Source of the DNA: Flavobacterium sp. KACC 22763
GTDB lineage: Bacteria; Bacteroidota; Bacteroidia; Flavobacteriales; Flavobacteriaceae
NCBI RefSeq assembly: GCF_028736155.1
Contig: NZ_CP117879.1
Span: 2,418,001-2,482,000 of the forward strand
Direction: 5' to 3'
DNA: 64,000 bases
The notes beneath the pieces are model-generated. The model had not been told where the DNA came from. It worked only from the letters and a program-made list of their open reading frames with translations, and did no database searches. Numbering within the stretch: position 1 is the first letter of the stretch; the number at the start of each line of letters is the position of its first letter. The position numbers and the translations under genes are program-made. This document shows, one piece after another, positions 1 through 64,000 of this stretch.

Positions 1-1467
1 TACATAAAGCTCTCCTTGTGCATTTGTGTATTCTGCATACGTTCTTTGTGCAAAACCGCCTTCAGTCTGTCCTTCCATAACAGCATAAGATGGTTTATAA
101 GTTCCTCCTTTTACAGCATTATGCTCTAACGAAATATTTGCTGTTGCAGTAAAGTCATTTAAGAATTTAACATCAGTTTTAAAATAACCTAAAAGTCTGT
201 GTCTTTCGTTGTCAAAAGTTCTGTTGGTTAAAATCTCAACTGGATTTTGGTAAAGGTTTCCTGTTACAACACTAAAATCTCCATTTGCATCGTAAACCGG
301 AATTGTTGGGTTTAAGTTGTAAGCTCTTTCAAAAATTCTGTAATCGATTGGGTGCCATTTGTCAATGTTTGCAAATAATCCCATATCAAATTTCACTTCT
401 TTGTTATCTCCAAGAAATTGGTAAGCACTAACATTTCCGCTTAATCTCTCTAAACCAGATTTTTTAATAACACCTTCATTGTTTAAGTAAGAAAGTGAAG
501 TTCTAAAACCACTGTCTGCTTTTCCAGAATTGATGCTTAAAGTATGTGACTGAGAAATTGCTGTTTGCTCGATTGCTTTTTGCCAGTTTGTATTTGCGCC
601 ATAATCTACTGCATCAGCAATTCCGTTCTGACGAACATAACCTCTCCATTGATTTGCAGATAATAAATCTAAATTATCATTAACATATCCAACACTAGAT
701 AATCCGCTGTACACTACAGAAACTCCTTTTGTTCCAGATTTTGTTGTAATCATGATTACCCCGTTTGCTCCACGAGAACCATAAATTGCAGTTGCCGAAG
801 CATCTTTAAGAACGTCAACCGATTTAATATCTGAAGGCTGAACTACGTTAATATCAACACCTGCAATACCATCCACAACAATTAACGGACTGTTGCTAGC
901 TGTTAAAGAAGTTCCTCCACGAAGACGGATTGTAGAACCTGCCGCTGGATCTCCAGAAGGACGAATAATATTCAATCCTGCTACTTTTCCTTGTAAAACC
1001 TGTTCTGTAGAAGAAATCGTTCCTTTTACTAAATCATCTGCTCCAACTGTAGAAATTGCTCCAGTTAAATCTGATTTTTTCACTTTTCCGTAACCTACAG
1101 AAACTACCTGAACTTCAGCTAAAGTATATCCGTCATTTTGCAAACGCACCTCAAGATTAGAAGTACTTCCTGTAATTTGAACTTTTTGTGTTGTCGATCC
1201 GATAAACGAAACTTCAATTGCACCTCCTACGGCTACCTGAAGACTAAATTTACCATCAAAATCTGTTGTAGTTCCGTTTTTTGTTCCTACTTCAATGATA
1301 GCAGCTCCCGGCAATACCGTACCCGTATTGTCATAAACGGTTCCTGAGATCTGTTTTTTCGTCTGCGCGAAAGTGCTGGCAGAAAGAAAAAGCATAAAAA
1401 TCATCAATACCGCTCCTTTAGCAGTCCACATTTGATGCAGGACGCTTTTTGTATTTTTACTATTCAT
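1..1467 (-). CDS. SusC-family TonB-dependent outer-membrane receptor (N-terminal 489 codons, cut by window edge)
   Basis: This is the N-terminal half of a SusC/RagA-type receptor, which imports oligosaccharides through the outer membrane using TonB energy. The frame is open from the ATG at 1467 to base 1 with no stop, so the C-terminal barrel lies outside the window. A signal peptide (residues 1-35, ending STFAQ) is followed by a carboxypeptidase-D-regulatory-like domain (GTVYDNTGTVLPGAAIIE, about 40-115) and the TonB plug with the hallmark KDASATAIYGSRGANGVI. It lies 120 bp downstream of the DUF4961-like gene and reads in the same direction, so it is probably part of one PUL operon with the two upstream genes. 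The substrate cannot be told from this fragment. Family assignment is very secure. Confidence 0.95.
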   Translation of the reverse strand, partial: MNSKNTKSVLHQMWTAKGAVLMIFMLFLSASTFAQTKKQISGTVYDNTGTVLPGAAIIEVGTKNGTTTDFDGKFSLQVAVGGAIEVSFIGSTTQKVQITGSTSNLEVRLQNDGYTLAEVQVVSVGYGKVKKSDLTGAISTVGADDLVKGTISSTEQVLQGKVAGLNIIRPSGDPAAGSTIRLRGGTSLTASNSPLIVVDGIAGVDINVVQPSDIKSVDVLKDASATAIYGSRGANGVIMITTKSGTKGVSVVYSGLSSVGYVNDNLDLLSANQWRGYVRQNGIADAVDYGANTNWQKAIEQTAISQSHTLSINSGKADSGFRTSLSYLNNEGVIKKSGLERLSGNVSAYQFLGDNKEVKFDMGLFANIDKWHPIDYRIFERAYNLNPTIPVYDANGDFSVVTGNLYQNPVEILTNRTFDNERHRLLGYFKTDVKFLNDFTATANISLEHNAVKGGTYKPSYAVMEGQTEGGFAQRTYAEYTNAQGELYV

Positions 1468-1587
1468 ATGAAACTATTTAATTGTTTTTTATCTGTCATA
1501 TGTAATTCGCATATCAACTATTGGTTTTACGACCACCTTTTCGGTTATGCTCATTTCATTAGAATTGGTGTTTTAATTTAATAGTGA

Positions 1588-2670
1588 TTATTTATCTAAA
1601 GTTTTAAGCGGAATCGTCGTATCCGAAATCGTTTTGTCTTTATTGTCTTTTACCAAAACATGGATTTCACTTAAACCTGTAACTCCGTTTAGCTCCGAAA
1701 CTAAATTGACAAAACCTTTAATTTCTGCAGTTCCTCCAGTAAACTCACCAGAAATTGTTTTTGGTCCAGCTGTAATCGTGTAGATTAATTTGTTTACACC
1801 TGCTTCGTTATTTTTTCTTGACATTCCAAGAAAATCTTTTTGGCTGATTTGTGATGGAAAGAAAGCAAAACTTGGCGGCGGTGGCGGAACAAATTCTCCT
1901 GCGTAAATAACCTGATCGCCAGAATTTGCTGTCCAATTCTCTGCAACCATTAGAAAATTTATCTTTTCCATTACAAAATCATCTGGCGCATTGAAGTACT
2001 GTTTAGGAATAAAATCCATTTTATAAAAACCGTTACCTAAATCTTTCAATTTTGTTTTTTCTGCAATTTCTGGTTTTGCGGCTTCATACATTTGCTGAAT
2101 AGCCCAATCATTCAAACCGCCATGCATATGTACACTTGGAGTACCAGCGAATGCAGGATTAAGATTTGCATTGAACACAATACTTACCGGTTTATCGATT
2201 AATGGTTTTGTTGGATATGATCTAAATAATTCACCTGAAGTATAAAAAGATGAAAAATCAGTATAAGGCACATTGGCAACATCACTTTGTTTAGATCCAT
2301 TTTTGTTTTTTAAACGAAACCAGAATCCATCACTCTTAGCAATTTGATCTGGAGTTTTAGAAAAATAAACTGTCGGAGTTAAAGTAAAACTCCATATTCT
2401 GTTTCCTTCGTATTTCAGTTTTGCAAAGTCCGAAGAATTTTCCCAGTGTCCAGCATCTGGTTCAGATGGAGACCAGATCCAAATGTATAAATCTTCTGTT
2501 TCAGCAAATGTCGATGCCGACATATCAAAATACCAAGTAACTTGTTCATCATATTTGTAAATAACAGGAAATGATGATATTGGCCCCACAGCTCCAGCAG
2601 CTTCTTGTGCCTGAATAAAATTAGGAGCCATCAACAAGGCAAGTAAAATTGTATATATAAACTTTTTCAT
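1588..2670 (-). CDS. Secreted PUL-associated protein, DUF4961-like
   Basis: A 360-residue protein with a clear signal peptide (residues 1-21, ending FIQAQ) and no lipobox. The region with DLYIWIWSP and the paired Trp/Phe-rich segments looks like a beta-sandwich carbohydrate-binding fold, and I associate it with the DUF4961 family that occurs next to SusC genes; this comes from memory of the family, not a search. A Pro-rich stretch (VPPPPPS, near 265) links a second C-terminal domain. It lies 8 bp downstream of the DUF5004-like lipoprotein gene and upstream of a SusC gene, which suggests a role in glycan capture at the cell surface, by analogy with SusE/SusF. Binding specificity is unknown. 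Confidence 0.7.
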   Translation of the reverse strand: MKKFIYTILLALLMAPNFIQAQEAAGAVGPISSFPVIYKYDEQVTWYFDMSASTFAETEDLYIWIWSPSEPDAGHWENSSDFAKLKYEGNRIWSFTLTPTVYFSKTPDQIAKSDGFWFRLKNKNGSKQSDVANVPYTDFSSFYTSGELFRSYPTKPLIDKPVSIVFNANLNPAFAGTPSVHMHGGLNDWAIQQMYEAAKPEIAEKTKLKDLGNGFYKMDFIPKQYFNAPDDFVMEKINFLMVAENWTANSGDQVIYAGEFVPPPPPSFAFFPSQISQKDFLGMSRKNNEAGVNKLIYTITAGPKTISGEFTGGTAEIKGFVNLVSELNGVTGLSEIHVLVKDNKDKTISDTTIPLKTLDK

Positions 2671-2678
2671 ATTACTTT

Positions 2679-3200
2679 TTAATTAATAGCATTTAATTTA
2701 AACACATAAGACGTGAAAGCAACACCGCCAGAAGAATGCACCAATTGAATCTGCATTTCTTTGTTTTTACCTGGAACTGAAGCCAGTATCAATTCATCTG
2801 TTTTTTGCGTTCTTTGCGCATCGCTGTACAAGTAGATTTTTGTTCCAATACCGTTGGTCTGCTGAAAATCTGAACTTAATGCCCAATATCCTTTAGGAGC
2901 AAATAACGGAGGGACATCTCCAGTTACTTCATAACTTGTTGGATTGTTCTTTTCATCTACGTTAAATTTGATTTTAAAATCTTCGTAGTTAAAGTAAGTA
3001 CTCAAGTTTTCTTCGTTCGGTTCGATATTATTTGCTTTCGCAACTTCATCAACCATTTTCAGATTTGTTAATCCCCAATTTCCGTTTACTTTTTCATAAA
3101 GGGTAATCGGTTCTACGTAGCTTCCGTCATCTGTGTTATCGCATCCGATTGCAAAAAAACACATCATAAAAGCTAGCCAATAAAGACTTTTACATTTCAT
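2679..3200 (-). CDS. PUL-associated lipoprotein, DUF5004-like
   Basis: A 173-residue lipoprotein. The signal peptide ends in a lipobox (AIGC, Cys20) followed at once by acidic residues (DNTDD), the kind of signal that sends Bacteroidota lipoproteins to the cell surface. The body (NGNWGLTNLKMVD..., then a repeating strand pattern) fits the lipocalin-like DUF5004 family, members of which accompany SusC genes. It is the first gene of the leftward PUL operon, and its start codon faces the divergent DUF6377-type regulator across a 483-bp gap. I infer that it is an accessory glycan-binding or assembly lipoprotein. The exact function is not known. Confidence 0.7.
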   Translation of the reverse strand: MKCKSLYWLAFMMCFFAIGCDNTDDGSYVEPITLYEKVNGNWGLTNLKMVDEVAKANNIEPNEENLSTYFNYEDFKIKFNVDEKNNPTSYEVTGDVPPLFAPKGYWALSSDFQQTNGIGTKIYLYSDAQRTQKTDELILASVPGKNKEMQIQLVHSSGGVAFTSYVFKLNAIN

Positions 3201-3683
3201 AAATTTTTGGTTTTTGTTAGTTTGTTATCCCCTTCAAAAGGATACAGCGAAACTAGCCGTTAAATAAATCCTAAAAAAAAAATCTGAGAAAAATCAAGAT
3301 GAAATTCAAACAATAAAAAACACAACGAACTAATTACCAATTACTTATAATTTTACATCTAAGTAAAAAATCAAGATGCTGTTGAGATAAAAACAGGCGA
3401 TTTTTATATGGTAAAAATGACAATATGAAAAATAATGAGCATATTTTTTTCACTATGCATATATATAACTAGTTTTTATTGTATAATTGCAAATAAATTA
3501 CCTGTTTTTAACATTTACAGCTTATTTTCACTCCGAAAATCCCCTTTAAAGGCTATGTTATTAAACATTTTACAAGATTCTTGAAAAACAGGTTTAGCTT
3601 AATCTCAAACTTATTCTTAATTTTAAAACGAATTAACTAACTATATCTATCAACCAACCTTTTCCCTAAACCAAAACAAAATC
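3201..3683. promoter_or_regulatory. Divergent intergenic region between PUL operon and its regulator
   Basis: This 483-bp AT-rich gap separates the leftward PUL operon from the rightward DUF6377-type regulator, so it should hold both promoters. I found no clean TAnnTTTG element with a correctly spaced upstream TTTG for either direction. I see no coding potential, RNA gene or strong hairpin here. Confidence 0.5.
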
Positions 3684-5282
3684 ATGCAAAGAATATTGAT
3701 GCTGCTTTTCTTCTTGGGCGGTTTTTCTCTTACTGCGAAAGAGACAAATCCTTATTTGGAAGAATTAGATCAGGTACTCTTAAAGAAAGAGATTTACCTG
3801 AAACAGAAATATCGAAAAATTGAAGCTTTAAAGAAAAATGTATCGAAGTTTACCCTTAGTCAGAATAATGAAGAACTGTACAACTGTTATATGTCTTTGT
3901 TTGATGAATACAAATCTTTTAAATACGACTCGGCTTATTATTATTTGGAACAATCCAAAATCAAGGCAAAAATTTTAAAAGATCCGAAGTATTTATCTAA
4001 AAGCCGAATCAAAGAAGGTTTTGTGCTTCTATCTTCTGGACTTTTTAAAGAAGCGATTGATACTTTAAATGTTATTGATGATACCAAACTGGATCTCAAA
4101 AACAAATTTGAGTATTACAACATCAAAGCCCGTGCTTATTATGATTTAGCCGATTACAACCGTGATCAGCGTTTTAATATTCATTATGTACAGCAGGGAA
4201 ATCATTTCTTAAAGAAAGCTTTAGAATTAATCGGAACCAATACCAATGAGTATTGGGCAGCAGAAAGTTTAAAGCGCCTGAAACAGCAAGACTGGCGAGG
4301 TGCCGAATTTGCTTTCAGCTACTGGATAAACAACTATAATCTGCCTCCGGATTACTACGGAATTGCTACATCAAGTCTCGGCTATATTTATTCTGAAAGA
4401 GGTTATACCAAAAAAGCCATTCAGTATCTGGCTCTTGCTGCCATTGCAGATGTTAAAAATGCGACGAAAGAAACTGTTGCACTTCGAAATTTAGCCAATG
4501 AACTTTTTAAAATGGGCTATTTGGATAAAGCAAACGAATACATCAATATCGCAATGGATGATGCTACTTTTTATAATGCCAGACACCGAAAAATTGAGAT
4601 TTCATCGATTTTGCCCATTATTGAAAAAGCACAGCTTAATAATGTAAAAGATAAGAATGATAAACTCGAGAAGATTATTATTCTCTTGACGATCTTAACG
4701 GTTATTATTTTTGTTTTTCTTGGCATCATTTTCAAACAATTAAAAGAGAAAAATAAAGCGAGAAAAATCATGGCCGATTCTTATTTGCAATTGCAGGAAA
4801 TGAATGTGAGCTTAAGTGAAGCTAATGCCATTAAAGAAGAATATATTACCTATTTTATCAAAGCAACTTCGGCTTTCATTAATAAAATAGACCATATTCA
4901 GAAAAGTACGTTGCATAAAATCATTACCAAAAAAACCGATGAAGTTATTGCGAGTTTAAAACGCTATAATGTAAAAGAAGAACGTGAAAATCTGTTTCAT
5001 CAGTTTGACGAAATCTTCTTGAAATTGTTCCCAACATTCGTAACCGATTTCAATAAATTGTTTCCAAACGATCATAAATGCATTGTCAAAAAAGGTGAAC
5101 TTTTAAATACCGAATTGCGAATTTTTGCCTTGTACAGATTAGGAATTCAAGACAGCAGCCAAATGGCAGAATTTCTGGAACTTTCTGTAGCTACAATCTA
5201 TACATACAAAACCAGAATTAAAAGCAAATCTGATTTTAAAGATACTTTTGAACAGAAGATTATGGAGATAAAGACAATTTAA
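3684..5282 (+). CDS. Membrane-anchored TPR regulator with C-terminal HTH, DUF6377-type
   Basis: A 532-residue protein with a signal peptide (residues 1-18), a helical TPR-like region of about 300 residues (for example the [18 protein letters not shown] repeat unit), one transmembrane helix (about residues 331-352, rich in I/L/V/F), a short coiled-coil stretch and a cytoplasmic C-terminal helix-turn-helix containing [20 protein letters not shown]. This is the architecture of DUF6377/SusR-like regulators of Bacteroidota, in which a periplasmic sensor drives a LuxR-like DNA-binding domain without a kinase. It is divergent from the DUF5004/DUF4961/SusC operon and is the obvious candidate to control it. 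The ligand is unknown. A short interspersed repeat begins directly after the stop codon. Confidence 0.85.
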
Positions 5283-5315
5283 GTTGCTAAGGTTCTGAGA
5301 TGCTAAGATTCTAAG
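5283..5315 (+). repeat. Short interspersed repeat, family A (copy 1)
   Basis: The segment beginning GTTGCTAAGGTTCTGAGATG follows the regulator's stop codon directly. A diverged copy in the opposite orientation lies at 11517-11542, also directly after a gene's stop codon. It is itself built of tandem CTAAG/TTCTAAG units. Confidence 0.7.
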
Positions 5316-5325
5316 TTTTTTTTTA

Positions 5326-5449
5326 GCCACGACTCGAGCGATAGCGACTGGCGAAGCAATTCACGAATTTTTGTTTAAAATGATACGTGAAATTTATGCG
5401 TAATAATTACACGAATAGATAATAAAAAAATAATTCGAGAATTCGTGGC
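5326..5449. repeat. Inverted-repeat intergenic element, GCCACGA...TCGTGGC family (copy 1)
   Basis: The outer ends are complementary (GCCACGA at 5326, TCGTGGC ending at 5449) and the interior carries several CACGAATT/AATTCGTG words. A related, shorter element with the same ends is at 13395-13484. It fills the gap between the regulator and the hydroxylase gene. It could fold into a long imperfect hairpin and may act as a bidirectional terminator. Confidence 0.65.
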
Positions 5450-5458
5450 AGAAAAAAA

Positions 5459-6682
5459 TTATTCAGCAGACTCCAACTGCAAAATGGTACTCTGATAAAT
5501 CTTGCTCAATGAAAACAGTTGCTCAGCAAAAATCATAACAGCAATTGGAACGAAGAAAAATGCAATTAAATCTTCTTCATATAGAAAATATGTTGAAATC
5601 ATGGCTAAACGGGTATATTCGAGATAATAAATCCATTTTCGCTGTTCTAGCAAAGCACCACAGTTTATTAAAGTTATAATAACTAGCGAAAGCACAAATA
5701 TTTTATCGTAGCTTTCTAAATAATCAAAATAATAGGTAAAAATGGTTAAAATAAACGTACAAAACCCTAATTGAATATAAAGGTAATTCTTAAACCGAAG
5801 TCGTTGGTTTGGAGCTGTTTTATCTTGCAGAAAACGTTTTTCGAGAATTGGGCGAATATCTTGATCCATATCGGCTGGACTTCCGAAGATAGCATTCCAT
5901 CTGGCTTTGAATCCACTGGAGCGTTTCCATAATTCGTAAATTTCGAAGTAATAATGAAAATGTTGCCATAAGAAACTGTAGCTTTTCAAAGGATGGGTCA
6001 AACCGTATTTTGGTTTTTCTTCTTCGGTTTGGAAAGTCCCGAAAAGGCGATCCCAAAAAGTAAACATATCGCCGTAATTTTTATCGAGATATTTTTCGTC
6101 AGAAGCATGATGCACTCCATGAACAGAAGGTGTTACAAAAACATATTCCAACCATTTTATCTTTCCGATAAGCTGTGTATGTGTAAAGAAAGAATAAGCG
6201 CCATGAACAATAAGCATTGTAATGACCATACTTGGATGAAAACCAATTAAAGGCAAAACACACCAAAATCCTGTTCTAATAATAGCTTGAAAGGTCGTAA
6301 TTCTAGCCGCAGCCGTAAAATTAAACTCTTCGCTATGATGATGCACAATATGCGCAGCCCAGAAAAAATTGACTTCGTGTCCTAATCGATGATACCAATA
6401 CCAGACAAAATCGGTTGCAAGAATCAGTGCAAACCAAACTAAGGCATTACTCGGAATCTCAAATATTCTATAATCGTCATAAATCAAATAATACAGCTGA
6501 TAAAAACTGGCCGCAACAAATAGGTTAATCAAGCGCTCTGCAATTCCGATCGAGATATTAGAAACGGAACTTTCGTAATTAAAAATTTCAGGCTTTTTTC
6601 TGCGTTGAGCAAGCTTATATTCTAAAAACAAAAAAAGAAAAAAGGCTGGCATAGCAAATGCTAGAAAATTGATGTTTTTCAT
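5459..6682 (-). CDS. Fatty acid hydroxylase / sterol desaturase superfamily membrane protein
   Basis: A 407-residue integral membrane protein carrying the histidine clusters that bind the di-iron centre of this superfamily: HRLGH (about residue 118), HIVHHH (about 131), and HGVHHASD (about 190), with further TM segments on both sides. Hydrophobic segments start near residue 5 and fill the last 100 residues. Members hydroxylate or desaturate lipids, sterols or carotenoids using O2. The substrate here cannot be deduced, and many bacterial members modify fatty acids or act on alkylglycerols. It is monocistronic by appearance: it has its own gap upstream and a repeat element downstream. The family call is secure and the reaction is open. 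Confidence 0.9.
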   Translation of the reverse strand: MKNINFLAFAMPAFFLFLFLEYKLAQRRKKPEIFNYESSVSNISIGIAERLINLFVAASFYQLYYLIYDDYRIFEIPSNALVWFALILATDFVWYWYHRLGHEVNFFWAAHIVHHHSEEFNFTAAARITTFQAIIRTGFWCVLPLIGFHPSMVITMLIVHGAYSFFTHTQLIGKIKWLEYVFVTPSVHGVHHASDEKYLDKNYGDMFTFWDRLFGTFQTEEEKPKYGLTHPLKSYSFLWQHFHYYFEIYELWKRSSGFKARWNAIFGSPADMDQDIRPILEKRFLQDKTAPNQRLRFKNYLYIQLGFCTFILTIFTYYFDYLESYDKIFVLSLVIITLINCGALLEQRKWIYYLEYTRLAMISTYFLYEEDLIAFFFVPIAVMIFAEQLFSLSKIYQSTILQLESAE

Positions 6683-6734
6683 TTAATATGATACTTTTCG
6701 ATTCTAAAAATTATGTATTAAGTAATTTAATTAT

Positions 6735-6886
6735 AACACATAGAAACATAGATTTTTATTGTTTCTGTCCTACTTGAGATTACAAAAAAAGCAAGCTTTA
6801 ACACATAGCTATGTGTATTAAAATTAGTGAAACGTCTTTTTCCAGACTTGCAATCCCGATAGCCATCGGGAATGTTTCTATGTGTT
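6735..6886. repeat. MITE-like inverted-repeat element (copy 1)
   Basis: About 150 bp beginning AACACATAGAAACATAG and ending in the near-complement TGTTTCTATGTGTT. An internal CACATAGCTATGTG palindrome lies near the middle. Copy 2 (9704-9836) shares both ends, the internal palindrome, and the words GATTACAAAAAAAGC and AAATTAGTGAAACG in the same order. Copy 1 has an extra ATCCCGATAGCCATCGGGAA insertion-like hairpin near its right end. There is no coding capacity. It sits in the 318-bp gap between gdh and the hydroxylase gene, which holds nothing else I can name. Confidence 0.8.
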
Positions 6887-7000
6887 TAAAATTTTCTTCT
6901 CTTTTAATAAATCAAACGAAAAAGACATTTCCATCAATTACGTTTTTAGCAGACAAAAAACGCAATCAACGAAAATGATCTTTTACGAAGTAAACCTGAT

Positions 7001-8287
7001 TTAATTCTGCTTAAACAAAGGAGCTTCCAGCGCCACTTCTTTAACCGATTGTGTTTCGGCTACTTTTTTCAAAGCAATAATATAAGCAGCAATGCGAGGC
7101 GTTACGTTGTGTTTTACTGCCACTCTAAAAACAGTTTCAAAACCTTTCTCTAAAATATCCTCCAGACGCTTATTAATCTGGCTGATTCTCCAAGACTCCA
7201 AAAGCGAATTCTGAAGCCATTCGAAATAAGAAACGGTAACACCGCCTGCATTGGCCAAAATATCAGGAACAACTAATATGTTTTTATCATGCAAAATCTG
7301 ATCTGCATCTGAAGCAACTGGCCCATTGGCGCCTTCAATAATAATTCTGGCTTGAATATCTCCAGCATTTTTCTGCGTAATAACATCTTCTTTTGCAGCC
7401 GGAATCAAAACATCAACATCTAAAAGCAATAAATCTTCATGTTTTATCGCAACCGAATTCGGATAACCTTTTATAGTTTTATTATTCAAATTGTAATACA
7501 AAATAAGTTCTGGAATATTAATCCCGTTCGGATTGTAAAATGCTTCCGAAACATCGCTTACCGCTACAATTTTTACTCCTTTTTCATGCAGAAATAAGGC
7601 AGAATGCAATCCAACATTTCCAAATCCCTGGATCGCTGCAGTAGCTCTTGCAGGTCTGATTTTTAATTTTTCAAGTGCCAAAAGCGTAATAATGCTTACT
7701 CCTCTTCCAGTAGCTTCTACTCTGCCTAGAGATCCTCCAGAATGCAAGTGTTTTCCTGTAACAACCGCATGAATTGGTCTTCCGTGCAGTATTGAAAACT
7801 CATCCATTAGCCATCCCATTTCGTCTGGACCCGTCCCCATATCTGGTGCTGGGACATCTTTTTCTGGTCCGAAAATATCAGACAAAGCTTTGGTATAAGC
7901 TCTCGTAATTTTTTCTAATTCAGTTTTAGAATGATTTCTCGGATCGCAAATAATGCCGCCTTTTGCTCCACCAAAAGGAATTCCAGTTACAGCAGATTTC
8001 CAGGTCATCCAGGCGGCAAGTGCTTTTACTTCATCCAAATTTACAGCCGTATCATAGCGAATTCCTCCTTTTGAAGGCCCTAAAGCCGTGTTGTGAATTA
8101 CGCGATATCCTTCAAAGTTTTGAACGTTTCCATTATCTAAAGTAATAGAAAAATTCACTGTAATTTGTTTTTCTGGGCGCTGTAGTTTTTGTTTAATTGA
8201 ATCATCTAAATTCAAAATATCTGCAGCGATATTAAAGCGATCAATCATCGATTGAAACGGATTATGTTTTATAATTTCTGAGCTCAT
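7001..8287 (-). CDS. gdhA: Glutamate dehydrogenase (Glu/Leu/Phe/Val dehydrogenase family)
   Basis: This enzyme catalyses the reversible NAD(P)-dependent oxidative deamination of glutamate to 2-oxoglutarate and ammonia in the cytoplasm. The sequence has the substrate-binding GGAKGGI motif with catalytic Lys, the conserved APDMGTGPDEMGW block, and a Rossmann GFGNVG nucleotide-binding motif. I place the start at the ATG at 8287 (protein MSSEIIKHNPF..., 428 aa), because this gives the usual family length; an upstream in-frame ATG at 8329 would add 14 residues of no known homology. Upstream lies a leader with a short Cys/Met-rich ORF and an intrinsic terminator (8457-8635), so expression may be attenuated. 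NAD versus NADP preference is not evident. Confidence 0.93.
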   Translation of the reverse strand: MSSEIIKHNPFQSMIDRFNIAADILNLDDSIKQKLQRPEKQITVNFSITLDNGNVQNFEGYRVIHNTALGPSKGGIRYDTAVNLDEVKALAAWMTWKSAVTGIPFGGAKGGIICDPRNHSKTELEKITRAYTKALSDIFGPEKDVPAPDMGTGPDEMGWLMDEFSILHGRPIHAVVTGKHLHSGGSLGRVEATGRGVSIITLLALEKLKIRPARATAAIQGFGNVGLHSALFLHEKGVKIVAVSDVSEAFYNPNGINIPELILYYNLNNKTIKGYPNSVAIKHEDLLLLDVDVLIPAAKEDVITQKNAGDIQARIIIEGANGPVASDADQILHDKNILVVPDILANAGGVTVSYFEWLQNSLLESWRISQINKRLEDILEKGFETVFRVAVKHNVTPRIAAYIIALKKVAETQSVKEVALEAPLFKQN

Positions 8288-8350
8288 ACTATATAGTTTT
8301 AGGTTTGGGTTATTTTTTATGTTTATCAATCTTCTCTCTGAAGATCATGT

Positions 8351-8455
8351 CTATTTTATGCTGTCCATTAGCTGCAACACGGAATCTTTATTAGGCAGCG
8401 GCGCATCAAAATTTTCATATTTCTGTTGGTTCTCATATCGTGATTTTTTAACGAT
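8351..8455 (-). other. 34-codon open stretch between attenuator and gdhA, possible gene remnant
   Basis: The frame running from 8455 to a TAG at 8351 reads as plausible protein (..KYENFDAPLPNKDSVLQLM..) but has no ATG, GTG or TTG at its beginning. It begins right behind the terminator's T-tract. It may be the eroded 3' end of a gene that the leader once controlled, or chance. There is no recognised homology. Confidence 0.35.
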
Positions 8456-8456
8456 T

Positions 8457-8490
8457 CAAAAAAAAGCCTTTCATGGTGCAATGAAAGGCT
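8457..8490 (-). terminator. Intrinsic terminator / attenuator in the gdhA leader
   Basis: A 10-bp perfect stem (AGCCTTTCAT paired with ATGAAAGGCT, 8481-8490 with 8465-8474) closes a 6-base loop and is followed on the minus strand by seven or more Ts. It lies upstream of gdhA, between a predicted promoter and the gene, 31 bases after the leader ORF stop. It would end transcription before gdhA unless it is overridden. Confidence 0.8.
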
Positions 8491-8521
8491 AAAAAAAAAT
8501 AACTAACAAGTACTTTCTCTA

Positions 8522-8611
8522 TTAACGCCATTTCAAAACGTGATTCATCATACAGCACATCGCAAAGCTGCATGGAAAAGACGTTCTTATATTTTGACTA
8601 TAGTTTTTCAT
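8522..8611 (-). CDS. Candidate Cys/Met-rich leader peptide (29 aa) upstream of gdhA
   Basis: A short ORF starts at ATG 8611, about 10 bases from the expected transcription start, and ends at TAA 8522. The peptide begins MKNYSQNIRTS and contains a run AMCCMM (residues 17-22, three Cys and four Met in the whole peptide), then ends HVLKWR. Its stop is 31 bases from the start of an intrinsic terminator. The layout (promoter, tiny ORF with clustered rare residues, terminator, structural gene) is that of a translation-coupled attenuator such as trpL or hisL. The sensed amino acid would be Cys or Met, which is unexpected for gdhA. I did not find a clear anti-terminator pairing. There is no protein-level evidence. 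Confidence 0.5.
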   Translation of the reverse strand: MKNYSQNIRTSFPCSFAMCCMMNHVLKWR

Positions 8612-8627
8612 TGTTGAGACAAAGCTA

Positions 8628-8635
8628 CAAAAATA
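8628..8635 (-). promoter_or_regulatory. Predicted -7 element for the gdhA leader transcript
   Basis: On the minus strand it reads TATTTTTG, a full match to the Bacteroidota TAnnTTTG consensus, 16 bases upstream of the leader ORF start. No matching -33 TTTG is obvious. Confidence 0.5.
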
Positions 8636-8733
8636 TATTTATAAATTCTATAGAATTAGTAGAGTTAATTTTAAATATTTTCTGTTCGCTTACAAAAACA
8701 ACTGTAAACTAAAGGGTTATGAACTAAAAAAAA

Positions 8734-9588
8734 TTACTGTAATTGCGATAAAAATATGAAAACAACTGCTATAAGAGCCAAAAACAAACCTAAAATATTG
8801 ATTTTGGAAAGCTTTTCTTTGAAGAAAAAAGCACCAATAAGAGTTCCTAAAATAATTACGCCCATATTCATTCCCGCAAAAACAGTTGATGGATTCTCTG
8901 CAAATGCTTTATGAGCTTTTAAATAGAACAATATATTTCCGAAGTTAAAAACGCCGACCAATATTCCGAAAGGAATGCTTTTTAAAACAAAATTTTCTTT
9001 TCCTATAAAGAACTTGTAAATCACTATTAGAATAGAAACAGCAAAAGCAATTAGAAAGACAAAAAACAAAGATGTTGTATAAGGAACGACAGTATATAAA
9101 GCTATTTTCTTAAAAAGAATATCTATAATTCCAAATCCAAGTAAAACTGTTGCTGGATAAATCCATTTGTTTTCTGCGTTGTCTGACGGCTTTTTTAAGA
9201 TGAATAAAAGTGCCGCAAAACCAACTAAAACTCCAATAACTTTATAAGTATTAAATCCTTCATTAAATAACACCCAAGCCGCCAAAATCGGAATAAACAA
9301 TGATAATCTTTGTGCAGCATCTGTCTTTGCAATTCCCATATACTTTATAGAAAGTGCTAAAAACAGAAATAATATTGGAAGTAAAATTCCAACAGAAGTG
9401 TAGATTTCTAATGGCGCATTATTGTCTAATGCATTTAGATCTGGCGCAAAAGTAAAGTAACAAAGCGTAATCGCAGCAATGTAATTAAACGAAATAATCT
9501 GTGATGGATTAGCATTATATTTTCTAGATATTTTGAAAATAACACCCACAATTACACTGCAAAGAATACTTAATATAAGGAATAACAT
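8734..9588 (-). CDS. EamA/DMT-family inner-membrane transporter
   Basis: About 284 residues, almost wholly hydrophobic, with around ten transmembrane helices arranged as two EamA-like halves of five. The C-terminal half has the typical GIIDILFKK and NMGVIILGTLIGAFFFKEKLS segments. Drug/metabolite-superfamily members of this kind export amino acids, metabolites or drugs, or import nucleotide sugars; the substrate is not readable here. I start at the ATG at 9588 (MLFLILSILC), which opens directly into the first helix. The ATG at 9639 would prepend a polar tail that is not seen in the family. The gene is followed by the gdhA leader promoter region and preceded by a MITE-like repeat. Confidence 0.88.
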   Translation of the reverse strand: MLFLILSILCSVIVGVIFKISRKYNANPSQIISFNYIAAITLCYFTFAPDLNALDNNAPLEIYTSVGILLPILFLFLALSIKYMGIAKTDAAQRLSLFIPILAAWVLFNEGFNTYKVIGVLVGFAALLFILKKPSDNAENKWIYPATVLLGFGIIDILFKKIALYTVVPYTTSLFFVFLIAFAVSILIVIYKFFIGKENFVLKSIPFGILVGVFNFGNILFYLKAHKAFAENPSTVFAGMNMGVIILGTLIGAFFFKEKLSKINILGLFLALIAVVFIFLSQLQ

Positions 9589-9703
9589 AAATTTATTTTT
9601 GGATTGTAAAAGTAAACTATTCAAAACAAAAAGGTCCAACCGGTTTTGAAAAACCGATTAGACCAGATTAAGTTTTAATACAAATTCAATAAAATTTAAT
9701 TTA

Positions 9704-9836
9704 AACACATAGAAACATAGATTTTAATGCTTCTGTTTAAGATTACAAAAAAAGCTAGCTTTAACACATAGCTATGTGAATTTAAATTAGTGAAACGCCT
9801 TTTTCTCAGTTTGCAAAAACTATGTTTCTATGTGTT
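9704..9836. repeat. MITE-like inverted-repeat element (copy 2)
   Basis: 133 bp with perfect 17-bp terminal inverted repeats: AACACATAGAAACATAG at 9704-9720 and its exact complement at 9820-9836. The interior palindrome and flanking words match copy 1 at 6735-6886. It lies directly downstream of a minus-strand gene (the MoxR ATPase), as copy 1 lies downstream of gdhA. Confidence 0.85.
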
Positions 9837-9857
9837 AAAAAATCTTAATATCATTTT

Positions 9858-11321
9858 TTAGAATTTACTGATATAGCTTCCGTAAATATCTCTAAACTGA
9901 TTTCCTTTTGCAAAACGGTCTTTACTCAACTTTCTGTATTCTACCAATCCCCAAAGAATGAATTCTTTCATAAAATACACATCTTCTTTTGCCAATTGCG
10001 GCTGATATTTTTTCAATAAATCATCTAAAGGCGCTACTTCATCCAAAATACTTTTATATTCTTTATCTGAAGCATCATCTAATAATTCGAAACCGCTTTC
10101 CGCGAAAAACCATTCTACAATATCAGAATATGGCGTCTTTTCGTCTGGTTTTTCCAGCTTTTCTATTTTAGGAAAATATTCAGGGAATAATGTTCGAATC
10201 GCAGACCCAATCAGGCTTTCAGCTACAACATCGGCTCCCTCCTGCTCTCCTTCATAAACCAATTCTACTTTTCCTGTAATTGCTGGAATGATTCCCACAA
10301 AGTCTGATAAACGTAATGTAGTTTTATCAACTCCAGAAATTAAAGCTCGGCGTTCTGCTGTACTAATTAAATTTTCAAACGCCGTAATACTCATTCTCGC
10401 GCTCACACCACTTTTATTATCGATGTATTCGCTTTCACGAGCTTCAAAACTAATTTGTTCTAAAATATCTCTCGCTAAACTCGGAACATACACAACATCG
10501 GTCTGATTTTGATCTAATTTAGATTCCTGCTCTGTAATCGTTCTGGCAATTTCAATGCTTTCTGGATAATGCGTTAAAATTTGAGAACCAATTCTATCTT
10601 TTAAAGGTGTTACAATACTTCCTCTGTTGGTATAATCTTCTGGATTTGCAGTGAAAACAAATTGCATATCTAAAGGCATTCTCAATTTGAAACCTCTAAT
10701 CTGAATATCACCTTCCTGCAATATATTGAATAACGCTACTTGAATTCTGGCTTGCAAATCTGGCAATTCATTAATAACAAAAATACAGCGATTCGCTCTC
10801 GGAATCATTCCGAAGTGTATTACACGATCGTCTGCATAAGACAGCTTTAAATTTGCAGCTTTAATTGGGTCAACATCACCAATTAAATCGGCAACCGTTA
10901 CATCTGGAGTTGCCAATTTTTCGAAGAAACGTTCACTTCTGTGCAACCACGAAATTGGTGTTTCATCTCCTTTTTCAGAAATTAAATCCTTCGCAAAACG
11001 AGAAATCGGATTTAACGGATCGTCATTAATCTCTGAACCTTCCACAAACGGAATATATTCGTCTAATAATTCGACCATTTTGCGTGCCAAACGTGTTTTT
11101 GCCTGTCCGCGAAGTCCAAGCAAATTAATATTATGACGAGATAGAATTGCGCGTTCCAATTCTGGAATTACAGTATTCTCAAATCCATGAACGCCTTCAA
11201 AAACAGGTTTTCCCGATTTGATTTTTTCACGAAGATTATTTCGCAACTCATCTTTAATGCTTGTACTTTTATATCCAGCGGCTTTTAATTGACCTAATGT
11301 CTTTATAGTATTTATTTCCAT
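9858..11321 (-). CDS. MoxR-type AAA+ ATPase (magnesium-chelatase-like)
   Basis: A 487-residue AAA+ ATPase. The Walker A is GLRGQAKT (about residue 70), the Walker B is CIFVINELPD (about 180), and the ANPEDYTNRG sensor-1-type segment follows, then a helical lid domain. This resembles MoxR/ChlI-type ATPases, which act as chaperones for partner proteins with a von Willebrand A (VWA) domain. The gene immediately upstream on the same strand encodes such a VWA protein, 222 bp away, so the two probably form a functional pair, as in other MoxR-VWA systems. The process they serve here is unknown. The gap between them contains two REP-like palindromes and a family A repeat. Confidence 0.88.
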   Translation of the reverse strand: MEINTIKTLGQLKAAGYKSTSIKDELRNNLREKIKSGKPVFEGVHGFENTVIPELERAILSRHNINLLGLRGQAKTRLARKMVELLDEYIPFVEGSEINDDPLNPISRFAKDLISEKGDETPISWLHRSERFFEKLATPDVTVADLIGDVDPIKAANLKLSYADDRVIHFGMIPRANRCIFVINELPDLQARIQVALFNILQEGDIQIRGFKLRMPLDMQFVFTANPEDYTNRGSIVTPLKDRIGSQILTHYPESIEIARTITEQESKLDQNQTDVVYVPSLARDILEQISFEARESEYIDNKSGVSARMSITAFENLISTAERRALISGVDKTTLRLSDFVGIIPAITGKVELVYEGEQEGADVVAESLIGSAIRTLFPEYFPKIEKLEKPDEKTPYSDIVEWFFAESGFELLDDASDKEYKSILDEVAPLDDLLKKYQPQLAKEDVYFMKEFILWGLVEYRKLSKDRFAKGNQFRDIYGSYISKF

Positions 11322-11384
11322 TGTGTTGAAATATAGTTTTTGTTATTTATTTTTAATGACAAATATTGTGTCATTACTGTGTGT

Positions 11385-11404
11385 AGACGCACTGCAGTGC
11401 GTCT
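11385..11404. repeat. Perfect 20-bp palindrome (REP-like, copy 1)
   Basis: The half-site AGACGCACTG is followed by its exact complement. A second near-perfect copy begins exactly 75 bp further on (11460). Both are followed by a similar TCTAC[GA]ATATAC tail. They lie between the MoxR and VWA genes. Confidence 0.8.
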
Positions 11405-11459
11405 CTACGATATACAGAACTTTTATATTATATTGCTTACGAAACCTTTGAACCTAATT

Positions 11460-11479
11460 AGACGCACTGCGGTGCGTCT
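11460..11479. repeat. Near-perfect 20-bp palindrome (REP-like, copy 2)
   Basis: It differs from copy 1 by one base at the centre (CTGCGG in place of CTGCAG) and is preceded by AATT and followed by TCTACAATATAC. It could form a hairpin in RNA from either strand. Confidence 0.75.
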
Positions 11480-11516
11480 CTACAATATACGCAAGGTATA
11501 TTCAGATGCAAAGAAA

Positions 11517-11542
11517 CCTTAGTATCTTAGAACCTTAGCAAC
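11517..11542 (-). repeat. Short interspersed repeat, family A (copy 2)
   Basis: On the minus strand it reads GTTGCTAAGGTTCTAAGATA and so on, matching 5283-5315. It sits directly behind the stop codon of the VWA gene, the same position as copy 1 relative to its gene. Confidence 0.7.
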
Positions 11543-11543
11543 T

Positions 11544-12662
11544 CTACTTAATCCTCTTCTTCCTATTCGCTTCGTAATCTTCAAAAATCATTTCACCCAA
11601 ACCTTTAATTCCGGTATAAAATGCTTTTCCTTGATTGGCTTCTGTAAACTGATTCACAAAACGCTGTAAATATGGATCTCTGGCAATCATAAAAGTCGTA
11701 ATCGGAATGTGTAATTTTCTTGCCTGCTGCGCTTGTGTGTAGCATTTATCGACAATATATTCATCTAAACCGTTACTATTCATATAATAAGAACCATCAC
11801 GTTCGCGAACGCAACTTGGCTTTCCATCCGTAATCATAAAAATCTGCTTGTTGGTATTTCGCTTTCTGCGCAAAATATCCATCGCCAATTGCAAACCAGC
11901 AACCGTATTGGTATGATACGGACCAACTTGCAAATACGGTAAATCTTTAATCGGAATTGTCCAGGCATCATTACCAAAAACCAATATATCTAACGTATCT
12001 TTTGGGTATCTTGTTGTGATTAACTCAGCTAATGCCATGGCAACTTTTTTTGCAGGCGTAATTCGGTCTTCGCCATACAAAATCATACTGTGACTAATAT
12101 CGATCATTAAAACCGTGCTCATTTGTGCTTTGTACTGAGCATCTTCTACGATCAAATCGTTTTCAGTTAGCATAAAACTTTCGACACCATTATTAACCTG
12201 AGCATTTCGAAGACTTTCAGTTAACGAAATTCTTTCTAGACTGTCACCAAAATTATATTCACGGAATTCTCCTGTGTGCTCATCGCCACTTCCAGCGTAT
12301 TTTGTTTTATGATTTCCGTTTCCAGATTTTTTCAAGTTTCCAAAAATCTGGTCTAAAGCCTGCTGCCTGATCGCTCTTTCTGTTTTTGCTGTAATGCCAA
12401 AACCAGAACTTCCATCGCCTTTTACTTCATCTTTTATGTATCCTTTTTTCTTAAGGTCCTCGATAAAATCGTCAATAGTATAATTTTCGTCGGTAAGTTT
12501 GTATTCTTTGTCCAGTTCCCGAAGCCAGTTGATGGCTTCATCAAAATCACCCGAAGTATGAGTGATCAACTCTTTAAAAATCGTAAAAAGTTTGTCAAAC
12601 GGAGACTGAAAAGGAGCTTCGTAAGTCTTAAAATAAAAGCCTTTTTTAAATTCGTTTTTCAT
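11544..12662 (-). CDS. VWA-domain protein paired with MoxR ATPase
   Basis: A 372-residue cytoplasmic protein (no signal peptide or TM helix) whose C-terminal 200 residues form a von Willebrand A domain. The metal-ion-dependent adhesion site is seen as DISHS (about residue 186), the conserved Thr in the HTNTVAGL segment, and Asp in MITDGKPS. The N-terminal 150 residues are charged and helical and are not recognised. It is followed on the same strand by the MoxR-type ATPase gene, the usual partner; such pairs remodel or activate client complexes. A family A repeat sits right behind the stop codon. The process served is unknown. Confidence 0.88.
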   Translation of the reverse strand: MKNEFKKGFYFKTYEAPFQSPFDKLFTIFKELITHTSGDFDEAINWLRELDKEYKLTDENYTIDDFIEDLKKKGYIKDEVKGDGSSGFGITAKTERAIRQQALDQIFGNLKKSGNGNHKTKYAGSGDEHTGEFREYNFGDSLERISLTESLRNAQVNNGVESFMLTENDLIVEDAQYKAQMSTVLMIDISHSMILYGEDRITPAKKVAMALAELITTRYPKDTLDILVFGNDAWTIPIKDLPYLQVGPYHTNTVAGLQLAMDILRRKRNTNKQIFMITDGKPSCVRERDGSYYMNSNGLDEYIVDKCYTQAQQARKLHIPITTFMIARDPYLQRFVNQFTEANQGKAFYTGIKGLGEMIFEDYEANRKKRIK

Positions 12663-12768
12663 AAATCTAAAATTACATCTTTTTGGAATTATGAAAAACG
12701 AATCGTTTATTAATTTTTAGTTAAAATATTTAACCAAAAATCTCAACTAACAGTGTTAGATATAATAA

Positions 12769-13149
12769 TTATTCAAACTTTCCGTCCAAATAATACCAAG
12801 CGCCATTTTCGAATTTAAAAGTAGAAAATTCATAATGCACTTGTGGTTTATTGTCTGAATCTAAAAAGTAAGCTTTGAATTCTACTGTGTTTTCTGTAAA
12901 ACTTAATATCTCAAGTTTTTGCCATTTATTAGAAACTGCCCATCTCAATATTTCAGGTTTAGAATAATATTTTCTTTCTGAAACATAAGTCGTTTCCATT
13001 AAATAATCGGCGTTATGCGTGGCATATGCCGAGTATCTTGATCGCATTAAAGCTAATGCCGAAGGGGCTTTTTGATTACCACTTAAATACAATTCACAGC
13101 AATTTCCAAAAGGCAATCCTGAGTCGCAGAAACATTTTTTACTCTCCAT
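12769..13149 (-). CDS. YchJ-family protein with SEC-C zinc motif
   Basis: About 126 residues. The N-terminus holds a SEC-C metal-binding motif (KCFCDSGLPFGNCC) and the remainder, with the conserved ALMRSRYSAYA and a WYYLDG C-terminus, matches the YchJ/UPF0225 family, whose function is not well defined; SEC-C motifs bind zinc and can mediate ribosome or SecB-like contacts. I prefer the ATG at 13149 (MESKKC), which gives the usual family start. An ATG 18 bp upstream is possible. Either start overlaps the end of the upstream small gene (stop at 13139), so the two are probably translationally coupled. Confidence 0.85.
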   Translation of the reverse strand: MESKKCFCDSGLPFGNCCELYLSGNQKAPSALALMRSRYSAYATHNADYLMETTYVSERKYYSKPEILRWAVSNKWQKLEILSFTENTVEFKAYFLDSDNKPQVHYEFSTFKFENGAWYYLDGKFE

Positions 13150-13372
13150 CAACTGGTTCTTCTCCATTAATTTTAACGTGAAGCTGATTTAGCAAAACCT
13201 GGTAACGAGTAATTTCTCGCACTTCTTCATCTTCTTCAGCAAAATCAATCATTTCGTCTAATGTTTCGCTTACTTCCAATAATTTGTTGTTTGCTTCTCT
13301 ATCTTTTTTCGCAGCAATCAAATCGATGATTTCCTGTACGTTTGCTTTTAGTGTTTCGAATTTTGAATTCAT
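13139..13372 (-). CDS. Small acidic helical protein, unknown function
   Basis: A 77-residue protein (starting MNSKFETLKANV) that is almost entirely charged and helical, with an acidic middle (DEMIDFAEEDEEVRE). I do not recognise a family. I use the ATG at 13372 because the alternative at 13399 would prepend a Lys/Asn-rich tail that runs into the adjacent repeat. Its 3' end overlaps the YchJ-like gene by about 11 bp, which points to a two-gene unit. It could be a small partner or regulator, but nothing in the sequence shows this. Confidence 0.6.
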   Translation of the reverse strand: MNSKFETLKANVQEIIDLIAAKKDREANNKLLEVSETLDEMIDFAEEDEEVREITRYQVLLNQLHVKINGEEPVDGE

Positions 13373-13394
13373 ATGGTTTTGTGTTTTATTTTTT

Positions 13395-13484
13395 GCCACG
13401 AATTACACCAATTTTCACTAATTTTTAATTTGCATTGAACACAGATTTTAAATAAAATTCGTGCTAATTCGTGAAATTCGTGGC
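13395..13484. repeat. Inverted-repeat intergenic element, GCCACGA...TCGTGGC family (copy 2)
   Basis: The ends GCCACGAATT and AATTCGTGGC are complementary, and the interior contains further CACxAATT and AATTCGTG words. It is shorter than, and related to, the element at 5326-5449. It fills the gap between two small-protein genes. Confidence 0.7.
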
Positions 13485-13493
13485 AACTTATAT

Positions 13494-13634
13494 TTACTCT
13501 TTACTTTCGTTGAATTTCTTTACGATTTCCTTTAATTTTTCTTTTCTTGCAATTTCGGCTTGTTTGGCTTTTGCCTGCGCTTTGTGCAATTTGTCGTTGT
13601 GCTTTTTGATGTTCTTTTCGTTATTACGTCCCAT
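13494..13634 (-). CDS. Small basic protein, 46 aa, unknown function
   Basis: An ORF of 46 codons (starting MGRNNEKNIKKHNDKLHKA), very rich in Lys and Ala and predicted to be one long helix. Its ATG overlaps the TAA of the upstream 180-aa gene by one base (TAATG), a strong sign of translational coupling and so of a real gene despite its size. The composition suggests nucleic-acid or ribosome association, but this is inference. I do not recognise a family. Confidence 0.6.
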   Translation of the reverse strand: MGRNNEKNIKKHNDKLHKAQAKAKQAEIARKEKLKEIVKKFNESKE

Positions 13635-14176
13635 TACACCTCTCTTTTAATTTGTTCTAACGTTTTTTCAGTAAAAATCAATTCGTTGATAATTTGTTTT
13701 CGCAAATCATCAATATCGTCATAGTCAAAATGTTTTGCCCAATTGGTCAGCTGCTGTAGGTTTCTAATCTGTTTCAACCGTTTTGTGGTTTCAGAACTCG
13801 TTCTTAAAACTGCTTTTCCGTCATATTCAGGATTATTTTTGTGCTCGTAATTGGCAAGGTTGTTTTCAAAATCGGCTTTAATATAATAGAGCTTTTCTTC
13901 GGCATTATCAGGATAAAATTCTGTCCATTTTGCAAAACCAATTTTAGTTTTTGATTCCGTTTCTGGATTTCGGGCAATTAAACGCCATTTGCTATTGGCC
14001 AATCTTCCCCAATGATTCGAAACGCGGTACATTCCTTCTTCGGTATAGTAATACGAACTTCCTGCTTTGCTTTCAAATTGTTTTTTCAATCCTTGAATTG
14101 AATCTGGAAGTACTTCATTAAAAGCACAAAATGTATTTTTAAAAGAATTAGGATGTGGCTTAAAATTTTTCTGCAT
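13634..14176 (-). CDS. Conserved-looking hypothetical protein, 180 aa
   Basis: A soluble 180-residue protein with no signal peptide or membrane segment. It has an aromatic central part (SSYYYTEEGMYRVSNHWGRL, then SKWRLIARN) suggesting a beta-rich fold, and a helical C-terminus. I do not recognise the family. It is the first gene of a leftward pair with the 46-aa basic protein, sharing one base at the stop/start junction, and it diverges from the 81-aa gene at 14262 across an 85-bp promoter region. Function unknown. Confidence 0.65.
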   Translation of the reverse strand: MQKNFKPHPNSFKNTFCAFNEVLPDSIQGLKKQFESKAGSSYYYTEEGMYRVSNHWGRLANSKWRLIARNPETESKTKIGFAKWTEFYPDNAEEKLYYIKADFENNLANYEHKNNPEYDGKAVLRTSSETTKRLKQIRNLQQLTNWAKHFDYDDIDDLRKQIINELIFTEKTLEQIKREV

Positions 14177-14229
14177 GCTGCAAATATACTCAGATTACGA
14201 CGAACTCCCTAAAACAAACCTAAATTGCT

Positions 14230-14237
14230 TACCTTTG
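14230..14237 (+). promoter_or_regulatory. Predicted -7 promoter element
   Basis: TACCTTTG matches TAnnTTTG exactly and lies 25 bp before the ATG at 14262, giving a very short 5' leader. No clear -33 element. Confidence 0.55.
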
Positions 14238-14261
14238 CTCTTTAATTCAAAACATAAAATC

Positions 14262-14507
14262 ATGTCTAAAGATACAGAACAAAAAATGCCGCAAAAAGGA
14301 GTTTTTACCGGTATAATCGAAAAAGATGAAAACAACAACTATTTTTGTGGCGAATATCTTTTAGACTACAAAATGGTTCAGGCTAAATTTGAGGTTGGAG
14401 ATTGGATTACCATAAAGTCTGTTATTGAAAATCCAAGCGACATGAGCTACGATAAATATCCTAAAAAATCAAGGAACTTCGATAAAGCGAATCATAAGCC
14501 GGAATAG
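14262..14507 (+). CDS. Small hypothetical protein, 81 aa
   Basis: An 81-residue soluble protein beginning MSKDTEQKMPQKGVFTGIIE. It looks like a small beta-barrel or SH3-like domain (alternating strands with GVFTGIIE and FEVGDWITI segments) followed by a basic tail. I do not recognise a family. The start at 14262 is supported by a TAnnTTTG promoter 25 bp upstream; extending to an upstream ATG at 14175 would run through that promoter. A long inverted repeat lies downstream. Confidence 0.6.
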   Translation: MSKDTEQKMPQKGVFTGIIEKDENNNYFCGEYLLDYKMVQAKFEVGDWITIKSVIENPSDMSYDKYPKKSRNFDKANHKPE

Positions 14508-14560
14508 TTTTTTTTTGTTTCAGGTTTCAAGTTTTTTGTTTTTTGTTGGAATAGTTAAGT

Positions 14561-14702
14561 TTTACCGCAAAGAACCCAAAGAGGTACGCAAAGTTCGCAA
14601 AGTTTTATTTATACAAAGCTTTGCGAACTTTGGTTTTATATATAATCTTAAATAAATTTCTTAGCGTTCTTTGCGTAACTCTTAGCGCACTTTGCGGTTA
14701 AA
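14561..14702. repeat. Inverted-repeat intergenic element, TTTACCGCAAAG family
   Basis: About 142 bp. The ends TTTACCGCAAAG and CTTTGCGGTTAAA are complementary, and an inner pair (GCAAAGTTCGCAAAG against CTTTGCGAACTTTG) can also fold. Many CAAAG/CTTTG words recur inside. Only one copy is in this window. It occupies most of the 336-bp gap between two plus-strand genes, along with the promoter at 14766. Confidence 0.75.
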
Positions 14703-14765
14703 TAAACTTACAGTTAACTTTTCTCAATATTTTTTGCTTCAAAACTGAAAAGTTAAAAAAAAGTG

Positions 14766-14773
14766 TACCTTTG
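14766..14773 (+). promoter_or_regulatory. Predicted -7 promoter element for the J-domain gene
   Basis: TACCTTTG, an exact TAnnTTTG match, 71 bp before the start codon at 14844. Confidence 0.55.
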
Positions 14774-14843
14774 CAAAAAATTTGTCGATTTGAACTAAAA
14801 CAAAACGATTTCAAACTAATAGACAAGTAGTTACCTTTTATTT

Positions 14844-15284
14844 ATGAAAAAAATAGTTGAATACCGCAAGTTACTAAACGTAGAAAAAACTGCAGAGTTA
14901 AAAGATTTAAAGACAATTTATCGTAATGCGATGAAAGAATCTCATCCTGATAAATTTGTGGGAAATGAAGCTGGTTTAAAAGAAGCAGAAGAAAAAAGCA
15001 AAACGATTATCGAAGCTTACCACTTTTTAGTAAGTATTCACCCTGATACTATCAAACTTAATTTACCTGAGTATACAGAAACAATTACAACTTGTTCTAT
15101 TACAGATTTTAAATTTGTTGAAGGACGTTTAATTATTGACTTTTCTAACGGAAGTGTTTACGAATACATCAGTGTTCCTAAAGCAACTTACGTGAAAATG
15201 GTAAATGCTGATTCTCCTGCAAGATTTGCAAAAAGACATATTTTAAATGCTTTTACTTGGAGAAAGAAAACAAACCAAGAATAG
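14844..15284 (+). CDS. J-domain / KTSC-domain protein
   Basis: A 146-residue cytoplasmic protein joining two small domains. Residues about 5-65 are a DnaJ-type J domain with the essential HPD tripeptide (about residues 34-36), which stimulates Hsp70 (DnaK) ATPase. Residues about 85-142 match the KTSC domain (YEYISVPKATYVKMV, then SPARFAKRHI), a small domain found alone or fused, of unclear role. The combination is known in Flavobacteriia. It probably recruits DnaK to an unidentified client. It has its own promoter (14766) and a strong terminator (15309-15334), so it is monocistronic. Confidence 0.85.
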   Translation: MKKIVEYRKLLNVEKTAELKDLKTIYRNAMKESHPDKFVGNEAGLKEAEEKSKTIIEAYHFLVSIHPDTIKLNLPEYTETITTCSITDFKFVEGRLIIDFSNGSVYEYISVPKATYVKMVNADSPARFAKRHILNAFTWRKKTNQE

Positions 15285-15308
15285 TTTTTAGACTACAATA
15301 TTACAGAA

Positions 15309-15334
15309 AGCACTCTTTTTACAGAGTGCTTTTT
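15309..15334 (+). terminator. Intrinsic terminator after the J-domain/KTSC gene
   Basis: The stem AGCACTCT / AGAGTGCT encloses a 6-base loop and is followed by TTTTCT. It lies 25 bp behind the stop codon. Confidence 0.85.
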
Positions 15335-15502
15335 CTATACATTATTATTATAAAAATCCTATCTTCACATTAGAAACAAAAATCAAATAAGAGTTTTAAA
15401 TCAAATAAAAGCAACAAACCCCTTGATTTTAGGACGATTAGAACAAAAAAAACTATAACAAAATTTTAGGTTACAAAATTCTATATGTTTTATAATTTTA
15501 GA

Positions 15503-15510
15503 TACTTTTG
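15503..15510 (+). promoter_or_regulatory. Predicted -7 promoter element for the DUF4369-thioredoxin gene
   Basis: TACTTTTG, matching TAnnTTTG, 35 bp before the start codon at 15545. Confidence 0.55.
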
Positions 15511-15544
15511 TTGCACAAATCAATTAACTAATTAATTTTTTATA

Positions 15545-16711
15545 ATGAAAAAAATACTTTTTGTACTTACAGCTTCTGCAGCTATCATTTCTTGCAGTAA
15601 AGTTAAAGATGGAGAATACCTTATTACTGGTACTGCTACAGGGATTGAAAATGGAAAAACGATTATCTTACAAGGTCAGGATCCTGCTACAAGAATGCCA
15701 GTTTCTCTTGATACAGTAAAAGTTGAAAACGGAAAATTTGAAATAAAAGGAAAAGTTACTGAACCAGCTTTCCACACATTAATATTACAAGGTGCTAATG
15801 GACCTATTCCATTTATCTTAGAAACTGGAGAAATTAAAGTTGCTATTGATAAAGATAGTATCCATAAGTCTAAAATCTCTGGAACTTACAACAATGATGA
15901 GTACGTAACTTTCATGGAAGATATGAACAAAACTCAAAAAAGCTTAATTGATTTCCAGAAAAAGAACAACGATAAAATGAAACAAGCTCAACAAGCTCAA
16001 GATACAGCAACTATCAATGGCTTGATGAAACAATACATGGAAATTCAAAAAGAAGTTCAAGAAGGAAGCAAAAAGAAATATTTAGCTTACGCTGAAAATC
16101 ACCCAAAATCTTTCATAACAGCTTTAATTATTCAAAGTTTATTGAATGACCCAACAGCTGATATGAAAAAATTAGAAGGTCTTTACAATGGTTTAGATGA
16201 GTCTTTAAAAAATACTGCTCCAGGTAAAGAAATCAAAACTAGATTTGGTCAAGCAAAAATGCCATCAGTTGGTGCAACAGCTCCAGCGGTAGGCAGCGCT
16301 AAATGAAGAGCAGATTTTTCGGCTCCTAATCCAGAGGGAAAAGTAGTTTCGCTTAAAGAAAGTTTAGGAAAAGTAACTATTGTAGATTTCTGGGCTTCAT
16401 GGTGCGGACCATGCCGACAAGAAAATCCTCATGTTGTGGCTTTATACAAAGAGTTTCACTCAAAAGGATTGAATATTGTTGGAGTATCTTTAGATAAAGA
16501 TGCGGCAAAATGGAAAGAAGCTATAGCAAAAGACGGTTTAACTTGGACTCAAGTTTCTAACCTAAAATTTTGGGACGAGCCAATTGCAAAACAATATAAC
16601 GTTGAATCTATTCCTGCAACTTTTATCCTTGACGCATCAGGAAAAGTGGTAGCACAAGATTTAAGAGGTGATGAACTGAAAGCAAAAATCAAAGAATTGC
16701 TAGCTAAATAA
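15545..16711 (+). pseudogene. DUF4369-TlpA thioredoxin lipoprotein interrupted by an in-frame TGA
   Basis: One continuous frame of 389 codons encodes a periplasmic lipoprotein thiol-disulfide oxidoreductase. It has a lipobox (ISC at about residue 17), an N-terminal DUF4369 beta-domain (about 23-120), a helical linker, and a TlpA/ResA-type thioredoxin domain with the active site WCGPC (residue 286 on) and the cis-Pro segment SIPATF. Codon 254 (16304-16306) is TGA. There is no frameshift: the reading frame on both sides is the same, and the flanking residues (GSAK before, RADFSAPNPEGK after) join as expected. As written, the first 253 residues end without the redox domain, while the rest could only start at an internal GTG (16436), which falls after WCGPC. 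A recent nonsense mutation or a sequencing error is most likely; readthrough cannot be excluded. Confidence 0.8.
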
Positions 16712-16732
16712 TATACCTTGAAATAATTAAAA

Positions 16733-16757
16733 AAATCTCCCTAGCGGAGATTTTTTT
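16733..16757 (+). terminator. Intrinsic terminator after the thioredoxin gene
   Basis: The stem AAATCTCC / GGAGATTT (16733-16740 with 16746-16753), loop CTAGC, followed by a T-run. It lies 21 bp past the stop codon, which suggests the full-length frame was the functional transcription unit. Confidence 0.8.
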
Positions 16758-17051
16758 GTTTTACGGTATATCATAAACTTAAAAATAGAAATTCATCAAA
16801 AAAGAAATAAAAGTTCAGCTTATCAAATAGTTTCTTTTTTCTTCAATATTTTGCGTAAAGCATCAACAAACGCAATGGCTGAAGAGTTTATGAAAGATTA
16901 AGCCCAAAGAAAAGTTTTTTATTTACCGTAATCCTAATCCTACTTTAAGAAATAAAGTAAAAAAAAGAATGTTTCATCTAATTTTATTTTATTCAATTCC
17001 AATGAATTAAAAAATAACTTTAAAACAACTTAAAATTAAGTTATTTTTTTA
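16758..17051. other. AT-rich gap before tRNA-Tyr, no gene seen
   Basis: About 290 bp without a credible ORF. A weak AT-only hairpin ending in a T-run (about 17012-17050, AAATAACTT / AAGTTATTT) lies just upstream of the tRNA promoter and could insulate it. Otherwise I see nothing here. Confidence 0.4.
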
Positions 17052-17082
17052 TTTGGAAATGTAGAAAGAGTTCCTATCTTTG
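17052..17082 (+). promoter_or_regulatory. tRNA-Tyr promoter (TTTG-N19-TATCTTTG)
   Basis: TTTG at 17052-17055 and TATCTTTG at 17075-17082 are separated by 19 bp, a full match to the Bacteroidota housekeeping (sigma-A/ABfr) promoter consensus. The mature tRNA starts 38 bp downstream. Confidence 0.85.
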
Positions 17083-17120
17083 CCACCGCTTAGAACAACT
17101 AAGCATAACGCTAGAGAGTC

Positions 17121-17201
17121 GGGGAGATACTCAAGCGGCCAACGAGGGCAGACTGTAAATCTGCTGTGAAAACTTCGCAGGTTCGAATCCTGCTCTCCCC
17201 A
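17121..17201 (+). tRNA. tRNA-Tyr (anticodon GTA)
   Basis: A full cloverleaf can be drawn. The acceptor stem GGGGAGA (17121-17127) pairs with TCTCCCC (17194-17200) with discriminator A at 17201. The anticodon loop is CTGTAAA with anticodon GTA. A long variable arm typical of class II bacterial tRNA-Tyr follows, then the T arm with loop TTCGAAT. CCA is not encoded. The 3' 21 bases of the gene are part of a 28-bp repeat found again at 51529-51556. Confidence 0.95.
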
Positions 17202-17208
17202 CGGAAAG
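17181..17208 (+). repeat. Attachment-site core, left (attL), in the tRNA-Tyr 3' end
   Basis: This 28-bp stretch starts in the T loop (TTCGAATCC), covers the 3' acceptor strand, and ends 7 bases past the tRNA. It is identical, in the same orientation, to 51529-51556. The flanking bases differ at both ends (17180 G versus A; 17209 G versus T). Direct repeats of a tRNA 3' end are the classic product of site-specific integration by a tyrosine recombinase. Confidence 0.85.
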
Positions 17209-17271
17209 GCCGAAAAGGCGGAAAACTCAAAGTTTTCAATCTTTTCAAAAAGCCTTAAAAAATGTCTGAAG

Positions 17272-17303
17272 ACCTGCAAATTCAACGATTTGCAGGTTTT
17301 TTT
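17272..17303 (+). terminator. Intrinsic terminator downstream of tRNA-Tyr
   Basis: Perfect 10-bp stem ACCTGCAAAT / ATTTGCAGGT with loop TCAACG and a T-run. It lies 70 bp past the tRNA, inside the putative island, and probably replaces the terminator now found at 51555. Confidence 0.85.
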
Positions 17304-17349
17304 CGTTTAAGGCCTATTTTCAATATTTATAAAACCTCACAAAATTAAA

Positions 17350-17370
17350 GGTGCAGAATCGGTGCACTTT
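17350..17370 (+). repeat. Island end motif, copy 1 (candidate arm-type site)
   Basis: 21 bp containing GGTGCAGAATCGGTGCAC then TTT. A copy with one mismatch is at 51459-51479 near the right end, and a more diverged one is at 18697-18716. In an excised circle, copies 1 and 3 would flank the 28-bp core (49 bp on one side, 141 bp on the other), as recombinase arm sites do. Confidence 0.55.
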
Positions 17371-17502
17371 CCAGTGTGGAGTTGCTACCTTTTTTGCGAC
17401 TAAAAGCTTAGGCGGTGTATATCGGAAATAGTAAAAAAGAAGGATATAGTACTTAGAATTTCTTGTTGAAAGCTAACTTTATGAATGCTAAATTTCACAG
17501 GC

Positions 17503-17808
17503 ATGAAAACTACAAGAAGAACCTTTACTTTGGGCTTCAAGATTCTGGCCGCCACCATGAGCATCCACTGCGGAAGGGTCTGTGACGTGGCAAGAGAGCT
17601 CAATATCAGCGCAAGCACACTGCAGCACTGGAAAAAGCTCTATCAGGAAGGCGGATTTACTACAAAAAAGACCCCAGCTGAAATAACCCATAAAAACGAG
17701 CTCTTGAAGCTACGGAAACAGATCAAAGAGCTGGAAATAGAAAGGGACATCCTAAAAAAGGCTCAAAATATCTTCTCCAGGAGCGGCGGGCGAAATATGA
17801 ATTCATAA
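17503..17808 (+). CDS. IS3-family transposase OrfA (helix-turn-helix)
   Basis: A 101-residue DNA-binding half of an IS3-type transposase, starting at the ATG at 17503 (MKTTRRTFTLGFK). It contains an HTH (VCDVARELNISASTLQHWKK) that recognises the element's ends and a C-terminal leucine-zipper-like helix (ELLKLRKQIKELEIERDIL). The frame holds the slippery heptamer A_AAA_AAG at 17754-17760 in the zero frame; a -1 slip there joins OrfA to the OrfB frame (..YEFIKENSKIFPVEKM) to give the active fused transposase. An upstream in-frame ATG at 17485 is less likely. Confidence 0.9.
   Translation: MKTTRRTFTLGFKILAATMSIHCGRVCDVARELNISASTLQHWKKLYQEGGFTTKKTPAEITHKNELLKLRKQIKELEIERDILKKAQNIFSRSGGRNMNS
17754..17760 (+). 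promoter_or_regulatory. Programmed -1 frameshift site of the IS3 transposase
   Basis: The heptamer A_AAA_AAG is in the OrfA frame at codons CTA AAA AAG. The -1 frame is open from here through 17841 to the OrfB stop, as required for an OrfAB fusion. Confidence 0.75.
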
Positions 17809-17840
17809 AGGAAAACTCGAAAATATTTCCCGTTGAGAAG

Positions 17841-18665
17841 ATGTGCCGGATTTTTCAGATCCACAAAAGCAGTTTTTTCCGATGGCGAAAAAGAACACCA
17901 ACCGCAAGGTCAGAACGAAAAGCCCACATCATAACCGAGATTATAAAAATCTACCACTGGAGCCAGTGCCGATACGGAAGCCCAAGAATTGCCAAAGAAT
18001 TAGATACTATCGGGATAAAAGTCTCGAGAAAATTTGTCGGGCAGGTTATGAAGGAAAACCATCTAAGAAGCATTGCAAAGTCGAAATACAAAAAGACCAC
18101 TAGCCCATCCCGCATTAATAATGCCGTCGAAAACAGATTGGAACAGATTTTTAAAGCAGGCAGAATAAATGAAATCTGGGTTTCAGATATGACCTACATC
18201 GAAACAGCAGAAGGCTGGCTGTATCTAACTGTTGTGATAGACCTTTTTGACCGCAAAGTGATCGGCTGGTCCATCAGTGAAACAATGAGAGCGAAAAATA
18301 CCAGCATCGCTTCTTTAGCAAAAGCTCTTTTAAATCGTCCCCTTCAGCATGATCAGGAATTGCTGTTTCACTCTGATCGGGGGATACAATATACATGCAG
18401 TGAGTTTACTGCTTTATTATCAGATACCGGACAGATAACCCAGAGCATGAGCCGTAAGGGAAACTGTTATGATAACGCAATTGCAGAAAGCTTCTTCAAG
18501 ACATTAAAGGTAGAACTGGTATACCAGAATAAATATAAGACAAAAGAGAAAGCTGAAAAATCCATAGCTGATTATATAGAAAACTTTTACAACACCTGCA
18601 GAAGACATTCTGCACTAGGAAACTTAACTATTAAAGAGTTTCAGAATCAGCAGTCAATTAAATAA
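17841..18665 (+). CDS. IS3-family transposase OrfB (DDE integrase catalytic domain)
   Basis: A 274-residue rve-type integrase domain that cuts and joins DNA ends. The catalytic triad is visible as D in WVSDMTYIE, D in FHSDRGIQYTC, and E in NAIAESFFKTLK with the following Lys. The N-terminal HTH_21-like segment (HWSQCRYGSPRIAKEL) is also typical. In the native protein this part is probably made as a fusion with OrfA through a -1 frameshift at 17754. No stop or frameshift damages it, so it may still be active. It sits between the tRNA-Tyr attachment site and the pectin genes. Confidence 0.93.
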   Translation: MCRIFQIHKSSFFRWRKRTPTARSERKAHIITEIIKIYHWSQCRYGSPRIAKELDTIGIKVSRKFVGQVMKENHLRSIAKSKYKKTTSPSRINNAVENRLEQIFKAGRINEIWVSDMTYIETAEGWLYLTVVIDLFDRKVIGWSISETMRAKNTSIASLAKALLNRPLQHDQELLFHSDRGIQYTCSEFTALLSDTGQITQSMSRKGNCYDNAIAESFFKTLKVELVYQNKYKTKEKAEKSIADYIENFYNTCRRHSALGNLTIKEFQNQQSIK

Positions 18666-18696
18666 TGGTTTTTCTTATAATGCAAGCATTAATACG

Positions 18697-18716
18697 GGTG
18701 CAGAATCGATGCTTTT
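18697..18716 (+). repeat. Island end motif, copy 2 (diverged)
   Basis: It contains GGTGCAGAATCGATGC, matching the left 12 bp of copy 1 exactly and then diverging. It lies 32 bp behind the transposase stop, so copies 1 and 2 bracket the IS coding region in direct orientation. Confidence 0.45.
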
Positions 18717-18910
18717 AGATTTAACAAGAACATATATTACTGTATTAAAACAATTTGAATGCTCGAGTTCGAAACATTACTACATCAAAAATGCTATAAA
18801 ATAAAGAAATCCAAGACTTTTCAAATTGCATATATAAACTATGACCTTCCATGCTATTAATTTTGAATGACAATCTAAACCAACTACACATGCAAATATT
18901 ATAAATCAAT

Positions 18911-18933
18911 AAAGCCTGATAAATTCAGGCTTT
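18911..18933 (-). terminator. Intrinsic terminator at the end of the pectin PUL
   Basis: Stem AAAGCCTGA / TCAGGCTTT with a 5-base loop, followed on the minus strand by a T/A-rich tail (ATTGATTTATAAT). It lies about 40 bp behind the stop of the last leftward PUL gene. The remaining 18666-18971 holds only the diverged island motif and no gene. Confidence 0.7.
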
Positions 18934-18971
18934 ACAGTATTAATCTATTTTAAAAATACTTTAATGCACAC

Positions 18972-19625
18972 TCAATTAAAAATAACAGCGTGATCTTTTT
19001 CTATTGCCGAATTTGATGCATTTTTTGCAGTAGAAGTAAATGTTTTTCCCTCAGATTTTTTCACGTCTCCAAAATATTGCATAATGAAACTTACATCATT
19101 TTGAGTTGAAGCAATTTCGCCGTCTTTATAAACGGTAGCCGTACCTTTTCCCGTAAAACTCACTTTATACTTGGCTCCATTTTCGATAACTTTAAAAGTG
19201 CCACCTGTTGGACGAATGCTAACTCCGTTTGTAACCGACAAAGCTCCTTTTGCTGTATTGACATTTGTGCCCAATAAAGATTGCCCCCATTTTGTAAAAG
19301 TAAAAGCTGTAGCTTCAGAAAAACTCCCATAACTATAATCTCCTTTTGCCAGATTATTTTGAAGAGAAGAAAACAGCTCGAAGTAAACCACTGCCCCATC
19401 TTCTGTTGCAGAAATAGACTTAGATCGCAACGAGAAATCAATATTGTAAGCATTTCCGCGAATGCCATAATTCTCCAAATAGCCTTGCGATAATTCGACC
19501 GTCTGGCTGCCAATTTTTAAAAATCCTTTGTTTACACTAGTATCTTGATCGCTGTCACTATCACTTGAACAAGAAGATAATAAGGTAATAAAAACCAACA
19601 CTAATAATTTTATATTATTATTCAT
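18972..19625 (-). CDS. Surface-type lipoprotein at the end of the pectin PUL, unknown function
   Basis: A 217-residue lipoprotein. The lipobox is SSC (about Cys19) followed by a strongly acidic run (SSDSDSDQD) typical of surface-exported Bacteroidota lipoproteins. The mature part is a predicted all-beta domain rich in Gly, Ser and Thr. I do not recognise a named family. It is the last gene of the leftward pectin operon, 78 bp downstream of the giant CE8-PL1 gene, and is followed by a terminator. A role in binding pectin fragments at the surface is plausible from context only. Confidence 0.65.
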   Translation of the reverse strand: MNNNIKLLVLVFITLLSSCSSDSDSDQDTSVNKGFLKIGSQTVELSQGYLENYGIRGNAYNIDFSLRSKSISATEDGAVVYFELFSSLQNNLAKGDYSYGSFSEATAFTFTKWGQSLLGTNVNTAKGALSVTNGVSIRPTGGTFKVIENGAKYKVSFTGKGTATVYKDGEIASTQNDVSFIMQYFGDVKKSEGKTFTSTAKNASNSAIEKDHAVIFN

Positions 19626-19703
19626 ATCTATGATGATTTAATTTTTAAAACATAATTTTATCAGTTCGGGACGAACAATAAAATCTCATCCCGAATCTTA
19701 GAT

Positions 19704-22700
19704 TTATTTAACGATAATTCTAGCTGTCTGCTCTGTCTTAAGACTCTTAATGAAATAAGCTCCAGAGGGCAAATCTGACACCGAAATCTCCGTTTCGGAA
19801 CCAATGACATCAACTTGTTTAACTAAAAGCCCGTTCATACTAAAGATTGCCAATTGATCAAATTCTGCACTTGATTTCAAGGTAACTTTTCCTGTAGCAA
19901 CAGTTGGAAAAACTAAAAACTCGCCCAGCTTTTTCCAGCGCCCGTAAAGCGTGAAATTATCTTTCTGAGTAGTTCCAAAACCTGTTATTTCTTTTGAGTA
20001 AAAAGCGTCAGCATACCATCCTAAAAATCGATATCCCGAGCATTGCGCCTCTTCCAGCGTAAAAGCAATTCCGGTTTGTGCGCTTGTTTTATTTGGATTA
20101 ATAGCTCCCGCAGGCAGATTCAAATATGAAATGCTGTAAAAAGTCGGCGCTTCATCCTGTTTGTTGTTTCCACCAGCTCCCCAAAAAGCATAGAAAGTCT
20201 GATTTCCTGTCGCCGTAACTGCAATTTCTTTTATTGAATTCGGTACCGTTGCCGAAGTTGACCATCCAAAAAATGTATAGTCTTTTAAGGTTGGAATCGG
20301 CAATGATAATGCTGAACCTTCCGTATACTCCATTGGGGTTAAACCAGAAATTGCTTTACCATCAATCGAATTTAGGTATGAAACACCAGATTTTACAATA
20401 GGTTTGGGATCAGGTTTGTTATTTCCTCCTTCTCCCCAGAAAGCGTAAAACAGTTGATCTCCTGTTGCTGCTGCAGGAATTGTTTTCAATAATCCTGGCG
20501 TGGTTGCAGTAGCCGACCATCCAAAAAAGGTATAGCCTTCTAATTTTGGAGTTTTTAAGTTCGTTACGACTCCTTCCATATATTCCGCCGGAGAAAGTGC
20601 TATAGCTTTTCCATCAATAGAATTTACATAACTGATTTTAGAAAATTTTGCATCAGCTTTTAACCATCTCGGATCTCCTAATGCTCCTCCTTCTAAAGAG
20701 GCTTTCGCTAAAGGTGAATTTTTAGAAAAACTAAAATTTCCTTGCCCTGGATTTGGGTACGCGAGTGCTGTTAATCCTAACCCAATTAAAGTCTTAACAT
20801 TGGTTTCACTAACCATCACTGCTCCTTTAACTGTTTGAGAAGAAACTCCAACAAAAAGATTATTGTCTAAAGCTACTTTTCCTGCTCCGGCAGAATTATT
20901 AGAATTGAAGAGATAAATTGGTTTTGAATTTTCTCTTTCGTCCTGCATAATATTATTTTTGAAAGAGTAAGCCGATGCAGCACTGTACTGATTGTCTACA
21001 AACACAAATCCGTTTCCAGCTGCATTTCCTGAATTATAAATCGTATTGCTTTCAAAAGTGATGTTTAACGTTTGAACTGCGGCATTTTCGTTTTGAAGGA
21101 TCAAGAAACTGTTTCCTTTTTCGTAATTGAAAATAGTCGAATTTTTAACCGAAATAGAATTTACAATATGCGAATCAAGCTGCATAAAACTTCCTCCAGC
21201 TGCTGCACTTCCATCAATAATACAGTTTTCTAAAGCAATTTTAGAAATAGAATTCTCAGCAGTTCCATCAGTTACTAATAAACTTTGTTTGATTCCTTTA
21301 ATTGAGGCATTTTTTATTTCGAAACTCGATACGCTTGCTCCTTTTTTCAACTGAAGCAGATTTGCTCCAGCATTTGTCAAATCAAAATCAACACCATCAA
21401 AACTAAAGCTTCCCGAAACAATTTCTGGATTTTCTGAAGCAAAAGATCCCGCAAAAATAGGTTTCGCGCCTGCATCTGGAACAAAAGCATATTTATGGTT
21501 TTTAACCGCTAGATCTGTTGTCGTCGTATATGTACCGCTCGCCATAATAAATTTAGAGCCGTTTTCTGCCGCATTGTACTTCTCAACAAAATTCTGCGGA
21601 TTCACATACACATCTAAACTGCCATTTTGATTTGATATAATATTATCTACAATACTGTTGATGTAAACTTCAACGTTAGTATATTTTCCGTCAATTGTTT
21701 TTAAATTGCCATCAGCAGAACTTGCAGGATTTAATCCTTTTTCTGTTTCCCATTTATCAGGCATACCGTCACCATCTGTATCTGTTGGCGCTTCTCCAGA
21801 AGGCAATACTGGCCATCCGCCTGTTGCTGAAGGCGTGTCGATATAGCCGTTAGTGCTTCCGTTACCTCCATTCATAATACTAGCTTTGCCAGAACGCGTG
21901 TCGTCTACCGCTCTCTTATCGACAGCATCTCTGTATAGATTCGCTCCTGCATTTTCCAAAACCAATTCATATGCTTTTGTTGCGCTATGAGTTGTAATTT
22001 CGCCGAAAGCGTGGGGTGCACTGATTTTCAATGCAGCTTTATCTGCATCGCTTACAGGAAGCTGGCTGCCATGAAATTGGCTGTAAACCCCGTATGTCCA
22101 GTTATCCTGCGTTGCTCTTTCCGATCCTACCACAAAATTTCCGTCAACAAAATATTTCCCCCAAATTCCGTATAATGGCGAAGTTGCGTCTAAACTTCTG
22201 CCCGTTGACAGAATACGTTCCTTAGTAGAATTTGATGTTCCTGGCCCAGGTTTCCAGTAATTGTTTACCAGATTTACATTCATCGCATCTCCGCCATAAC
22301 AGCTATTTCCTCCCCAATTGTAAATTACGTTGTTGCGAATATCTACTAAATCAGTTTTTGCAAAAATATCATTTGCATATTCTCCCAACCTCGGATTGCG
22401 GCTATCATGATGCGCTAACAGATTATGATGGAATGAAGCATTCTTTCCGCCCCAAACACCACCATATCCGTGGGCTCCTTTTGCGTGAACAGAATTCCTA
22501 AGGCTTTCAGAAATAATACACCATTGCAGCGTAAAGTTCTCATTTTGATAAAAAGAAACGCATTCGTCTGTTGACCAGCTCATAGAGCAGTGGTCTACAA
22601 TGATATTTTTTTGAAAACGTCCTCCTAAAGCATCATTTTCCACATCATGGGTATCTCCCATTCTAAAGCGCAAATAGCGAAGAATAATGTTATTTCCTCT

Positions 22701-25700
22701 TACTTTGACATTATAATCTTTTAAAGTGATACCGCCTCCTGGAGCTGTTTGTCCTGCAATTGTAATATTATCGGTAATATTCAATTCGCTTTTTAACTCA
22801 ATATTTCCAGAAACTTTAAACACAACAATTCTAGGACCAGCCTGACCAATCGCATCTCGAAGCGAACCCGCTCCCGAATCATTCAAATTGGTAACATAAA
22901 TTACTTTTCCGCCACGGCCGCCAGTTACATATTTTCCATAACCTTCAGCACCAGGAAACGCAGGAACAACATCATTGTCCCCACCTGCTGCTTCTTTTTT
23001 AACTTCGATTTTTCCTTCTCCGTTAAAAAACTCAGGATTTGTCGTTTTATCGTAAATTCCTTCTTTAAAATCTACTCCATTAATAATAAGTTTTTGAACA
23101 TTTAAAACAGTATTCAACGACGCTTTCCCATTTTCTGTGATATTTAGATTTAAAGTGGAACCAGCTGCACGTTCATGGCTAAAAATAACATAATTATCCT
23201 GACCGATTTTAATAGTCCCAGAGCCAAAAGCATTTGCAGAAGCGCCTTCAATTACCGTTGGATAATTTAATGTTGGAAATTTTGTGCTTTTCTGTGTAAG
23301 ATCCCAATTACCGATAAATTCACTGTTATCACCTTTAAGAAGCAGAGTTCCTGTATTGGCATTCACTCCCTGACCAATATTTAAAGGCGAAATGATTCCG
23401 TCTCCTGAAACAGGCCCGCTTAAAGTCATTATGGTTTGATTGGCAATACCAGAAATCATTTCGAATTTTACATTTCCAGAAATAACCATTGGCGCTTCTA
23501 AAGTCATTCCCGCACCGCTTGTATTGTAATATACTCGCGTTCCTTCTTTAAAAGTCAGGACGCCGGTAGCTTTGTGAGCACCTCTCAAGCGAAGTGTCCC
23601 TGCGCCAGATAAAGTCATATCGGCAGGAAAAACTGTAGCTGTTGTTTCAATTTCCTTGGTACAGGAAACGGTTTTGCCTACAATTGGCATAACAGCTGGA
23701 TTATAGTTTCCTGCATTATCCCAGCTTTTGTTCACAGCAGCTGTAAACTCATAATCAAAATTAGAAGGCGGCGTAACTTCATTTGGTTTATTATTTCCTC
23801 CAACTCCCCAGAAAGCATATAAAGTCTGGTTTCCTGTTGCTGTGGCAGCAATTTCATTTAAAGTATTTGCTGTATTGCCAGAAGATGACCATCCATAAAA
23901 AGTATATCCTGCTAAAGTTGGAGTTGGCAATTTTACTACTGTACCCTCAGTATATTCTGTTGGCGTTAAACCGATCAGAGCTACTCCGTCTATTGAATTT
24001 AAATACGTAATAGAAGATTTAGATGCTCCTCCATTAATAGCCATACTGATACTATTCAAATCGCTTAATCCGCCGTATTCATTTGCTGCTTGCACGGTAT
24101 AAGTATAAGTTCCCGCAGTTGTTGAAGCATCTGTAAAAGTAGGTTCGATTGTAATGCCTAAAATTTTACCTTCTTTACTGATCACATAACACATTGCATA
24201 CGGATTTTCATCCCATTTTAAAGTGTTAGCAGCAGATACAACAAGATTTGAAGGTTTTGCGATTTGCTCCACCACCCTACGCGGATCCCATTTGTCTGTT
24301 CCGCTTAGTACATTTTCAATCGTAAATTCATCAGCTTGCGCTTTAGTCAAAACAGGATTATAATTTCCTGTCTGTGCCACGCCATTTACAGTAAATATAT
24401 TGGTTCTATTGTCGGTATTCACAGCAACTCCATTTGCGTTAACGCTATTATATTCGGCAAAAAGTGCTGGCACTGTTCCCATACTTGCCCAACCAGCCGT
24501 ATTGGGTTCAGTCATCATTTTTGTATTCAGATAAACTGCTCGTGGTGCATTTTGCCAAGGACGTCCCAAATAATAGCTTGTAGCTGCAGAAATCGTGTTG
24601 TTATTGAAAATATACCCGTATTGCGTAGCTGTATCATGATTTGGAGCTACAATATAACCGGAAGCAACCGAAACCAATTTACAATCTTCAAACCAATGCG
24701 TTCCTCCACCACAGATAAAATCAACATCTCCTTCGATTGTAGATTTATAGTAAAAACTTCTTTTTCCTCCCGTTACCTGCGTATCCTGTTTGCTTCTAAG
24801 TCGAACTCCATTATAAACATTTCGATCTCCTGCGGGATTCAAAGCAGGTCTTTGTCCAGAAGTTGTGATTCCATCCTTGTGTTCGATGGTTACATTTTCC
24901 ATATACAAATCATTGGCTTCAATAGAAAGAACAGCGTTTTTAATTCCCCAACCTGGGTTTCCTTGCAGAATTACTTTGTCTTTAGATTGTGCAATTAGCG
25001 AAACGTTATTCTTTCCTGATGGTAGCTTTAAAACTACATCCTGCGGATTTGTGCCGTCTCCACCCAAATTATAAGTTCCGTTTGTAATTAATACAAAAAA
25101 ACGTGACGCCGAAATACTGGGCGCGGCATTAAAAGCTTCTGCAATTGTTTTTACATATTTTCCTGAAGCAATCTGATCTGCTGTAGCATCTGCATCTACA
25201 ATTAAATCAAATTTACGTTTTGTTGGAATTGGCTTTTCCATTGTTTTAAATGACAAAGTAAGTGCTGAACCGTCATTTCCGGAAAGATCTTTTACAAATC
25301 CTGCTGGGAGCGTAAAAGTATATTGTTTGTTATATTCTAATCCGAAATAGCTGAATTTAACTGTTTTGTTTACAAATTCGGCGTTTAGGTTTTTGCCATT
25401 TAAAACAGCATTTCCCGTTCCTAACTGAACCTGTTCGTTATAATTTAAAATAATGCTTCCATTGGCTGCCACAGAACTTGCTGCCTCTGACGGAAATGAA
25501 GATTCTAAAATTGGCGCAACTTTATCTGTAATCAAAACCTCATCGGCTTTTATCATTAAATTGGACAGAATTGTTGCTGTAACATCAATTGCCGAACCGT
25601 GTTTTGGTCCGTTTACATTTGGAAACCATCTTAAATAGATTTTTTCTTTTCCTTCGGCTTCAGTAGGAAGAACTCCGCCAATATTGGTAATTGTTCCTGT

Positions 25701-26987
25701 ATTGATAGTCGTTAAAGCCGAAACATTTACAAAGTTTACCCCGTCTAAGGAATACTGAAATGTCCACTCATCACATCCATAATAATAGCCTAATAAACCC
25801 GAAGCGACATTTATATTTTTATAGCCAACAGTTGAAAGTGTAGTCATAAAATAATAAAAATTCCCTCTTTCGGTATTCCAGACGCAAAACCCGTTCTTTC
25901 CTCCTCGATTTTGGAGTCTGACATTGGGAGCAAAAACATTATCTGCCAAATTATAGGCAAATAGCTGCGGTCTGTTTTCTACCTTTGAATACAATTCAGC
26001 CACTCTCGGATTTGCATATTGATCATTCTTAAATGTCCATCCTGCAATAAAAGTCTGATTAGCATAGGTTCCTGTAACCGTTTTATTTTCATTCATCACT
26101 ACAGAAGTGCTTAATGACGTAGATCCGTCAGCCCAGTTGCTGAATTTTATAATATCATTTTCTACAGCCGTAATCGTAACATTGGTACCGCTTTCGTAAA
26201 CTGAAAATGCACCATCTTTTCCCGCAGGAGAAACAGTATAATCACCTAAACCAAAAGCTCCGTTTACATTAACATTTAAGGCATAAGTGGCTACTGTCTC
26301 GTATTGAGCAATAAGTGTTGCGTCAGCATTTAGAGTATAAGTTAACGGATTTGCTGTTGAAACAATAGCTCCTTTATCATCTACCCATTGCTTAAAATTG
26401 TAACCAAAATTTTTATTGGCAGTGAGTTTTATTTCGGTTCCTTTTGCAAATGTAGTTCCAGCAGGATTAAGCGTAACAGTTCCAGATGAGGCCGGATTGA
26501 CATCTACAGTCAATTTGTGCGTCACAGCATTTGGGTTGTCAGTTACTTTTTCGAAATAATCTACGTTAAACAAATATCCTGTTCCTGGCCCAAGAAAAAC
26601 AAGATACAGATCGTATGACCCCGTAGTTGGCGTGATGGCTGCCGAGAACTTCTTGTAATCGGTAAAGCTTGTGCTTCCTGAGATCGTTGCAGAACCAATT
26701 AAAGTTCCTGTTGCAGAACCCAATCTAAATTCAATTGTTCCGCCAGTAGCTCCTGCTGCAGCAATATCAAAACGGGTAACAAACTCGGTAAAATTAACTG
26801 CATTAAATTTAATCCAAGTATTGTTCTTTATGTAACCAACGTTTCCGCCTCCCGAGCGGGCGGCATTCGTTTCGGCTCGTGCTCCTGAAGCCTGATTAAA
26901 AGTTTCAGCTTCAATTTTCTCAATGGTCTGAGAAAACCCCATAACTGTATACAGCGTGAGGAATAGATAAATAAATTGTTTTTTCAT
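19704..26987 (-). CDS. Giant secreted pectin methylesterase-pectate lyase fusion (CE8 + PL1) with T9SS C-terminal domain
   Basis: A 2427-residue multidomain enzyme. In order: signal peptide (1-20); CBM6/CBM35-like module (about 20-150); two InlB-type beta-repeats (about 155-310); a discoidin-like/Ig-like region; a CE8 pectin methylesterase (about 590-905) with GDVDFICGGG (about 753) and YLGRPWQNAPRAV; a fibronectin-like linker; an InlB-type repeat (about 995-1070); an autotransporter-like beta-helix (about 1080-1325); a PL1 pectate lyase (about 1340-1700, AFPGAEGYGK and GGRGG); a calcium-type DTDGDGMPDKWE (about 1735); a DUF4957-like beta-helix; three more InlB-type repeats (about 2115-2350); and a T9SS type A sorting domain (last 75 residues). 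CE8 removes methyl esters and PL1 then cleaves the exposed polygalacturonate by beta-elimination, so the fusion couples two sequential steps. No frame break is seen. Confidence 0.93.
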   Translation of the reverse strand: MKKQFIYLFLTLYTVMGFSQTIEKIEAETFNQASGARAETNAARSGGGNVGYIKNNTWIKFNAVNFTEFVTRFDIAAAGATGGTIEFRLGSATGTLIGSATISGSTSFTDYKKFSAAITPTTGSYDLYLVFLGPGTGYLFNVDYFEKVTDNPNAVTHKLTVDVNPASSGTVTLNPAGTTFAKGTEIKLTANKNFGYNFKQWVDDKGAIVSTANPLTYTLNADATLIAQYETVATYALNVNVNGAFGLGDYTVSPAGKDGAFSVYESGTNVTITAVENDIIKFSNWADGSTSLSTSVVMNENKTVTGTYANQTFIAGWTFKNDQYANPRVAELYSKVENRPQLFAYNLADNVFAPNVRLQNRGGKNGFCVWNTERGNFYYFMTTLSTVGYKNINVASGLLGYYYGCDEWTFQYSLDGVNFVNVSALTTINTGTITNIGGVLPTEAEGKEKIYLRWFPNVNGPKHGSAIDVTATILSNLMIKADEVLITDKVAPILESSFPSEAASSVAANGSIILNYNEQVQLGTGNAVLNGKNLNAEFVNKTVKFSYFGLEYNKQYTFTLPAGFVKDLSGNDGSALTLSFKTMEKPIPTKRKFDLIVDADATADQIASGKYVKTIAEAFNAAPSISASRFFVLITNGTYNLGGDGTNPQDVVLKLPSGKNNVSLIAQSKDKVILQGNPGWGIKNAVLSIEANDLYMENVTIEHKDGITTSGQRPALNPAGDRNVYNGVRLRSKQDTQVTGGKRSFYYKSTIEGDVDFICGGGTHWFEDCKLVSVASGYIVAPNHDTATQYGYIFNNNTISAATSYYLGRPWQNAPRAVYLNTKMMTEPNTAGWASMGTVPALFAEYNSVNANGVAVNTDNRTNIFTVNGVAQTGNYNPVLTKAQADEFTIENVLSGTDKWDPRRVVEQIAKPSNLVVSAANTLKWDENPYAMCYVISKEGKILGITIEPTFTDASTTAGTYTYTVQAANEYGGLSDLNSISMAINGGASKSSITYLNSIDGVALIGLTPTEYTEGTVVKLPTPTLAGYTFYGWSSSGNTANTLNEIAATATGNQTLYAFWGVGGNNKPNEVTPPSNFDYEFTAAVNKSWDNAGNYNPAVMPIVGKTVSCTKEIETTATVFPADMTLSGAGTLRLRGAHKATGVLTFKEGTRVYYNTSGAGMTLEAPMVISGNVKFEMISGIANQTIMTLSGPVSGDGIISPLNIGQGVNANTGTLLLKGDNSEFIGNWDLTQKSTKFPTLNYPTVIEGASANAFGSGTIKIGQDNYVIFSHERAAGSTLNLNITENGKASLNTVLNVQKLIINGVDFKEGIYDKTTNPEFFNGEGKIEVKKEAAGGDNDVVPAFPGAEGYGKYVTGGRGGKVIYVTNLNDSGAGSLRDAIGQAGPRIVVFKVSGNIELKSELNITDNITIAGQTAPGGGITLKDYNVKVRGNNIILRYLRFRMGDTHDVENDALGGRFQKNIIVDHCSMSWSTDECVSFYQNENFTLQWCIISESLRNSVHAKGAHGYGGVWGGKNASFHHNLLAHHDSRNPRLGEYANDIFAKTDLVDIRNNVIYNWGGNSCYGGDAMNVNLVNNYWKPGPGTSNSTKERILSTGRSLDATSPLYGIWGKYFVDGNFVVGSERATQDNWTYGVYSQFHGSQLPVSDADKAALKISAPHAFGEITTHSATKAYELVLENAGANLYRDAVDKRAVDDTRSGKASIMNGGNGSTNGYIDTPSATGGWPVLPSGEAPTDTDGDGMPDKWETEKGLNPASSADGNLKTIDGKYTNVEVYINSIVDNIISNQNGSLDVYVNPQNFVEKYNAAENGSKFIMASGTYTTTTDLAVKNHKYAFVPDAGAKPIFAGSFASENPEIVSGSFSFDGVDFDLTNAGANLLQLKKGASVSSFEIKNASIKGIKQSLLVTDGTAENSISKIALENCIIDGSAAAGGSFMQLDSHIVNSISVKNSTIFNYEKGNSFLILQNENAAVQTLNITFESNTIYNSGNAAGNGFVFVDNQYSAASAYSFKNNIMQDERENSKPIYLFNSNNSAGAGKVALDNNLFVGVSSQTVKGAVMVSETNVKTLIGLGLTALAYPNPGQGNFSFSKNSPLAKASLEGGALGDPRWLKADAKFSKISYVNSIDGKAIALSPAEYMEGVVTNLKTPKLEGYTFFGWSATATTPGLLKTIPAAATGDQLFYAFWGEGGNNKPDPKPIVKSGVSYLNSIDGKAISGLTPMEYTEGSALSLPIPTLKDYTFFGWSTSATVPNSIKEIAVTATGNQTFYAFWGAGGNNKQDEAPTFYSISYLNLPAGAINPNKTSAQTGIAFTLEEAQCSGYRFLGWYADAFYSKEITGFGTTQKDNFTLYGRWKKLGEFLVFPTVATGKVTLKSSAEFDQLAIFSMNGLLVKQVDVIGSETEISVSDLPSGAYFIKSLKTEQTARIIVK

Positions 26988-27152
26988 TTTGGTTTAAATA
27001 TGGTTTTAGTTAGTAATAATTTCAAAAGGTTTTTTTCCTATTTTTCAAATCCTATTGATAGTTTATAAATTTTAATTATCAGTTAAAAAAAATTGGACGC
27101 GTATGAAACAGTTCCGGTTTTGCCAATGCGTTTTTGGTTCAATAATTCTGCT

Positions 27153-28145
27153 TTAGTTAAAAACTTTAGTTAAAAATTGATCTATGTATTGAATTGTCGG
27201 TTCAAACCACGGATTGAAAAGACAAAAAGCGTGCGGTGAATTCTCAAATTCGTGAACCTCAGAATAGATTCCGTTCTCAGTTAAAATCTTTCTGAAATCA
27301 TCTCTGCCAGCATGCATTTTCGGGATCGAACTGTTGATAAATAATGTCGGTGGAGCTGAAGCGTTTGCATAAGACAAAGGAGAAGCAGTTTCCCAAAGTT
27401 GCGGGTTGTCTTTCATGGAATACCCAATCCACTGCGCACTTGCGCCAAAATTTTTAGTGTCTTTCATTTCACTGCTTTCGGGATGAACAAACGATAACGT
27501 TCCGTCGATATCAACTATCGCATTTATTTGAGATTTGGATTTTGAATTGGTTATATCTCCTTCAAACAAAGGCATATTTCCCGTTACGCCCATAAAAGCA
27601 GCTAATTGTCCTCCAGCAGAAAATCCGAGAGAAACAATTCGATCAGGATTTACATTATACTTTTCGGCATTTTCTCTTACCCAGCGAATCGAAGCTTTGA
27701 GATCATAAATCGCTGCCGGAAAAAGCGCTTCTGTAGAGTGCCGGTATTCTGGTGTAAAACAAACATAACCAATACTTGCTAATTTCTGCGCCATCTGATG
27801 GTGTTGATCTCGGCTTCCAGATCGCCATCCTCCTCCATGAATAAGAATAATGGCTGTTTGTTTTTCTTTTTTATTATTATTGAAAAAAACATCGAGTTTC
27901 ATTCTGCGTTTACCGTAACTGCAGTACACAATATCGTTCTTCTGCACAACATCATCAAAATGCATTTCGGGAACCAAAGTCGTGTTTGGGAAATACTTTA
28001 CCGTTTTCTTGTAAGCGCTTTTGTTATTGAAAGAAGTATCCCTAACTTGAGTAAGTCCCTCCAGATATTGTGCATTCATCTTTTGAAGAAATAAGATGCA
28101 AACCCAAATAAACACTGCTTTAAATTTTCTAATTTGAAACTTCAT
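27153..28145 (-). CDS. Secreted alpha/beta-hydrolase esterase (acetylesterase-like)
   Basis: A 330-residue alpha/beta-hydrolase with an N-terminal signal or anchor segment (about 8-25). The oxyanion HGGGW motif (about residue 103), the nucleophile elbow GFSAGG (about 173), and a C-terminal SPHAF His complete the expected catalytic set. This places it with BD-FAE / lipase_3-like carbohydrate esterases. In a pectin PUL it most likely removes acetyl groups from homogalacturonan or rhamnogalacturonan, but this is inferred from context. It lies between the CE8-PL1 giant and the second CE8 gene in the leftward operon. Confidence 0.85.
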   Translation of the reverse strand: MKFQIRKFKAVFIWVCILFLQKMNAQYLEGLTQVRDTSFNNKSAYKKTVKYFPNTTLVPEMHFDDVVQKNDIVYCSYGKRRMKLDVFFNNNKKEKQTAIILIHGGGWRSGSRDQHHQMAQKLASIGYVCFTPEYRHSTEALFPAAIYDLKASIRWVRENAEKYNVNPDRIVSLGFSAGGQLAAFMGVTGNMPLFEGDITNSKSKSQINAIVDIDGTLSFVHPESSEMKDTKNFGASAQWIGYSMKDNPQLWETASPLSYANASAPPTLFINSSIPKMHAGRDDFRKILTENGIYSEVHEFENSPHAFCLFNPWFEPTIQYIDQFLTKVFN

Positions 28146-28196
28146 TCCTTATTTATTAAATTGATTGTCAATTCCAAAAGATGAATTCTAAATACC

Positions 28197-29186
28197 TTAA
28201 TTCGGTTTCCAATCATTGAAAATTGCTTTCATCGAATATTCCCTTTTAAACTGTTCTACGGAAAGCTGATGTGACCAATTGACACGGGATGCTGTATTTG
28301 CTCCTGTTGATTGGTATTCGGCATAAAAGACTGTTTTTTCTGCTTCTTGTTTTCCCCAATTGTGCCAGCCTTGCGGTTTTATGTGCGAACCCATATCGCA
28401 TTTCAGAAATACAGTTCTAGCATAATTTCTCCAAGGTCTTCCTAAGTAATAAGAGCTATCTCCAGAATTTGACGTTAGTTTACAGTTAAGAAAAACAAAA
28501 CCATATGGATTTGATTCTGGTGTATTGGCAGCAGTAATATAAGAACCTCCTTTTTTGGAGAAGATTTCACAATCCTCAAAAACTGCGGTTGAACCACCAA
28601 AAATAAAGTCCGTTGTTCCTTCTATATAACAATTTTTATAATATTGTCTGCTTTTGCTTTCTCTCGGATATAAAGTATCTTGGAAACCTAAAAATTTACA
28701 ATTTTCGAAGATGATTTTATCTCCATCGATTCTTACAGCAACAGCTTGCCCAACTGGACCAGATGAATTCTCAAACGTAATATTCTGAGCTGTAAAACTA
28801 TTTCCGCTGACAATAAAACTCGCTGATCCGGAAGTTCCGATTGTTCCTCCTTCACCATTCGATTTTGAAGCATAATCATCATAAGTCAGTATTACATTTT
28901 CTTTACTTTCTCCAATCAGCGTTATATTGTTTTTATTTAAAGCCAATTCTAGTTTCTCTTTGTAAATACCATTTTTTACAAAAATTTTAGTTTGTGAGGT
29001 TTTAGACAATGCTACCGCATTAAAAGCTTCTTGCACAGTTTTAAAATCTCCTTTTCCACTAGCATCCACTATGAAATCACTGGATTTGACTTCCTTTGAA
29101 TTTTCCTTCATTTGATCTATGGATTCATTTCTAAATGAAAAATTCAAAAAGAAAACCGAAGCAGCTAAAAAATTGAATAGTATCAT
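28197..29186 (-). CDS. Pectin methylesterase, CE8
   Basis: A 329-residue right-handed beta-helix esterase that hydrolyses methyl esters of galacturonate in pectin oligosaccharides, releasing methanol. The active-site blocks are all present: FQDTLY (first Asp), GTTDFIFGGS (second Asp), and YLGRPWRNYART (Arg). A short hydrophobic N-terminus (about 1-18) suggests export to the periplasm. It is about half the size of, and separate from, the CE8 domain in the giant fusion protein, so the locus has two CE8 enzymes, probably one outside and one in the periplasm. The gene follows GH28 by 12 bp on the same strand. Confidence 0.95.
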   Translation of the reverse strand: MILFNFLAASVFFLNFSFRNESIDQMKENSKEVKSSDFIVDASGKGDFKTVQEAFNAVALSKTSQTKIFVKNGIYKEKLELALNKNNITLIGESKENVILTYDDYASKSNGEGGTIGTSGSASFIVSGNSFTAQNITFENSSGPVGQAVAVRIDGDKIIFENCKFLGFQDTLYPRESKSRQYYKNCYIEGTTDFIFGGSTAVFEDCEIFSKKGGSYITAANTPESNPYGFVFLNCKLTSNSGDSSYYLGRPWRNYARTVFLKCDMGSHIKPQGWHNWGKQEAEKTVFYAEYQSTGANTASRVNWSHQLSVEQFKREYSMKAIFNDWKPN

Positions 29187-29198
29187 ATTGTCTTTTCT

Positions 29199-30878
29199 TT
29201 AGTTTACTACTCTAACCTCACCTTTTACGGATTCTAAAACTTTTAGGTCTTTATTCAGAACTATTTTATTTCCATTTGTTTTTAATGAAATATCTTTTGT
29301 TTCTAAACCTCCAACCCAAAACATCTGATTTTCTCCAGTCGATTTAAGTCCATCCAAACTCACATTCTTGCAGTTTGAAAAACTCATTGCAATTCCAGGT
29401 TTAGCTAATCTCAAATCAAGGTTTTTAAAAGCGATTTTGCTTGCATAATTTAACTGAACACCAACTTCTGAACGGATTATCATATTCTCAAATTCAATAT
29501 TGGCAACTGGCATTTCTGGAATTCCCATAATTTTTAAAGCCTGAGCCGCACCGTTTACAGAAATGTTTTTGAAATACATATTTTTAAAGGCAGGTGTTTC
29601 TTCCGTAATTGGTTCTTTGGCCACCGTTACTTCTCCCGTTTCTTTGTCTTCAGATAATGATTTTCCGAAATAATATAAGTTGAAGTTGATGGCGTCTGTT
29701 GGAATATTATTCATACGAATGTCTTCCATCCAAATATTCTCCACTACACCGCCACGGCCTCGAACCGATTTAAAGCGAAGTCCGCAATCTGTTCCGTTAA
29801 ATGTTAGATTTTTAGCGTATATATTTTTAACGCCTCCCGACATTTCGCTTCCAATAGTAAAACCTCCATGTGCGTGGTACACCACACAATCTGTAATTAC
29901 AAATAATTCTGTTGGTTTTGCACGGTCCCTTCCTTCTTTATCTTTTCCAGATTTAATGCAAATGGCATCGTCCCCAACATCAAAACGGCAGTTGGTTACC
30001 GTTCCGATTCTGCAAGATTCTAAATCCAAACCGTCTCCATTTTGAGAATACCACGGATTACGAATCGTTAAGTTGCGTAAAGTAAGATGTTCGCACATTA
30101 ACGGATTGACATTCCATGCAGGAGAGTTTTGAAAGGTAACGCCATCTAAAAGCAGTTTCTTGCAATTGACCAAACTTACCATAACAGGGCGAAGAGCTTC
30201 TTTGTAAGGTTCCATATTTTCCACAGTTTCCTTTTTAGGCAATTTGCTTCTTTCTTCATTCCCCTCATAAGCGCCTTTTGAAGGATACCAGATTTTTCCA
30301 TCCTTAGACAAAACTCCGCCAGAATTCACTAAATCGCTCCATTGTCCAGCCGTCATTTTTCCGATTTTAACAGGTCTCCACACAGCACCGTTGCCGTCAA
30401 AAATGCCCTGGCCTGTAATGGCGATGTTTTCTAAATTAACGCCCATAATAGGCGATTCGCAGCGAATCACTTTATTTCCTTCAAAATAAGATTCTATCAG
30501 TTTATATTGTTTTAAATCACTCGTAAAAGAAACAAAAGCACCATTTTCAGTATGAAGATTTACATTGCTTTTCAGCTTAATTGGTCCTGTTGTCCATAGA
30601 CCCGCGGGAATTAGCACCACTCCGCCACCCGATTTAGAGCATTTTTCAATTGCCGAATTAATAGCATTGGTACAAAGCTGTTCTGTATTTGGAACTGCGC
30701 CAAAATCAACAATATTTAGCGTATCACTTTTGAACTTCGGAATTTGAACTTCTGGCATTTTGAAAGGAATTTTCAAAGAGGCATCAGGCCTATTTGAACC
30801 TCCCTTTTTTTGGCTAGAACCAGATAATGCCATTAGAAGAAATGCCGTTAAAAGAAGTGTCCTTTTAATTTTTATCAT
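29199..30878 (-). CDS. Polygalacturonase-type glycoside hydrolase, GH28
   Basis: A 559-residue parallel beta-helix hydrolase with a signal peptide (1-22). The catalytic motifs of GH28 are seen as NGDGLD (about residue 281), GDDAICIKSG (about 298), a His in AHGGFTIGSE, and the RFKS motif standing for RxK. The enzyme cleaves alpha-1,4 bonds in polygalacturonan, or in rhamnogalacturonan or xylogalacturonan by inversion; the exact substrate within GH28 cannot be set from motifs. It stands between GH105 and CE8 in the leftward operon, with about 20 bp gaps, so co-translation is likely. Confidence 0.94.
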   Translation of the reverse strand: MIKIKRTLLLTAFLLMALSGSSQKKGGSNRPDASLKIPFKMPEVQIPKFKSDTLNIVDFGAVPNTEQLCTNAINSAIEKCSKSGGGVVLIPAGLWTTGPIKLKSNVNLHTENGAFVSFTSDLKQYKLIESYFEGNKVIRCESPIMGVNLENIAITGQGIFDGNGAVWRPVKIGKMTAGQWSDLVNSGGVLSKDGKIWYPSKGAYEGNEERSKLPKKETVENMEPYKEALRPVMVSLVNCKKLLLDGVTFQNSPAWNVNPLMCEHLTLRNLTIRNPWYSQNGDGLDLESCRIGTVTNCRFDVGDDAICIKSGKDKEGRDRAKPTELFVITDCVVYHAHGGFTIGSEMSGGVKNIYAKNLTFNGTDCGLRFKSVRGRGGVVENIWMEDIRMNNIPTDAINFNLYYFGKSLSEDKETGEVTVAKEPITEETPAFKNMYFKNISVNGAAQALKIMGIPEMPVANIEFENMIIRSEVGVQLNYASKIAFKNLDLRLAKPGIAMSFSNCKNVSLDGLKSTGENQMFWVGGLETKDISLKTNGNKIVLNKDLKVLESVKGEVRVVN

Positions 30879-30900
30879 AATTCATTATAATTTTGAAAGA

Positions 30901-32121
30901 TTATTTTTTGTCTAGAAACTTTTGCAATTCGATACCAGCCAGAATATAAGGGCCAACTGCTTTGGCGTCGTTTTCTCTTATAGGTTCTGAAATATAGTAT
31001 TCGAAAGAACCGTTTCGGTCTTGAGGATTTTTACCGCCCAATCCTGCAACGGCACAGCATTTTGTAATCGATATGGTTCCGTCTGGATTTTCTTGTATAA
31101 ATTCTTTCTGAATTCCGTTAAATCCTTTTTGTGCCGATTTCAGGAACTTTTTGCCAACATAACCTTTGTTGTACGCTTTTGAAAATGAATACACAAACAT
31201 CGTGGAACAAGTCGATTCCAGATAATTGCCTTTTCTTCCCGGCTGATCCATTACTTGCCACCATACTCCAGTTTTAGAATCTTGCCCTTTTAGAACAGCA
31301 TCAAAAACTTTTTCTACAATGTTGATTAAATCTTTTCTTTTGGAATGATTTTCTGGAACAAAGTCTAGAATATCAACCAAAGCCATGCAATACCAGCCTT
31401 GTGCGCGTCCCCAAATATGCGATGAAGTCCCAGTAGTTTTGTCTGCCCAGAATTGAGCGCGTTTTTCATCATAACCATGAAAATTCAAACCTGTTTTGGC
31501 ATCAAAAGTATGTTTCTGAATCAGTTCTGCTTGCAGAATCGCATCGTCAATTGCCTTTGAATCATTAAATGCTTTTCCGTATTGCGCAGAAAAAGGATCC
31601 GCCATATAAACGCCGTCCAGCCACATCTGCCACGGATAACTTTTTTTATGCCAATAACCGCCGTCTGAATTTCTCGGATGTTCTTCTAATTGTTTGTGCA
31701 ATACGTACATCGCTTTTTTATAGCGCGGATCATTGGTCTTTTGATAAATCTCAAAAAGTATTTTTCCTGAATTTACAAGATCCAGGCTGTATTTCTCGAT
31801 TTCATATCCGCCTTGAATATTTCCATCCTTATCAATTAATTGATCCGCATAAGAAAGTCCGTAATTCCAATACTTCTGATTTTTGCTATACTCATAAAGT
31901 TTTTGATTAGCTAGTGCTACTAAACCATTGGTATAATTCCATTTCGGATATTTTACACCATCCAAAAACACAGGATTTGGAACTCGTTTCTGATCTGAAT
32001 CAGCCATTTTTTTTGCCCAGTCAATTGGCGCTACTTCTTTTTTGTCTATTTGCTTTGATTGTCCGAAAGAAACCAAACCAACAAATAAGACAATAAAGCA
32101 ATAGTTTATTTTATGTTTCAT
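30901..32121 (-). CDS. Unsaturated rhamnogalacturonyl/galacturonyl hydrolase, GH105
   Basis: A 406-residue alpha/alpha-barrel enzyme with signal peptide (1-20). GH105 enzymes hydrolyse the 4,5-unsaturated uronic acid left at the non-reducing end by pectate or rhamnogalacturonan lyases. Family features seen are the PWQMWLDGVYMADPF block with the catalytic Asp, the HIWGRAQGWYCMALVDI block, and a KCCAVAGLGG stretch near the C-terminus. It therefore works downstream of the PL1 lyase, most likely in the periplasm. It is flanked by GH28 and GH43 genes with gaps of about 6 to 22 bp in one operon. Confidence 0.93.
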   Translation of the reverse strand: MKHKINYCFIVLFVGLVSFGQSKQIDKKEVAPIDWAKKMADSDQKRVPNPVFLDGVKYPKWNYTNGLVALANQKLYEYSKNQKYWNYGLSYADQLIDKDGNIQGGYEIEKYSLDLVNSGKILFEIYQKTNDPRYKKAMYVLHKQLEEHPRNSDGGYWHKKSYPWQMWLDGVYMADPFSAQYGKAFNDSKAIDDAILQAELIQKHTFDAKTGLNFHGYDEKRAQFWADKTTGTSSHIWGRAQGWYCMALVDILDFVPENHSKRKDLINIVEKVFDAVLKGQDSKTGVWWQVMDQPGRKGNYLESTCSTMFVYSFSKAYNKGYVGKKFLKSAQKGFNGIQKEFIQENPDGTISITKCCAVAGLGGKNPQDRNGSFEYYISEPIRENDAKAVGPYILAGIELQKFLDKK

Positions 32122-32126
32122 ATCTC

Positions 32127-33770
32127 TTAATTTTCTTCGATCCTAAACCAATCGTAGTCGGCATAACTGCTGTCATTAATAGTTTTAGAACCTGTTGCAA
32201 AAAGTCCGATTTTAGCACCAACCCATCTTCCTGCGGATGGCTTAAATGATTCTCCTAGCTTTTTAAAATTCTTTCCGTCCACACTGTAATAAAAAGTAAC
32301 TTTAGCATCAAAAGGTTCTTTATTCTGAACCATTTCTACTTTGGCGCGTAAACTCACTTCTTTTTTATTTATAGGAATAGAAGCCGCTTCTTTTTCTAAT
32401 TCTTTAGATGTTCTCGCACTTTTTAGCGAACGCTGCACCAGATTCAAATTGCCCATCTTATCCTGTTCAATTGCTACATAAGCGTAATCTTCACCAAATA
32501 CGATCAAACCTGAGCTGCATACTCCTGCATCTGGGTTATTTTCGAAAGTCAATTTTGCTGTTGCCGTAAAATTGGCACCTGGAAATTTTTGCAATAACAG
32601 ATTCGGCATCATCCACATGGTTTTGTTTGCTTCTTTTCTCGGAATGCAATTCAGACGCAAAAAACCAAGATTTGCAGATGACCATCCCCAATGTTCCGCA
32701 GGATTCTGATTGGCCTGCCACTGCCATTGCAATCCGTATTGATGGCTATTAAATTCGTCTGAAGAAACCAATGGTGTTGCGGGATAATTTTTGCCTACGT
32801 TTGGTTTGGTCCATTGCATGACAGGCTCTCCAATTCCATCTTTGTTGGCATCTTTTCCCATAATTGGCCAACCGTCTTTCCAAGTCACAGGCTGCAGATG
32901 AACAACCCGTCCATAAGCCCAGCGATCTTGAAAGTGTAAAAACCATCCGTCTCCATTAAGCGTTTCGACATAACCTCCCTGATGTGGTCCATTTACAGGA
33001 GAATCTCCTTGGTTTAAAACCACTTTAAATTCATAAGGTCCCCATACATTTTTAGAACGCATTGCCAATTGCCATCCTGGTTTTACGCCTCCTGCAGGAG
33101 CCATAACCCAGTAATAACCGTCACGTTTGTACATTTTTGAACCTTCAACAGTGGTATGCCCTTTATGTCCATCAAAAACTAACGAAGAGTTTCCAATTAA
33201 TTTGGTTCCGTCTGGAGTCATTTCAGAAAGCATTAAAACTGTTTTCACATTGGCACGGCTTCCTGCAAAAGCATAAGATAAATAGGCTTTTCCGTCTTCA
33301 TCCCAAAACGGACAGGTATCTATGATTCCTTTGGCTTCTTTTACTAAAACGGGTGCTTCCCAAACACCTGCTGGATTTTTAGTTTTAACCATAAATATTC
33401 CAAAATCAGGATCTCCCCAATAAATAAAATATTCTCCATTATGATACCGAATAGAAGGAGCCCAAACGCCATCGCCGTGACGAACGGTGCGATAATGTTC
33501 TAATGGGATTAGATTTTGCAATGCATATCCAATCAATTCCCAATTTACAAGATCTTTGGAATGTAGAATAGGAAGTCCGGGAACACTGTTAAAACTAGAT
33601 GCTGTCATGTAATAACCAGCTTCTCCTTCGCAAACATCTGGATCAGAATAATCTACATGCAAGACTGGGTTTTTGTATTTTCCGTTTCCTAAATCAGCGT
33701 TCCAGCCTTGTGCACCTGCTGCTAAACACCAAAATAATGCTAGAGCGAGTAGTAATTGTTTGAATTTCAT
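32127..33770 (-). CDS. GH43-family beta-xylosidase/alpha-arabinofuranosidase-like enzyme
   Basis: A 547-residue protein with signal peptide (1-20), a five-bladed propeller GH43 catalytic domain (about 30-320) and a C-terminal DUF1349-like beta-sandwich. The catalytic residues are visible as Asp in HVDYSDPDV, Asp in DTCPFWDEDGKAY, and Glu in TTVEGSKMYKRDGYY. This layout matches the GH43_12-like subgroup. In a pectin locus it probably trims arabinose or xylose side chains (arabinan or xylogalacturonan), but activity on xylan oligosaccharides is possible. A hairpin (33844-33873) lies between it and the upstream surface protein gene. Confidence 0.9.
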   Translation of the reverse strand: MKFKQLLLALALFWCLAAGAQGWNADLGNGKYKNPVLHVDYSDPDVCEGEAGYYMTASSFNSVPGLPILHSKDLVNWELIGYALQNLIPLEHYRTVRHGDGVWAPSIRYHNGEYFIYWGDPDFGIFMVKTKNPAGVWEAPVLVKEAKGIIDTCPFWDEDGKAYLSYAFAGSRANVKTVLMLSEMTPDGTKLIGNSSLVFDGHKGHTTVEGSKMYKRDGYYWVMAPAGGVKPGWQLAMRSKNVWGPYEFKVVLNQGDSPVNGPHQGGYVETLNGDGWFLHFQDRWAYGRVVHLQPVTWKDGWPIMGKDANKDGIGEPVMQWTKPNVGKNYPATPLVSSDEFNSHQYGLQWQWQANQNPAEHWGWSSANLGFLRLNCIPRKEANKTMWMMPNLLLQKFPGANFTATAKLTFENNPDAGVCSSGLIVFGEDYAYVAIEQDKMGNLNLVQRSLKSARTSKELEKEAASIPINKKEVSLRAKVEMVQNKEPFDAKVTFYYSVDGKNFKKLGESFKPSAGRWVGAKIGLFATGSKTINDSSYADYDWFRIEEN

Positions 33771-33843
33771 TTTATTGATTTTATAATATAATTCGGAGCT
33801 ATTTTTCTAAGCTAATTTTCATCTATTGCGAAAGACAGTACAT

Positions 33844-33873
33844 TGAAGTATCCTCAACCACAAGGATACTTCA
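33844..33873 (-). terminator. Strong intra-operon hairpin without T-tract
   Basis: 11-bp perfect stem (TGAAGTATCCT / AGGATACTTCA) with an 8-base loop, in the gap between the DUF4957-type surface protein and GH43. There is no T-run behind it on the minus strand, so it more likely stabilises the 3' end of the SusC-SusD-SGBP message or pauses RNA polymerase than ends transcription outright. Confidence 0.55.
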
Positions 33874-33911
33874 TATAAGTACTGAAACCACTTAATTAAC
33901 AAAACTTAAAC

Positions 33912-35561
33912 TTATGGCAACCATCTTGTATCTCCTACCCTATTGGTTACAATTGGAGAATTTGAATCTTTAATCATCAAATTGCCATTTGCAGGATCAA
34001 CAAATAAATTTTGTGCACTGATACCTAATTCGGTTCCCTGAATTGCAGCGGCGCCTAACAGATATTCAGTGGTTGTATAATTATTTGCATACGTTGTTGG
34101 CGTATTGGCGGCAATTGCTTGGATTACTTTACCGCAAGCAGATGCCACTAATACATTTTTAAAGATCAAAGTAGATCCCACAGCATTCGGAATATTGATT
34201 AAAGATCTATTGTATGCGTAATCATAAAGCGTAATATTTTGATATTCCAACTGAATCGGATAAGCTGATGTTCCATAATCAAACAAGTTTTTAAAGTTTC
34301 TGTTCTTGTCCGTAGTCTGATAATAATCTCTCATGAAAGTACAATTCGAGAATTTGGCTTTCTTCACGTTATCTGCTCCGGCAGAACCAAAAACAAACGT
34401 TCCGTAAGGTCCTGTATGTCCTCCGACTTGATCGAATGTACAATAGCTCATATCTAATTCACCAATTTCTTTGTATTTTCCGTTTCCTTGATGTCTCCAG
34501 AATCCGCGTTTGAAATAGTTGAAAACACAATTATAGAACGTAATTTTATCTATTTTCCACGCTGTACCGCTATTAAAGAAATAGCCGGCATCGATAGTTT
34601 GGTAGAAACGTATGTTTTCAAAGGCCAATTCCGTCAAATAAGAACCTTCTGCAATATTCCAGTTTCCGTTCATTTCGATCTGAGGACGCTCTCCTTGAGT
34701 ACCTCCAATCAATTTAAACCCTTTTGAGATTGTGAAAGGCGTAATTTTAAACAGCGAACCTGCTTCAAGGAAATATTCTGTACCTTCTGGAATGGTAGGG
34801 TCGTCGTTGTTTGTTCTTAATAATGCATCTAAATCCATGCCTTTTGTAACAATGATAGTTGCAGCTGATGGTCCTGCCGAACGGAAAGAAACCTGATTAT
34901 ACGGCTTATCGTAACGTCTCGGTTTGTTGTTGTCGAAAATATTTACGTTGTACAATGTATTTTTTTCCAAGCCAACAACAGTAGCTTCTCCTTTTGCAAT
35001 TTCTGCCGAAGTAAGTTTGCGGCCTATTGCAGGAATCTCTGCCGATTGTGCAGGTGCTACAGAAATACTGTCAACTGGATTCTCTGAAGAAATATCCCAA
35101 TTTAAAGTAACTTCTGTTTCAGTAATGTTTACCTTTTCCACTTCATGCAAAATAGGTTGAAACGGCGGACGCTCTTCTGTTAAAGCATTCGCATACGACC
35201 ATTGCGAATTATGGCCATCAATCGTATGATTGGATCTTACTCTTATATAAAACTGTGTTTTATAGGGAATATCATCCATTAAAATTTGCGTGTCTGTCGT
35301 AGTATACGATTTGTACAAACTCTTATAATAATTGTCTAAATGCAGCTCAACTGTATAAGAAGCTGCATCATTGACTTTATACCATACAACGGCGATTGAA
35401 TTTCCCTTTACCAAAGGAGCGGTAAGGACAAATTTTGGTTGAAATAAATCTAGTTCTTGCGGATATTTAAACTCATCGTTCTCACAAGATATCAGTACTT
35501 CTCCACAGGCAATTAACCCTATAAGAGATAGTATATAAAGTATTTTTCTAAAGTTTTTCAT
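33912..35561 (-). CDS. Surface glycan-binding lipoprotein, DUF4957/DUF5123-like
   Basis: A 549-residue lipoprotein with lipobox (about Cys26, ISC followed by ENDE). It has two fibronectin-III-like domains (about 40-235) and a C-terminal beta-helix that resembles DUF4957 plus DUF5123 (about 240-549), ending GDTRWLP. The giant CE8-PL1 protein has a related module (ending GDPRWLK), so the two probably recognise the same polymer. It follows SusD by 12 bp, the usual place of a surface glycan-binding protein (SusE-position). It probably holds pectin chains at the surface for SusCD. It is not an enzyme: no lyase motif is seen. Confidence 0.8.
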   Translation of the reverse strand: MKNFRKILYILSLIGLIACGEVLISCENDEFKYPQELDLFQPKFVLTAPLVKGNSIAVVWYKVNDAASYTVELHLDNYYKSLYKSYTTTDTQILMDDIPYKTQFYIRVRSNHTIDGHNSQWSYANALTEERPPFQPILHEVEKVNITETEVTLNWDISSENPVDSISVAPAQSAEIPAIGRKLTSAEIAKGEATVVGLEKNTLYNVNIFDNNKPRRYDKPYNQVSFRSAGPSAATIIVTKGMDLDALLRTNNDDPTIPEGTEYFLEAGSLFKITPFTISKGFKLIGGTQGERPQIEMNGNWNIAEGSYLTELAFENIRFYQTIDAGYFFNSGTAWKIDKITFYNCVFNYFKRGFWRHQGNGKYKEIGELDMSYCTFDQVGGHTGPYGTFVFGSAGADNVKKAKFSNCTFMRDYYQTTDKNRNFKNLFDYGTSAYPIQLEYQNITLYDYAYNRSLINIPNAVGSTLIFKNVLVASACGKVIQAIAANTPTTYANNYTTTEYLLGAAAIQGTELGISAQNLFVDPANGNLMIKDSNSPIVTNRVGDTRWLP

Positions 35562-35573
35562 GCTTGATACGAT

Positions 35574-37475
35574 TTAAAAATTAAATCCATAATAATTTTG
35601 AATAGCTCCTCTATGATCTGTAATTACCTTTGAAGGATACGGACATAAATAACGTAACGGATCTGTTGGAGATACCGACGCGGCATTATTGTAATTGATG
35701 AATCCTCTGAAACTCCATTTGATATCGTTTCTTGGTTCGTAACTTGCTGTTTCATTGTTTAAGGAATACCAGCTTACCGCAAATGGAAGTTCTGTATAAC
35801 CAGCAGGCCGAGCCTGAAGAATTTCATCAATCCCTTTGATATCCAAAATAGTTCTGCCCGAATTGACTGGATCTGGAATGTTTTTATAATAAACGCTTCC
35901 AGGAACTTGGTCGATGCCCGGAACATAAGCTCCATTGGCTACACGCCCCCAATTGTACAATTTAAAATACTGATTGTACACCACTTCACTAAATTTATTC
36001 CAACGCGCCAGATCAAATTTACGTTTACTTTCTCCCCCAAATTCCCATTTGCGCTCATCCATTATAGCCTTAAAAAATAAATCTGGCGATGATTTAGACA
36101 TTACATAACTGTCAACTTTGGTTCCCCAATCTCCTTGTGCAAAAGCCCTTCTACGCACACGTCTTAAACATTCCTTAGCGTCTTCACGAGGACCAAATCT
36201 TTCGTTTACCGCTTCTGCATACATTAAGAGTACATCTGCAAAACGCATCCAAGAATAATTAATTCCGGTTCCTTTTTGGCTTGTGCTTCCAAGTGGGTCA
36301 TTCATCCATAATTTAGACCATTTTCCAACTGCCAAACGTGCCAAATCCAGACGAATTACCTGATTTAAGTTTTGATCATAAGAAAGCGGTGCGCAGGTAA
36401 CATCTCTTCTTAAATCCTTATTGTCGAATGAATAAAGGTATTCTCCGCATAAACTAAGGGTTCCTGAAGCGCTTCCGTAAGGATGGCTCCCTTCTGCAAT
36501 GGGAATTCCAGCAAAATAGCCGTACTCGCCCGTGGAGTTTTTCAGCATCGGGATTGAGAAAATAACATCGTCATTGACCGGCGTTTCCCAATTGTTCTGC
36601 TTCATCCAGAATTCTCTAAAACCTAATTTTAAATCATGCTGTCTGCCTTGAATTACTTTATCCAGATATTGGATTGCGATATCATAATACTGCTCGTGAT
36701 TTTTTCCTCTTTCCATGTGTCCGATACTTGCAGGATTGTTTTCATCTGGGCGAAGAGTCCATCCTCCTCTTGTAAGCGCCAATAATCCTATCAAACCTTG
36801 GTTAAAACTTCTAGATGCGCGTTCCACTCCATAATCCAATTCGTTTGCATTTTTCATAAAAGGCTCAACCGACTTCAAATCGTCAATTAGAAATTCAAGG
36901 ATTACATTTCGGTCTGTGGTTCCAACGGCAAAATTTTCATCTCCTGTCGAAGATTTAGTGCGAAAAACTACATCACCCCAAATTCGGATCATGTCTAAGT
37001 AAACCATAGCACGAATCGTTTTCACTTCTCCATACATCTGCATAATGTTAGAAGGGGCATTTTTAGGATCTGCTTTATACAAATCAGAGCTTTCAATTCC
37101 TTCAATTACATCATTTGCCGCATTGATAATTTTATACATTGCACTCCATGTGCCGTTTAAAGTTGTCCAATAGGGCTTTGGATCGTAACAGGCAATATCA
37201 GAACCGTTTCCGTTTACTGTATTGGTAGAAACTCCCGACATTTCTACGTCCGTATTCGTATTAAAAACAAAAGCAAGACGGTTTGCATAAGCGTCATCGG
37301 TCAGCATAAGCGTATAAACACCCGCAACAGCAGATTGAATGTCTTTTTCTGATTTAAAAATTTCCGCTTGAGTAAAGCCAGATCCAGGCTGTACATCTAG
37401 ATATTCATCGCAGGCTGTAAAGGACAGCGCAACAACTATCAGAAAACTAAATATTATCTTTTTATTCATCATCAT
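35574..37475 (-). CDS. SusD-family surface glycan-binding lipoprotein
   Basis: A 633-residue SusD/RagB lipoprotein with a lipobox (TAC, about Cys22) followed by acidic DEYLD. The typical TPR-helical scaffold is seen in blocks such as MYGEVKTIRAMVYLDMIRIW and the C-terminal region with SWMRFADVLLMYAEAVNER. SusD caps the SusC barrel and delivers oligosaccharides. It is 19 bp downstream of SusC on the same strand, the standard pair. With the neighbouring pectin enzymes, the ligand is probably a pectin-derived oligosaccharide. Family call is certain; ligand is inferred. Confidence 0.96.
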   Translation of the reverse strand: MMMNKKIIFSFLIVVALSFTACDEYLDVQPGSGFTQAEIFKSEKDIQSAVAGVYTLMLTDDAYANRLAFVFNTNTDVEMSGVSTNTVNGNGSDIACYDPKPYWTTLNGTWSAMYKIINAANDVIEGIESSDLYKADPKNAPSNIMQMYGEVKTIRAMVYLDMIRIWGDVVFRTKSSTGDENFAVGTTDRNVILEFLIDDLKSVEPFMKNANELDYGVERASRSFNQGLIGLLALTRGGWTLRPDENNPASIGHMERGKNHEQYYDIAIQYLDKVIQGRQHDLKLGFREFWMKQNNWETPVNDDVIFSIPMLKNSTGEYGYFAGIPIAEGSHPYGSASGTLSLCGEYLYSFDNKDLRRDVTCAPLSYDQNLNQVIRLDLARLAVGKWSKLWMNDPLGSTSQKGTGINYSWMRFADVLLMYAEAVNERFGPREDAKECLRRVRRRAFAQGDWGTKVDSYVMSKSSPDLFFKAIMDERKWEFGGESKRKFDLARWNKFSEVVYNQYFKLYNWGRVANGAYVPGIDQVPGSVYYKNIPDPVNSGRTILDIKGIDEILQARPAGYTELPFAVSWYSLNNETASYEPRNDIKWSFRGFINYNNAASVSPTDPLRYLCPYPSKVITDHRGAIQNYYGFNF

Positions 37476-37494
37476 GAGATTTAATATTATTCAA

Positions 37495-40400
37495 TTAAAA
37501 TGACAACTGCACTCCAAAAGCATAGTTACGTGTTCGAGGATAAGCGTTGTAGTCAATATTTGGGGTTAATCCAGTTTCCAGATTGATATCTGGATCATAT
37601 CCAGAATAGTTTGTCCAAACAAACAAATTGCTTCCTGTAGCATATAATCTAATTCTGCTGAATCCTATTTTTGAACTGTTTGGTTTTGGAATGGTATAAC
37701 CAATGCTCAGCGTGTTTAATCTTAAGAAAGACCCGTCTTCAACAGCGTAAGACATTGCGATAGGACGGCCGAGAGATACTGGATTCCACATTGTAGCGTT
37801 TTCGTTCTGTTTTGCCAGCTGTTCTGGTGAATAGCGAAGATCGTTGCCCATATCATCATAATTTCTCCAACGGTTGTTTAGCCCCACATCCATACTAAAA
37901 TTATTCTGATTGTTTTGGTAGAAAGAAGTCGTCATAATCTTATTGGCATTATATACATCAAACCCTGACATAAAATTGAAGAATGCCATTAAATCAAAGT
38001 TTTTCCAAACTGCATTTACACCAAAACCTCCCGAAAAATCAGGATTAGTATCCCCGATTACTTTTCTGTCTTTGTCGCCAATTACATAACTATTAGGATC
38101 TGAAGGATCAACAGGAGTCAGTTTCTTAAACTTTGCATTTCCTGGAACCGGATCGCCAGAAAGGTTTTTTGAATTGGCAACGCCTTCTTTCAATTTCCAA
38201 GTTTTGGTTACGGCATCAAAAGATTCGAAGTCATCCATGGTATAAAAGCCATCGTTTACAAATCCGTAAATCAATCCTTTTGTCCCGCCTACATAGGCGC
38301 GATAGTCATCATCATTCAACAATTGAGTTCCTGCCCAGCCCGAACTTAAAATCCATTCCTGCTCTCCGCTCGCCAATTTGTCGATTTTGTTTTTGTTGTA
38401 ACCAATATTAAAAGTCAAATCAACCTGAAAATCCTTTTTCTTAATCACACTTCCGTTGATTGCAAATTCGACACCTTTATTAGAAGTCTGTCCAACGTTG
38501 GTCATCATTTTGGTAAAACCAGAAACCGAAGCAATATCAGATGGCACTAATAAATCTTTTACCTTATTGTGATAGAAATCTAAAGTTCCTGTAAGCCTTT
38601 CTTTAAAAAAACCAAAATCAAGACCAACGTTCGCCGTATAAGTCGTTTCCCATTTTACATTTGGATTGTTCAGATATTTGTCGTTATAAAAATTATAGTA
38701 ATAATGGTTTTCTTCTCCCCATCCTACAGAACGGTCTCTAGATACGCCATAATATTTTGCATATAAATCGCCTTTGATCCTATCATTTCCAGAAGCTCCA
38801 TAACTTAAACGAAGTTTTAAATTGGAAACCGTCTGGCTCTCTTTTAAGAAACTTTCATTTGAAACTCTCCATGCAAAAGCTCCCGCAGGAAAAACTCCCC
38901 ATCTGTTGTCTGGACCAAATTTTGTAGAACCGTCGGTACGGACAGTAAACGTAAATAAATAACAGTCATCATAACCGTAATTGGCCCTTCCAAAAAATGA
39001 AGAAATTCTATTTGGAGATTCTGCATTTGAACCATTTTCAAAAGGGGTTCCCAAAGCCAGGTTGTCTAGAGCCTTTTCTCCAGTAATATCTTCAGGGAAA
39101 TAACGCGTGCGGAAAAACTTAATTGAGCTTTCCTGATCTTTTATCTCTTGCCCTATCATTAATTGGAAATCGTGGCGCTCTTTTACTTTAAATCCGTAGT
39201 TTAATACGTTATTCAATTGCCAACGTGGCGACTGCGTCATTGACCAATACGTTAGAGGCAGGTTATTGTTTTCTAATGCCGTTTTGGTATCTGTACCCCA
39301 GAAACGTCCATCTTCAGAATATTTATATTCATAGCCAAATGAAGAACGAAGCGTCAATCCCTTTTTGATGGTCCACGTTAAAGCTCCTGTAGTATTAAAT
39401 GTTCTTGTTGTGCGATTGCGGTAATTTTTTTCTGCTTCTTCAAATGGATTAAAACGAGGTTTTATCTCATAATCGTCGGGATCGAAGTACGTATTATCTT
39501 CAGGTAAAGTCATATACTCTTCTAGCCCTGCCGTTGGTGCTTCACGCAAAGCTCTAAGCAAACTTACTCCATCTGTTCCTGAACCTTCAATAGTTTGATT
39601 GGTTAAACGCGTTTGGTATTCGAATGTAAGATTGTCGGTTAATTTTGAATTCAAAATTAAGTAAACATAATTTTGGCGCATTCCCGTTCCAAGCAAAACA
39701 CCTGGCTGGTCTTGGTTTACAAACGTAAATTTGATTTTTGTTTTTTCGCTCCCGCCACTTACATTGATATCCGTATATCTCGCAATCGGATTGCTTCCAA
39801 AAATTTCATCCTGCCAATCTGTTCCTTTATTTCCTTTATAAATATAAAATTCGCTTGGTCTGCCATACATATTATAAAATCCAGTTGGGTTAGAAGTGCT
39901 TTTACGTGCAAATTCATATTGCATCATAACAAACTCATACGGATCCATAACGTCCAAATGATTGGCAAGAGTTTTAATTTGCGTGTAGTTATGAATGTTT
40001 ACCGCTACTTTTCCTGCTTTAGGTACTTTAGTCGTTACAATAATTACTCCATTTGCGCCTCTTGCTCCATATACGGCTGTAGAGGCTGCATCTTTCAGGA
40101 CCTCTACAGATTCGATATCTGTCGGTGGAATATCATTTAAGTTAGCCACCTCAAAGCCATCAACCAAAATTAATGGGGAGTTGTCTTCAGTAATAGATCC
40201 TCCTCCACGAATTCTAATTTTCACATCTGCTCCTGGCGAACCGTCAACAGTTGTAACCTGAACCCCAGGAAGTCTTCCCGTCAAGGCTTCCGCCACATTG
40301 GATGTCGGTACTTTTGCTAATTCGGTTCCTTTTATACTGGCGACCGCTCCAGTTAAGTTTTTACGTTTTTGCGTGCCATAACCAATTACAACAACTTCGT

Positions 40401-40716
40401 TCAATTCGCTGTTCGATTCTTTCATGGTTACCGTAATGCCAGATGTGCGTCCTTTTAAGGGCACAATTTCATCATTCATTCCCACAAATTTGATGATTAG
40501 AACAGCAGTTTCTGGATCTGCTACTGCTACGCTGAATTTACCATCAAAATCGGTAACGGTATTGGTATTTTCATTCTTTACCATAATTGTTGCGCCCGGA
40601 ATACCCGCCATGTTATCCTTAACCGAACCGCTCACGGTTGTACGCTTCTGAGCATAAATACCCCCTGTTAAAAACAGTACGGCCAAAATGCTCCAGATAT
40701 ATTTTTTTATAGTCAT
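37495..40716 (-). CDS. SusC-family TonB-dependent receptor of the pectin PUL
   Basis: A complete 1073-residue SusC transporter. It has a signal peptide (1-22), a carboxypeptidase-D-regulatory-like domain (about 27-110, GSVKDNMAGIPGATI), the plug with VVVIGYGTQKRKNLTGAVAS and KDAASTAVYGARGANGVI, and a 22-strand barrel ending in a terminal Phe (YAFGVQLSF). It drives TonB-dependent import of oligosaccharides. It is followed by SusD after 19 bp. The preceding gene (a lipoprotein) is 160 bp upstream on the same strand. No promoter with both consensus boxes was seen in that gap. Confidence 0.97.
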   Translation of the reverse strand: MTIKKYIWSILAVLFLTGGIYAQKRTTVSGSVKDNMAGIPGATIMVKNENTNTVTDFDGKFSVAVADPETAVLIIKFVGMNDEIVPLKGRTSGITVTMKESNSELNEVVVIGYGTQKRKNLTGAVASIKGTELAKVPTSNVAEALTGRLPGVQVTTVDGSPGADVKIRIRGGGSITEDNSPLILVDGFEVANLNDIPPTDIESVEVLKDAASTAVYGARGANGVIIVTTKVPKAGKVAVNIHNYTQIKTLANHLDVMDPYEFVMMQYEFARKSTSNPTGFYNMYGRPSEFYIYKGNKGTDWQDEIFGSNPIARYTDINVSGGSEKTKIKFTFVNQDQPGVLLGTGMRQNYVYLILNSKLTDNLTFEYQTRLTNQTIEGSGTDGVSLLRALREAPTAGLEEYMTLPEDNTYFDPDDYEIKPRFNPFEEAEKNYRNRTTRTFNTTGALTWTIKKGLTLRSSFGYEYKYSEDGRFWGTDTKTALENNNLPLTYWSMTQSPRWQLNNVLNYGFKVKERHDFQLMIGQEIKDQESSIKFFRTRYFPEDITGEKALDNLALGTPFENGSNAESPNRISSFFGRANYGYDDCYLFTFTVRTDGSTKFGPDNRWGVFPAGAFAWRVSNESFLKESQTVSNLKLRLSYGASGNDRIKGDLYAKYYGVSRDRSVGWGEENHYYYNFYNDKYLNNPNVKWETTYTANVGLDFGFFKERLTGTLDFYHNKVKDLLVPSDIASVSGFTKMMTNVGQTSNKGVEFAINGSVIKKKDFQVDLTFNIGYNKNKIDKLASGEQEWILSSGWAGTQLLNDDDYRAYVGGTKGLIYGFVNDGFYTMDDFESFDAVTKTWKLKEGVANSKNLSGDPVPGNAKFKKLTPVDPSDPNSYVIGDKDRKVIGDTNPDFSGGFGVNAVWKNFDLMAFFNFMSGFDVYNANKIMTTSFYQNNQNNFSMDVGLNNRWRNYDDMGNDLRYSPEQLAKQNENATMWNPVSLGRPIAMSYAVEDGSFLRLNTLSIGYTIPKPNSSKIGFSRIRLYATGSNLFVWTNYSGYDPDINLETGLTPNIDYNAYPRTRNYAFGVQLSF

Positions 40717-40876
40717 AACTAGAATATTTTTTATTGGATTATAAGCCTGTCTTTGAATTCATATAAAAAGAAATATTAAAAATTAAAACAACAACCTTTT
40801 ACGGCTATCTTATTATTTTTTTAATCCAAATAATGGCTAATCGTATTTCGTATTGGTTTGTTTGAAAAGAAGTTTA

Positions 40877-41632
40877 TTAAGGCTCATTTATAAGAAAATC
40901 GACATTCGTAACCTTATTAGCTTCAATGGCAAAAGTGGTTTGCAATTCTTTGGTCTTCACCACTTCCATGTTCTGATTCAGACATTCTATTTTGACGCGA
41001 ACGTTATTGGCTTCTTCACCTGTTTGAAATAAAACAAAGTCGTCCGTATAATTTATTCCGCCGCTCGAGGTTGCTTTGCTCCTCGTCACAAACATGTCTT
41101 CTTTAATGTACGTTCCGTCAACCACTTTGTAACCGCTTCTTTTTACCAAAACCGTAGTTTTAATTGTGGTGTAACTCTTATCTGCAGTAATATCTAACGT
41201 CTTCAAACGAAGAATTCCCGTTCTCGTAATAATATTTAACGTTAACGGCTCATCAAAAGGCGAAGCGTAAGGCATTGCATCCGATAGATTTACTGGCTGA
41301 TTTGCCAATGCAGGCTGCTGAACAATCAGTTCGTTAAGGTTAGTTGGAGACGGAATCATTTGCTCTGGATAATCTGTCGCTAAAAATTTGTATTTTCCAT
41401 CGTCTAGCGAAAAAGGATAAAGCGAACTGTAATTTGCCGCATATTCTCCATTTTCTTTGTACACAAAAAGAGGTCTGGTTGAGATCCCTACATTTAAATT
41501 CCAAGGTTCGCCGTTTAATTGAAAATCTAGTTTTTTAATTGTATGGCTTTCATATTTAAAGTCGTCGTTAGAGCAGGAATTTAAGAGAAAAAATATCCCA
41601 GCTCCAAAAATCAGGTTTCTAATCATTTTCAT
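40877..41632 (-). CDS. PUL-associated lipoprotein upstream of SusC, unknown function
   Basis: A 251-residue lipoprotein with a lipobox (NSC, about Cys20) followed by acidic SNDDF. The mature part is beta-rich; the two-domain outline (a short first domain and a second with repeated strand blocks ending FAIEANKVTNVDF) is reminiscent of FimB/Mfa2-type lipoproteins, but I do not have firm evidence for that. It is located between the hybrid sensor and SusC, reading with SusC, and is probably the first gene of the main pectin operon, since a -7 element precedes it (41781-41788). Confidence 0.6.
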   Translation of the reverse strand: MKMIRNLIFGAGIFFLLNSCSNDDFKYESHTIKKLDFQLNGEPWNLNVGISTRPLFVYKENGEYAANYSSLYPFSLDDGKYKFLATDYPEQMIPSPTNLNELIVQQPALANQPVNLSDAMPYASPFDEPLTLNIITRTGILRLKTLDITADKSYTTIKTTVLVKRSGYKVVDGTYIKEDMFVTRSKATSSGGINYTDDFVLFQTGEEANNVRVKIECLNQNMEVVKTKELQTTFAIEANKVTNVDFLINEP

Positions 41633-42190
41633 ATCTGCTAAGCTTAAAAATGATAAAAATTTTTCTTTGGATTCATTTTAGGACAGCAGTCCAAAATTGG
41701 AAGTTGAATGTTAAAGTCAGTTTGGTTCATAAATTTTGGTTTTAAAGTTAGTTAGTTAAAAATCAATCAAGATTATGAAGCAAAACTAGAAATAGCAAAT
41801 CTCAAAAAGGGGTAATTTTTGCTTTTCGGGACGGTACAAATCGCTATTTCAGAACCTCTCGCCATTAATTCGATAACTTTTTCTTACTTTTTTTATTTAA
41901 TGCAAAAAAAATATCATAAATAAAAACGGATATCATAATCAATCTTTGATTACTACTTTCGTCCTCCATGGGTCAAACTTAGGACTATGCTTAATAGGAT
42001 TGCGGAGAAATTGGCTGGAAAGAAATTTTAGCCAGTGATTATTAACCATTGGAATAAATAAGCTTCGCAACCCAAGGTTGAAACCTTGGGTTATATTTAA
42101 TAAGATTGTGCCTTTAAACTTTGAAAATAATACACACCTTAAGCCCGAAACCTTGCGTTCAAAAGAAATGCAGTTTATATTTAATTGCTA
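41633..42190. promoter_or_regulatory. Control region upstream of the main pectin operon
   Basis: 558 bp with no gene. On the minus strand there is a TAGTTTTG (-7 consensus) at 41781-41788, which would give a leader of about 140 bases for the lipoprotein-SusC-SusD operon. Binding sites for the hybrid AraC-type regulator should be here. A very tight 11-bp palindrome AACCCAAGGTT / AACCTTGGGTT with a 2-base loop is at 42069-42092, behind the sensor gene; it may be a transcription stop or part of a small interspersed repeat. Confidence 0.5.
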
Positions 42191-45100
42191 TTAACGAAAT
42201 TGTCTTCTATATTCAGCAGGCGTATGATCGTATTTGGATCTGAAGCATTTTCCGAAGTATTTCAGATCATTAAACCCTACTTCAAAGCAGATTTCTTTTA
42301 TTAATAAATCATCCTGTTTTAAAAGTCGCGCTGCTTCGCTTAATCGCATATCACGAATAAAAACAACGGGAGAAGCTCCGGTAGTGCTTTTGAGTTTGTT
42401 GAAAAAACTAGCGCGCGACATGCCCATTAGTTTTCCTAGTTCGTCAACCGAAAAATCGGAATTAGACATATTTTCTTTTACAAATCCGATAACCTGAAAC
42501 ATAAATTTCTGGTCTTTGTTTGAGATTTGCAGCGGTTCTTCTTTGAAAATCTCAATTGTGTTTCCGCTGGAAAACAATTGCTGCAAACGGGCTCGTTGTT
42601 CCAAAACATTTTTCACTCTCGCTTTTAGCAAACTGACATTAAAAGGTTTTGTAACGTAATCATCTGCTCCGTATTCTAATCCTTCCAATTTGCTTCCTAT
42701 CGATGATTTCGCGCTAAGTAAAATAACTGGAATGTGGCTGATCGACAAATTATCCCTAATTGCTTTCAGCATTTCGATTCCATCCTTCTCAGGCATCATA
42801 ATATCGCTAATGACAAAATCTGGCAAAATTTCTTCAGATTTATTATACCCTTCCTCTCCATTTTCGGCTGTAAAAATCTTATAATCGCTTTCCAAAATAG
42901 AAACAATAAACGCACGCAATTCAGGATCGTCCTCTACCACAAGTCCAATAGGCTGCTCTCTTCTCATCTCTTCTGGTGTTGCTATTTCTTGCTCAAGTTC
43001 AGATTCAAAATCCATATCCATTTCATTAGAAAAATGCTCTTCTGCTTCATCTAACAAAATATCTACATCATTTTTAAAATGCTGATAGCCTTTTAAAAAC
43101 GCAACCTGAAAACTGCTTCCTTTTCCTTGAGTGCTGTCTACCAAAACTTCCGCTCCATGTTTGTCTGCAATATCTTTTATTATAGATAATCCAAGACCTG
43201 TACTTGGGTTCGACAAGTTTTCATTATAATTTGAAAAACGGACAAATAATCTTTTTTGAAGCGTCGGACTAATTCCTGGTCCGTTATCGCTTACAGTCAA
43301 AAACACATGTTTTTCTGATTCTTCCACTTTTACTTCAATCGAATCTCCTTTACTGCAATATTTAAAGGCATTCGAAAGCAAGTTGATTAAAATTTTATCC
43401 AAACTATCTGGATCTGCCCAAATCTTTGGGTTTGATGAAGCGACATCAATACTAAGATTTATATTGCTCTGATTACTCATTTCTTCAAAATCTTCACACA
43501 TTTGAGCAACAAATTCTCTTAGATTTATTTCATGAATAGCAAGTTTTTTATCTTGAACTCGCCTCAAATCTAAAATCTGATTGACCAAATTCAATAATTT
43601 ATTGCTGCTTTTTTCTATAATTCGAAGCTGGCCTTTTGTAGGGTCTTTTAAATCTTCATCAGCAAGCATTACCTCCAACGGCGCTATAATCATAGTAAGC
43701 GGCGTACGAATTTCATGTGAAATATCAGTGAAGAATTTCAGTTTCAGCTCACTCATTTGTTTTTCCAACTTCACATCATTACGCAGTTTTAAAATAGTGA
43801 TAATGGCTCTTCTTATCAAGAAAAACAAGCCTCCAGCTAGCACCAAATAGCAGAAATAAGCAAAATTAGTCCCCCAGATCGACGGACGAATTGTAATTTT
43901 AATTTGCCTTTCATTATTCATCCATAGATTATGTCCGTTGGTTGAAGAAATTAGAAGCGTATAGCTTCCACGGCCTAAATTGGTATAATTAATAGATTGT
44001 CCGCCTTTAATGTAGTTCCATTGCTTGTCAATCCCTTCCAATTTGTAGCGGTACACGATATTTTCACTTTTAAGATAATCCAAGGCTGAAATCTGCACTT
44101 TAAAGAAATTCTGATTGTGCTCCAAGGTGACTTCTTGTAACAAATCAGGATTTTTGGGAGTTTCTGGATTTATTTCATGCAATTCTTTATTGTTAACCAA
44201 AAATCCAGAAATTGCTAAATATGGTTTAAAATGAAAAGGTTTGATGTTTTCGGGTTTGAAATAAATGACGCCATTAGAATATCCTACAGCAATTTCGCCA
44301 TTTGGCAGTTCGCATTTTGTTGCCTCAGAAAAAATCTCTGTTCCAATAATTGATTTTAATTCTGGAAAAGTCTCCGCGCTATTATTCTTTGGATCAAAAC
44401 GCACAATCTGATTGTCACTCATCAGCCAAATTTTTCCTGCCTTATCTTCTGCAATGGAAACAACTCCCTCGACTGGGAAAGAAACCATTTCGTTCCAGAT
44501 TGATTTTACGTTCAGCTGACCCTTTTTATCCAAATCGGCTAAAATCAACCCCATGCCATTGGTTGCCAACGCCATCTGATTATCATGCGTTATTAAAATA
44601 TCCAGAATATCATTTCCCGAAACCTGAGAATACTCATTAAACTTTATTTTGCTTGTCGCTTTAGTTTCTTCCGAAAAAGAAAATAATTTATACGACGAAA
44701 TAAAAAATATTTTGTGGTCTTTATTTTCTGCAATCGAACGGACTTTATCTGCTGTTTTTATTGGATAATTTTTTAATTCATTTTTAAAATTGACAAATTG
44801 AAATCCGTTGTTTGATTCGCGGATAATGTTTACACCGCCGCCCCAAGTTGCAATATAAATCTGTCCGTTTGTGGCTTGATAAATTTTAAAAATATCATCA
44901 GAATTAATTCCGTAAAGGTTATTTTCGTCATTTTTATAATGGGTAACTTTATACCGGAAAGGCTGCTCTGTTGGCAATAAACAAAACAAACCGTTTCCTC
45001 TTGTTCCTATCCAAATTCTCCCCCTATTGTCCTGAAGCATACTGTAAATATCTGCTCCCCAGCCAGGTCCGGCCGCTGATAAAGTTCCATCAGAAGCTAA

Positions 45101-46525
45101 AAATCCGATTTTCTTCTTCTGGATGTCAAACAAAGCAATTTTCTCTTTACGGCTTGCTACCCAAAGATTTCCTTTATTGTCTTTCATCAAACTTCTCACA
45201 TTATGCTTGTGATGATCGTTTGATGAATCAAGATTTAAAGTAGAGAAATTACTATTGCTGAATGTTACCAAATCTAATCCTTGTTTAAAAGAACAGAACC
45301 AAAGATTTCCTAATCTGTCAAACATTGCAGTATGCATCAAATCTGAAACGGATTCTTTGGATTCGCTAATGCATCGAATTATAGAAGACAACTTGTTGTT
45401 TTTTTCATCCCAATAAGAAAATGGCGCATTGCCCGATTGAATCCAAACTGTTCCATTTGGAGACGTAAGCAGAAAACTTTTTCTTTCCCCTCCAGCAGTT
45501 GAAGAATCACTGTAATCAACAGACATTTTTTTTATCTTTTTGGTCCACAGATCAAACTGAAACACGCCTTCACCCCTAGCTTCAAACCAAAATTGTCTAG
45601 AACGTGTGGATCCCAAAAAGGTGATTTTTTTATTGGGAAACCCTATTAAGGTCTTGCTACTATACGCATCTAGTTTTCCCGTTTTGAGATCGCAAAAATA
45701 AAAAACCTGCCCAGCTGTCATGATAAAAATTTTAGTATTGGCAACAAGTTCGGTATAAATGATATCTTCTTTAATATTGAGCTGTAAGTCAAAAAAGGTA
45801 GTTGCTTTTTTGTTGTAACGTGCCAATTCTCCTTTGTTTCCTCCAAAAAATATATCTTCTTTGGTTTCTAAAAATGTATTATACACGCAAGGCTTTCCAT
45901 TAAAAAAGAAATATTGTGGCTCTCCTCCAGATTTATCCAATCTGCAAGTACCTGCTTCGGTAAAAAACCAAGTCGTTCCCTGTTTGTCTTCAAAAATATC
46001 ACTGATTTTCCCACAGCGTTTTGCAGGGTCAAAAGCTATTTTTCTAATTTTTCTATTGGCTTCAAACGCGATTACATAATTTTTATCTTCTGGAAAAAGC
46101 CAAACTCTTCCAGAAGGCATCACTTTAAAATCGACAAACGCAATATTGCCAGCCTTTAACGGACCTTCTTCTATTGGATAATGAAAACTTAATTGTCTGG
46201 TATCAAAATAATAAATATCATTTTTCTCGGACTGAATCCAGATTCGATCGCTGTTATCAAATCTGAATTTGAAAACACGATTGGAAATTAAATTTAAAGA
46301 TCCGTTTTGTTTTACCCTGAATTTTTGAAAATTGCTTCCGTCATAACGAATCAATCCGTTAAAGGTAGAAAGCCAGATGAATCCCTTTTTATCCTGTTGA
46401 ATATCAAGAATACGTGATTGTCTTAACTTTAAATCGTTTGCAAAATGAGTCAACGTACCGGAAGGCTGCCCTGAACACAAAATACTTATCCAATAAAAAA
46501 AGAATAAAAGTATATTTCTTTTCAT
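42191..46525 (-). CDS. Hybrid two-component sensor/AraC regulator (HTCS) of the pectin PUL
   Basis: A 1444-residue one-piece two-component system: signal peptide (1-20); periplasmic seven-bladed reg_prop-type propellers (about 25-780); a Y_Y_Y beta-domain (about 800-865); one TM helix (about 885-905); histidine kinase with H-box SHEIRTPLTMI (about His937), N-box INLLSNAFKY, and G-boxes DNGPGIS and STGLGLSI; receiver domain with VVEDDPE, phospho-acceptor Asp in SDIMMPEKDG (about 1240) and TKPF; and an AraC helix-turn-helix C-terminus (about 1340-1444, ICFEVGFNDLKYFGKCF). It senses an oligosaccharide in the periplasm and activates its own PUL. It sits upstream of the pectin operon and divergent from GH3-SSS, so it can serve both. 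Confidence 0.96.
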   Translation of the reverse strand: MKRNILLFFFYWISILCSGQPSGTLTHFANDLKLRQSRILDIQQDKKGFIWLSTFNGLIRYDGSNFQKFRVKQNGSLNLISNRVFKFRFDNSDRIWIQSEKNDIYYFDTRQLSFHYPIEEGPLKAGNIAFVDFKVMPSGRVWLFPEDKNYVIAFEANRKIRKIAFDPAKRCGKISDIFEDKQGTTWFFTEAGTCRLDKSGGEPQYFFFNGKPCVYNTFLETKEDIFFGGNKGELARYNKKATTFFDLQLNIKEDIIYTELVANTKIFIMTAGQVFYFCDLKTGKLDAYSSKTLIGFPNKKITFLGSTRSRQFWFEARGEGVFQFDLWTKKIKKMSVDYSDSSTAGGERKSFLLTSPNGTVWIQSGNAPFSYWDEKNNKLSSIIRCISESKESVSDLMHTAMFDRLGNLWFCSFKQGLDLVTFSNSNFSTLNLDSSNDHHKHNVRSLMKDNKGNLWVASRKEKIALFDIQKKKIGFLASDGTLSAAGPGWGADIYSMLQDNRGRIWIGTRGNGLFCLLPTEQPFRYKVTHYKNDENNLYGINSDDIFKIYQATNGQIYIATWGGGVNIIRESNNGFQFVNFKNELKNYPIKTADKVRSIAENKDHKIFFISSYKLFSFSEETKATSKIKFNEYSQVSGNDILDILITHDNQMALATNGMGLILADLDKKGQLNVKSIWNEMVSFPVEGVVSIAEDKAGKIWLMSDNQIVRFDPKNNSAETFPELKSIIGTEIFSEATKCELPNGEIAVGYSNGVIYFKPENIKPFHFKPYLAISGFLVNNKELHEINPETPKNPDLLQEVTLEHNQNFFKVQISALDYLKSENIVYRYKLEGIDKQWNYIKGGQSINYTNLGRGSYTLLISSTNGHNLWMNNERQIKITIRPSIWGTNFAYFCYLVLAGGLFFLIRRAIITILKLRNDVKLEKQMSELKLKFFTDISHEIRTPLTMIIAPLEVMLADEDLKDPTKGQLRIIEKSSNKLLNLVNQILDLRRVQDKKLAIHEINLREFVAQMCEDFEEMSNQSNINLSIDVASSNPKIWADPDSLDKILINLLSNAFKYCSKGDSIEVKVEESEKHVFLTVSDNGPGISPTLQKRLFVRFSNYNENLSNPSTGLGLSIIKDIADKHGAEVLVDSTQGKGSSFQVAFLKGYQHFKNDVDILLDEAEEHFSNEMDMDFESELEQEIATPEEMRREQPIGLVVEDDPELRAFIVSILESDYKIFTAENGEEGYNKSEEILPDFVISDIMMPEKDGIEMLKAIRDNLSISHIPVILLSAKSSIGSKLEGLEYGADDYVTKPFNVSLLKARVKNVLEQRARLQQLFSSGNTIEIFKEEPLQISNKDQKFMFQVIGFVKENMSNSDFSVDELGKLMGMSRASFFNKLKSTTGASPVVFIRDMRLSEAARLLKQDDLLIKEICFEVGFNDLKYFGKCFRSKYDHTPAEYRRQFR

Positions 46526-46848
46526 TTCAAACTTTATAAAATTAAGAGAATTGCAAAAATATCAAAATTCCTTTCCTGTCCTAAAAGAAGTCGTTATTTC
46601 AGCAAAATAGCACCCTAAAAATAGTAATTTGTCTCCCTTTCGCACTTCATTAATAATCATAAAACATTAGCAATAAGCTTTATATCATACTTTAAATAGC
46701 ATTTTATCCTATCTTTAAAAGTATAAAAATCTAATTTTGTGAGTCAGCAATTTAATAGTCTATCCTCTTTAAATCTCTGCAAAATCATATTTCTGTTTTA
46801 TTTAAAGCAGTAATCGAAAAATAATAAATCTAACACTTTCCAAAACCT
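46526..46848. promoter_or_regulatory. Divergent promoter region between HTCS and the GH3-symporter operon
   Basis: 323 bp AT-rich. TAATTTTG (plus strand, 46732-46739) is a TAnnTTTG match and could drive GH3, leaving a leader of about 100 bases. I see no matching -33 element and no gene here. Confidence 0.5.
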
Positions 46849-49461
46849 ATGAAAAGAAAATCCATAGTTATCGCATTACACTTTTTTGCTTTAACCGCCT
46901 TTTCGCAAGAAAATTTTCCTTACAAAAATCCAAATCTGCCAACAGAACAGCGAGTTAATGACTTGGTATCAAGAATGTCATTGGACGAAAAAATAAATCA
47001 ACTAATGGATTCTGCTCCTGCTATCGACCGTTTGGGAGTTCCTGAATACAATTGGTGGAACGAATCATTGCATGGCGTTGCACGTGCGGGATTTGCCACT
47101 GTTTTTCCGCAATCTATTTCAATTGCTTCTTCTTGGGATCGCCAGTTAATATTAGATGTTGCCACTGCCATTTCTGATGAAGCTCGTGCGAAACATCATG
47201 AATATTTAAGAAGAGGCCAGCACGGAATGTACCAAGGATTGACGTTCTGGTCGCCAAACGTAAATATCTTTCGTGACCCTCGATGGGGGCGCGGACATGA
47301 AACATACGGAGAAGATCCGTTCTTGACGAGCCAATTGGGTCTTAATTACGTTAACGGACTTCAAGGAACTAATGACAAGTATTTGAAAGTGGTTGCTACC
47401 GCCAAGCATTATGCCGTGCATTCTGGGCCAGAGCCTTCCCGTCATTTTTTTGATGCCAATACAAGCGATGTGGATTTGTATGAAACTTATCTTCCTGCGT
47501 TTAGAACCTTGGTAAAAGACGGACACGTTTACTCTGTTATGGGCGCTTACAACCGTTTTAGAGGGGAGTCGGCTAGTGCGAGTCCGTTTCTTTTTAATAT
47601 TCTTCGAAATGCATGGGGATTCAACGGCTACATCGTATCGGATTGCGGCGCTGTAACCGATATTTGGAAGTACCATAAAATTACGAATGATGCTGCAGGC
47701 GCTTCTGCATTAGCGGTAAAAAACGGTTTGGATTTGGAATGCGGAAGCAGTTTCCAATCTTTAAAAGAAGCAGTTGACCGCAAATTAATTGCTGAAGCTG
47801 ACATTGATATTGCTGTAAAACGTTTATTTACAGCGAGATTTAAATTAGGTATGTTTGATCCGGACGAGATTGTTCCTTATGCCCAAATTCCGTTTTCAAC
47901 CAACAATAATACGGCTAATGATTTTCTTGCTAGAACAGCTTCGCAAAAAAGTATTGTTCTTTTAAAAAACCAAAGCAATACGCTGCCGCTCTCTAAAAAT
48001 ATCAAAACTGTCGCGGTAATTGGGCCAAATGCAGATGATATCCAATCTTTATGGGGGAATTACAGCGGAGTTCCGAGCAATCCGATTACTGTTTTAAAAG
48101 GGATTCAAAACAAATTAGAACCGAATTCAAATGTTTTATATGCAAAAGGAACTGACCTGGCTAAAGGAGTTCCAGAAATGAAAATTATACCATCAATATA
48201 TTTTCAAAATGAAAACGGCACGCAAGGTTTAATTGGCGAATATTTTGACAATAAAGAATGGAACGGAAAACCTCTTTTTACTCGTATTGATGATAATATT
48301 GATTTTGAATGGGACATCAACACGCCAGATCCTCGTTTGAAAATGGGGAATTACAGCGTAAAATGGACTGGTTATCTTACGGTTCCTAAATCGGGAACGT
48401 ATAATATTTCAGAATGGTCAAAACCTTTTATGACTGTTGAAATTAATGGCGGAAAGCCTAGTGGAGGGAAAAACAACCATCATCCGCGTTTTCGTCCTCA
48501 AAAAATTGATTTAGAAGCAGGTAAAAAATATAAAGTTGAAGTTAAATACCAAAACTTCTATGGAGACGCGATTGCACAATTATTTTGGTCAGAACCTCAG
48601 GAAAACCTAATTCAAGAAGCGGTGAAAACTGCCAATCAAGCCGATGCTGTAATTTTAGTTTTAGGACTGAATGAACGTTTGGAAGGTGAAGAAATGAAAG
48701 TGGAAGCAGATGGTTTCAACGGCGGAGACCGAACAAGTCTGGATCTTCCAGCCAATCAAGAAGAATTGATGAAAGCCGTTAAAGCGACTGGAAAACCCGT
48801 AATATTGGTTTTAATTAACGGAAGCGCGCTTTCTATCAATTGGGCAAATGATAATCTACCCGCTATTTTAACAGCTGGATATCCTGGCCAGCAAGGCGGA
48901 AATGCGATTGCTGATGTTTTATTTGGAGATTACAATCCGGCGGGCAGGCTTCCAGTTACGTACTATAAATCGGTAGATCAGCTTCCTAAATTTGAAAATT
49001 ATGATATGGAAGGCAGAACGTATCGCTATTTCCATAAAACGCCTCTTTACCCTTTTGGATTTGGTTTGAGTTATACGACTTTTAAATATGCTAATTTACA
49101 GCTTCCAAAAGATTTCAATTCTGACGCAGATTTTAAAATTTCTGTTGACATTACCAATACTGGAGATCGTGACGGAGATGAAGTGGCTGAATTATATCTG
49201 AAAGACGAGAAAGCCTCTACTCCACGTCCGATCTGCCAGTTAGAAGGTTTTGAGCGAATCCATCTTAAAAAAGGAGAAACAAAGACTGTTACTTTTACTA
49301 TTACACCAAGACAGCTTTCTATGATTAACAAGAAAAAAGAGCGCGTTGTAGAACCCGGCTGGTTCACCTTTTTTGTTGGCGGAAAACAGCCAGATGGTTC
49401 CAGTGACATTCAAAGCGGAAGAATCAACTTTACTGGCAAAACAATTACCCTTGAGAAATAA
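46849..49461 (+). CDS. GH3 beta-glycosidase with inserted PA14 domain
   Basis: An 870-residue secreted enzyme: signal peptide (1-20), GH3 N-terminal TIM barrel (about 35-350) with the nucleophile Asp265 in IVSDCGAV, an alpha/beta sandwich domain split by a PA14 carbohydrate-binding module (about 460-585, GLIGEYFDNKEW), and a C-terminal fibronectin-III-like domain. GH3 members with this layout are beta-glucosidases or beta-xylosidases. In this pectin context a xylose residue of xylogalacturonan, or glucose, is a possible substrate. It is the first gene of a rightward two-gene operon with the SSS symporter, and diverges from the HTCS gene. Confidence 0.94.
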   Translation: MKRKSIVIALHFFALTAFSQENFPYKNPNLPTEQRVNDLVSRMSLDEKINQLMDSAPAIDRLGVPEYNWWNESLHGVARAGFATVFPQSISIASSWDRQLILDVATAISDEARAKHHEYLRRGQHGMYQGLTFWSPNVNIFRDPRWGRGHETYGEDPFLTSQLGLNYVNGLQGTNDKYLKVVATAKHYAVHSGPEPSRHFFDANTSDVDLYETYLPAFRTLVKDGHVYSVMGAYNRFRGESASASPFLFNILRNAWGFNGYIVSDCGAVTDIWKYHKITNDAAGASALAVKNGLDLECGSSFQSLKEAVDRKLIAEADIDIAVKRLFTARFKLGMFDPDEIVPYAQIPFSTNNNTANDFLARTASQKSIVLLKNQSNTLPLSKNIKTVAVIGPNADDIQSLWGNYSGVPSNPITVLKGIQNKLEPNSNVLYAKGTDLAKGVPEMKIIPSIYFQNENGTQGLIGEYFDNKEWNGKPLFTRIDDNIDFEWDINTPDPRLKMGNYSVKWTGYLTVPKSGTYNISEWSKPFMTVEINGGKPSGGKNNHHPRFRPQKIDLEAGKKYKVEVKYQNFYGDAIAQLFWSEPQENLIQEAVKTANQADAVILVLGLNERLEGEEMKVEADGFNGGDRTSLDLPANQEELMKAVKATGKPVILVLINGSALSINWANDNLPAILTAGYPGQQGGNAIADVLFGDYNPAGRLPVTYYKSVDQLPKFENYDMEGRTYRYFHKTPLYPFGFGLSYTTFKYANLQLPKDFNSDADFKISVDITNTGDRDGDEVAELYLKDEKASTPRPICQLEGFERIHLKKGETKTVTFTITPRQLSMINKKKERVVEPGWFTFFVGGKQPDGSSDIQSGRINFTGKTITLEK

Positions 49462-49516
49462 ACTTTTGCATACTATTTAATTGACTATTAACCACCTTTA
49501 TTAATCAAATTTTACA

Positions 49517-51205
49517 ATGAACCAAAACCTCGCTTTCGCAGACTATGCGGTTTTTATTATTTATTTTATCGTAGTCTCGGTCTACGGTTACACCGTTTAC
49601 CGCAAACGTAAACAGGACGAACAAGATGCTAAAGCTTACTTTTTGGCTGAAGGAAATTTAACTTGGTGGGCAATTGGAGCTTCTCTTATTGCTTCTAATA
49701 TCTCGGCCGAGCAGTTCATCGGAATGAGCGGTGAAGGTTTCTTTTTAGGAATCGCTGTTGCTGCTTACGAATGGCTTGCTGCTGTTGCTCTTATAATTGT
49801 GGCTGTATGGTTTATTCCTGTATATCTTAAAAACAAGATTTATACCATGCCTCAATTCTTAAAAACACGTTACAATGAATCTACTGCACTTATCATGGCA
49901 GTATTCTGGCTGTTTTTATATGTTTTTGTAAACCTTACTTCTATTTTGTATTTAGGAGCAGTTGCGATTAACAAACTTGCTGGTGGGGAATATCTTCACG
50001 TAATCATGCTTGGATTGGCCATTTTTGCTTTGTTTATTTCTCTTGGAGGAATGAAGGTTGTAGCTTATACAGACGTTATTCAGGTGGCTGTATTAATTAT
50101 CGGAGGTTTGGTAACTTCTTATATTGCCTTAACAACAGTTGCAGAAGCTTTTGGTGTTGGCCAAAATGCAATTGCAGGTTTCAAAGTTTTAATGCAGCAG
50201 GCTCCAGAACATTTCAAAATGATTATTCCGAAACCAACTGCGACATCTTCTCAGCTTGAAATCGATAAATATTTAACTTTCCCAGGATTGTTATCTTATG
50301 CTGCTGGTATCTGGATCATCAACTTAAACTACTGGGGATGTAACCAATACATTACGCAAAGAGCTCTTGGTGCTGACTTGCAGACAGCGCGTACAGGAAT
50401 TTTATTTGCTGGTATGCTAAAATTATTAATGCCGCTTATCGTAATGCTTCCTGGTATTGCTGCTTATGTTTTATATACAAACGGTCACTTGCCTCAATTA
50501 GAAGGAGGAGTAAAAGATGAGGCATATTCTGCCATATTAACATTCCTTCCAACTGGATTAAAAGGACTTTCTGTTGCGGCTCTTACCGCTGCAATTGTAG
50601 CTTCTTTAGCTGGAAAAGTAAACAGTATTTCTACAATCTACACATTAGACGTTCATAAAAAGTACATCCAGAAAGATGCTGGCGAAAAACAGCAGGTAAA
50701 CATTGGACGTCTTGCCGTTTTTGTTGCCATGCTTTTGGCTGTTTTATTTACATGGAATGACGTTTTAGGAATCGGAGGAGTTGGAGGATTTACATACATC
50801 CAAAAATATACTGGATTCATCAGCCCTGGAGTTTTTGCCATGTTCTTCTTAGGTATGTTCTGGAAAAGAACTACTGGAACAGCGGCAATCGTTGGAGTAA
50901 TCTTAGGATTCTTATTATCTGTTTTATTCAACGAATACGCTCCAGCTTTATTTGGAAACGACACACTTTTATACACAGCTTACAATAACGGAAAAGGAGC
51001 TTTCGAAATTCCGTTCCACATCTGTATGGGATTATCATTCTTGTTTACAATGATTGCCATGATTCTTATAAGTTTTGCTGGTCCAAAAGTAAACCCAAAA
51101 GCATTCGAAATTGATTCTGAAATGTTTAAAATTAAACCGCAGACAACAGTCTTAATCGTTATTACGTTATTGATTATTGCTGCGCTTTATGTTAAGTTCT
51201 GGTAA
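49517..51205 (+). CDS. SSS-family sodium/solute symporter (sugar or uronate uptake)
   Basis: A 562-residue inner-membrane protein with about 14 hydrophobic helices and the SGLT-type signature blocks (WWAIGASLIASNISAEQFIG and the FTYIQKYTGFISPGVFAMFF region). It couples Na+ influx to uptake of a sugar or sugar acid. It follows GH3 by 55 bp on the same strand, and its likely cargo is the monosaccharide or unsaturated uronate released by the periplasmic enzymes. It is the last gene before the right end of the island (51529). Substrate is inference. Confidence 0.93.
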   Translation: MNQNLAFADYAVFIIYFIVVSVYGYTVYRKRKQDEQDAKAYFLAEGNLTWWAIGASLIASNISAEQFIGMSGEGFFLGIAVAAYEWLAAVALIIVAVWFIPVYLKNKIYTMPQFLKTRYNESTALIMAVFWLFLYVFVNLTSILYLGAVAINKLAGGEYLHVIMLGLAIFALFISLGGMKVVAYTDVIQVAVLIIGGLVTSYIALTTVAEAFGVGQNAIAGFKVLMQQAPEHFKMIIPKPTATSSQLEIDKYLTFPGLLSYAAGIWIINLNYWGCNQYITQRALGADLQTARTGILFAGMLKLLMPLIVMLPGIAAYVLYTNGHLPQLEGGVKDEAYSAILTFLPTGLKGLSVAALTAAIVASLAGKVNSISTIYTLDVHKKYIQKDAGEKQQVNIGRLAVFVAMLLAVLFTWNDVLGIGGVGGFTYIQKYTGFISPGVFAMFFLGMFWKRTTGTAAIVGVILGFLLSVLFNEYAPALFGNDTLLYTAYNNGKGAFEIPFHICMGLSFLFTMIAMILISFAGPKVNPKAFEIDSEMFKIKPQTTVLIVITLLIIAALYVKFW

Positions 51206-51458
51206 TAAATTATCAGTTCAATTTTCTCTATCTTTACAAATTAATCATCATAAATTTTGAGATGAATTGTACTGGCGTAGTACTTCATAAGTTTTATACT
51301 GATGCTAATATTTTTGAAACCCTGTTTAAATAAGTTTAAAATCCAGTATTTTTAATATATTTGTACAACAAAAAAAAGAATAATACCACTGTTTATTAAT
51401 TCGTTAGCACTTTAATTTTTGTGATTGACTTAATTTTGAAATATAAGAATTGAATTTG

Positions 51459-51479
51459 GGTGCATAATCGGTGCACTTT
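51459..51479 (+). repeat. Island end motif, copy 3 (candidate arm-type site)
   Basis: GGTGCATAATCGGTGCAC followed by TTT differs from copy 1 (17350) at one base only. It lies 49 bp before the right 28-bp core. The remaining part of the 450-bp gap 51206-51655 holds only AT-rich sequence, the core and its terminator. Confidence 0.6.
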
Positions 51480-51528
51480 GGTAAAGACAATTTATAAAGC
51501 CCAGTATAGACAGGACTTCAGCTATAAA

Positions 51529-51556
51529 GTTCGAATCCTGCTCTCCCCACGGAAAG
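51529..51556 (+). repeat. Attachment-site core, right (attR): duplicated tRNA-Tyr 3' end
   Basis: Exact 28-bp copy of 17181-17208, beginning in the T loop and ending 7 bases past the tRNA. Upstream sequence does not form a D arm, anticodon or variable arm, so it is only a fragment and not a gene. A perfect terminator hairpin begins within it (51555). Confidence 0.85.
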
Positions 51557-51579
51557 TCCTAATCTTTGATTAGGACTTT
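51555..51579 (+). terminator. Orphan terminator behind the tRNA-Tyr fragment
   Basis: AGTCCTAATC and GATTAGGACT form a perfect stem with a 3-base loop and a T-run. No complete gene ends here on the plus strand; it is best read as the original tRNA-Tyr terminator, moved away from the tRNA by the island. It may also end SSS transcription. Confidence 0.8.
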
Positions 51580-51655
51580 TTTTATGCTCTAAACTTAGAA
51601 ATAAAAAAACTGCAAATCTTAAATGATTTACAGTTTGTTTGTTTTGCAGAATTAA

Positions 51656-52723
51656 TTATCGAAGTATAAACCCATTCTTCATTGGGTCTTTCGGGTCTAT
51701 GAAAAATGTATTTGCTCCTGTTATAAAAGCCGTTCCTTCAACTTGCGGAATTACAGCTTTAAAAGGACCAAATTTTTCTTCTCTCACAAGCGACCCTGTA
51801 AATGTGCTTCCCGTTATACTTTCTATCGTGATAAATTCATTCATATCTATCGCATTTCTAGCTTTTTCAATCGCTATTCTTCCAGAAACACCTGAACCTG
51901 TTGGAGAACGATCTACTTCTCCATCGGCAAAAACACAAACATTTCGGCTGTGATTAGCGATATTCATTGGTTCATCTATAAAAATAGTTCCGTATAAAAA
52001 GCTCAAATCCTCCTCAAATGGATGCTGAATATCTTTATTATAATTCATTACAGCATGTTTTATATCTACTCCTGCTTGTATAATCGGTCTGTAATTTTCT
52101 TCGGTTAATCCAAAATTCAAATGGGTATTTTTTCTCAAATCAATATAAGCATAAAAAGCACCGCCATAAGCCAGATCATACACAACATCTCCAATTTCTG
52201 GGACATTTACAAGACGATCCAAACTGACTACAAAACTTGGCACACAATGAAACCTCACTCCTGTCACTTCTCCGTTTAATATATTGACATACGAAAAAAT
52301 TCGGCCACAAGGAGCATCAATTTTCAATTCATTTTCACCTTCTTTCACTTTTATCCAGTTCATTTTTGCCGCTAATGTGCTTATTGCAATAATAGCATGG
52401 CCGCACATACTGCTGTAACCTTCGTTATGCATGAAAAGAATGCCAAAATCTGCATCCTCATCATTTGGTGGAAGCAAGATACAGCCATACATATCGGCAT
52501 GACCGCGAGGTTCAAACATCAATGATGTTCTTAAATAATCATAGTTTTCTCTTATATCTCTTCGGTATTCTAAAACATTATTTCCTTTAAGTTCTGGAAA
52601 ACCAGAAACAATTACACGCAAAGGCTCACCACCTGTATGCATATCAATAGTTTTTATCTGCAGTACAGAATTATCGGGTTTATAATCTGTATTATTACAA
52701 ATATTTTGGTAGGTATTAGACAT
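51656..52723 (-). CDS. Trans-3-hydroxy-L-proline dehydratase (proline racemase family)
   Basis: A 355-residue member of the proline racemase superfamily. The first active-site residue is Cys107 in SMCGHA, but the second, which is Cys in racemases and 4-hydroxyproline epimerases, is Thr275 in RSPTGSGVS. A Cys/Thr pair is the known signature of trans-3-hydroxy-L-proline dehydratases, which give 1-pyrroline-2-carboxylate. The upstream gene, overlapping by 8 bp, encodes an ornithine-cyclodeaminase-like reductase that would turn this product into L-proline, which supports the call. It lies just outside the right end of the island. Confidence 0.88.
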   Translation of the reverse strand: MSNTYQNICNNTDYKPDNSVLQIKTIDMHTGGEPLRVIVSGFPELKGNNVLEYRRDIRENYDYLRTSLMFEPRGHADMYGCILLPPNDEDADFGILFMHNEGYSSMCGHAIIAISTLAAKMNWIKVKEGENELKIDAPCGRIFSYVNILNGEVTGVRFHCVPSFVVSLDRLVNVPEIGDVVYDLAYGGAFYAYIDLRKNTHLNFGLTEENYRPIIQAGVDIKHAVMNYNKDIQHPFEEDLSFLYGTIFIDEPMNIANHSRNVCVFADGEVDRSPTGSGVSGRIAIEKARNAIDMNEFITIESITGSTFTGSLVREEKFGPFKAVIPQVEGTAFITGANTFFIDPKDPMKNGFILR

Positions 52724-53690
52724 TTTTTTGTGTTTTTAAATTATACTCTTCGTAAAAATATCCAGCTGCAACAAGATCTTCTAACGCATGTCCAACGGAT
52801 TTAAAATAGGTAATTTCTTCATCTGATGTTCTGCCTTGTTTTGCATTACTGCACAGTTCAAATAAATCTGCTTTGATTGTTTCTTTGGTGATAATTCCAT
52901 TTGTGAGCGGAATCAAAATATCGCCACTTTCCTTTAGTCCGCCTTGATAAGTATCAAGAAATACGTTTGATTTTAAAATTGCTTCATCATCAGCTTCACG
53001 CATATCTTTTTTATATGCTCCAACAAGATCTAAATGCTGTCCTGCGTTCAGCCATTTTCCTAAAACAAGCGGAACGGGCGATAAAGTCGCTGCCGAAATA
53101 ATATCAACTTGAGAAATAACTTCTTCTATAGTAGAAACTGGTTTACAGCTAAATGAAGCGTTTTTAAGTGCCTCGCAAACCAATTGAGCTTTTTCTATGG
53201 TTCTTCCCCAAACATAAACTTCTTTAATAGGTCTAACACTTGCATGCGCCTGAATTAAATTAATGGCTAATGCTCCAGTTCCAATCATCAGCATAGACGA
53301 GGCATCTTTTCGTGAAAGATAACTGCTAGCTAAGGCAGATGTCGCCGCAGTACGCTTCCCCGTCAATGATTTTGCATCAAGAATTGCCTTTATATTTCCT
53401 TTGTGTCCATCGAGATAAATGTACGTTCCCTGAATCGAAGGCAAATCATATTTACCGTTATTGGGACTTACGGTAACTATTTTTACACCTAAATCTTTAC
53501 CTGCTTGAAACGCTGGCATCAATAGTAATGTTGAATCTTTGCCTTCTTCAGGATTAGAGTAGTCATGATGATGGCGCATGGGCACATTGATATCTGAAGT
53601 CGAAAATCCTGCCCGAAGTCTTTCAATTAGTTCTTTAAAATTGCATTTTTCTTCAATGAAATGATCTGAGATAAGTTGTATTGGTTCCAT
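52716..53690 (-). CDS. 1-pyrroline-2-carboxylate reductase (ornithine cyclodeaminase/mu-crystallin family)
   Basis: A 324-residue NAD(P)H-dependent enzyme of the ornithine cyclodeaminase/mu-crystallin family. A Rossmann motif GTGALAINLIQAH (about residue 137) and a conserved N-terminal RHHHDYS substrate region are visible. Some members reduce 1-pyrroline-2-carboxylate to L-proline; ornithine cyclodeaminase activity is the main alternative. The 8-bp overlap with a gene whose product should make that substrate argues for the reductase role. Together they would convert trans-3-hydroxy-L-proline to L-proline in the cytoplasm. The 233-bp gap upstream holds no gene. Confidence 0.85.
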   Translation of the reverse strand: MEPIQLISDHFIEEKCNFKELIERLRAGFSTSDINVPMRHHHDYSNPEEGKDSTLLLMPAFQAGKDLGVKIVTVSPNNGKYDLPSIQGTYIYLDGHKGNIKAILDAKSLTGKRTAATSALASSYLSRKDASSMLMIGTGALAINLIQAHASVRPIKEVYVWGRTIEKAQLVCEALKNASFSCKPVSTIEEVISQVDIISAATLSPVPLVLGKWLNAGQHLDLVGAYKKDMREADDEAILKSNVFLDTYQGGLKESGDILIPLTNGIITKETIKADLFELCSNAKQGRTSDEEITYFKSVGHALEDLVAAGYFYEEYNLKTQKNV

Positions 53691-53923
53691 GTATTGTGTT
53701 GAAATTTCACTAAAAATAGAAGATTATTTCACCATAATACTATTTCATCTAAAATTGGATAACATACACTAATTTAAGGTTAATATAGTACAGATATTTA
53801 CTTCATTAGTATTGTGTACTAAATCAGAAAGGCATCTTTTACCTTGATGTCGGCTGAAGTTATTATAGCAAGATTTTCTCACCCTTTTAATATTCTTTTT
53901 AGCTAACAAAAAACTTGTAAAAC

Positions 53924-56470
53924 TTATTCAACTACTCTATCACTTTCTGGAGCTCCTAAATAAGAAGTCTTTAAACCGCCTGTATTGATCAATATTTTTT
54001 GGAGTACAATTCCAGGATCTAAAGCCCTGAAACGAAGTGTATGCTTTCCTGACTTTAGAATAGTATGCTTAGTTGAAGAATGAATTATGTGTTCTGCTTG
54101 CCACTTCCCTAATTCTCCTTTATAATGACCATTAAAATTTACAAGCTGCGGTTTTTCTCCATCAAAAGATATTTCATATCGAAGTCCTTTATTGCTGTTA
54201 AAATTCAATGTTGGAGCCAGCAAAAGTTCTACTGCAAATTCTCCTGTTGAAGCAAAATTAATTTCGTATTCCACAAAGACATTATCTTCTGCCATTGAAT
54301 AAATATTTTGCGGAAATGTTGTAATACCACTCAATGTTTTTCCGAAATCTGGAATGACTTCCCAATGTGTTTTTTTTGAATTGTTCATTTTAGAAAAGTG
54401 GGCTGCATTTATAGACACATAGCCATCTTTTTCTACAAAAATTTTCGGAACAATAATTTCGTTATCAGAAAGATATTTTACCTCGGGAAGAATATTTTTA
54501 GGACCGTCATGCCAAGCTTTATACCCTATACGCATTTGATCCATCATGTGAGGCCATTTACCTTCTGCAATTTCATTATTATACTTGTTTTGAAGAATAG
54601 AATCACGTTCAAATTTTACTTTAACCTCATCAGCATAATAATTGGCAAGACTATTTTTTTCGGCTGCTAATTTTTTGTTTTTTGCCTGTGCAAAATACAT
54701 TTCATAGAGATTACAGCAAGCATCTATTGGATATAAAATCAGCTCGAAATAAGCATCTTTATATTCAGTTGGAAGTTCATTATACACTCTATATGCATCG
54801 AGTGCTAAGTTTTTATACTCATTAACAACTGTTTCAAATTCATTATAATTTTCTAAAGAATAGGTTTTGCTGTCCAGCATTTCTGGAGTAACACGACGAT
54901 TAAATTTCGGATAGGTATTTAATAATCTGGCGATTTCATTAGAATATTTATTTCCAAACTGTTCCGCTGCCCAGTTTTCGGTGTATTGGAATAAATTCTG
55001 AGAGTTAAAATCTTTAGGATTCCACGCCATGTCTAAAAAGAAGCTAATCGGGAATTCCATTGGTTTTAAATCACCAACATTTACAATCCAAACTTTATCG
55101 ACTCCATTTTCATAACTAAGATTCATTTGTTCCCATACCCTTTGTATCGGACTTATATTAATCCATTTTGAGTTTCTTGGGCCACCCACATAATCAAAAT
55201 GATAGTACATTCCGTAGCCACCTTTATGTAACGGTTTTGAAAGATCAGGAAGTTTGCGGACATTTCCCCAGTTATCATCACAGAATAAAAGAATTACATC
55301 ATCAGGAACACGCATTCCCTGATCATAATAATCCTGAACCTCTTTGTAGAGAGCCCAAATCTGAGGTGTTTTATTGGCACTTTGCCCTGTTTCTTTTTCA
55401 ATAATTTTACGCTGTTCTTTTACAATATTTTCCAGCAAACTTATATTGGTGCCTTCACCCATTGCCTCATCTCCATCGCCACGCATCCCAATGGTCACCA
55501 GTTTTTCCCAATTTTTGCTTCGCTGAATTCCCGTTTTCCAGAATTCGTCTAAAACTGTTTTGTTTTTAGAGTAATCCCAAATATTAGGCAAATTATTCTT
55601 TTTAATATATCGACGCCAATCTGTCTGTGCCAAAGCCATTGGTTCATGATGAGAAGTTCCCATAACAATTCCCATTTCGTTTGCTAAAGGTCCGCTGGCC
55701 TCATCATCGTCATAAAATGCATTTCCCCACATTGCAGGCCACATATAATTGCCTTTTAACCTAAGTACTAATTCAAAAACTTTTTCATAAAATTTGCTAT
55801 TAAAACCACCAAAAGTAGCTTTTGCCCAGCCACTTAATGCAGGCGCTTCATCATTAAGGAAAATCCCTCGGTATTTTACAGCCGGTACTCCGTCTGTGTA
55901 TATTCCTTTGATGAAATAAATATTTTCTTTGTGTTTTACAGGTACATCTGCCCAATAATACCATGGAGAAACGCCAATCTGTTTGGACAACTCATAAATT
56001 CCGTAAATCGTACCTCGTTTATCGCTCCCTGCAATTACAAGCGCTTCATCTACACCTTTAAAAGGATTTCTAACCTGTTGTATTATAAACTTTTCATTTT
56101 TGCCTTTGAGTCCCTTTCCTTCGATTTTTTTTTGTTTAATTAAATCATCAATAACCGAATTAGATCCGATCATTCCAATAATAATGAGCGGTGATGGTGC
56201 ATTTGGATTTTGATTTAAAATAATTGGGCGCTGGCCTGTAACTTTTTCAAAATCTGACTGAAGATTATTTACAGCTCGCAAAATACCTGCATCTAAATCT
56301 GAATTAACAAAAAAAGACAGTGCCAAAGACTTTTCTTTCAGAACCATAACGTTCTGGTTTTTATCTTCTGTTATAAAAGGTTGAGAAGCTTTTGATATAG
56401 TACTTAATAAAATAATAATTACAGTGCTTATAAATTTCAAATAGTTTTTCATCATGTATTTTTTTATCAA
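53924..56470 (-). CDS. Xylan alpha-1,2-glucuronidase, GH115
   Basis: An 848-residue secreted protein with signal peptide (about 1-28) and the typical GH115 layout: an N-terminal alpha/beta domain, then the catalytic barrel with YRGIFLNDEAPALSGWAK and YMWPAMWGNAFYDDDEA, then an all-beta C-terminal domain. GH115 enzymes remove glucuronic acid or its 4-O-methyl ether from internal positions of xylan, so the substrate of this second PUL is glucuronoxylan-like. It is the last gene of the leftward operon that begins with SusC at the right edge. The start could also be the ATG six codons later (MKNYLKFIS). Confidence 0.94.
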   Translation of the reverse strand: MIKKYMMKNYLKFISTVIIILLSTISKASQPFITEDKNQNVMVLKEKSLALSFFVNSDLDAGILRAVNNLQSDFEKVTGQRPIILNQNPNAPSPLIIIGMIGSNSVIDDLIKQKKIEGKGLKGKNEKFIIQQVRNPFKGVDEALVIAGSDKRGTIYGIYELSKQIGVSPWYYWADVPVKHKENIYFIKGIYTDGVPAVKYRGIFLNDEAPALSGWAKATFGGFNSKFYEKVFELVLRLKGNYMWPAMWGNAFYDDDEASGPLANEMGIVMGTSHHEPMALAQTDWRRYIKKNNLPNIWDYSKNKTVLDEFWKTGIQRSKNWEKLVTIGMRGDGDEAMGEGTNISLLENIVKEQRKIIEKETGQSANKTPQIWALYKEVQDYYDQGMRVPDDVILLFCDDNWGNVRKLPDLSKPLHKGGYGMYYHFDYVGGPRNSKWINISPIQRVWEQMNLSYENGVDKVWIVNVGDLKPMEFPISFFLDMAWNPKDFNSQNLFQYTENWAAEQFGNKYSNEIARLLNTYPKFNRRVTPEMLDSKTYSLENYNEFETVVNEYKNLALDAYRVYNELPTEYKDAYFELILYPIDACCNLYEMYFAQAKNKKLAAEKNSLANYYADEVKVKFERDSILQNKYNNEIAEGKWPHMMDQMRIGYKAWHDGPKNILPEVKYLSDNEIIVPKIFVEKDGYVSINAAHFSKMNNSKKTHWEVIPDFGKTLSGITTFPQNIYSMAEDNVFVEYEINFASTGEFAVELLLAPTLNFNSNKGLRYEISFDGEKPQLVNFNGHYKGELGKWQAEHIIHSSTKHTILKSGKHTLRFRALDPGIVLQKILINTGGLKTSYLGAPESDRVVE

Positions 56471-56557
56471 TTCATTCCAGATTCAGCTTATTTTAAATCA
56501 AAATCTTTTAATTCTACTTTTATTCTTCTGCGAGTGCAAAAACAGATCATATTTGTA

Positions 56558-56782
56558 CTAGATGCGTGTGCCCATCAGAATACTTACTGTATCTGTTGTT
56601 TCTAAAACAGTGTATTTTGCAAAACTTGATTCGTCAACAGATTTAAACAATAATTGCTTTTCTGATTGTTCCAACTGTTTCTGAATCATAACTTACCATT
56701 TCTACTTTTCCTGCTGAAACTGTTGCATCTAACTGCTTAAAACCAACTGGCGCCCGAACTACAAAAGGTTCATTTGGACTAT
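56558..56782 (-). pseudogene. Eroded coding remnant between CE6 and GH115, frame-broken
   Basis: Two open segments on the minus strand read as ordinary protein (FVVRAPVGFKQLDATVSAGK from about 56765 to a TAA at 56643, then SSFAKYTVLETTDTVSILMG to a TAG at 56558) but lie in different frames and lack a start. Joined by a one-base correction they make one beta-rich piece of about 70 residues. It begins directly at the CE6 stop in another frame, so it could be a lost C-terminal part of that protein or the tail of a deleted gene. I do not recognise the family. Confidence 0.45.
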
Positions 56783-57643
<861 letters not shown>

Positions 57644-57674
57644 TTATTAAAGTTGTTTTATATCAAATGGAATT

Positions 57675-58910
57675 TCACTTAAATAAATTCAAATCTATTA
57701 CTTCGCCCATTCTCTGATATCCCAATTCATTAGGATGCAGAAAATCGCCGTCATGCATATTTGATAAAATGGTTCTAGAATCGGTTTTTGAAGCCATTTC
57801 CCTGTCAAAATCTATTACTGCATCAAAATGGTTATTTCGAATCCACACATTTACAATATCTCTTGCTTCTTGCTTGAAAGGTGCGTCGTAAAATGATTTC
57901 TGGAAAGGCAGAATCGTACAGCCATACACTTTTATGCCTTTGGCGTGTGCTTTCTCTATCATAATTTTATAAGCATCTATAATTTCCTGCGCTTTTATTG
58001 GAGCATCTTCTGCTCGTTTAATTCCTCCTATATCATTTATTCCTTCTAAAATTACTAGCCATTTTGTACCAGCTTGCGAAAGTACATCACGGTCAAAACG
58101 GTCTAATGCTGTTGGACCTAATCCGCCTTTTACAACGCAATTTCCTCCTATTCCTAAATTTAAAACTCCAATATTTTGAGTTGCTTTATCGGCGGCTAGT
58201 CTAGCGGCTAGAATATCTGTCCAGCGATTTTGCTTGTTTGTTCCTGATCCGCGACCGTCTATAATCGAGTTTCCTAGACAAACAATATTTGATGTATTTT
58301 TTGATGCCACGACATCTAATCCCATGATAGAATACCAATGATCTGTTTTTACGGCTCCAGAGAAACTGTCATTGTTGAGATTGTCTCCTGATAAAATATA
58401 AGATGTTGTTCTCGATCCTGGATGTCCCGTTGTTTTTTGTGATGCAGCTCCGTAATAAATGGTTATGGCTAGCAGCTGACCTGGTTTTAACTGAAAATTT
58501 AGTTTATCTGAAAACACTTCCTGTCCAGGATTTAATCTTACTTCTTGATTTCCATTAAAACTGAGATATTTTTGTGTGTTTTTATCAATTGCGGGAGCAT
58601 CAAGCACATTAGCAACGCTTATCTTTTTTAAAACTGTAGTCTGATCACTAAATACATTTGAAAAACGGAATCGAATATGCTCACCTCCAATCGAAACTTT
58701 TATAATCTGGCGAAGTGTATTTTCCGCCAAACCTGGAGCTGGAGGCATGTTGTTTGGTTCTACAAGCATTTGTGCACAAGCCCATGATCCGACCCAATTT
58801 TCAGCTATCACCTTTTCAGAAGAATTGGCTTGTTGCTGATTGGCCTTACATCCTATTAGTAAAGCAAAAAGCTGTAAAAGCAATATATATTTTAAATATC
58901 TTTTTATCAT
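57675..58910 (-). CDS. GDSL/SGNH esterase lipoprotein
   Basis: A 411-residue lipoprotein (lipobox IGC, Cys21) with an N-terminal beta domain (about 40-200) and a C-terminal SGNH hydrolase domain. The four blocks are clear: GNSIIDGRGS (Ser), GIGGN (Gly), LEGINDIGG (Asn) and DFLHPNELGY (Asp, His). The arrangement recalls two-domain carbohydrate esterases. It lies 37 bp upstream of the CE6-type gene in the xylan PUL, so deacetylation of xylan is probable. A rhamnogalacturonan acetylesterase role is less likely from context. Confidence 0.88.
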   Translation of the reverse strand: MIKRYLKYILLLQLFALLIGCKANQQQANSSEKVIAENWVGSWACAQMLVEPNNMPPAPGLAENTLRQIIKVSIGGEHIRFRFSNVFSDQTTVLKKISVANVLDAPAIDKNTQKYLSFNGNQEVRLNPGQEVFSDKLNFQLKPGQLLAITIYYGAASQKTTGHPGSRTTSYILSGDNLNNDSFSGAVKTDHWYSIMGLDVVASKNTSNIVCLGNSIIDGRGSGTNKQNRWTDILAARLAADKATQNIGVLNLGIGGNCVVKGGLGPTALDRFDRDVLSQAGTKWLVILEGINDIGGIKRAEDAPIKAQEIIDAYKIMIEKAHAKGIKVYGCTILPFQKSFYDAPFKQEARDIVNVWIRNNHFDAVIDFDREMASKTDSRTILSNMHDGDFLHPNELGYQRMGEVIDLNLFK

Positions 58911-58968
58911 AATTACTTAAATTTAAAACATCTTTTTTATTCAAAAAGCAAGCAATTAATGGCTACTG

Positions 58969-59211
58969 CTATCGCAAAAAATTACTCTCATAAATTAGCA
59001 TACAATATAACGGGGCCTGAGTTTTTTTTGAATTTTTATTTCGGATGTAAATATTACTTTTATAAATCTGATCATCTCCTATATAACTTGCCTTTGAAAA
59101 GATTGGATCTTCACTGCTTTTCTTTTTTTGAATAGTGCTTTTCTGAGCCTGCGCAAGGATAGAACAAAACAGAACAGCAACTGATAAAAGAATCTTTTTT
59201 TTATTGCTCAT
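58969..59211 (-). CDS. Short secreted protein, probably truncated remnant
   Basis: An 80-residue product starting at the ATG at 59211 (MSNKKKILLSV) with a clear signal peptide (about 1-22, ending AQAQ). The rest (EDPIFSKASYIGDDQIYKSN..) looks like the start of a larger secreted protein and then runs into a different-looking basic tail and stop. No family can be assigned from this. A truncated PUL enzyme is my preferred reading, though a real small secreted protein is possible. It sits between SusD and the GDSL esterase in the xylan operon. Confidence 0.5.
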   Translation of the reverse strand: MSNKKKILLSVAVLFCSILAQAQKSTIQKKKSSEDPIFSKASYIGDDQIYKSNIYIRNKNSKKTQAPLYCMLIYESNFLR

Positions 59212-59250
59212 TTTATATGATTTGTAAAACAATCACTCGAAAAACATTAA

Positions 59251-59275
59251 AAGCCGAGAGGGTTACTCCCGGCTT
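59251..59275 (-). terminator. Hairpin downstream of the xylan-PUL SusD
   Basis: AAGCCG pairs with CGGCTT and an inner GAG pairs with CTC, interrupted by one mismatch, with a 5-base loop; TTTT follows on the minus strand. It lies about 85 bp behind SusD. A partial terminator here would keep SusC/SusD more abundant than the enzymes downstream. Confidence 0.65.
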
Positions 59276-59360
59276 GTTTAAAACTACATTAATAAACCGT
59301 AATAAGATAATTTATAAAATTGACCTTATTTGCTTAGAATTAGTTTTCAGAAAATAAAAT

Positions 59361-61301
59361 TTAATATCCCGGATTTTGGTAAGCAGCTTTTTCATCAGCA
59401 GACATTTCCATTCCATCGATTTGTCCTTGCGGAATTGGTCTTAGATAATGATGCGCATCAATTGTTCTGGTTACTACTTCTGGTGTATGCTGTCCGTAGT
59501 TAGATCCTCCTATAGAATATTTTCCTGCAATTTCATTCCATTTTTGTGTTCTTACTAAGTCATACCAACGGTATCCTTCGCCAAAAAACTCACGTGAACG
59601 CTCAGCAAGAATGTAATTAATATCAATTACAGCTGGAGTAGCATTTGTCATAGCCGCACTATTATCCTGAATTTTAGCCATATTTCCATTATTATCCCAT
59701 TTCCATTTTCCTGCTCTAGCTCTTAGTACATTTACTAGAGATCTGGCACTCAAAGATCCTGTAGCTCCTTTAACAGCTGCTTCTGCGGCAACAAGATATA
59801 ATTCAGAGAATTTTGCTACTGGGAATGGTCTTGTGCTTCCAGCATTAGGCTGTCCTAATCCTCCCGCGTTATCTGTTCTGTAAGGTCCCAGTTTCCAGAA
59901 ACCTGGATATACGATTCTGCTAATACCTTTTGGAGAAATCACATAATCTGCTCTTCCTGGCAATACTCCTGCACCTACTCCGCTGTCGCCTTGTCCAGAA
60001 GGATAAGTGATTGCAGTTAATGGTTCATCATTAAGGAAACTTAAAACAGCATCACCTGGTTTAATTGTCAGACCATTTGCATTGGTCAGCGTTGCCACAC
60101 CAGTAAGACCTGTTCCTTGAAGATTCCAATTCCCTCTGAAAACTGCCGCAAATGTTCCGTCATATCTTGAATCATTTGTCTTATCAGCAAAAGTATTTGT
60201 AAAAACTTCAATAGGTGGAGCCATTCTTGTCCATGGACGCCCTAAAAATTGATTTGCTTCTCTTTGCACTGAAGAAACTGCTGCTGTTCCATTTTTACTT
60301 CTGATAGCAGTATAGTTCCAAGTCACCATCCATCCTGAAAAGTTATCTGGAGCGCCGCCGTTTCCGTACGTAAGGCTGCCTCCATTATAATATTCACTTT
60401 CCTGTGTATGATCTGCATAAAGCATTACTTCTTTATTTCTGTCATTTGCTCCAGCATTAACATCATAATAAGAATCAAGCAATCCATAAGCCCCTGGATT
60501 ACTAATCCCTTCTACTGCCAAATCATAAGCCTTCTGAAAATACCATTGTGCATTATGTCCATCTGGATCTGTTCTTGGAACATCTGGATACGTTGGAATA
60601 TTATTTGGGTTTTCTAACCACCAAGCATAAGTAAGATATGCTTTTGCCAGAAACAATCGTGCTACAGTTTTAGTTACCGTACCAGTCAACCTAGGCGCAT
60701 TTGGAAGATCGTTAACCGCTGAAACCAAATCTGGAAAAATAGCTTTTGTGTATACTTCAGAAACTGTATTACGTTTTGAATATCTCGAAGGATTGCTGTT
60801 AAACTTTAATTCACCGGCTCCTAAATCTAATGGCACACCTCCAAAAGTTTGCACTAAAAGAAAATAGTCAAATCCTCTAAAAAATTTAGATTCTGCAATT
60901 AAACTGCTGGCAACTCCTACGGCTGCGCCATTTTCGATAATACCGCTCGCTGTATTGATATCATAATAAGAGTTATTCCACAAAACATCCGAACGGCTTG
61001 AACTTGGGGTTACAACTCCCACGCCCGACAAATCATGATCTTTAAAATTCCCGTCTGCACTTTGCGCGTATGTTGCTTCATCTGTTCCTGTTTGGCAAGC
61101 ATTGTAAAAATAAGCCTGTCCGTAAATCCAACGCAAATGTGCATAGTGAGACGTTAATCCCTGTTTAACACCTTGTTCGGTTTTAAAATAACCTGGTTCA
61201 TAAAAATCATGAGGCTTTTCCTCTAATATATCGGAACAGCCTGCTAATGAAAGTAAAACTGTTGACCCTATAATTAAATTTTTAAAAATATATCGTTTCA
61301 T
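59361..61301 (-). CDS. SusD-family surface glycan-binding lipoprotein of the xylan-type PUL
   Basis: A 646-residue SusD/RagB lipoprotein with lipobox AGC (about Cys22) and acidic/charged start (SDILEEKPHD). The helical scaffold (AKAYLTYAWWLENP) and the C-terminal block KFSELYLVAAEAAVKGATG are typical. It is followed by a hairpin and the esterase genes, and preceded by SusC by 11 bp. With GH115 and CE6 in the same operon, its ligand is probably an acetylated glucuronoxylan oligosaccharide; this is inferred from context. Confidence 0.95.
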   Translation of the reverse strand: MKRYIFKNLIIGSTVLLSLAGCSDILEEKPHDFYEPGYFKTEQGVKQGLTSHYAHLRWIYGQAYFYNACQTGTDEATYAQSADGNFKDHDLSGVGVVTPSSSRSDVLWNNSYYDINTASGIIENGAAVGVASSLIAESKFFRGFDYFLLVQTFGGVPLDLGAGELKFNSNPSRYSKRNTVSEVYTKAIFPDLVSAVNDLPNAPRLTGTVTKTVARLFLAKAYLTYAWWLENPNNIPTYPDVPRTDPDGHNAQWYFQKAYDLAVEGISNPGAYGLLDSYYDVNAGANDRNKEVMLYADHTQESEYYNGGSLTYGNGGAPDNFSGWMVTWNYTAIRSKNGTAAVSSVQREANQFLGRPWTRMAPPIEVFTNTFADKTNDSRYDGTFAAVFRGNWNLQGTGLTGVATLTNANGLTIKPGDAVLSFLNDEPLTAITYPSGQGDSGVGAGVLPGRADYVISPKGISRIVYPGFWKLGPYRTDNAGGLGQPNAGSTRPFPVAKFSELYLVAAEAAVKGATGSLSARSLVNVLRARAGKWKWDNNGNMAKIQDNSAAMTNATPAVIDINYILAERSREFFGEGYRWYDLVRTQKWNEIAGKYSIGGSNYGQHTPEVVTRTIDAHHYLRPIPQGQIDGMEMSADEKAAYQNPGY

Positions 61302-61312
61302 ATCTGTTCTGA

Positions 61313-64000
61313 TTAAAATGTTAAATTAAGTCCAAATAAATAATTTCTGGTTGCAGGAGTGTTTGTACCGATAACAGAAAATCTTCTCTGATAAGAGGCA
61401 ACAGCCTGGTTTTCGTCACCAAATGAATTCGTTTCAGGATCCATTCCAGATTTATCATGATATGGAGAAAATAAAACAAACGGATTCTGCACTGTGAAAT
61501 AAAGTCTTAATTTATCGATGCCTAAATTTCTTGTAAAGTCTTGATCAAGAGTATATCCAAGAGTCATTGCTCTAATTTTTACATAAGAAGCATCAAAGTA
61601 ACCCATTGTCGACATATATTTAGGATTATCACCGCTTCTGATTCCTCTCGGATTAGGAAATTCTCCGTCTCTATTATCTGGAGTCCAGTAATCTACATCA
61701 ACATTGCTTCTACGCCCGTTTAAAAGATTCATGTAGCTTGCTCCTCCATATAATGTGCTTATTAATACACCTCCGCTTTTAAATGCTCCTACAGCATTAA
61801 AATCAAATCCTTTGTAAGTTACATTAGTATTGAAACCTCCCTGAAAGTCTGGGTCTGTTTCTATAATTTGGCGATCGCTTGCATTAATAGCACGAGTTGG
61901 CGAACCATCGGCATTATAATCTCCTGTGTATTTCACTTTAATCGATCCTACAACTGTTCCCTGCTGATTAATTCCAGTTGGCCCTGGCTCATAAATTGAC
62001 ATATATGGATCTCCTTCCTGCCAGATTCCAACCTTTTCATAATCAAAGATTGAATTAATATTATATCCAACAAACCAGTTGTTTGCTTCATCACGACTAG
62101 CACCTGATGCTAAAGCAACAAGCTTGTTTTCATTTTTATAGAAATTAACTCCTACAGACCATGTCACACCTTTAGGATTATCAAGAATAACTCCGTTCAA
62201 TGAGATTTCATAACCTTTGTTCTCTGTTTCTCCTACGTTAGCCACATAACTGCTTACACCAGATGTTGCTGGAAGTCCCACGCGTTGCAATAGATTTTTG
62301 GTATTTGTTTTATAATATTCAACTGTACCAGATAAGCGGTTATTAAAAAACCCGAAATCTAAACCATAGTTCCATGTAGTTGAAAACTCCCATCCCAGAT
62401 TAGGATTTGGAAGCTCAGTAACATATACTCCTGTTGAATTATTGCTTCCAAAATTGTATGGTCTTGTACTTAAAGCTCCTAGAGTTGCATAAGGAGATAC
62501 TGCCTGATTTGAAGTTTCTCCATATCCAGCTCTCAATTTCAATAAATTAATATATTTCACATCTTTAAGGAATGACTCATTTGAAAGTGTCCATCCAGCA
62601 GATACTGCGGGATAAGTTACCCATTTGTTACCTGGGGATAATCTTGATGAACCGTCAGAACGAACTGTTCCAGAGATGAAGTAACGGTTATCATAAGAGT
62701 ACATTAACCTAGCCATATAAGATGTCAATCCCCATTGTGTATAATCCTGATCTGCAGGGTTAATCACAGCTTCTTCTTCACTTTGTCCTAAATTATAAAA
62801 TTGGAAAGCATCAGAAGTAATTCCGTTTCGAGTCACTCTCGAACTTTGTCCTGTATATTGCTCGTTTGAATATAGACCTACAAAATTTACCGTATGTTTC
62901 TCTGCAAAAGTTTTATCATAAGTCAGTAAATTTTCCAACAGCCATTGTGTTGACCAGCCATTTGTTATCGCAGCATTAGAAAGCGTTGTCGGGTTTACAT
63001 CAAAAACTCCCTGACCTTCATAATATCCAATATTTGATGTGCGCAAATTTAATCCTGTATTAAGTCTATATTTAAGACCTTCAACGCCAGGAATTTTAAT
63101 TTCTGCAAAAATGTTATTGTAAGAACTGAAAGCTCTATTCAAATTAACATAAGCATCTCCTAAATTTTTAATAGATTGTCTAGTATAAACCCACTGATCA
63201 TCTGCTGCCATGCTAACCGTTCTTTTCAAAGAGCCATCTGCATTGTACGGATTAGCAAGCGGTGAAGTCTGCAGAATTGTCCCTGTTCCGATATTATCAC
63301 CATTTGTAATACTGTAATTGCTATTGGTATTAAATCCTATACGAATAGATCGATTAATCTGCTGATCTAAACCTGCTCTAAGGCTAAAACGCTCATAACT
63401 TTGACCAGGAAGGACCGACTCTTCTTTGTAATATCCTAAACCTGCATTGTAAGCTCCCGTTTCACTTCCTCCTGAAACGCTCACATCATGGCTGATCATT
63501 TCGCCAGAACCGTATAATGAATCCTGCCAATCTGTATTTACATTTCTTTTTTCGTCAACACCATCCACATATAAACCTGTATAATCACGTAGAGCGGCAA
63601 ATTTTGAAGCATCCATCATAGGATATTTTGAAAAAACTTGTTTAATCCCGCTAAAACCATTGTATGTAAATGTAGCTTTCTGATTTTTCTTTCCTTTTAA
63701 AGTAGTCACTAAGATTACACCATTGGCACCACGAGAACCATAAATAGCTGTAGCAGAAGCATCTTTCAGGATATCTACAGACTTAATATCTGCAGGATTA
63801 ATATCTCCTATCGAACCCGCAAACGGAACTCCATCCAATACCACCAAAGGATCATTACTTCCTGTAAGAGATCTTGTTCCTCGAATCCTTATCTGCATAG
63901 CAGCACCAGGTTTAGAAGAAGTTTGCGTCATCTCAACCCCTGGAAGCCTTCCTTGCAAAGCTTGAGTAATATTGGCGGCAGGCACTTCATTTAATTCTTT
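61313..64000 (-). CDS. SusC-family TonB-dependent receptor of the xylan-type PUL (N-terminus outside window)
   Basis: About 895 codons of a SusC receptor. The frame is open to the last base of the window (KELNEVPAAN...), so the signal peptide, the carboxypeptidase-like domain and the first part of the plug are missing. The plug hallmark KDASATAIYGSRGANGVI and the C-terminal barrel strand (NYLFGLNLTF, terminal Phe) are seen. It imports oligosaccharides through the outer membrane with TonB energy, paired with the SusD gene 11 bp downstream. No frame damage is visible in the part shown. Confidence 0.96.
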   Translation of the reverse strand, partial: KELNEVPAANITQALQGRLPGVEMTQTSSKPGAAMQIRIRGTRSLTGSNDPLVVLDGVPFAGSIGDINPADIKSVDILKDASATAIYGSRGANGVILVTTLKGKKNQKATFTYNGFSGIKQVFSKYPMMDASKFAALRDYTGLYVDGVDEKRNVNTDWQDSLYGSGEMISHDVSVSGGSETGAYNAGLGYYKEESVLPGQSYERFSLRAGLDQQINRSIRIGFNTNSNYSITNGDNIGTGTILQTSPLANPYNADGSLKRTVSMAADDQWVYTRQSIKNLGDAYVNLNRAFSSYNNIFAEIKIPGVEGLKYRLNTGLNLRTSNIGYYEGQGVFDVNPTTLSNAAITNGWSTQWLLENLLTYDKTFAEKHTVNFVGLYSNEQYTGQSSRVTRNGITSDAFQFYNLGQSEEEAVINPADQDYTQWGLTSYMARLMYSYDNRYFISGTVRSDGSSRLSPGNKWVTYPAVSAGWTLSNESFLKDVKYINLLKLRAGYGETSNQAVSPYATLGALSTRPYNFGSNNSTGVYVTELPNPNLGWEFSTTWNYGLDFGFFNNRLSGTVEYYKTNTKNLLQRVGLPATSGVSSYVANVGETENKGYEISLNGVILDNPKGVTWSVGVNFYKNENKLVALASGASRDEANNWFVGYNINSIFDYEKVGIWQEGDPYMSIYEPGPTGINQQGTVVGSIKVKYTGDYNADGSPTRAINASDRQIIETDPDFQGGFNTNVTYKGFDFNAVGAFKSGGVLISTLYGGASYMNLLNGRRSNVDVDYWTPDNRDGEFPNPRGIRSGDNPKYMSTMGYFDASYVKIRAMTLGYTLDQDFTRNLGIDKLRLYFTVQNPFVLFSPYHDKSGMDPETNSFGDENQAVASYQRRFSVIGTNTPATRNYLFGLNLTF

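Follow-up and report, generated by a model that had tools for sequence, protein, structure and literature searches.

Organization of the locus

The window, that is, the whole stretch of 64,000 nt of Flavobacterium sp. KACC 22763 analysed here, carries an IS3-family element and a pectin PUL between a tRNA-Tyr gene and a second copy of the 3' end of that gene. The features, in window positions, are as follows; PUL genes were assigned by domain scan unless described otherwise.

17121..17202, plus strand: tRNA-Tyr (GTA), the integration target, still intact (ARAGORN)
17181..17208, plus strand: left copy of the 28-bp repeat, attL core (sequence repeat and genome pattern count)
17181..17374, plus strand: left end of the island family, with its own hairpin (17273-17303) and an arm-type repeat (nhmmer, L-end model 1-194)
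17350..17370, plus strand: left arm-type repeat, GGTGCAGAATCGGTGCACTTT
17377..18782, plus strand: IS3-family element (orfA 17485-17808, orfB 17841-18665), exact ends uncertain
18697..18782, plus strand: right part of the IS, with a near-copy of the 17-base motif (2 mismatches) and GTTCGAA, like the right end of the island
18972..51205, no single strand: pectin PUL (relatives are homologous between 18900/18971 and 51238; collinear matches and domains)
19704..26987, minus strand: 2427-aa multidomain protein (CBM6, pectinesterase, DUF5123/DUF4957, T9SS tail)
27153..28145, minus strand: esterase (BD-FAE)
28197..29186, minus strand: pectinesterase
29199..30878, minus strand: GH28
30901..32121, minus strand: PF07470 (GH88/GH105 type)
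32127..33770, minus strand: GH43
33912..35561, minus strand: DUF5123 protein, probably a surface glycan-binding protein (predicted role)
35574..37475, minus strand: SusD
37495..40716, minus strand: SusC
40877..41632, minus strand: 251-aa protein with no Pfam match, conserved in the PUL
42191..46525, minus strand: hybrid two-component system regulator
46849..49461, plus strand: GH3
49517..51205, plus strand: SSS sodium:solute symporter
51371..51552, plus strand: right end of the island family (nhmmer, R-end model 3-187)
51459..51479, plus strand: right arm-type repeat, GGTGCATAATCGGTGCACTTT
51529..51556, plus strand: right copy of the 28-bp repeat, attR core (sequence repeat and genome pattern count)
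51556..51583, plus strand: the terminator of tRNA-Tyr itself, pushed off by the island (comparison with relatives)

A SusC/SusD pair, CAZymes and a regulator, by which a Bacteroidota PUL is recognized, are all present, and the pectinesterase, GH28, GH88/GH105-type and GH43 domains point to pectin as the probable substrate. The domain scans thus agree with an earlier note on this DNA, which had described the contents as an IS3 element and a pectin PUL with its own regulator, SusCD, enzymes and symporter.

Island boundaries and the displaced terminator

The repeat GTTCGAATCCTGCTCTCCCCACGGAAAG, a 3' fragment of tRNA-Tyr, occurs as an exact 28-bp direct repeat at 17181-17208 and 51529-51556, just where the earlier note had placed it; a 3' end repeated at the far boundary is what a tRNA-targeted island should have. 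The note had also considered that the copy might turn up at many unrelated genomic sites. Instead, the 27-base core occurs only twice in the single-contig genome of 5,561,005 bp, 34.3 kb apart, while the reversed pattern, searched as a control, gave no match in the whole genome. Both island ends fit a conserved set of ends (left about 195 bp, right about 180 bp) bearing GGTGCAnAATCGGTGCAC, the window's own ends being among the training rows of both nhmmer models. Just within the two ends lies a second repeat pair, GGTGCAnAATCGGTGCACTTT, in the same orientation (17350-17370 and 51459-51479), which the earlier note had overlooked. A third, inverted arm copy, found in the integrase-bearing relatives, is absent from the left end of the window's island. 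In average GC the island exceeds its flanks only slightly (about 0.37 against 0.33 on the left and 0.36 on the right).

Directly behind the second copy stands a hairpin, GTCCTAATC-TTT-GATTAGGAC-T7 (51556-51583). We examined six tRNA-Tyr sites without a GGTGCA-type island (genomes G004, G005, G008, G030, G065 and G106). In G008 and G106 the same GTCCTAAT/ATTAGGAC hairpin follows the tRNA directly; the sequences 3' of tRNA-Tyr in the other four differ from it, G065 having a hairpin of another type and then an MFS gene. The hairpin type recurs downstream of a second, uninterrupted tRNA-Tyr in G126 and behind the right-end core in G126, G111 and G125. The proposal that the terminator behind the second copy is the tRNA's own, displaced by the island, is therefore supported by the hairpin abutting the tRNA in G008, G106 and at the second tRNA-Tyr of G126. 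G008 is not pristine, since a decayed GTGGCA-type motif lies about 140 bp downstream. Empty sites, as expected for a tRNA-targeted island, are thus represented by G008 and G106, where the gene-level right flank is not shared. The earlier note had predicted an empty site reading tRNA, terminator and then the hydroxyproline genes that lie to the right in the window: the first two elements are found in that order in G008 and G106, but no insert-free site with the full order was found. Of the genomes examined, G006 and G132 have the hydroxyproline genes next to the site, and each of them carries an insert.

A chance repeat is ruled out by the two copies genome-wide together with the matches of the end models at other sites. 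That the second tRNA fragment and the motif are coincidence or an assembly artefact around an ordinary chromosomal PUL is highly improbable: the small GC difference is all that we found to speak for it, and it is opposed by the matches of the right-end model to other islands, by the displaced terminator seen through relatives and by the assembly into one contig.

A family of elements at tRNA-Tyr in Flavobacterium

The 17-base motif was found at 51 places in 22 of 150 genomes of the genus (own genome included), and the reversed pattern nowhere in the same 150. The motif alone was rejected as an island marker because the right end of the IS3-family element bears it too. A further reason is that non-Flavobacterium matches, among those listed, are mostly at the level that we estimate for chance (16 fixed bases in 257 Gb). 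The L-end and R-end models recover ends in many of the fetched loci. There were 51 distinct L-end-like matches, and the 28 with E < 1e-50 were used; L104 (E 8.5e-31) was excluded, since it has the GGTGCA motif but reads like a right end. Most of these GGTGCA-type left ends (21 of 28) lie directly 3' of a complete tRNA-Tyr. Three lie behind the right core of another unit (L042, L096 and L141), which we read as tandem junctions, and four lie at a different common sequence (L046, L146, L202 and L339).

In all seven loci measured, each with an intact leader, the integrase starts 144 bp past the start of the motif. The family integrase has Arm-DNA-bind_5, Phage_int_SAM_5 and Phage_integrase domains, and the ICE from which the scanned integrase comes encodes TraG, TraM, DUF4138 and CtnDOT_TraJ proteins. 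A full, CTnDOT-type set of conjugation-protein relatives was found in G126, G111 (contig C35), G159 and G089, and part of it in G075; G080 has the integrase, with none of five Tra queries matched. The ICEs of G126, G111 (C35) and G159 abut the tRNA, and that of G089 abuts another unit. In the plasmid collection, the left-end query matched only through its tRNA part among the matches listed (10 of 62 records) and the right-end query had no match, hence no circular form was found there. Nor did a search by titles and the opening parts of abstracts, with subscription papers and preprints outside its scope, find a description of this tRNA-Tyr island family.

Upstream of all 27 integrases examined, we read a hexamer three times, twice in direct and once in inverted orientation. 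It is GGTGCA for 15 integrases that share 91% identity or more with the query (the 435-aa protein at L220:2047-3354 is an example of the GGTGCA class), and for nine that are 73-89% identical it is GTGGCA, GTGGCGCA or, once, a mixed GTGGCA/GGTGCA form. Apart from the mixed form, the copies vary together, give or take one base. In L342 the arm domain is 79% identical as against 95% for the catalytic domain, and the target is still tRNA-Tyr. In the 73-75% identical group, three of five loci are at tRNA-Ser (L347, L349 and L350), with no tRNA found at the other two. Three integrases only 37-38% identical have GGTGCA again; one of them (L041) is beside tRNA-Ser, and no tRNA was found for the other two in the stretches scanned. 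Because the hexamer stands three times before each integrase and its class differs by integrase clade, it is probably the arm site of the integrase.

The IS3-family element and loss of the integrase

In the window, the IS3-family element starts 10 bp past the left 17-base motif, where relatives have the integrase leader. Its right end has the near-copy of the motif followed by GTTCGAAACATTACTA, which accounts for the one further copy of the 17-base pattern in the genome, at 2016270. No target-site duplication was visible in the flanks read. As the earlier note had stated, the island has no integrase: tblastn with the family integrase found no relative in the window (E up to 1) and none in the genome at E <= 1e-20. 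The five other Phage_integrase-domain matches of the genome all lie outside the window. Among the island proteins scanned there was no match to integrase, relaxase or tra families, and the only mobility gene found is the IS transposase.

Of 43 candidate left ends of this IS group, 12 lie 26-27 bp past the start of a motif, either exact or variant, a proportion that is not a rate because most loci were fetched for holding the motif; one more lies at 37 bp. The constancy of the offset is not explained by such fetching. Among the GGTGCA-type left ends, the integrase is retained in none of the seven testable IS-bearing ones and at least its start in 17 of the 20 others (Fisher p = 1.4e-4, the genomes being related and hence not independent, and the loci having been fetched for their motif); once the four ends located at the other target are set aside, the comparison becomes 0 of 7 against 13 of 16. 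The 17 integrase starts among the 28 ends were identified by an N-terminal string within 3 kb (16) or by tblastn (L202), and they include that of G006 (L018), whose gene is not intact. An IS left end was found in eight of 28, seven by script and one by eye with a transposase relative (L052). L039, whose sequence ends about 160 bp past the motif, was dropped from the test, and L167 offers only 1.6 kb beyond the motif. Three left ends have neither integrase nor IS end (L025, L045 and L050, in G015, G100 and G132). These three, together with the decay in G006 without an IS, indicate that the IS is not the sole route to integrase loss. In the window, the IS is a candidate cause of the loss. A wider scheme is unlikely as a whole: this IS3-family group would home on the arm sites of tRNA-Tyr ICEs, 9-10 bp downstream, sever the integrase and so make integrase-less cargo islands, which ICEs with the same hexamer would then shuttle in trans.

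Content of the site and distribution of the PUL in relatives

The content at the same tRNA varies among close relatives. The insert of G006 measures 13.7 kb and contains no SusC/SusD; its left end bears a degenerate integrase start and its right core is decayed. G132 carries what appears as a scar, a left end fused to a right end whose cores lie 239 bp from each other, and beyond it 45 kb of other genes. The left flank of G111 is 92-93% identical to that of the window in the three longest pieces. On contig C35 this genome has an ICE with integrase at the tRNA and, on contig C5, a 42.6-kb island between two right-end cores; ten proteins scanned from the latter included one SusC-like protein, one SusD, two GH26, four GH43 and one GH92. 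In G015, an 18-kb island lies between the tRNA and a gene like the MFS gene of G065. PUL-like segments occur in G089 (GH16, sulfatase, 2-keto-3-deoxygalactonokinase, aldehyde dehydrogenase and an enolase-type protein), which we read as agar type, and in G159 (GH97, GH31, GH65 and SusD). No SusC/SusD was found inside the islands of G015, G114 and G125. Some island gene names are readings of N-termini; the enzyme names for G111, G089 and G159 were checked.

The 6.8-kb SusC-SusD-DUF5123 region of the window has a full-length or near-full-length match in 11 other genomes among 199 searched (own included), and two further genomes have it in pieces. The surroundings of the PUL were read in six relatives (G132, G086, G015, G114, G106 and G065; flanks of less than 1 kb to 20 kb per side). 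Except between G106 and G065, these flanks have no common neighbours, and they contain neither tRNA-Tyr nor the motif within 3 mismatches. Since the same PUL is found away from such islands in six relatives, it is not tied to this island type, and the candidate reading of a PUL specific to this island was rejected. The earlier note would have been contradicted by relatives with the same PUL at this place and no second tRNA fragment; the PUL is absent from the tRNA-Tyr site in all six PUL-bearing relatives in which that site was seen (G132, G015, G114, G106, G065 and G089).

Fourfold-site differences from the PUL of G132 amount to 0.40, against 0.26 in neighbouring core genes. For G086 both values are 0.31 and the PUL is a mosaic (0.16-0.17 in 19704-26987 and GH3, 0.26 in the symporter and 0.34-0.49 in the middle). 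For G015, G106, G065 and G114 the PUL differs by 0.51-0.55 and the core by 0.40-0.46. The mosaic and the values relative to the core suggest that the PUL probably exchanged pieces horizontally. Apart from G132, PUL divergence orders the relatives roughly like the core, and the PUL may thus be an older one of vertical descent that changed its place within this lineage.

These data bear on when the PUL joined the island. It is quite possible, at somewhat less than an even chance, that the att-bounded scaffold is an old resident and that the PUL entered it later by homologous or IS-mediated recombination, never having been carried between cells. G006 and G132 share the hydroxyproline genes as right neighbour and keep remnants of the same left end around other content, in the six relatives the PUL is located away from any such island, and the IS right end, with its R-end-like piece, adjoins the PUL. 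On the other hand, the right core is intact here and decayed in G006, and the left end is discordant with the core gene, being closer to that of more distant species than to that of the sister G006: identity to the window's left end is 87.8% for G006 (core gene 92.1%) and 92.5% for L186, L169 and L112 (core 81-82%; L186 80.8%). This suggests a separate, later arrival of the scaffold.

Origin and mobility of the island

Taken together, we consider it likely, with a probability of roughly 0.87, that 17209-51556 is a CIME-like genomic island made by the tyrosine recombinase of a Flavobacterium ICE family, with the pectin PUL as cargo. An integrase of this family, which mostly uses the tRNA-Tyr 3' end, would have joined attP to the tRNA 3' core; the crossover would have rebuilt the tRNA on the left, left the second fragment on the right and moved the tRNA terminator 34 kb off. 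The GGTGCA repeats within both ends would be integrase arm sites. The element would later have lost the integrase together with its tra genes, a loss in which the IS probably took part, while keeping both att ends with two arm copies each. Counted against this reading were the five other tyrosine recombinases in the genome, the PUL divergence that mostly follows the core, the small GC difference, the four of 28 left ends at another target and the limits of the association between IS and integrase loss.

Mobilisability, and travel of the PUL with the island, are predictions from the sequence. The preferred reading is that of a CIME-like, cis-mobilisable ICE remnant, which would move only with help, either in trans by a GGTGCA-class integrase or in cis after a related ICE has integrated alongside. 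Since the genome has no family integrase, movement would most likely need an incoming GGTGCA-class ICE. The suggestion in the earlier note that the PUL is a movable module thus stands for an att-bounded island without an integrase; lacking integrase and conjugation genes, the island is not self-contained but needs a helper, and the PUL also exists outside islands. The island could also be fixed in the genome. We regard it as possible, if rather doubtful, that it is locked in place without any mobility, as a PUL domesticated beside a tRNA gene. The missing family integrase, the scanned island proteins without integrase, relaxase or tra matches and the left end without the third, inverted arm copy all fit this picture, whereas the cores identical over 28 bp, the retention of both arm repeats and the existence of matching-class integrases in related species argue against it.

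Comparison with known mobile elements

In the account of the ICE/CIME tandem accretion model (PMC5704250), a CIME is an element without integration and transfer genes that keeps attL and attR. The window's island keeps both, and integration and transfer genes are absent from the proteins scanned, as is an integrase from the window. An ICE would have its own integrase and a conjugation module, and an IME its own integrase and usually a relaxase or oriT; we found no family integrase and no relaxase family match. The CIMEs of ICESt1-related islands in Streptococcus thermophilus likewise keep att sites, have lost integration and transfer genes and form tandem arrays at one target; tandem junctions occur among the relatives examined here too. 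The present island differs from the S. thermophilus CIMEs in its Bacteroidota host, tRNA-Tyr target, PUL cargo and IS3 beside the arm sites, and in that its mobilisation is a prediction. CTnDOT-type ICEs are its autonomous relatives, one relative's element having CtnDOT_TraJ, Transposon_TraM, TraG, DUF4138 and an arm-binding tyrosine recombinase; unlike them, the window's island has none of these genes, and its target is tRNA-Tyr.

According to two reports, 47 SusC/SusD loci lie on gut MGEs (PMC6907783) and some Bacteroides PULs are associated with ICEs (PMC8845570). Like those gut Bacteroidetes elements, the island has a PUL as cargo; it differs from them in belonging to another genus, in that an IS transposase is the sole mobility gene found and in enclosing a whole PUL between att sites. 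The vcrABC islands of Dehalococcoides are described as ssrA-specific, and 16 of 31 have a syntenic integration module (PMC3146451). They resemble the present case in their catabolic cargo and in forming an island family at one RNA gene, and contrast with the window's island, which has no such module.

With its defined boundaries, the locus is an example from outside gut Bacteroides of an att-flanked island whose cargo is a complete PUL, and the element family able to supply the missing integrase is now delimited. The arm hexamer would serve as a sequence code predicting which integrase should move which island, and a direct test of PUL mobility in Flavobacterium now requires no more than one recombinase and two short DNA ends. 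If IS homing and shuttling in trans were true, tRNA-Tyr would be a common docking port for pectin and other PULs in Flavobacterium.

IS3-family elements beside arm motifs

The 17-base repeat with the hexamer GGTGCA that lies inside the island ends, a putative integrase arm site, recurs next to insertion sequences. Among 43 candidate IS3-family left ends, 12 start 9-10 bp downstream of this motif or a variant of it, a count that is not a rate because most loci were fetched for holding the motif. The left-end sequence begins TGGAGTTG... The pattern raises the possibility of an IS3-family element homing on integrase arm sites.

IS3-family left ends by an arm motif
Window 17377-18782
Fetched loci L096, L167, L170, L226, L265, L266, L279

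Elsewhere in the own genome, a single arm motif lacking a tRNA (G000:C1:2016270, equal to L022:11271) belongs to a related IS-like element, of which it forms the right end.

Other polysaccharide utilization loci and repeats

Outside the island, to the right of the hydroxyproline genes, window 53924-63985 encodes GH115, a SASA-type esterase and SusC/SusD-like proteins, and is probably a further PUL. The pectin PUL of relative G132 has tRNA-Ile and tRNA-Ala a few kb away (L242:2983-5762), probably in an rRNA operon. In four arrays of relatives the ICE itself has a SusC/SusD pair between conjugation-type genes, and these pairs are mutually related.

Arrays whose ICE has a SusC/SusD pair
G111:C35, locus L230
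G126, locus L221
G159, locus L276
G089, locus L263

An intergenic sequence of about 150 bp (window 9690-9843) has many copies among the searched relatives, at about 74-88% identity among the matches listed; on these matches it is a dispersed repeat. The insert of G006 encodes a repeat protein with a stretch of unread residues (X; L018:6221-6840).

A possible second integrase target

Four GGTGCA-type left ends with an integrase (L046, L146, L202 and L339) lie at a common sequence other than tRNA-Tyr (...gatcctcgtaggtTTCAATACTGCTCTCCCC), which would be a second target for the same integrase class.
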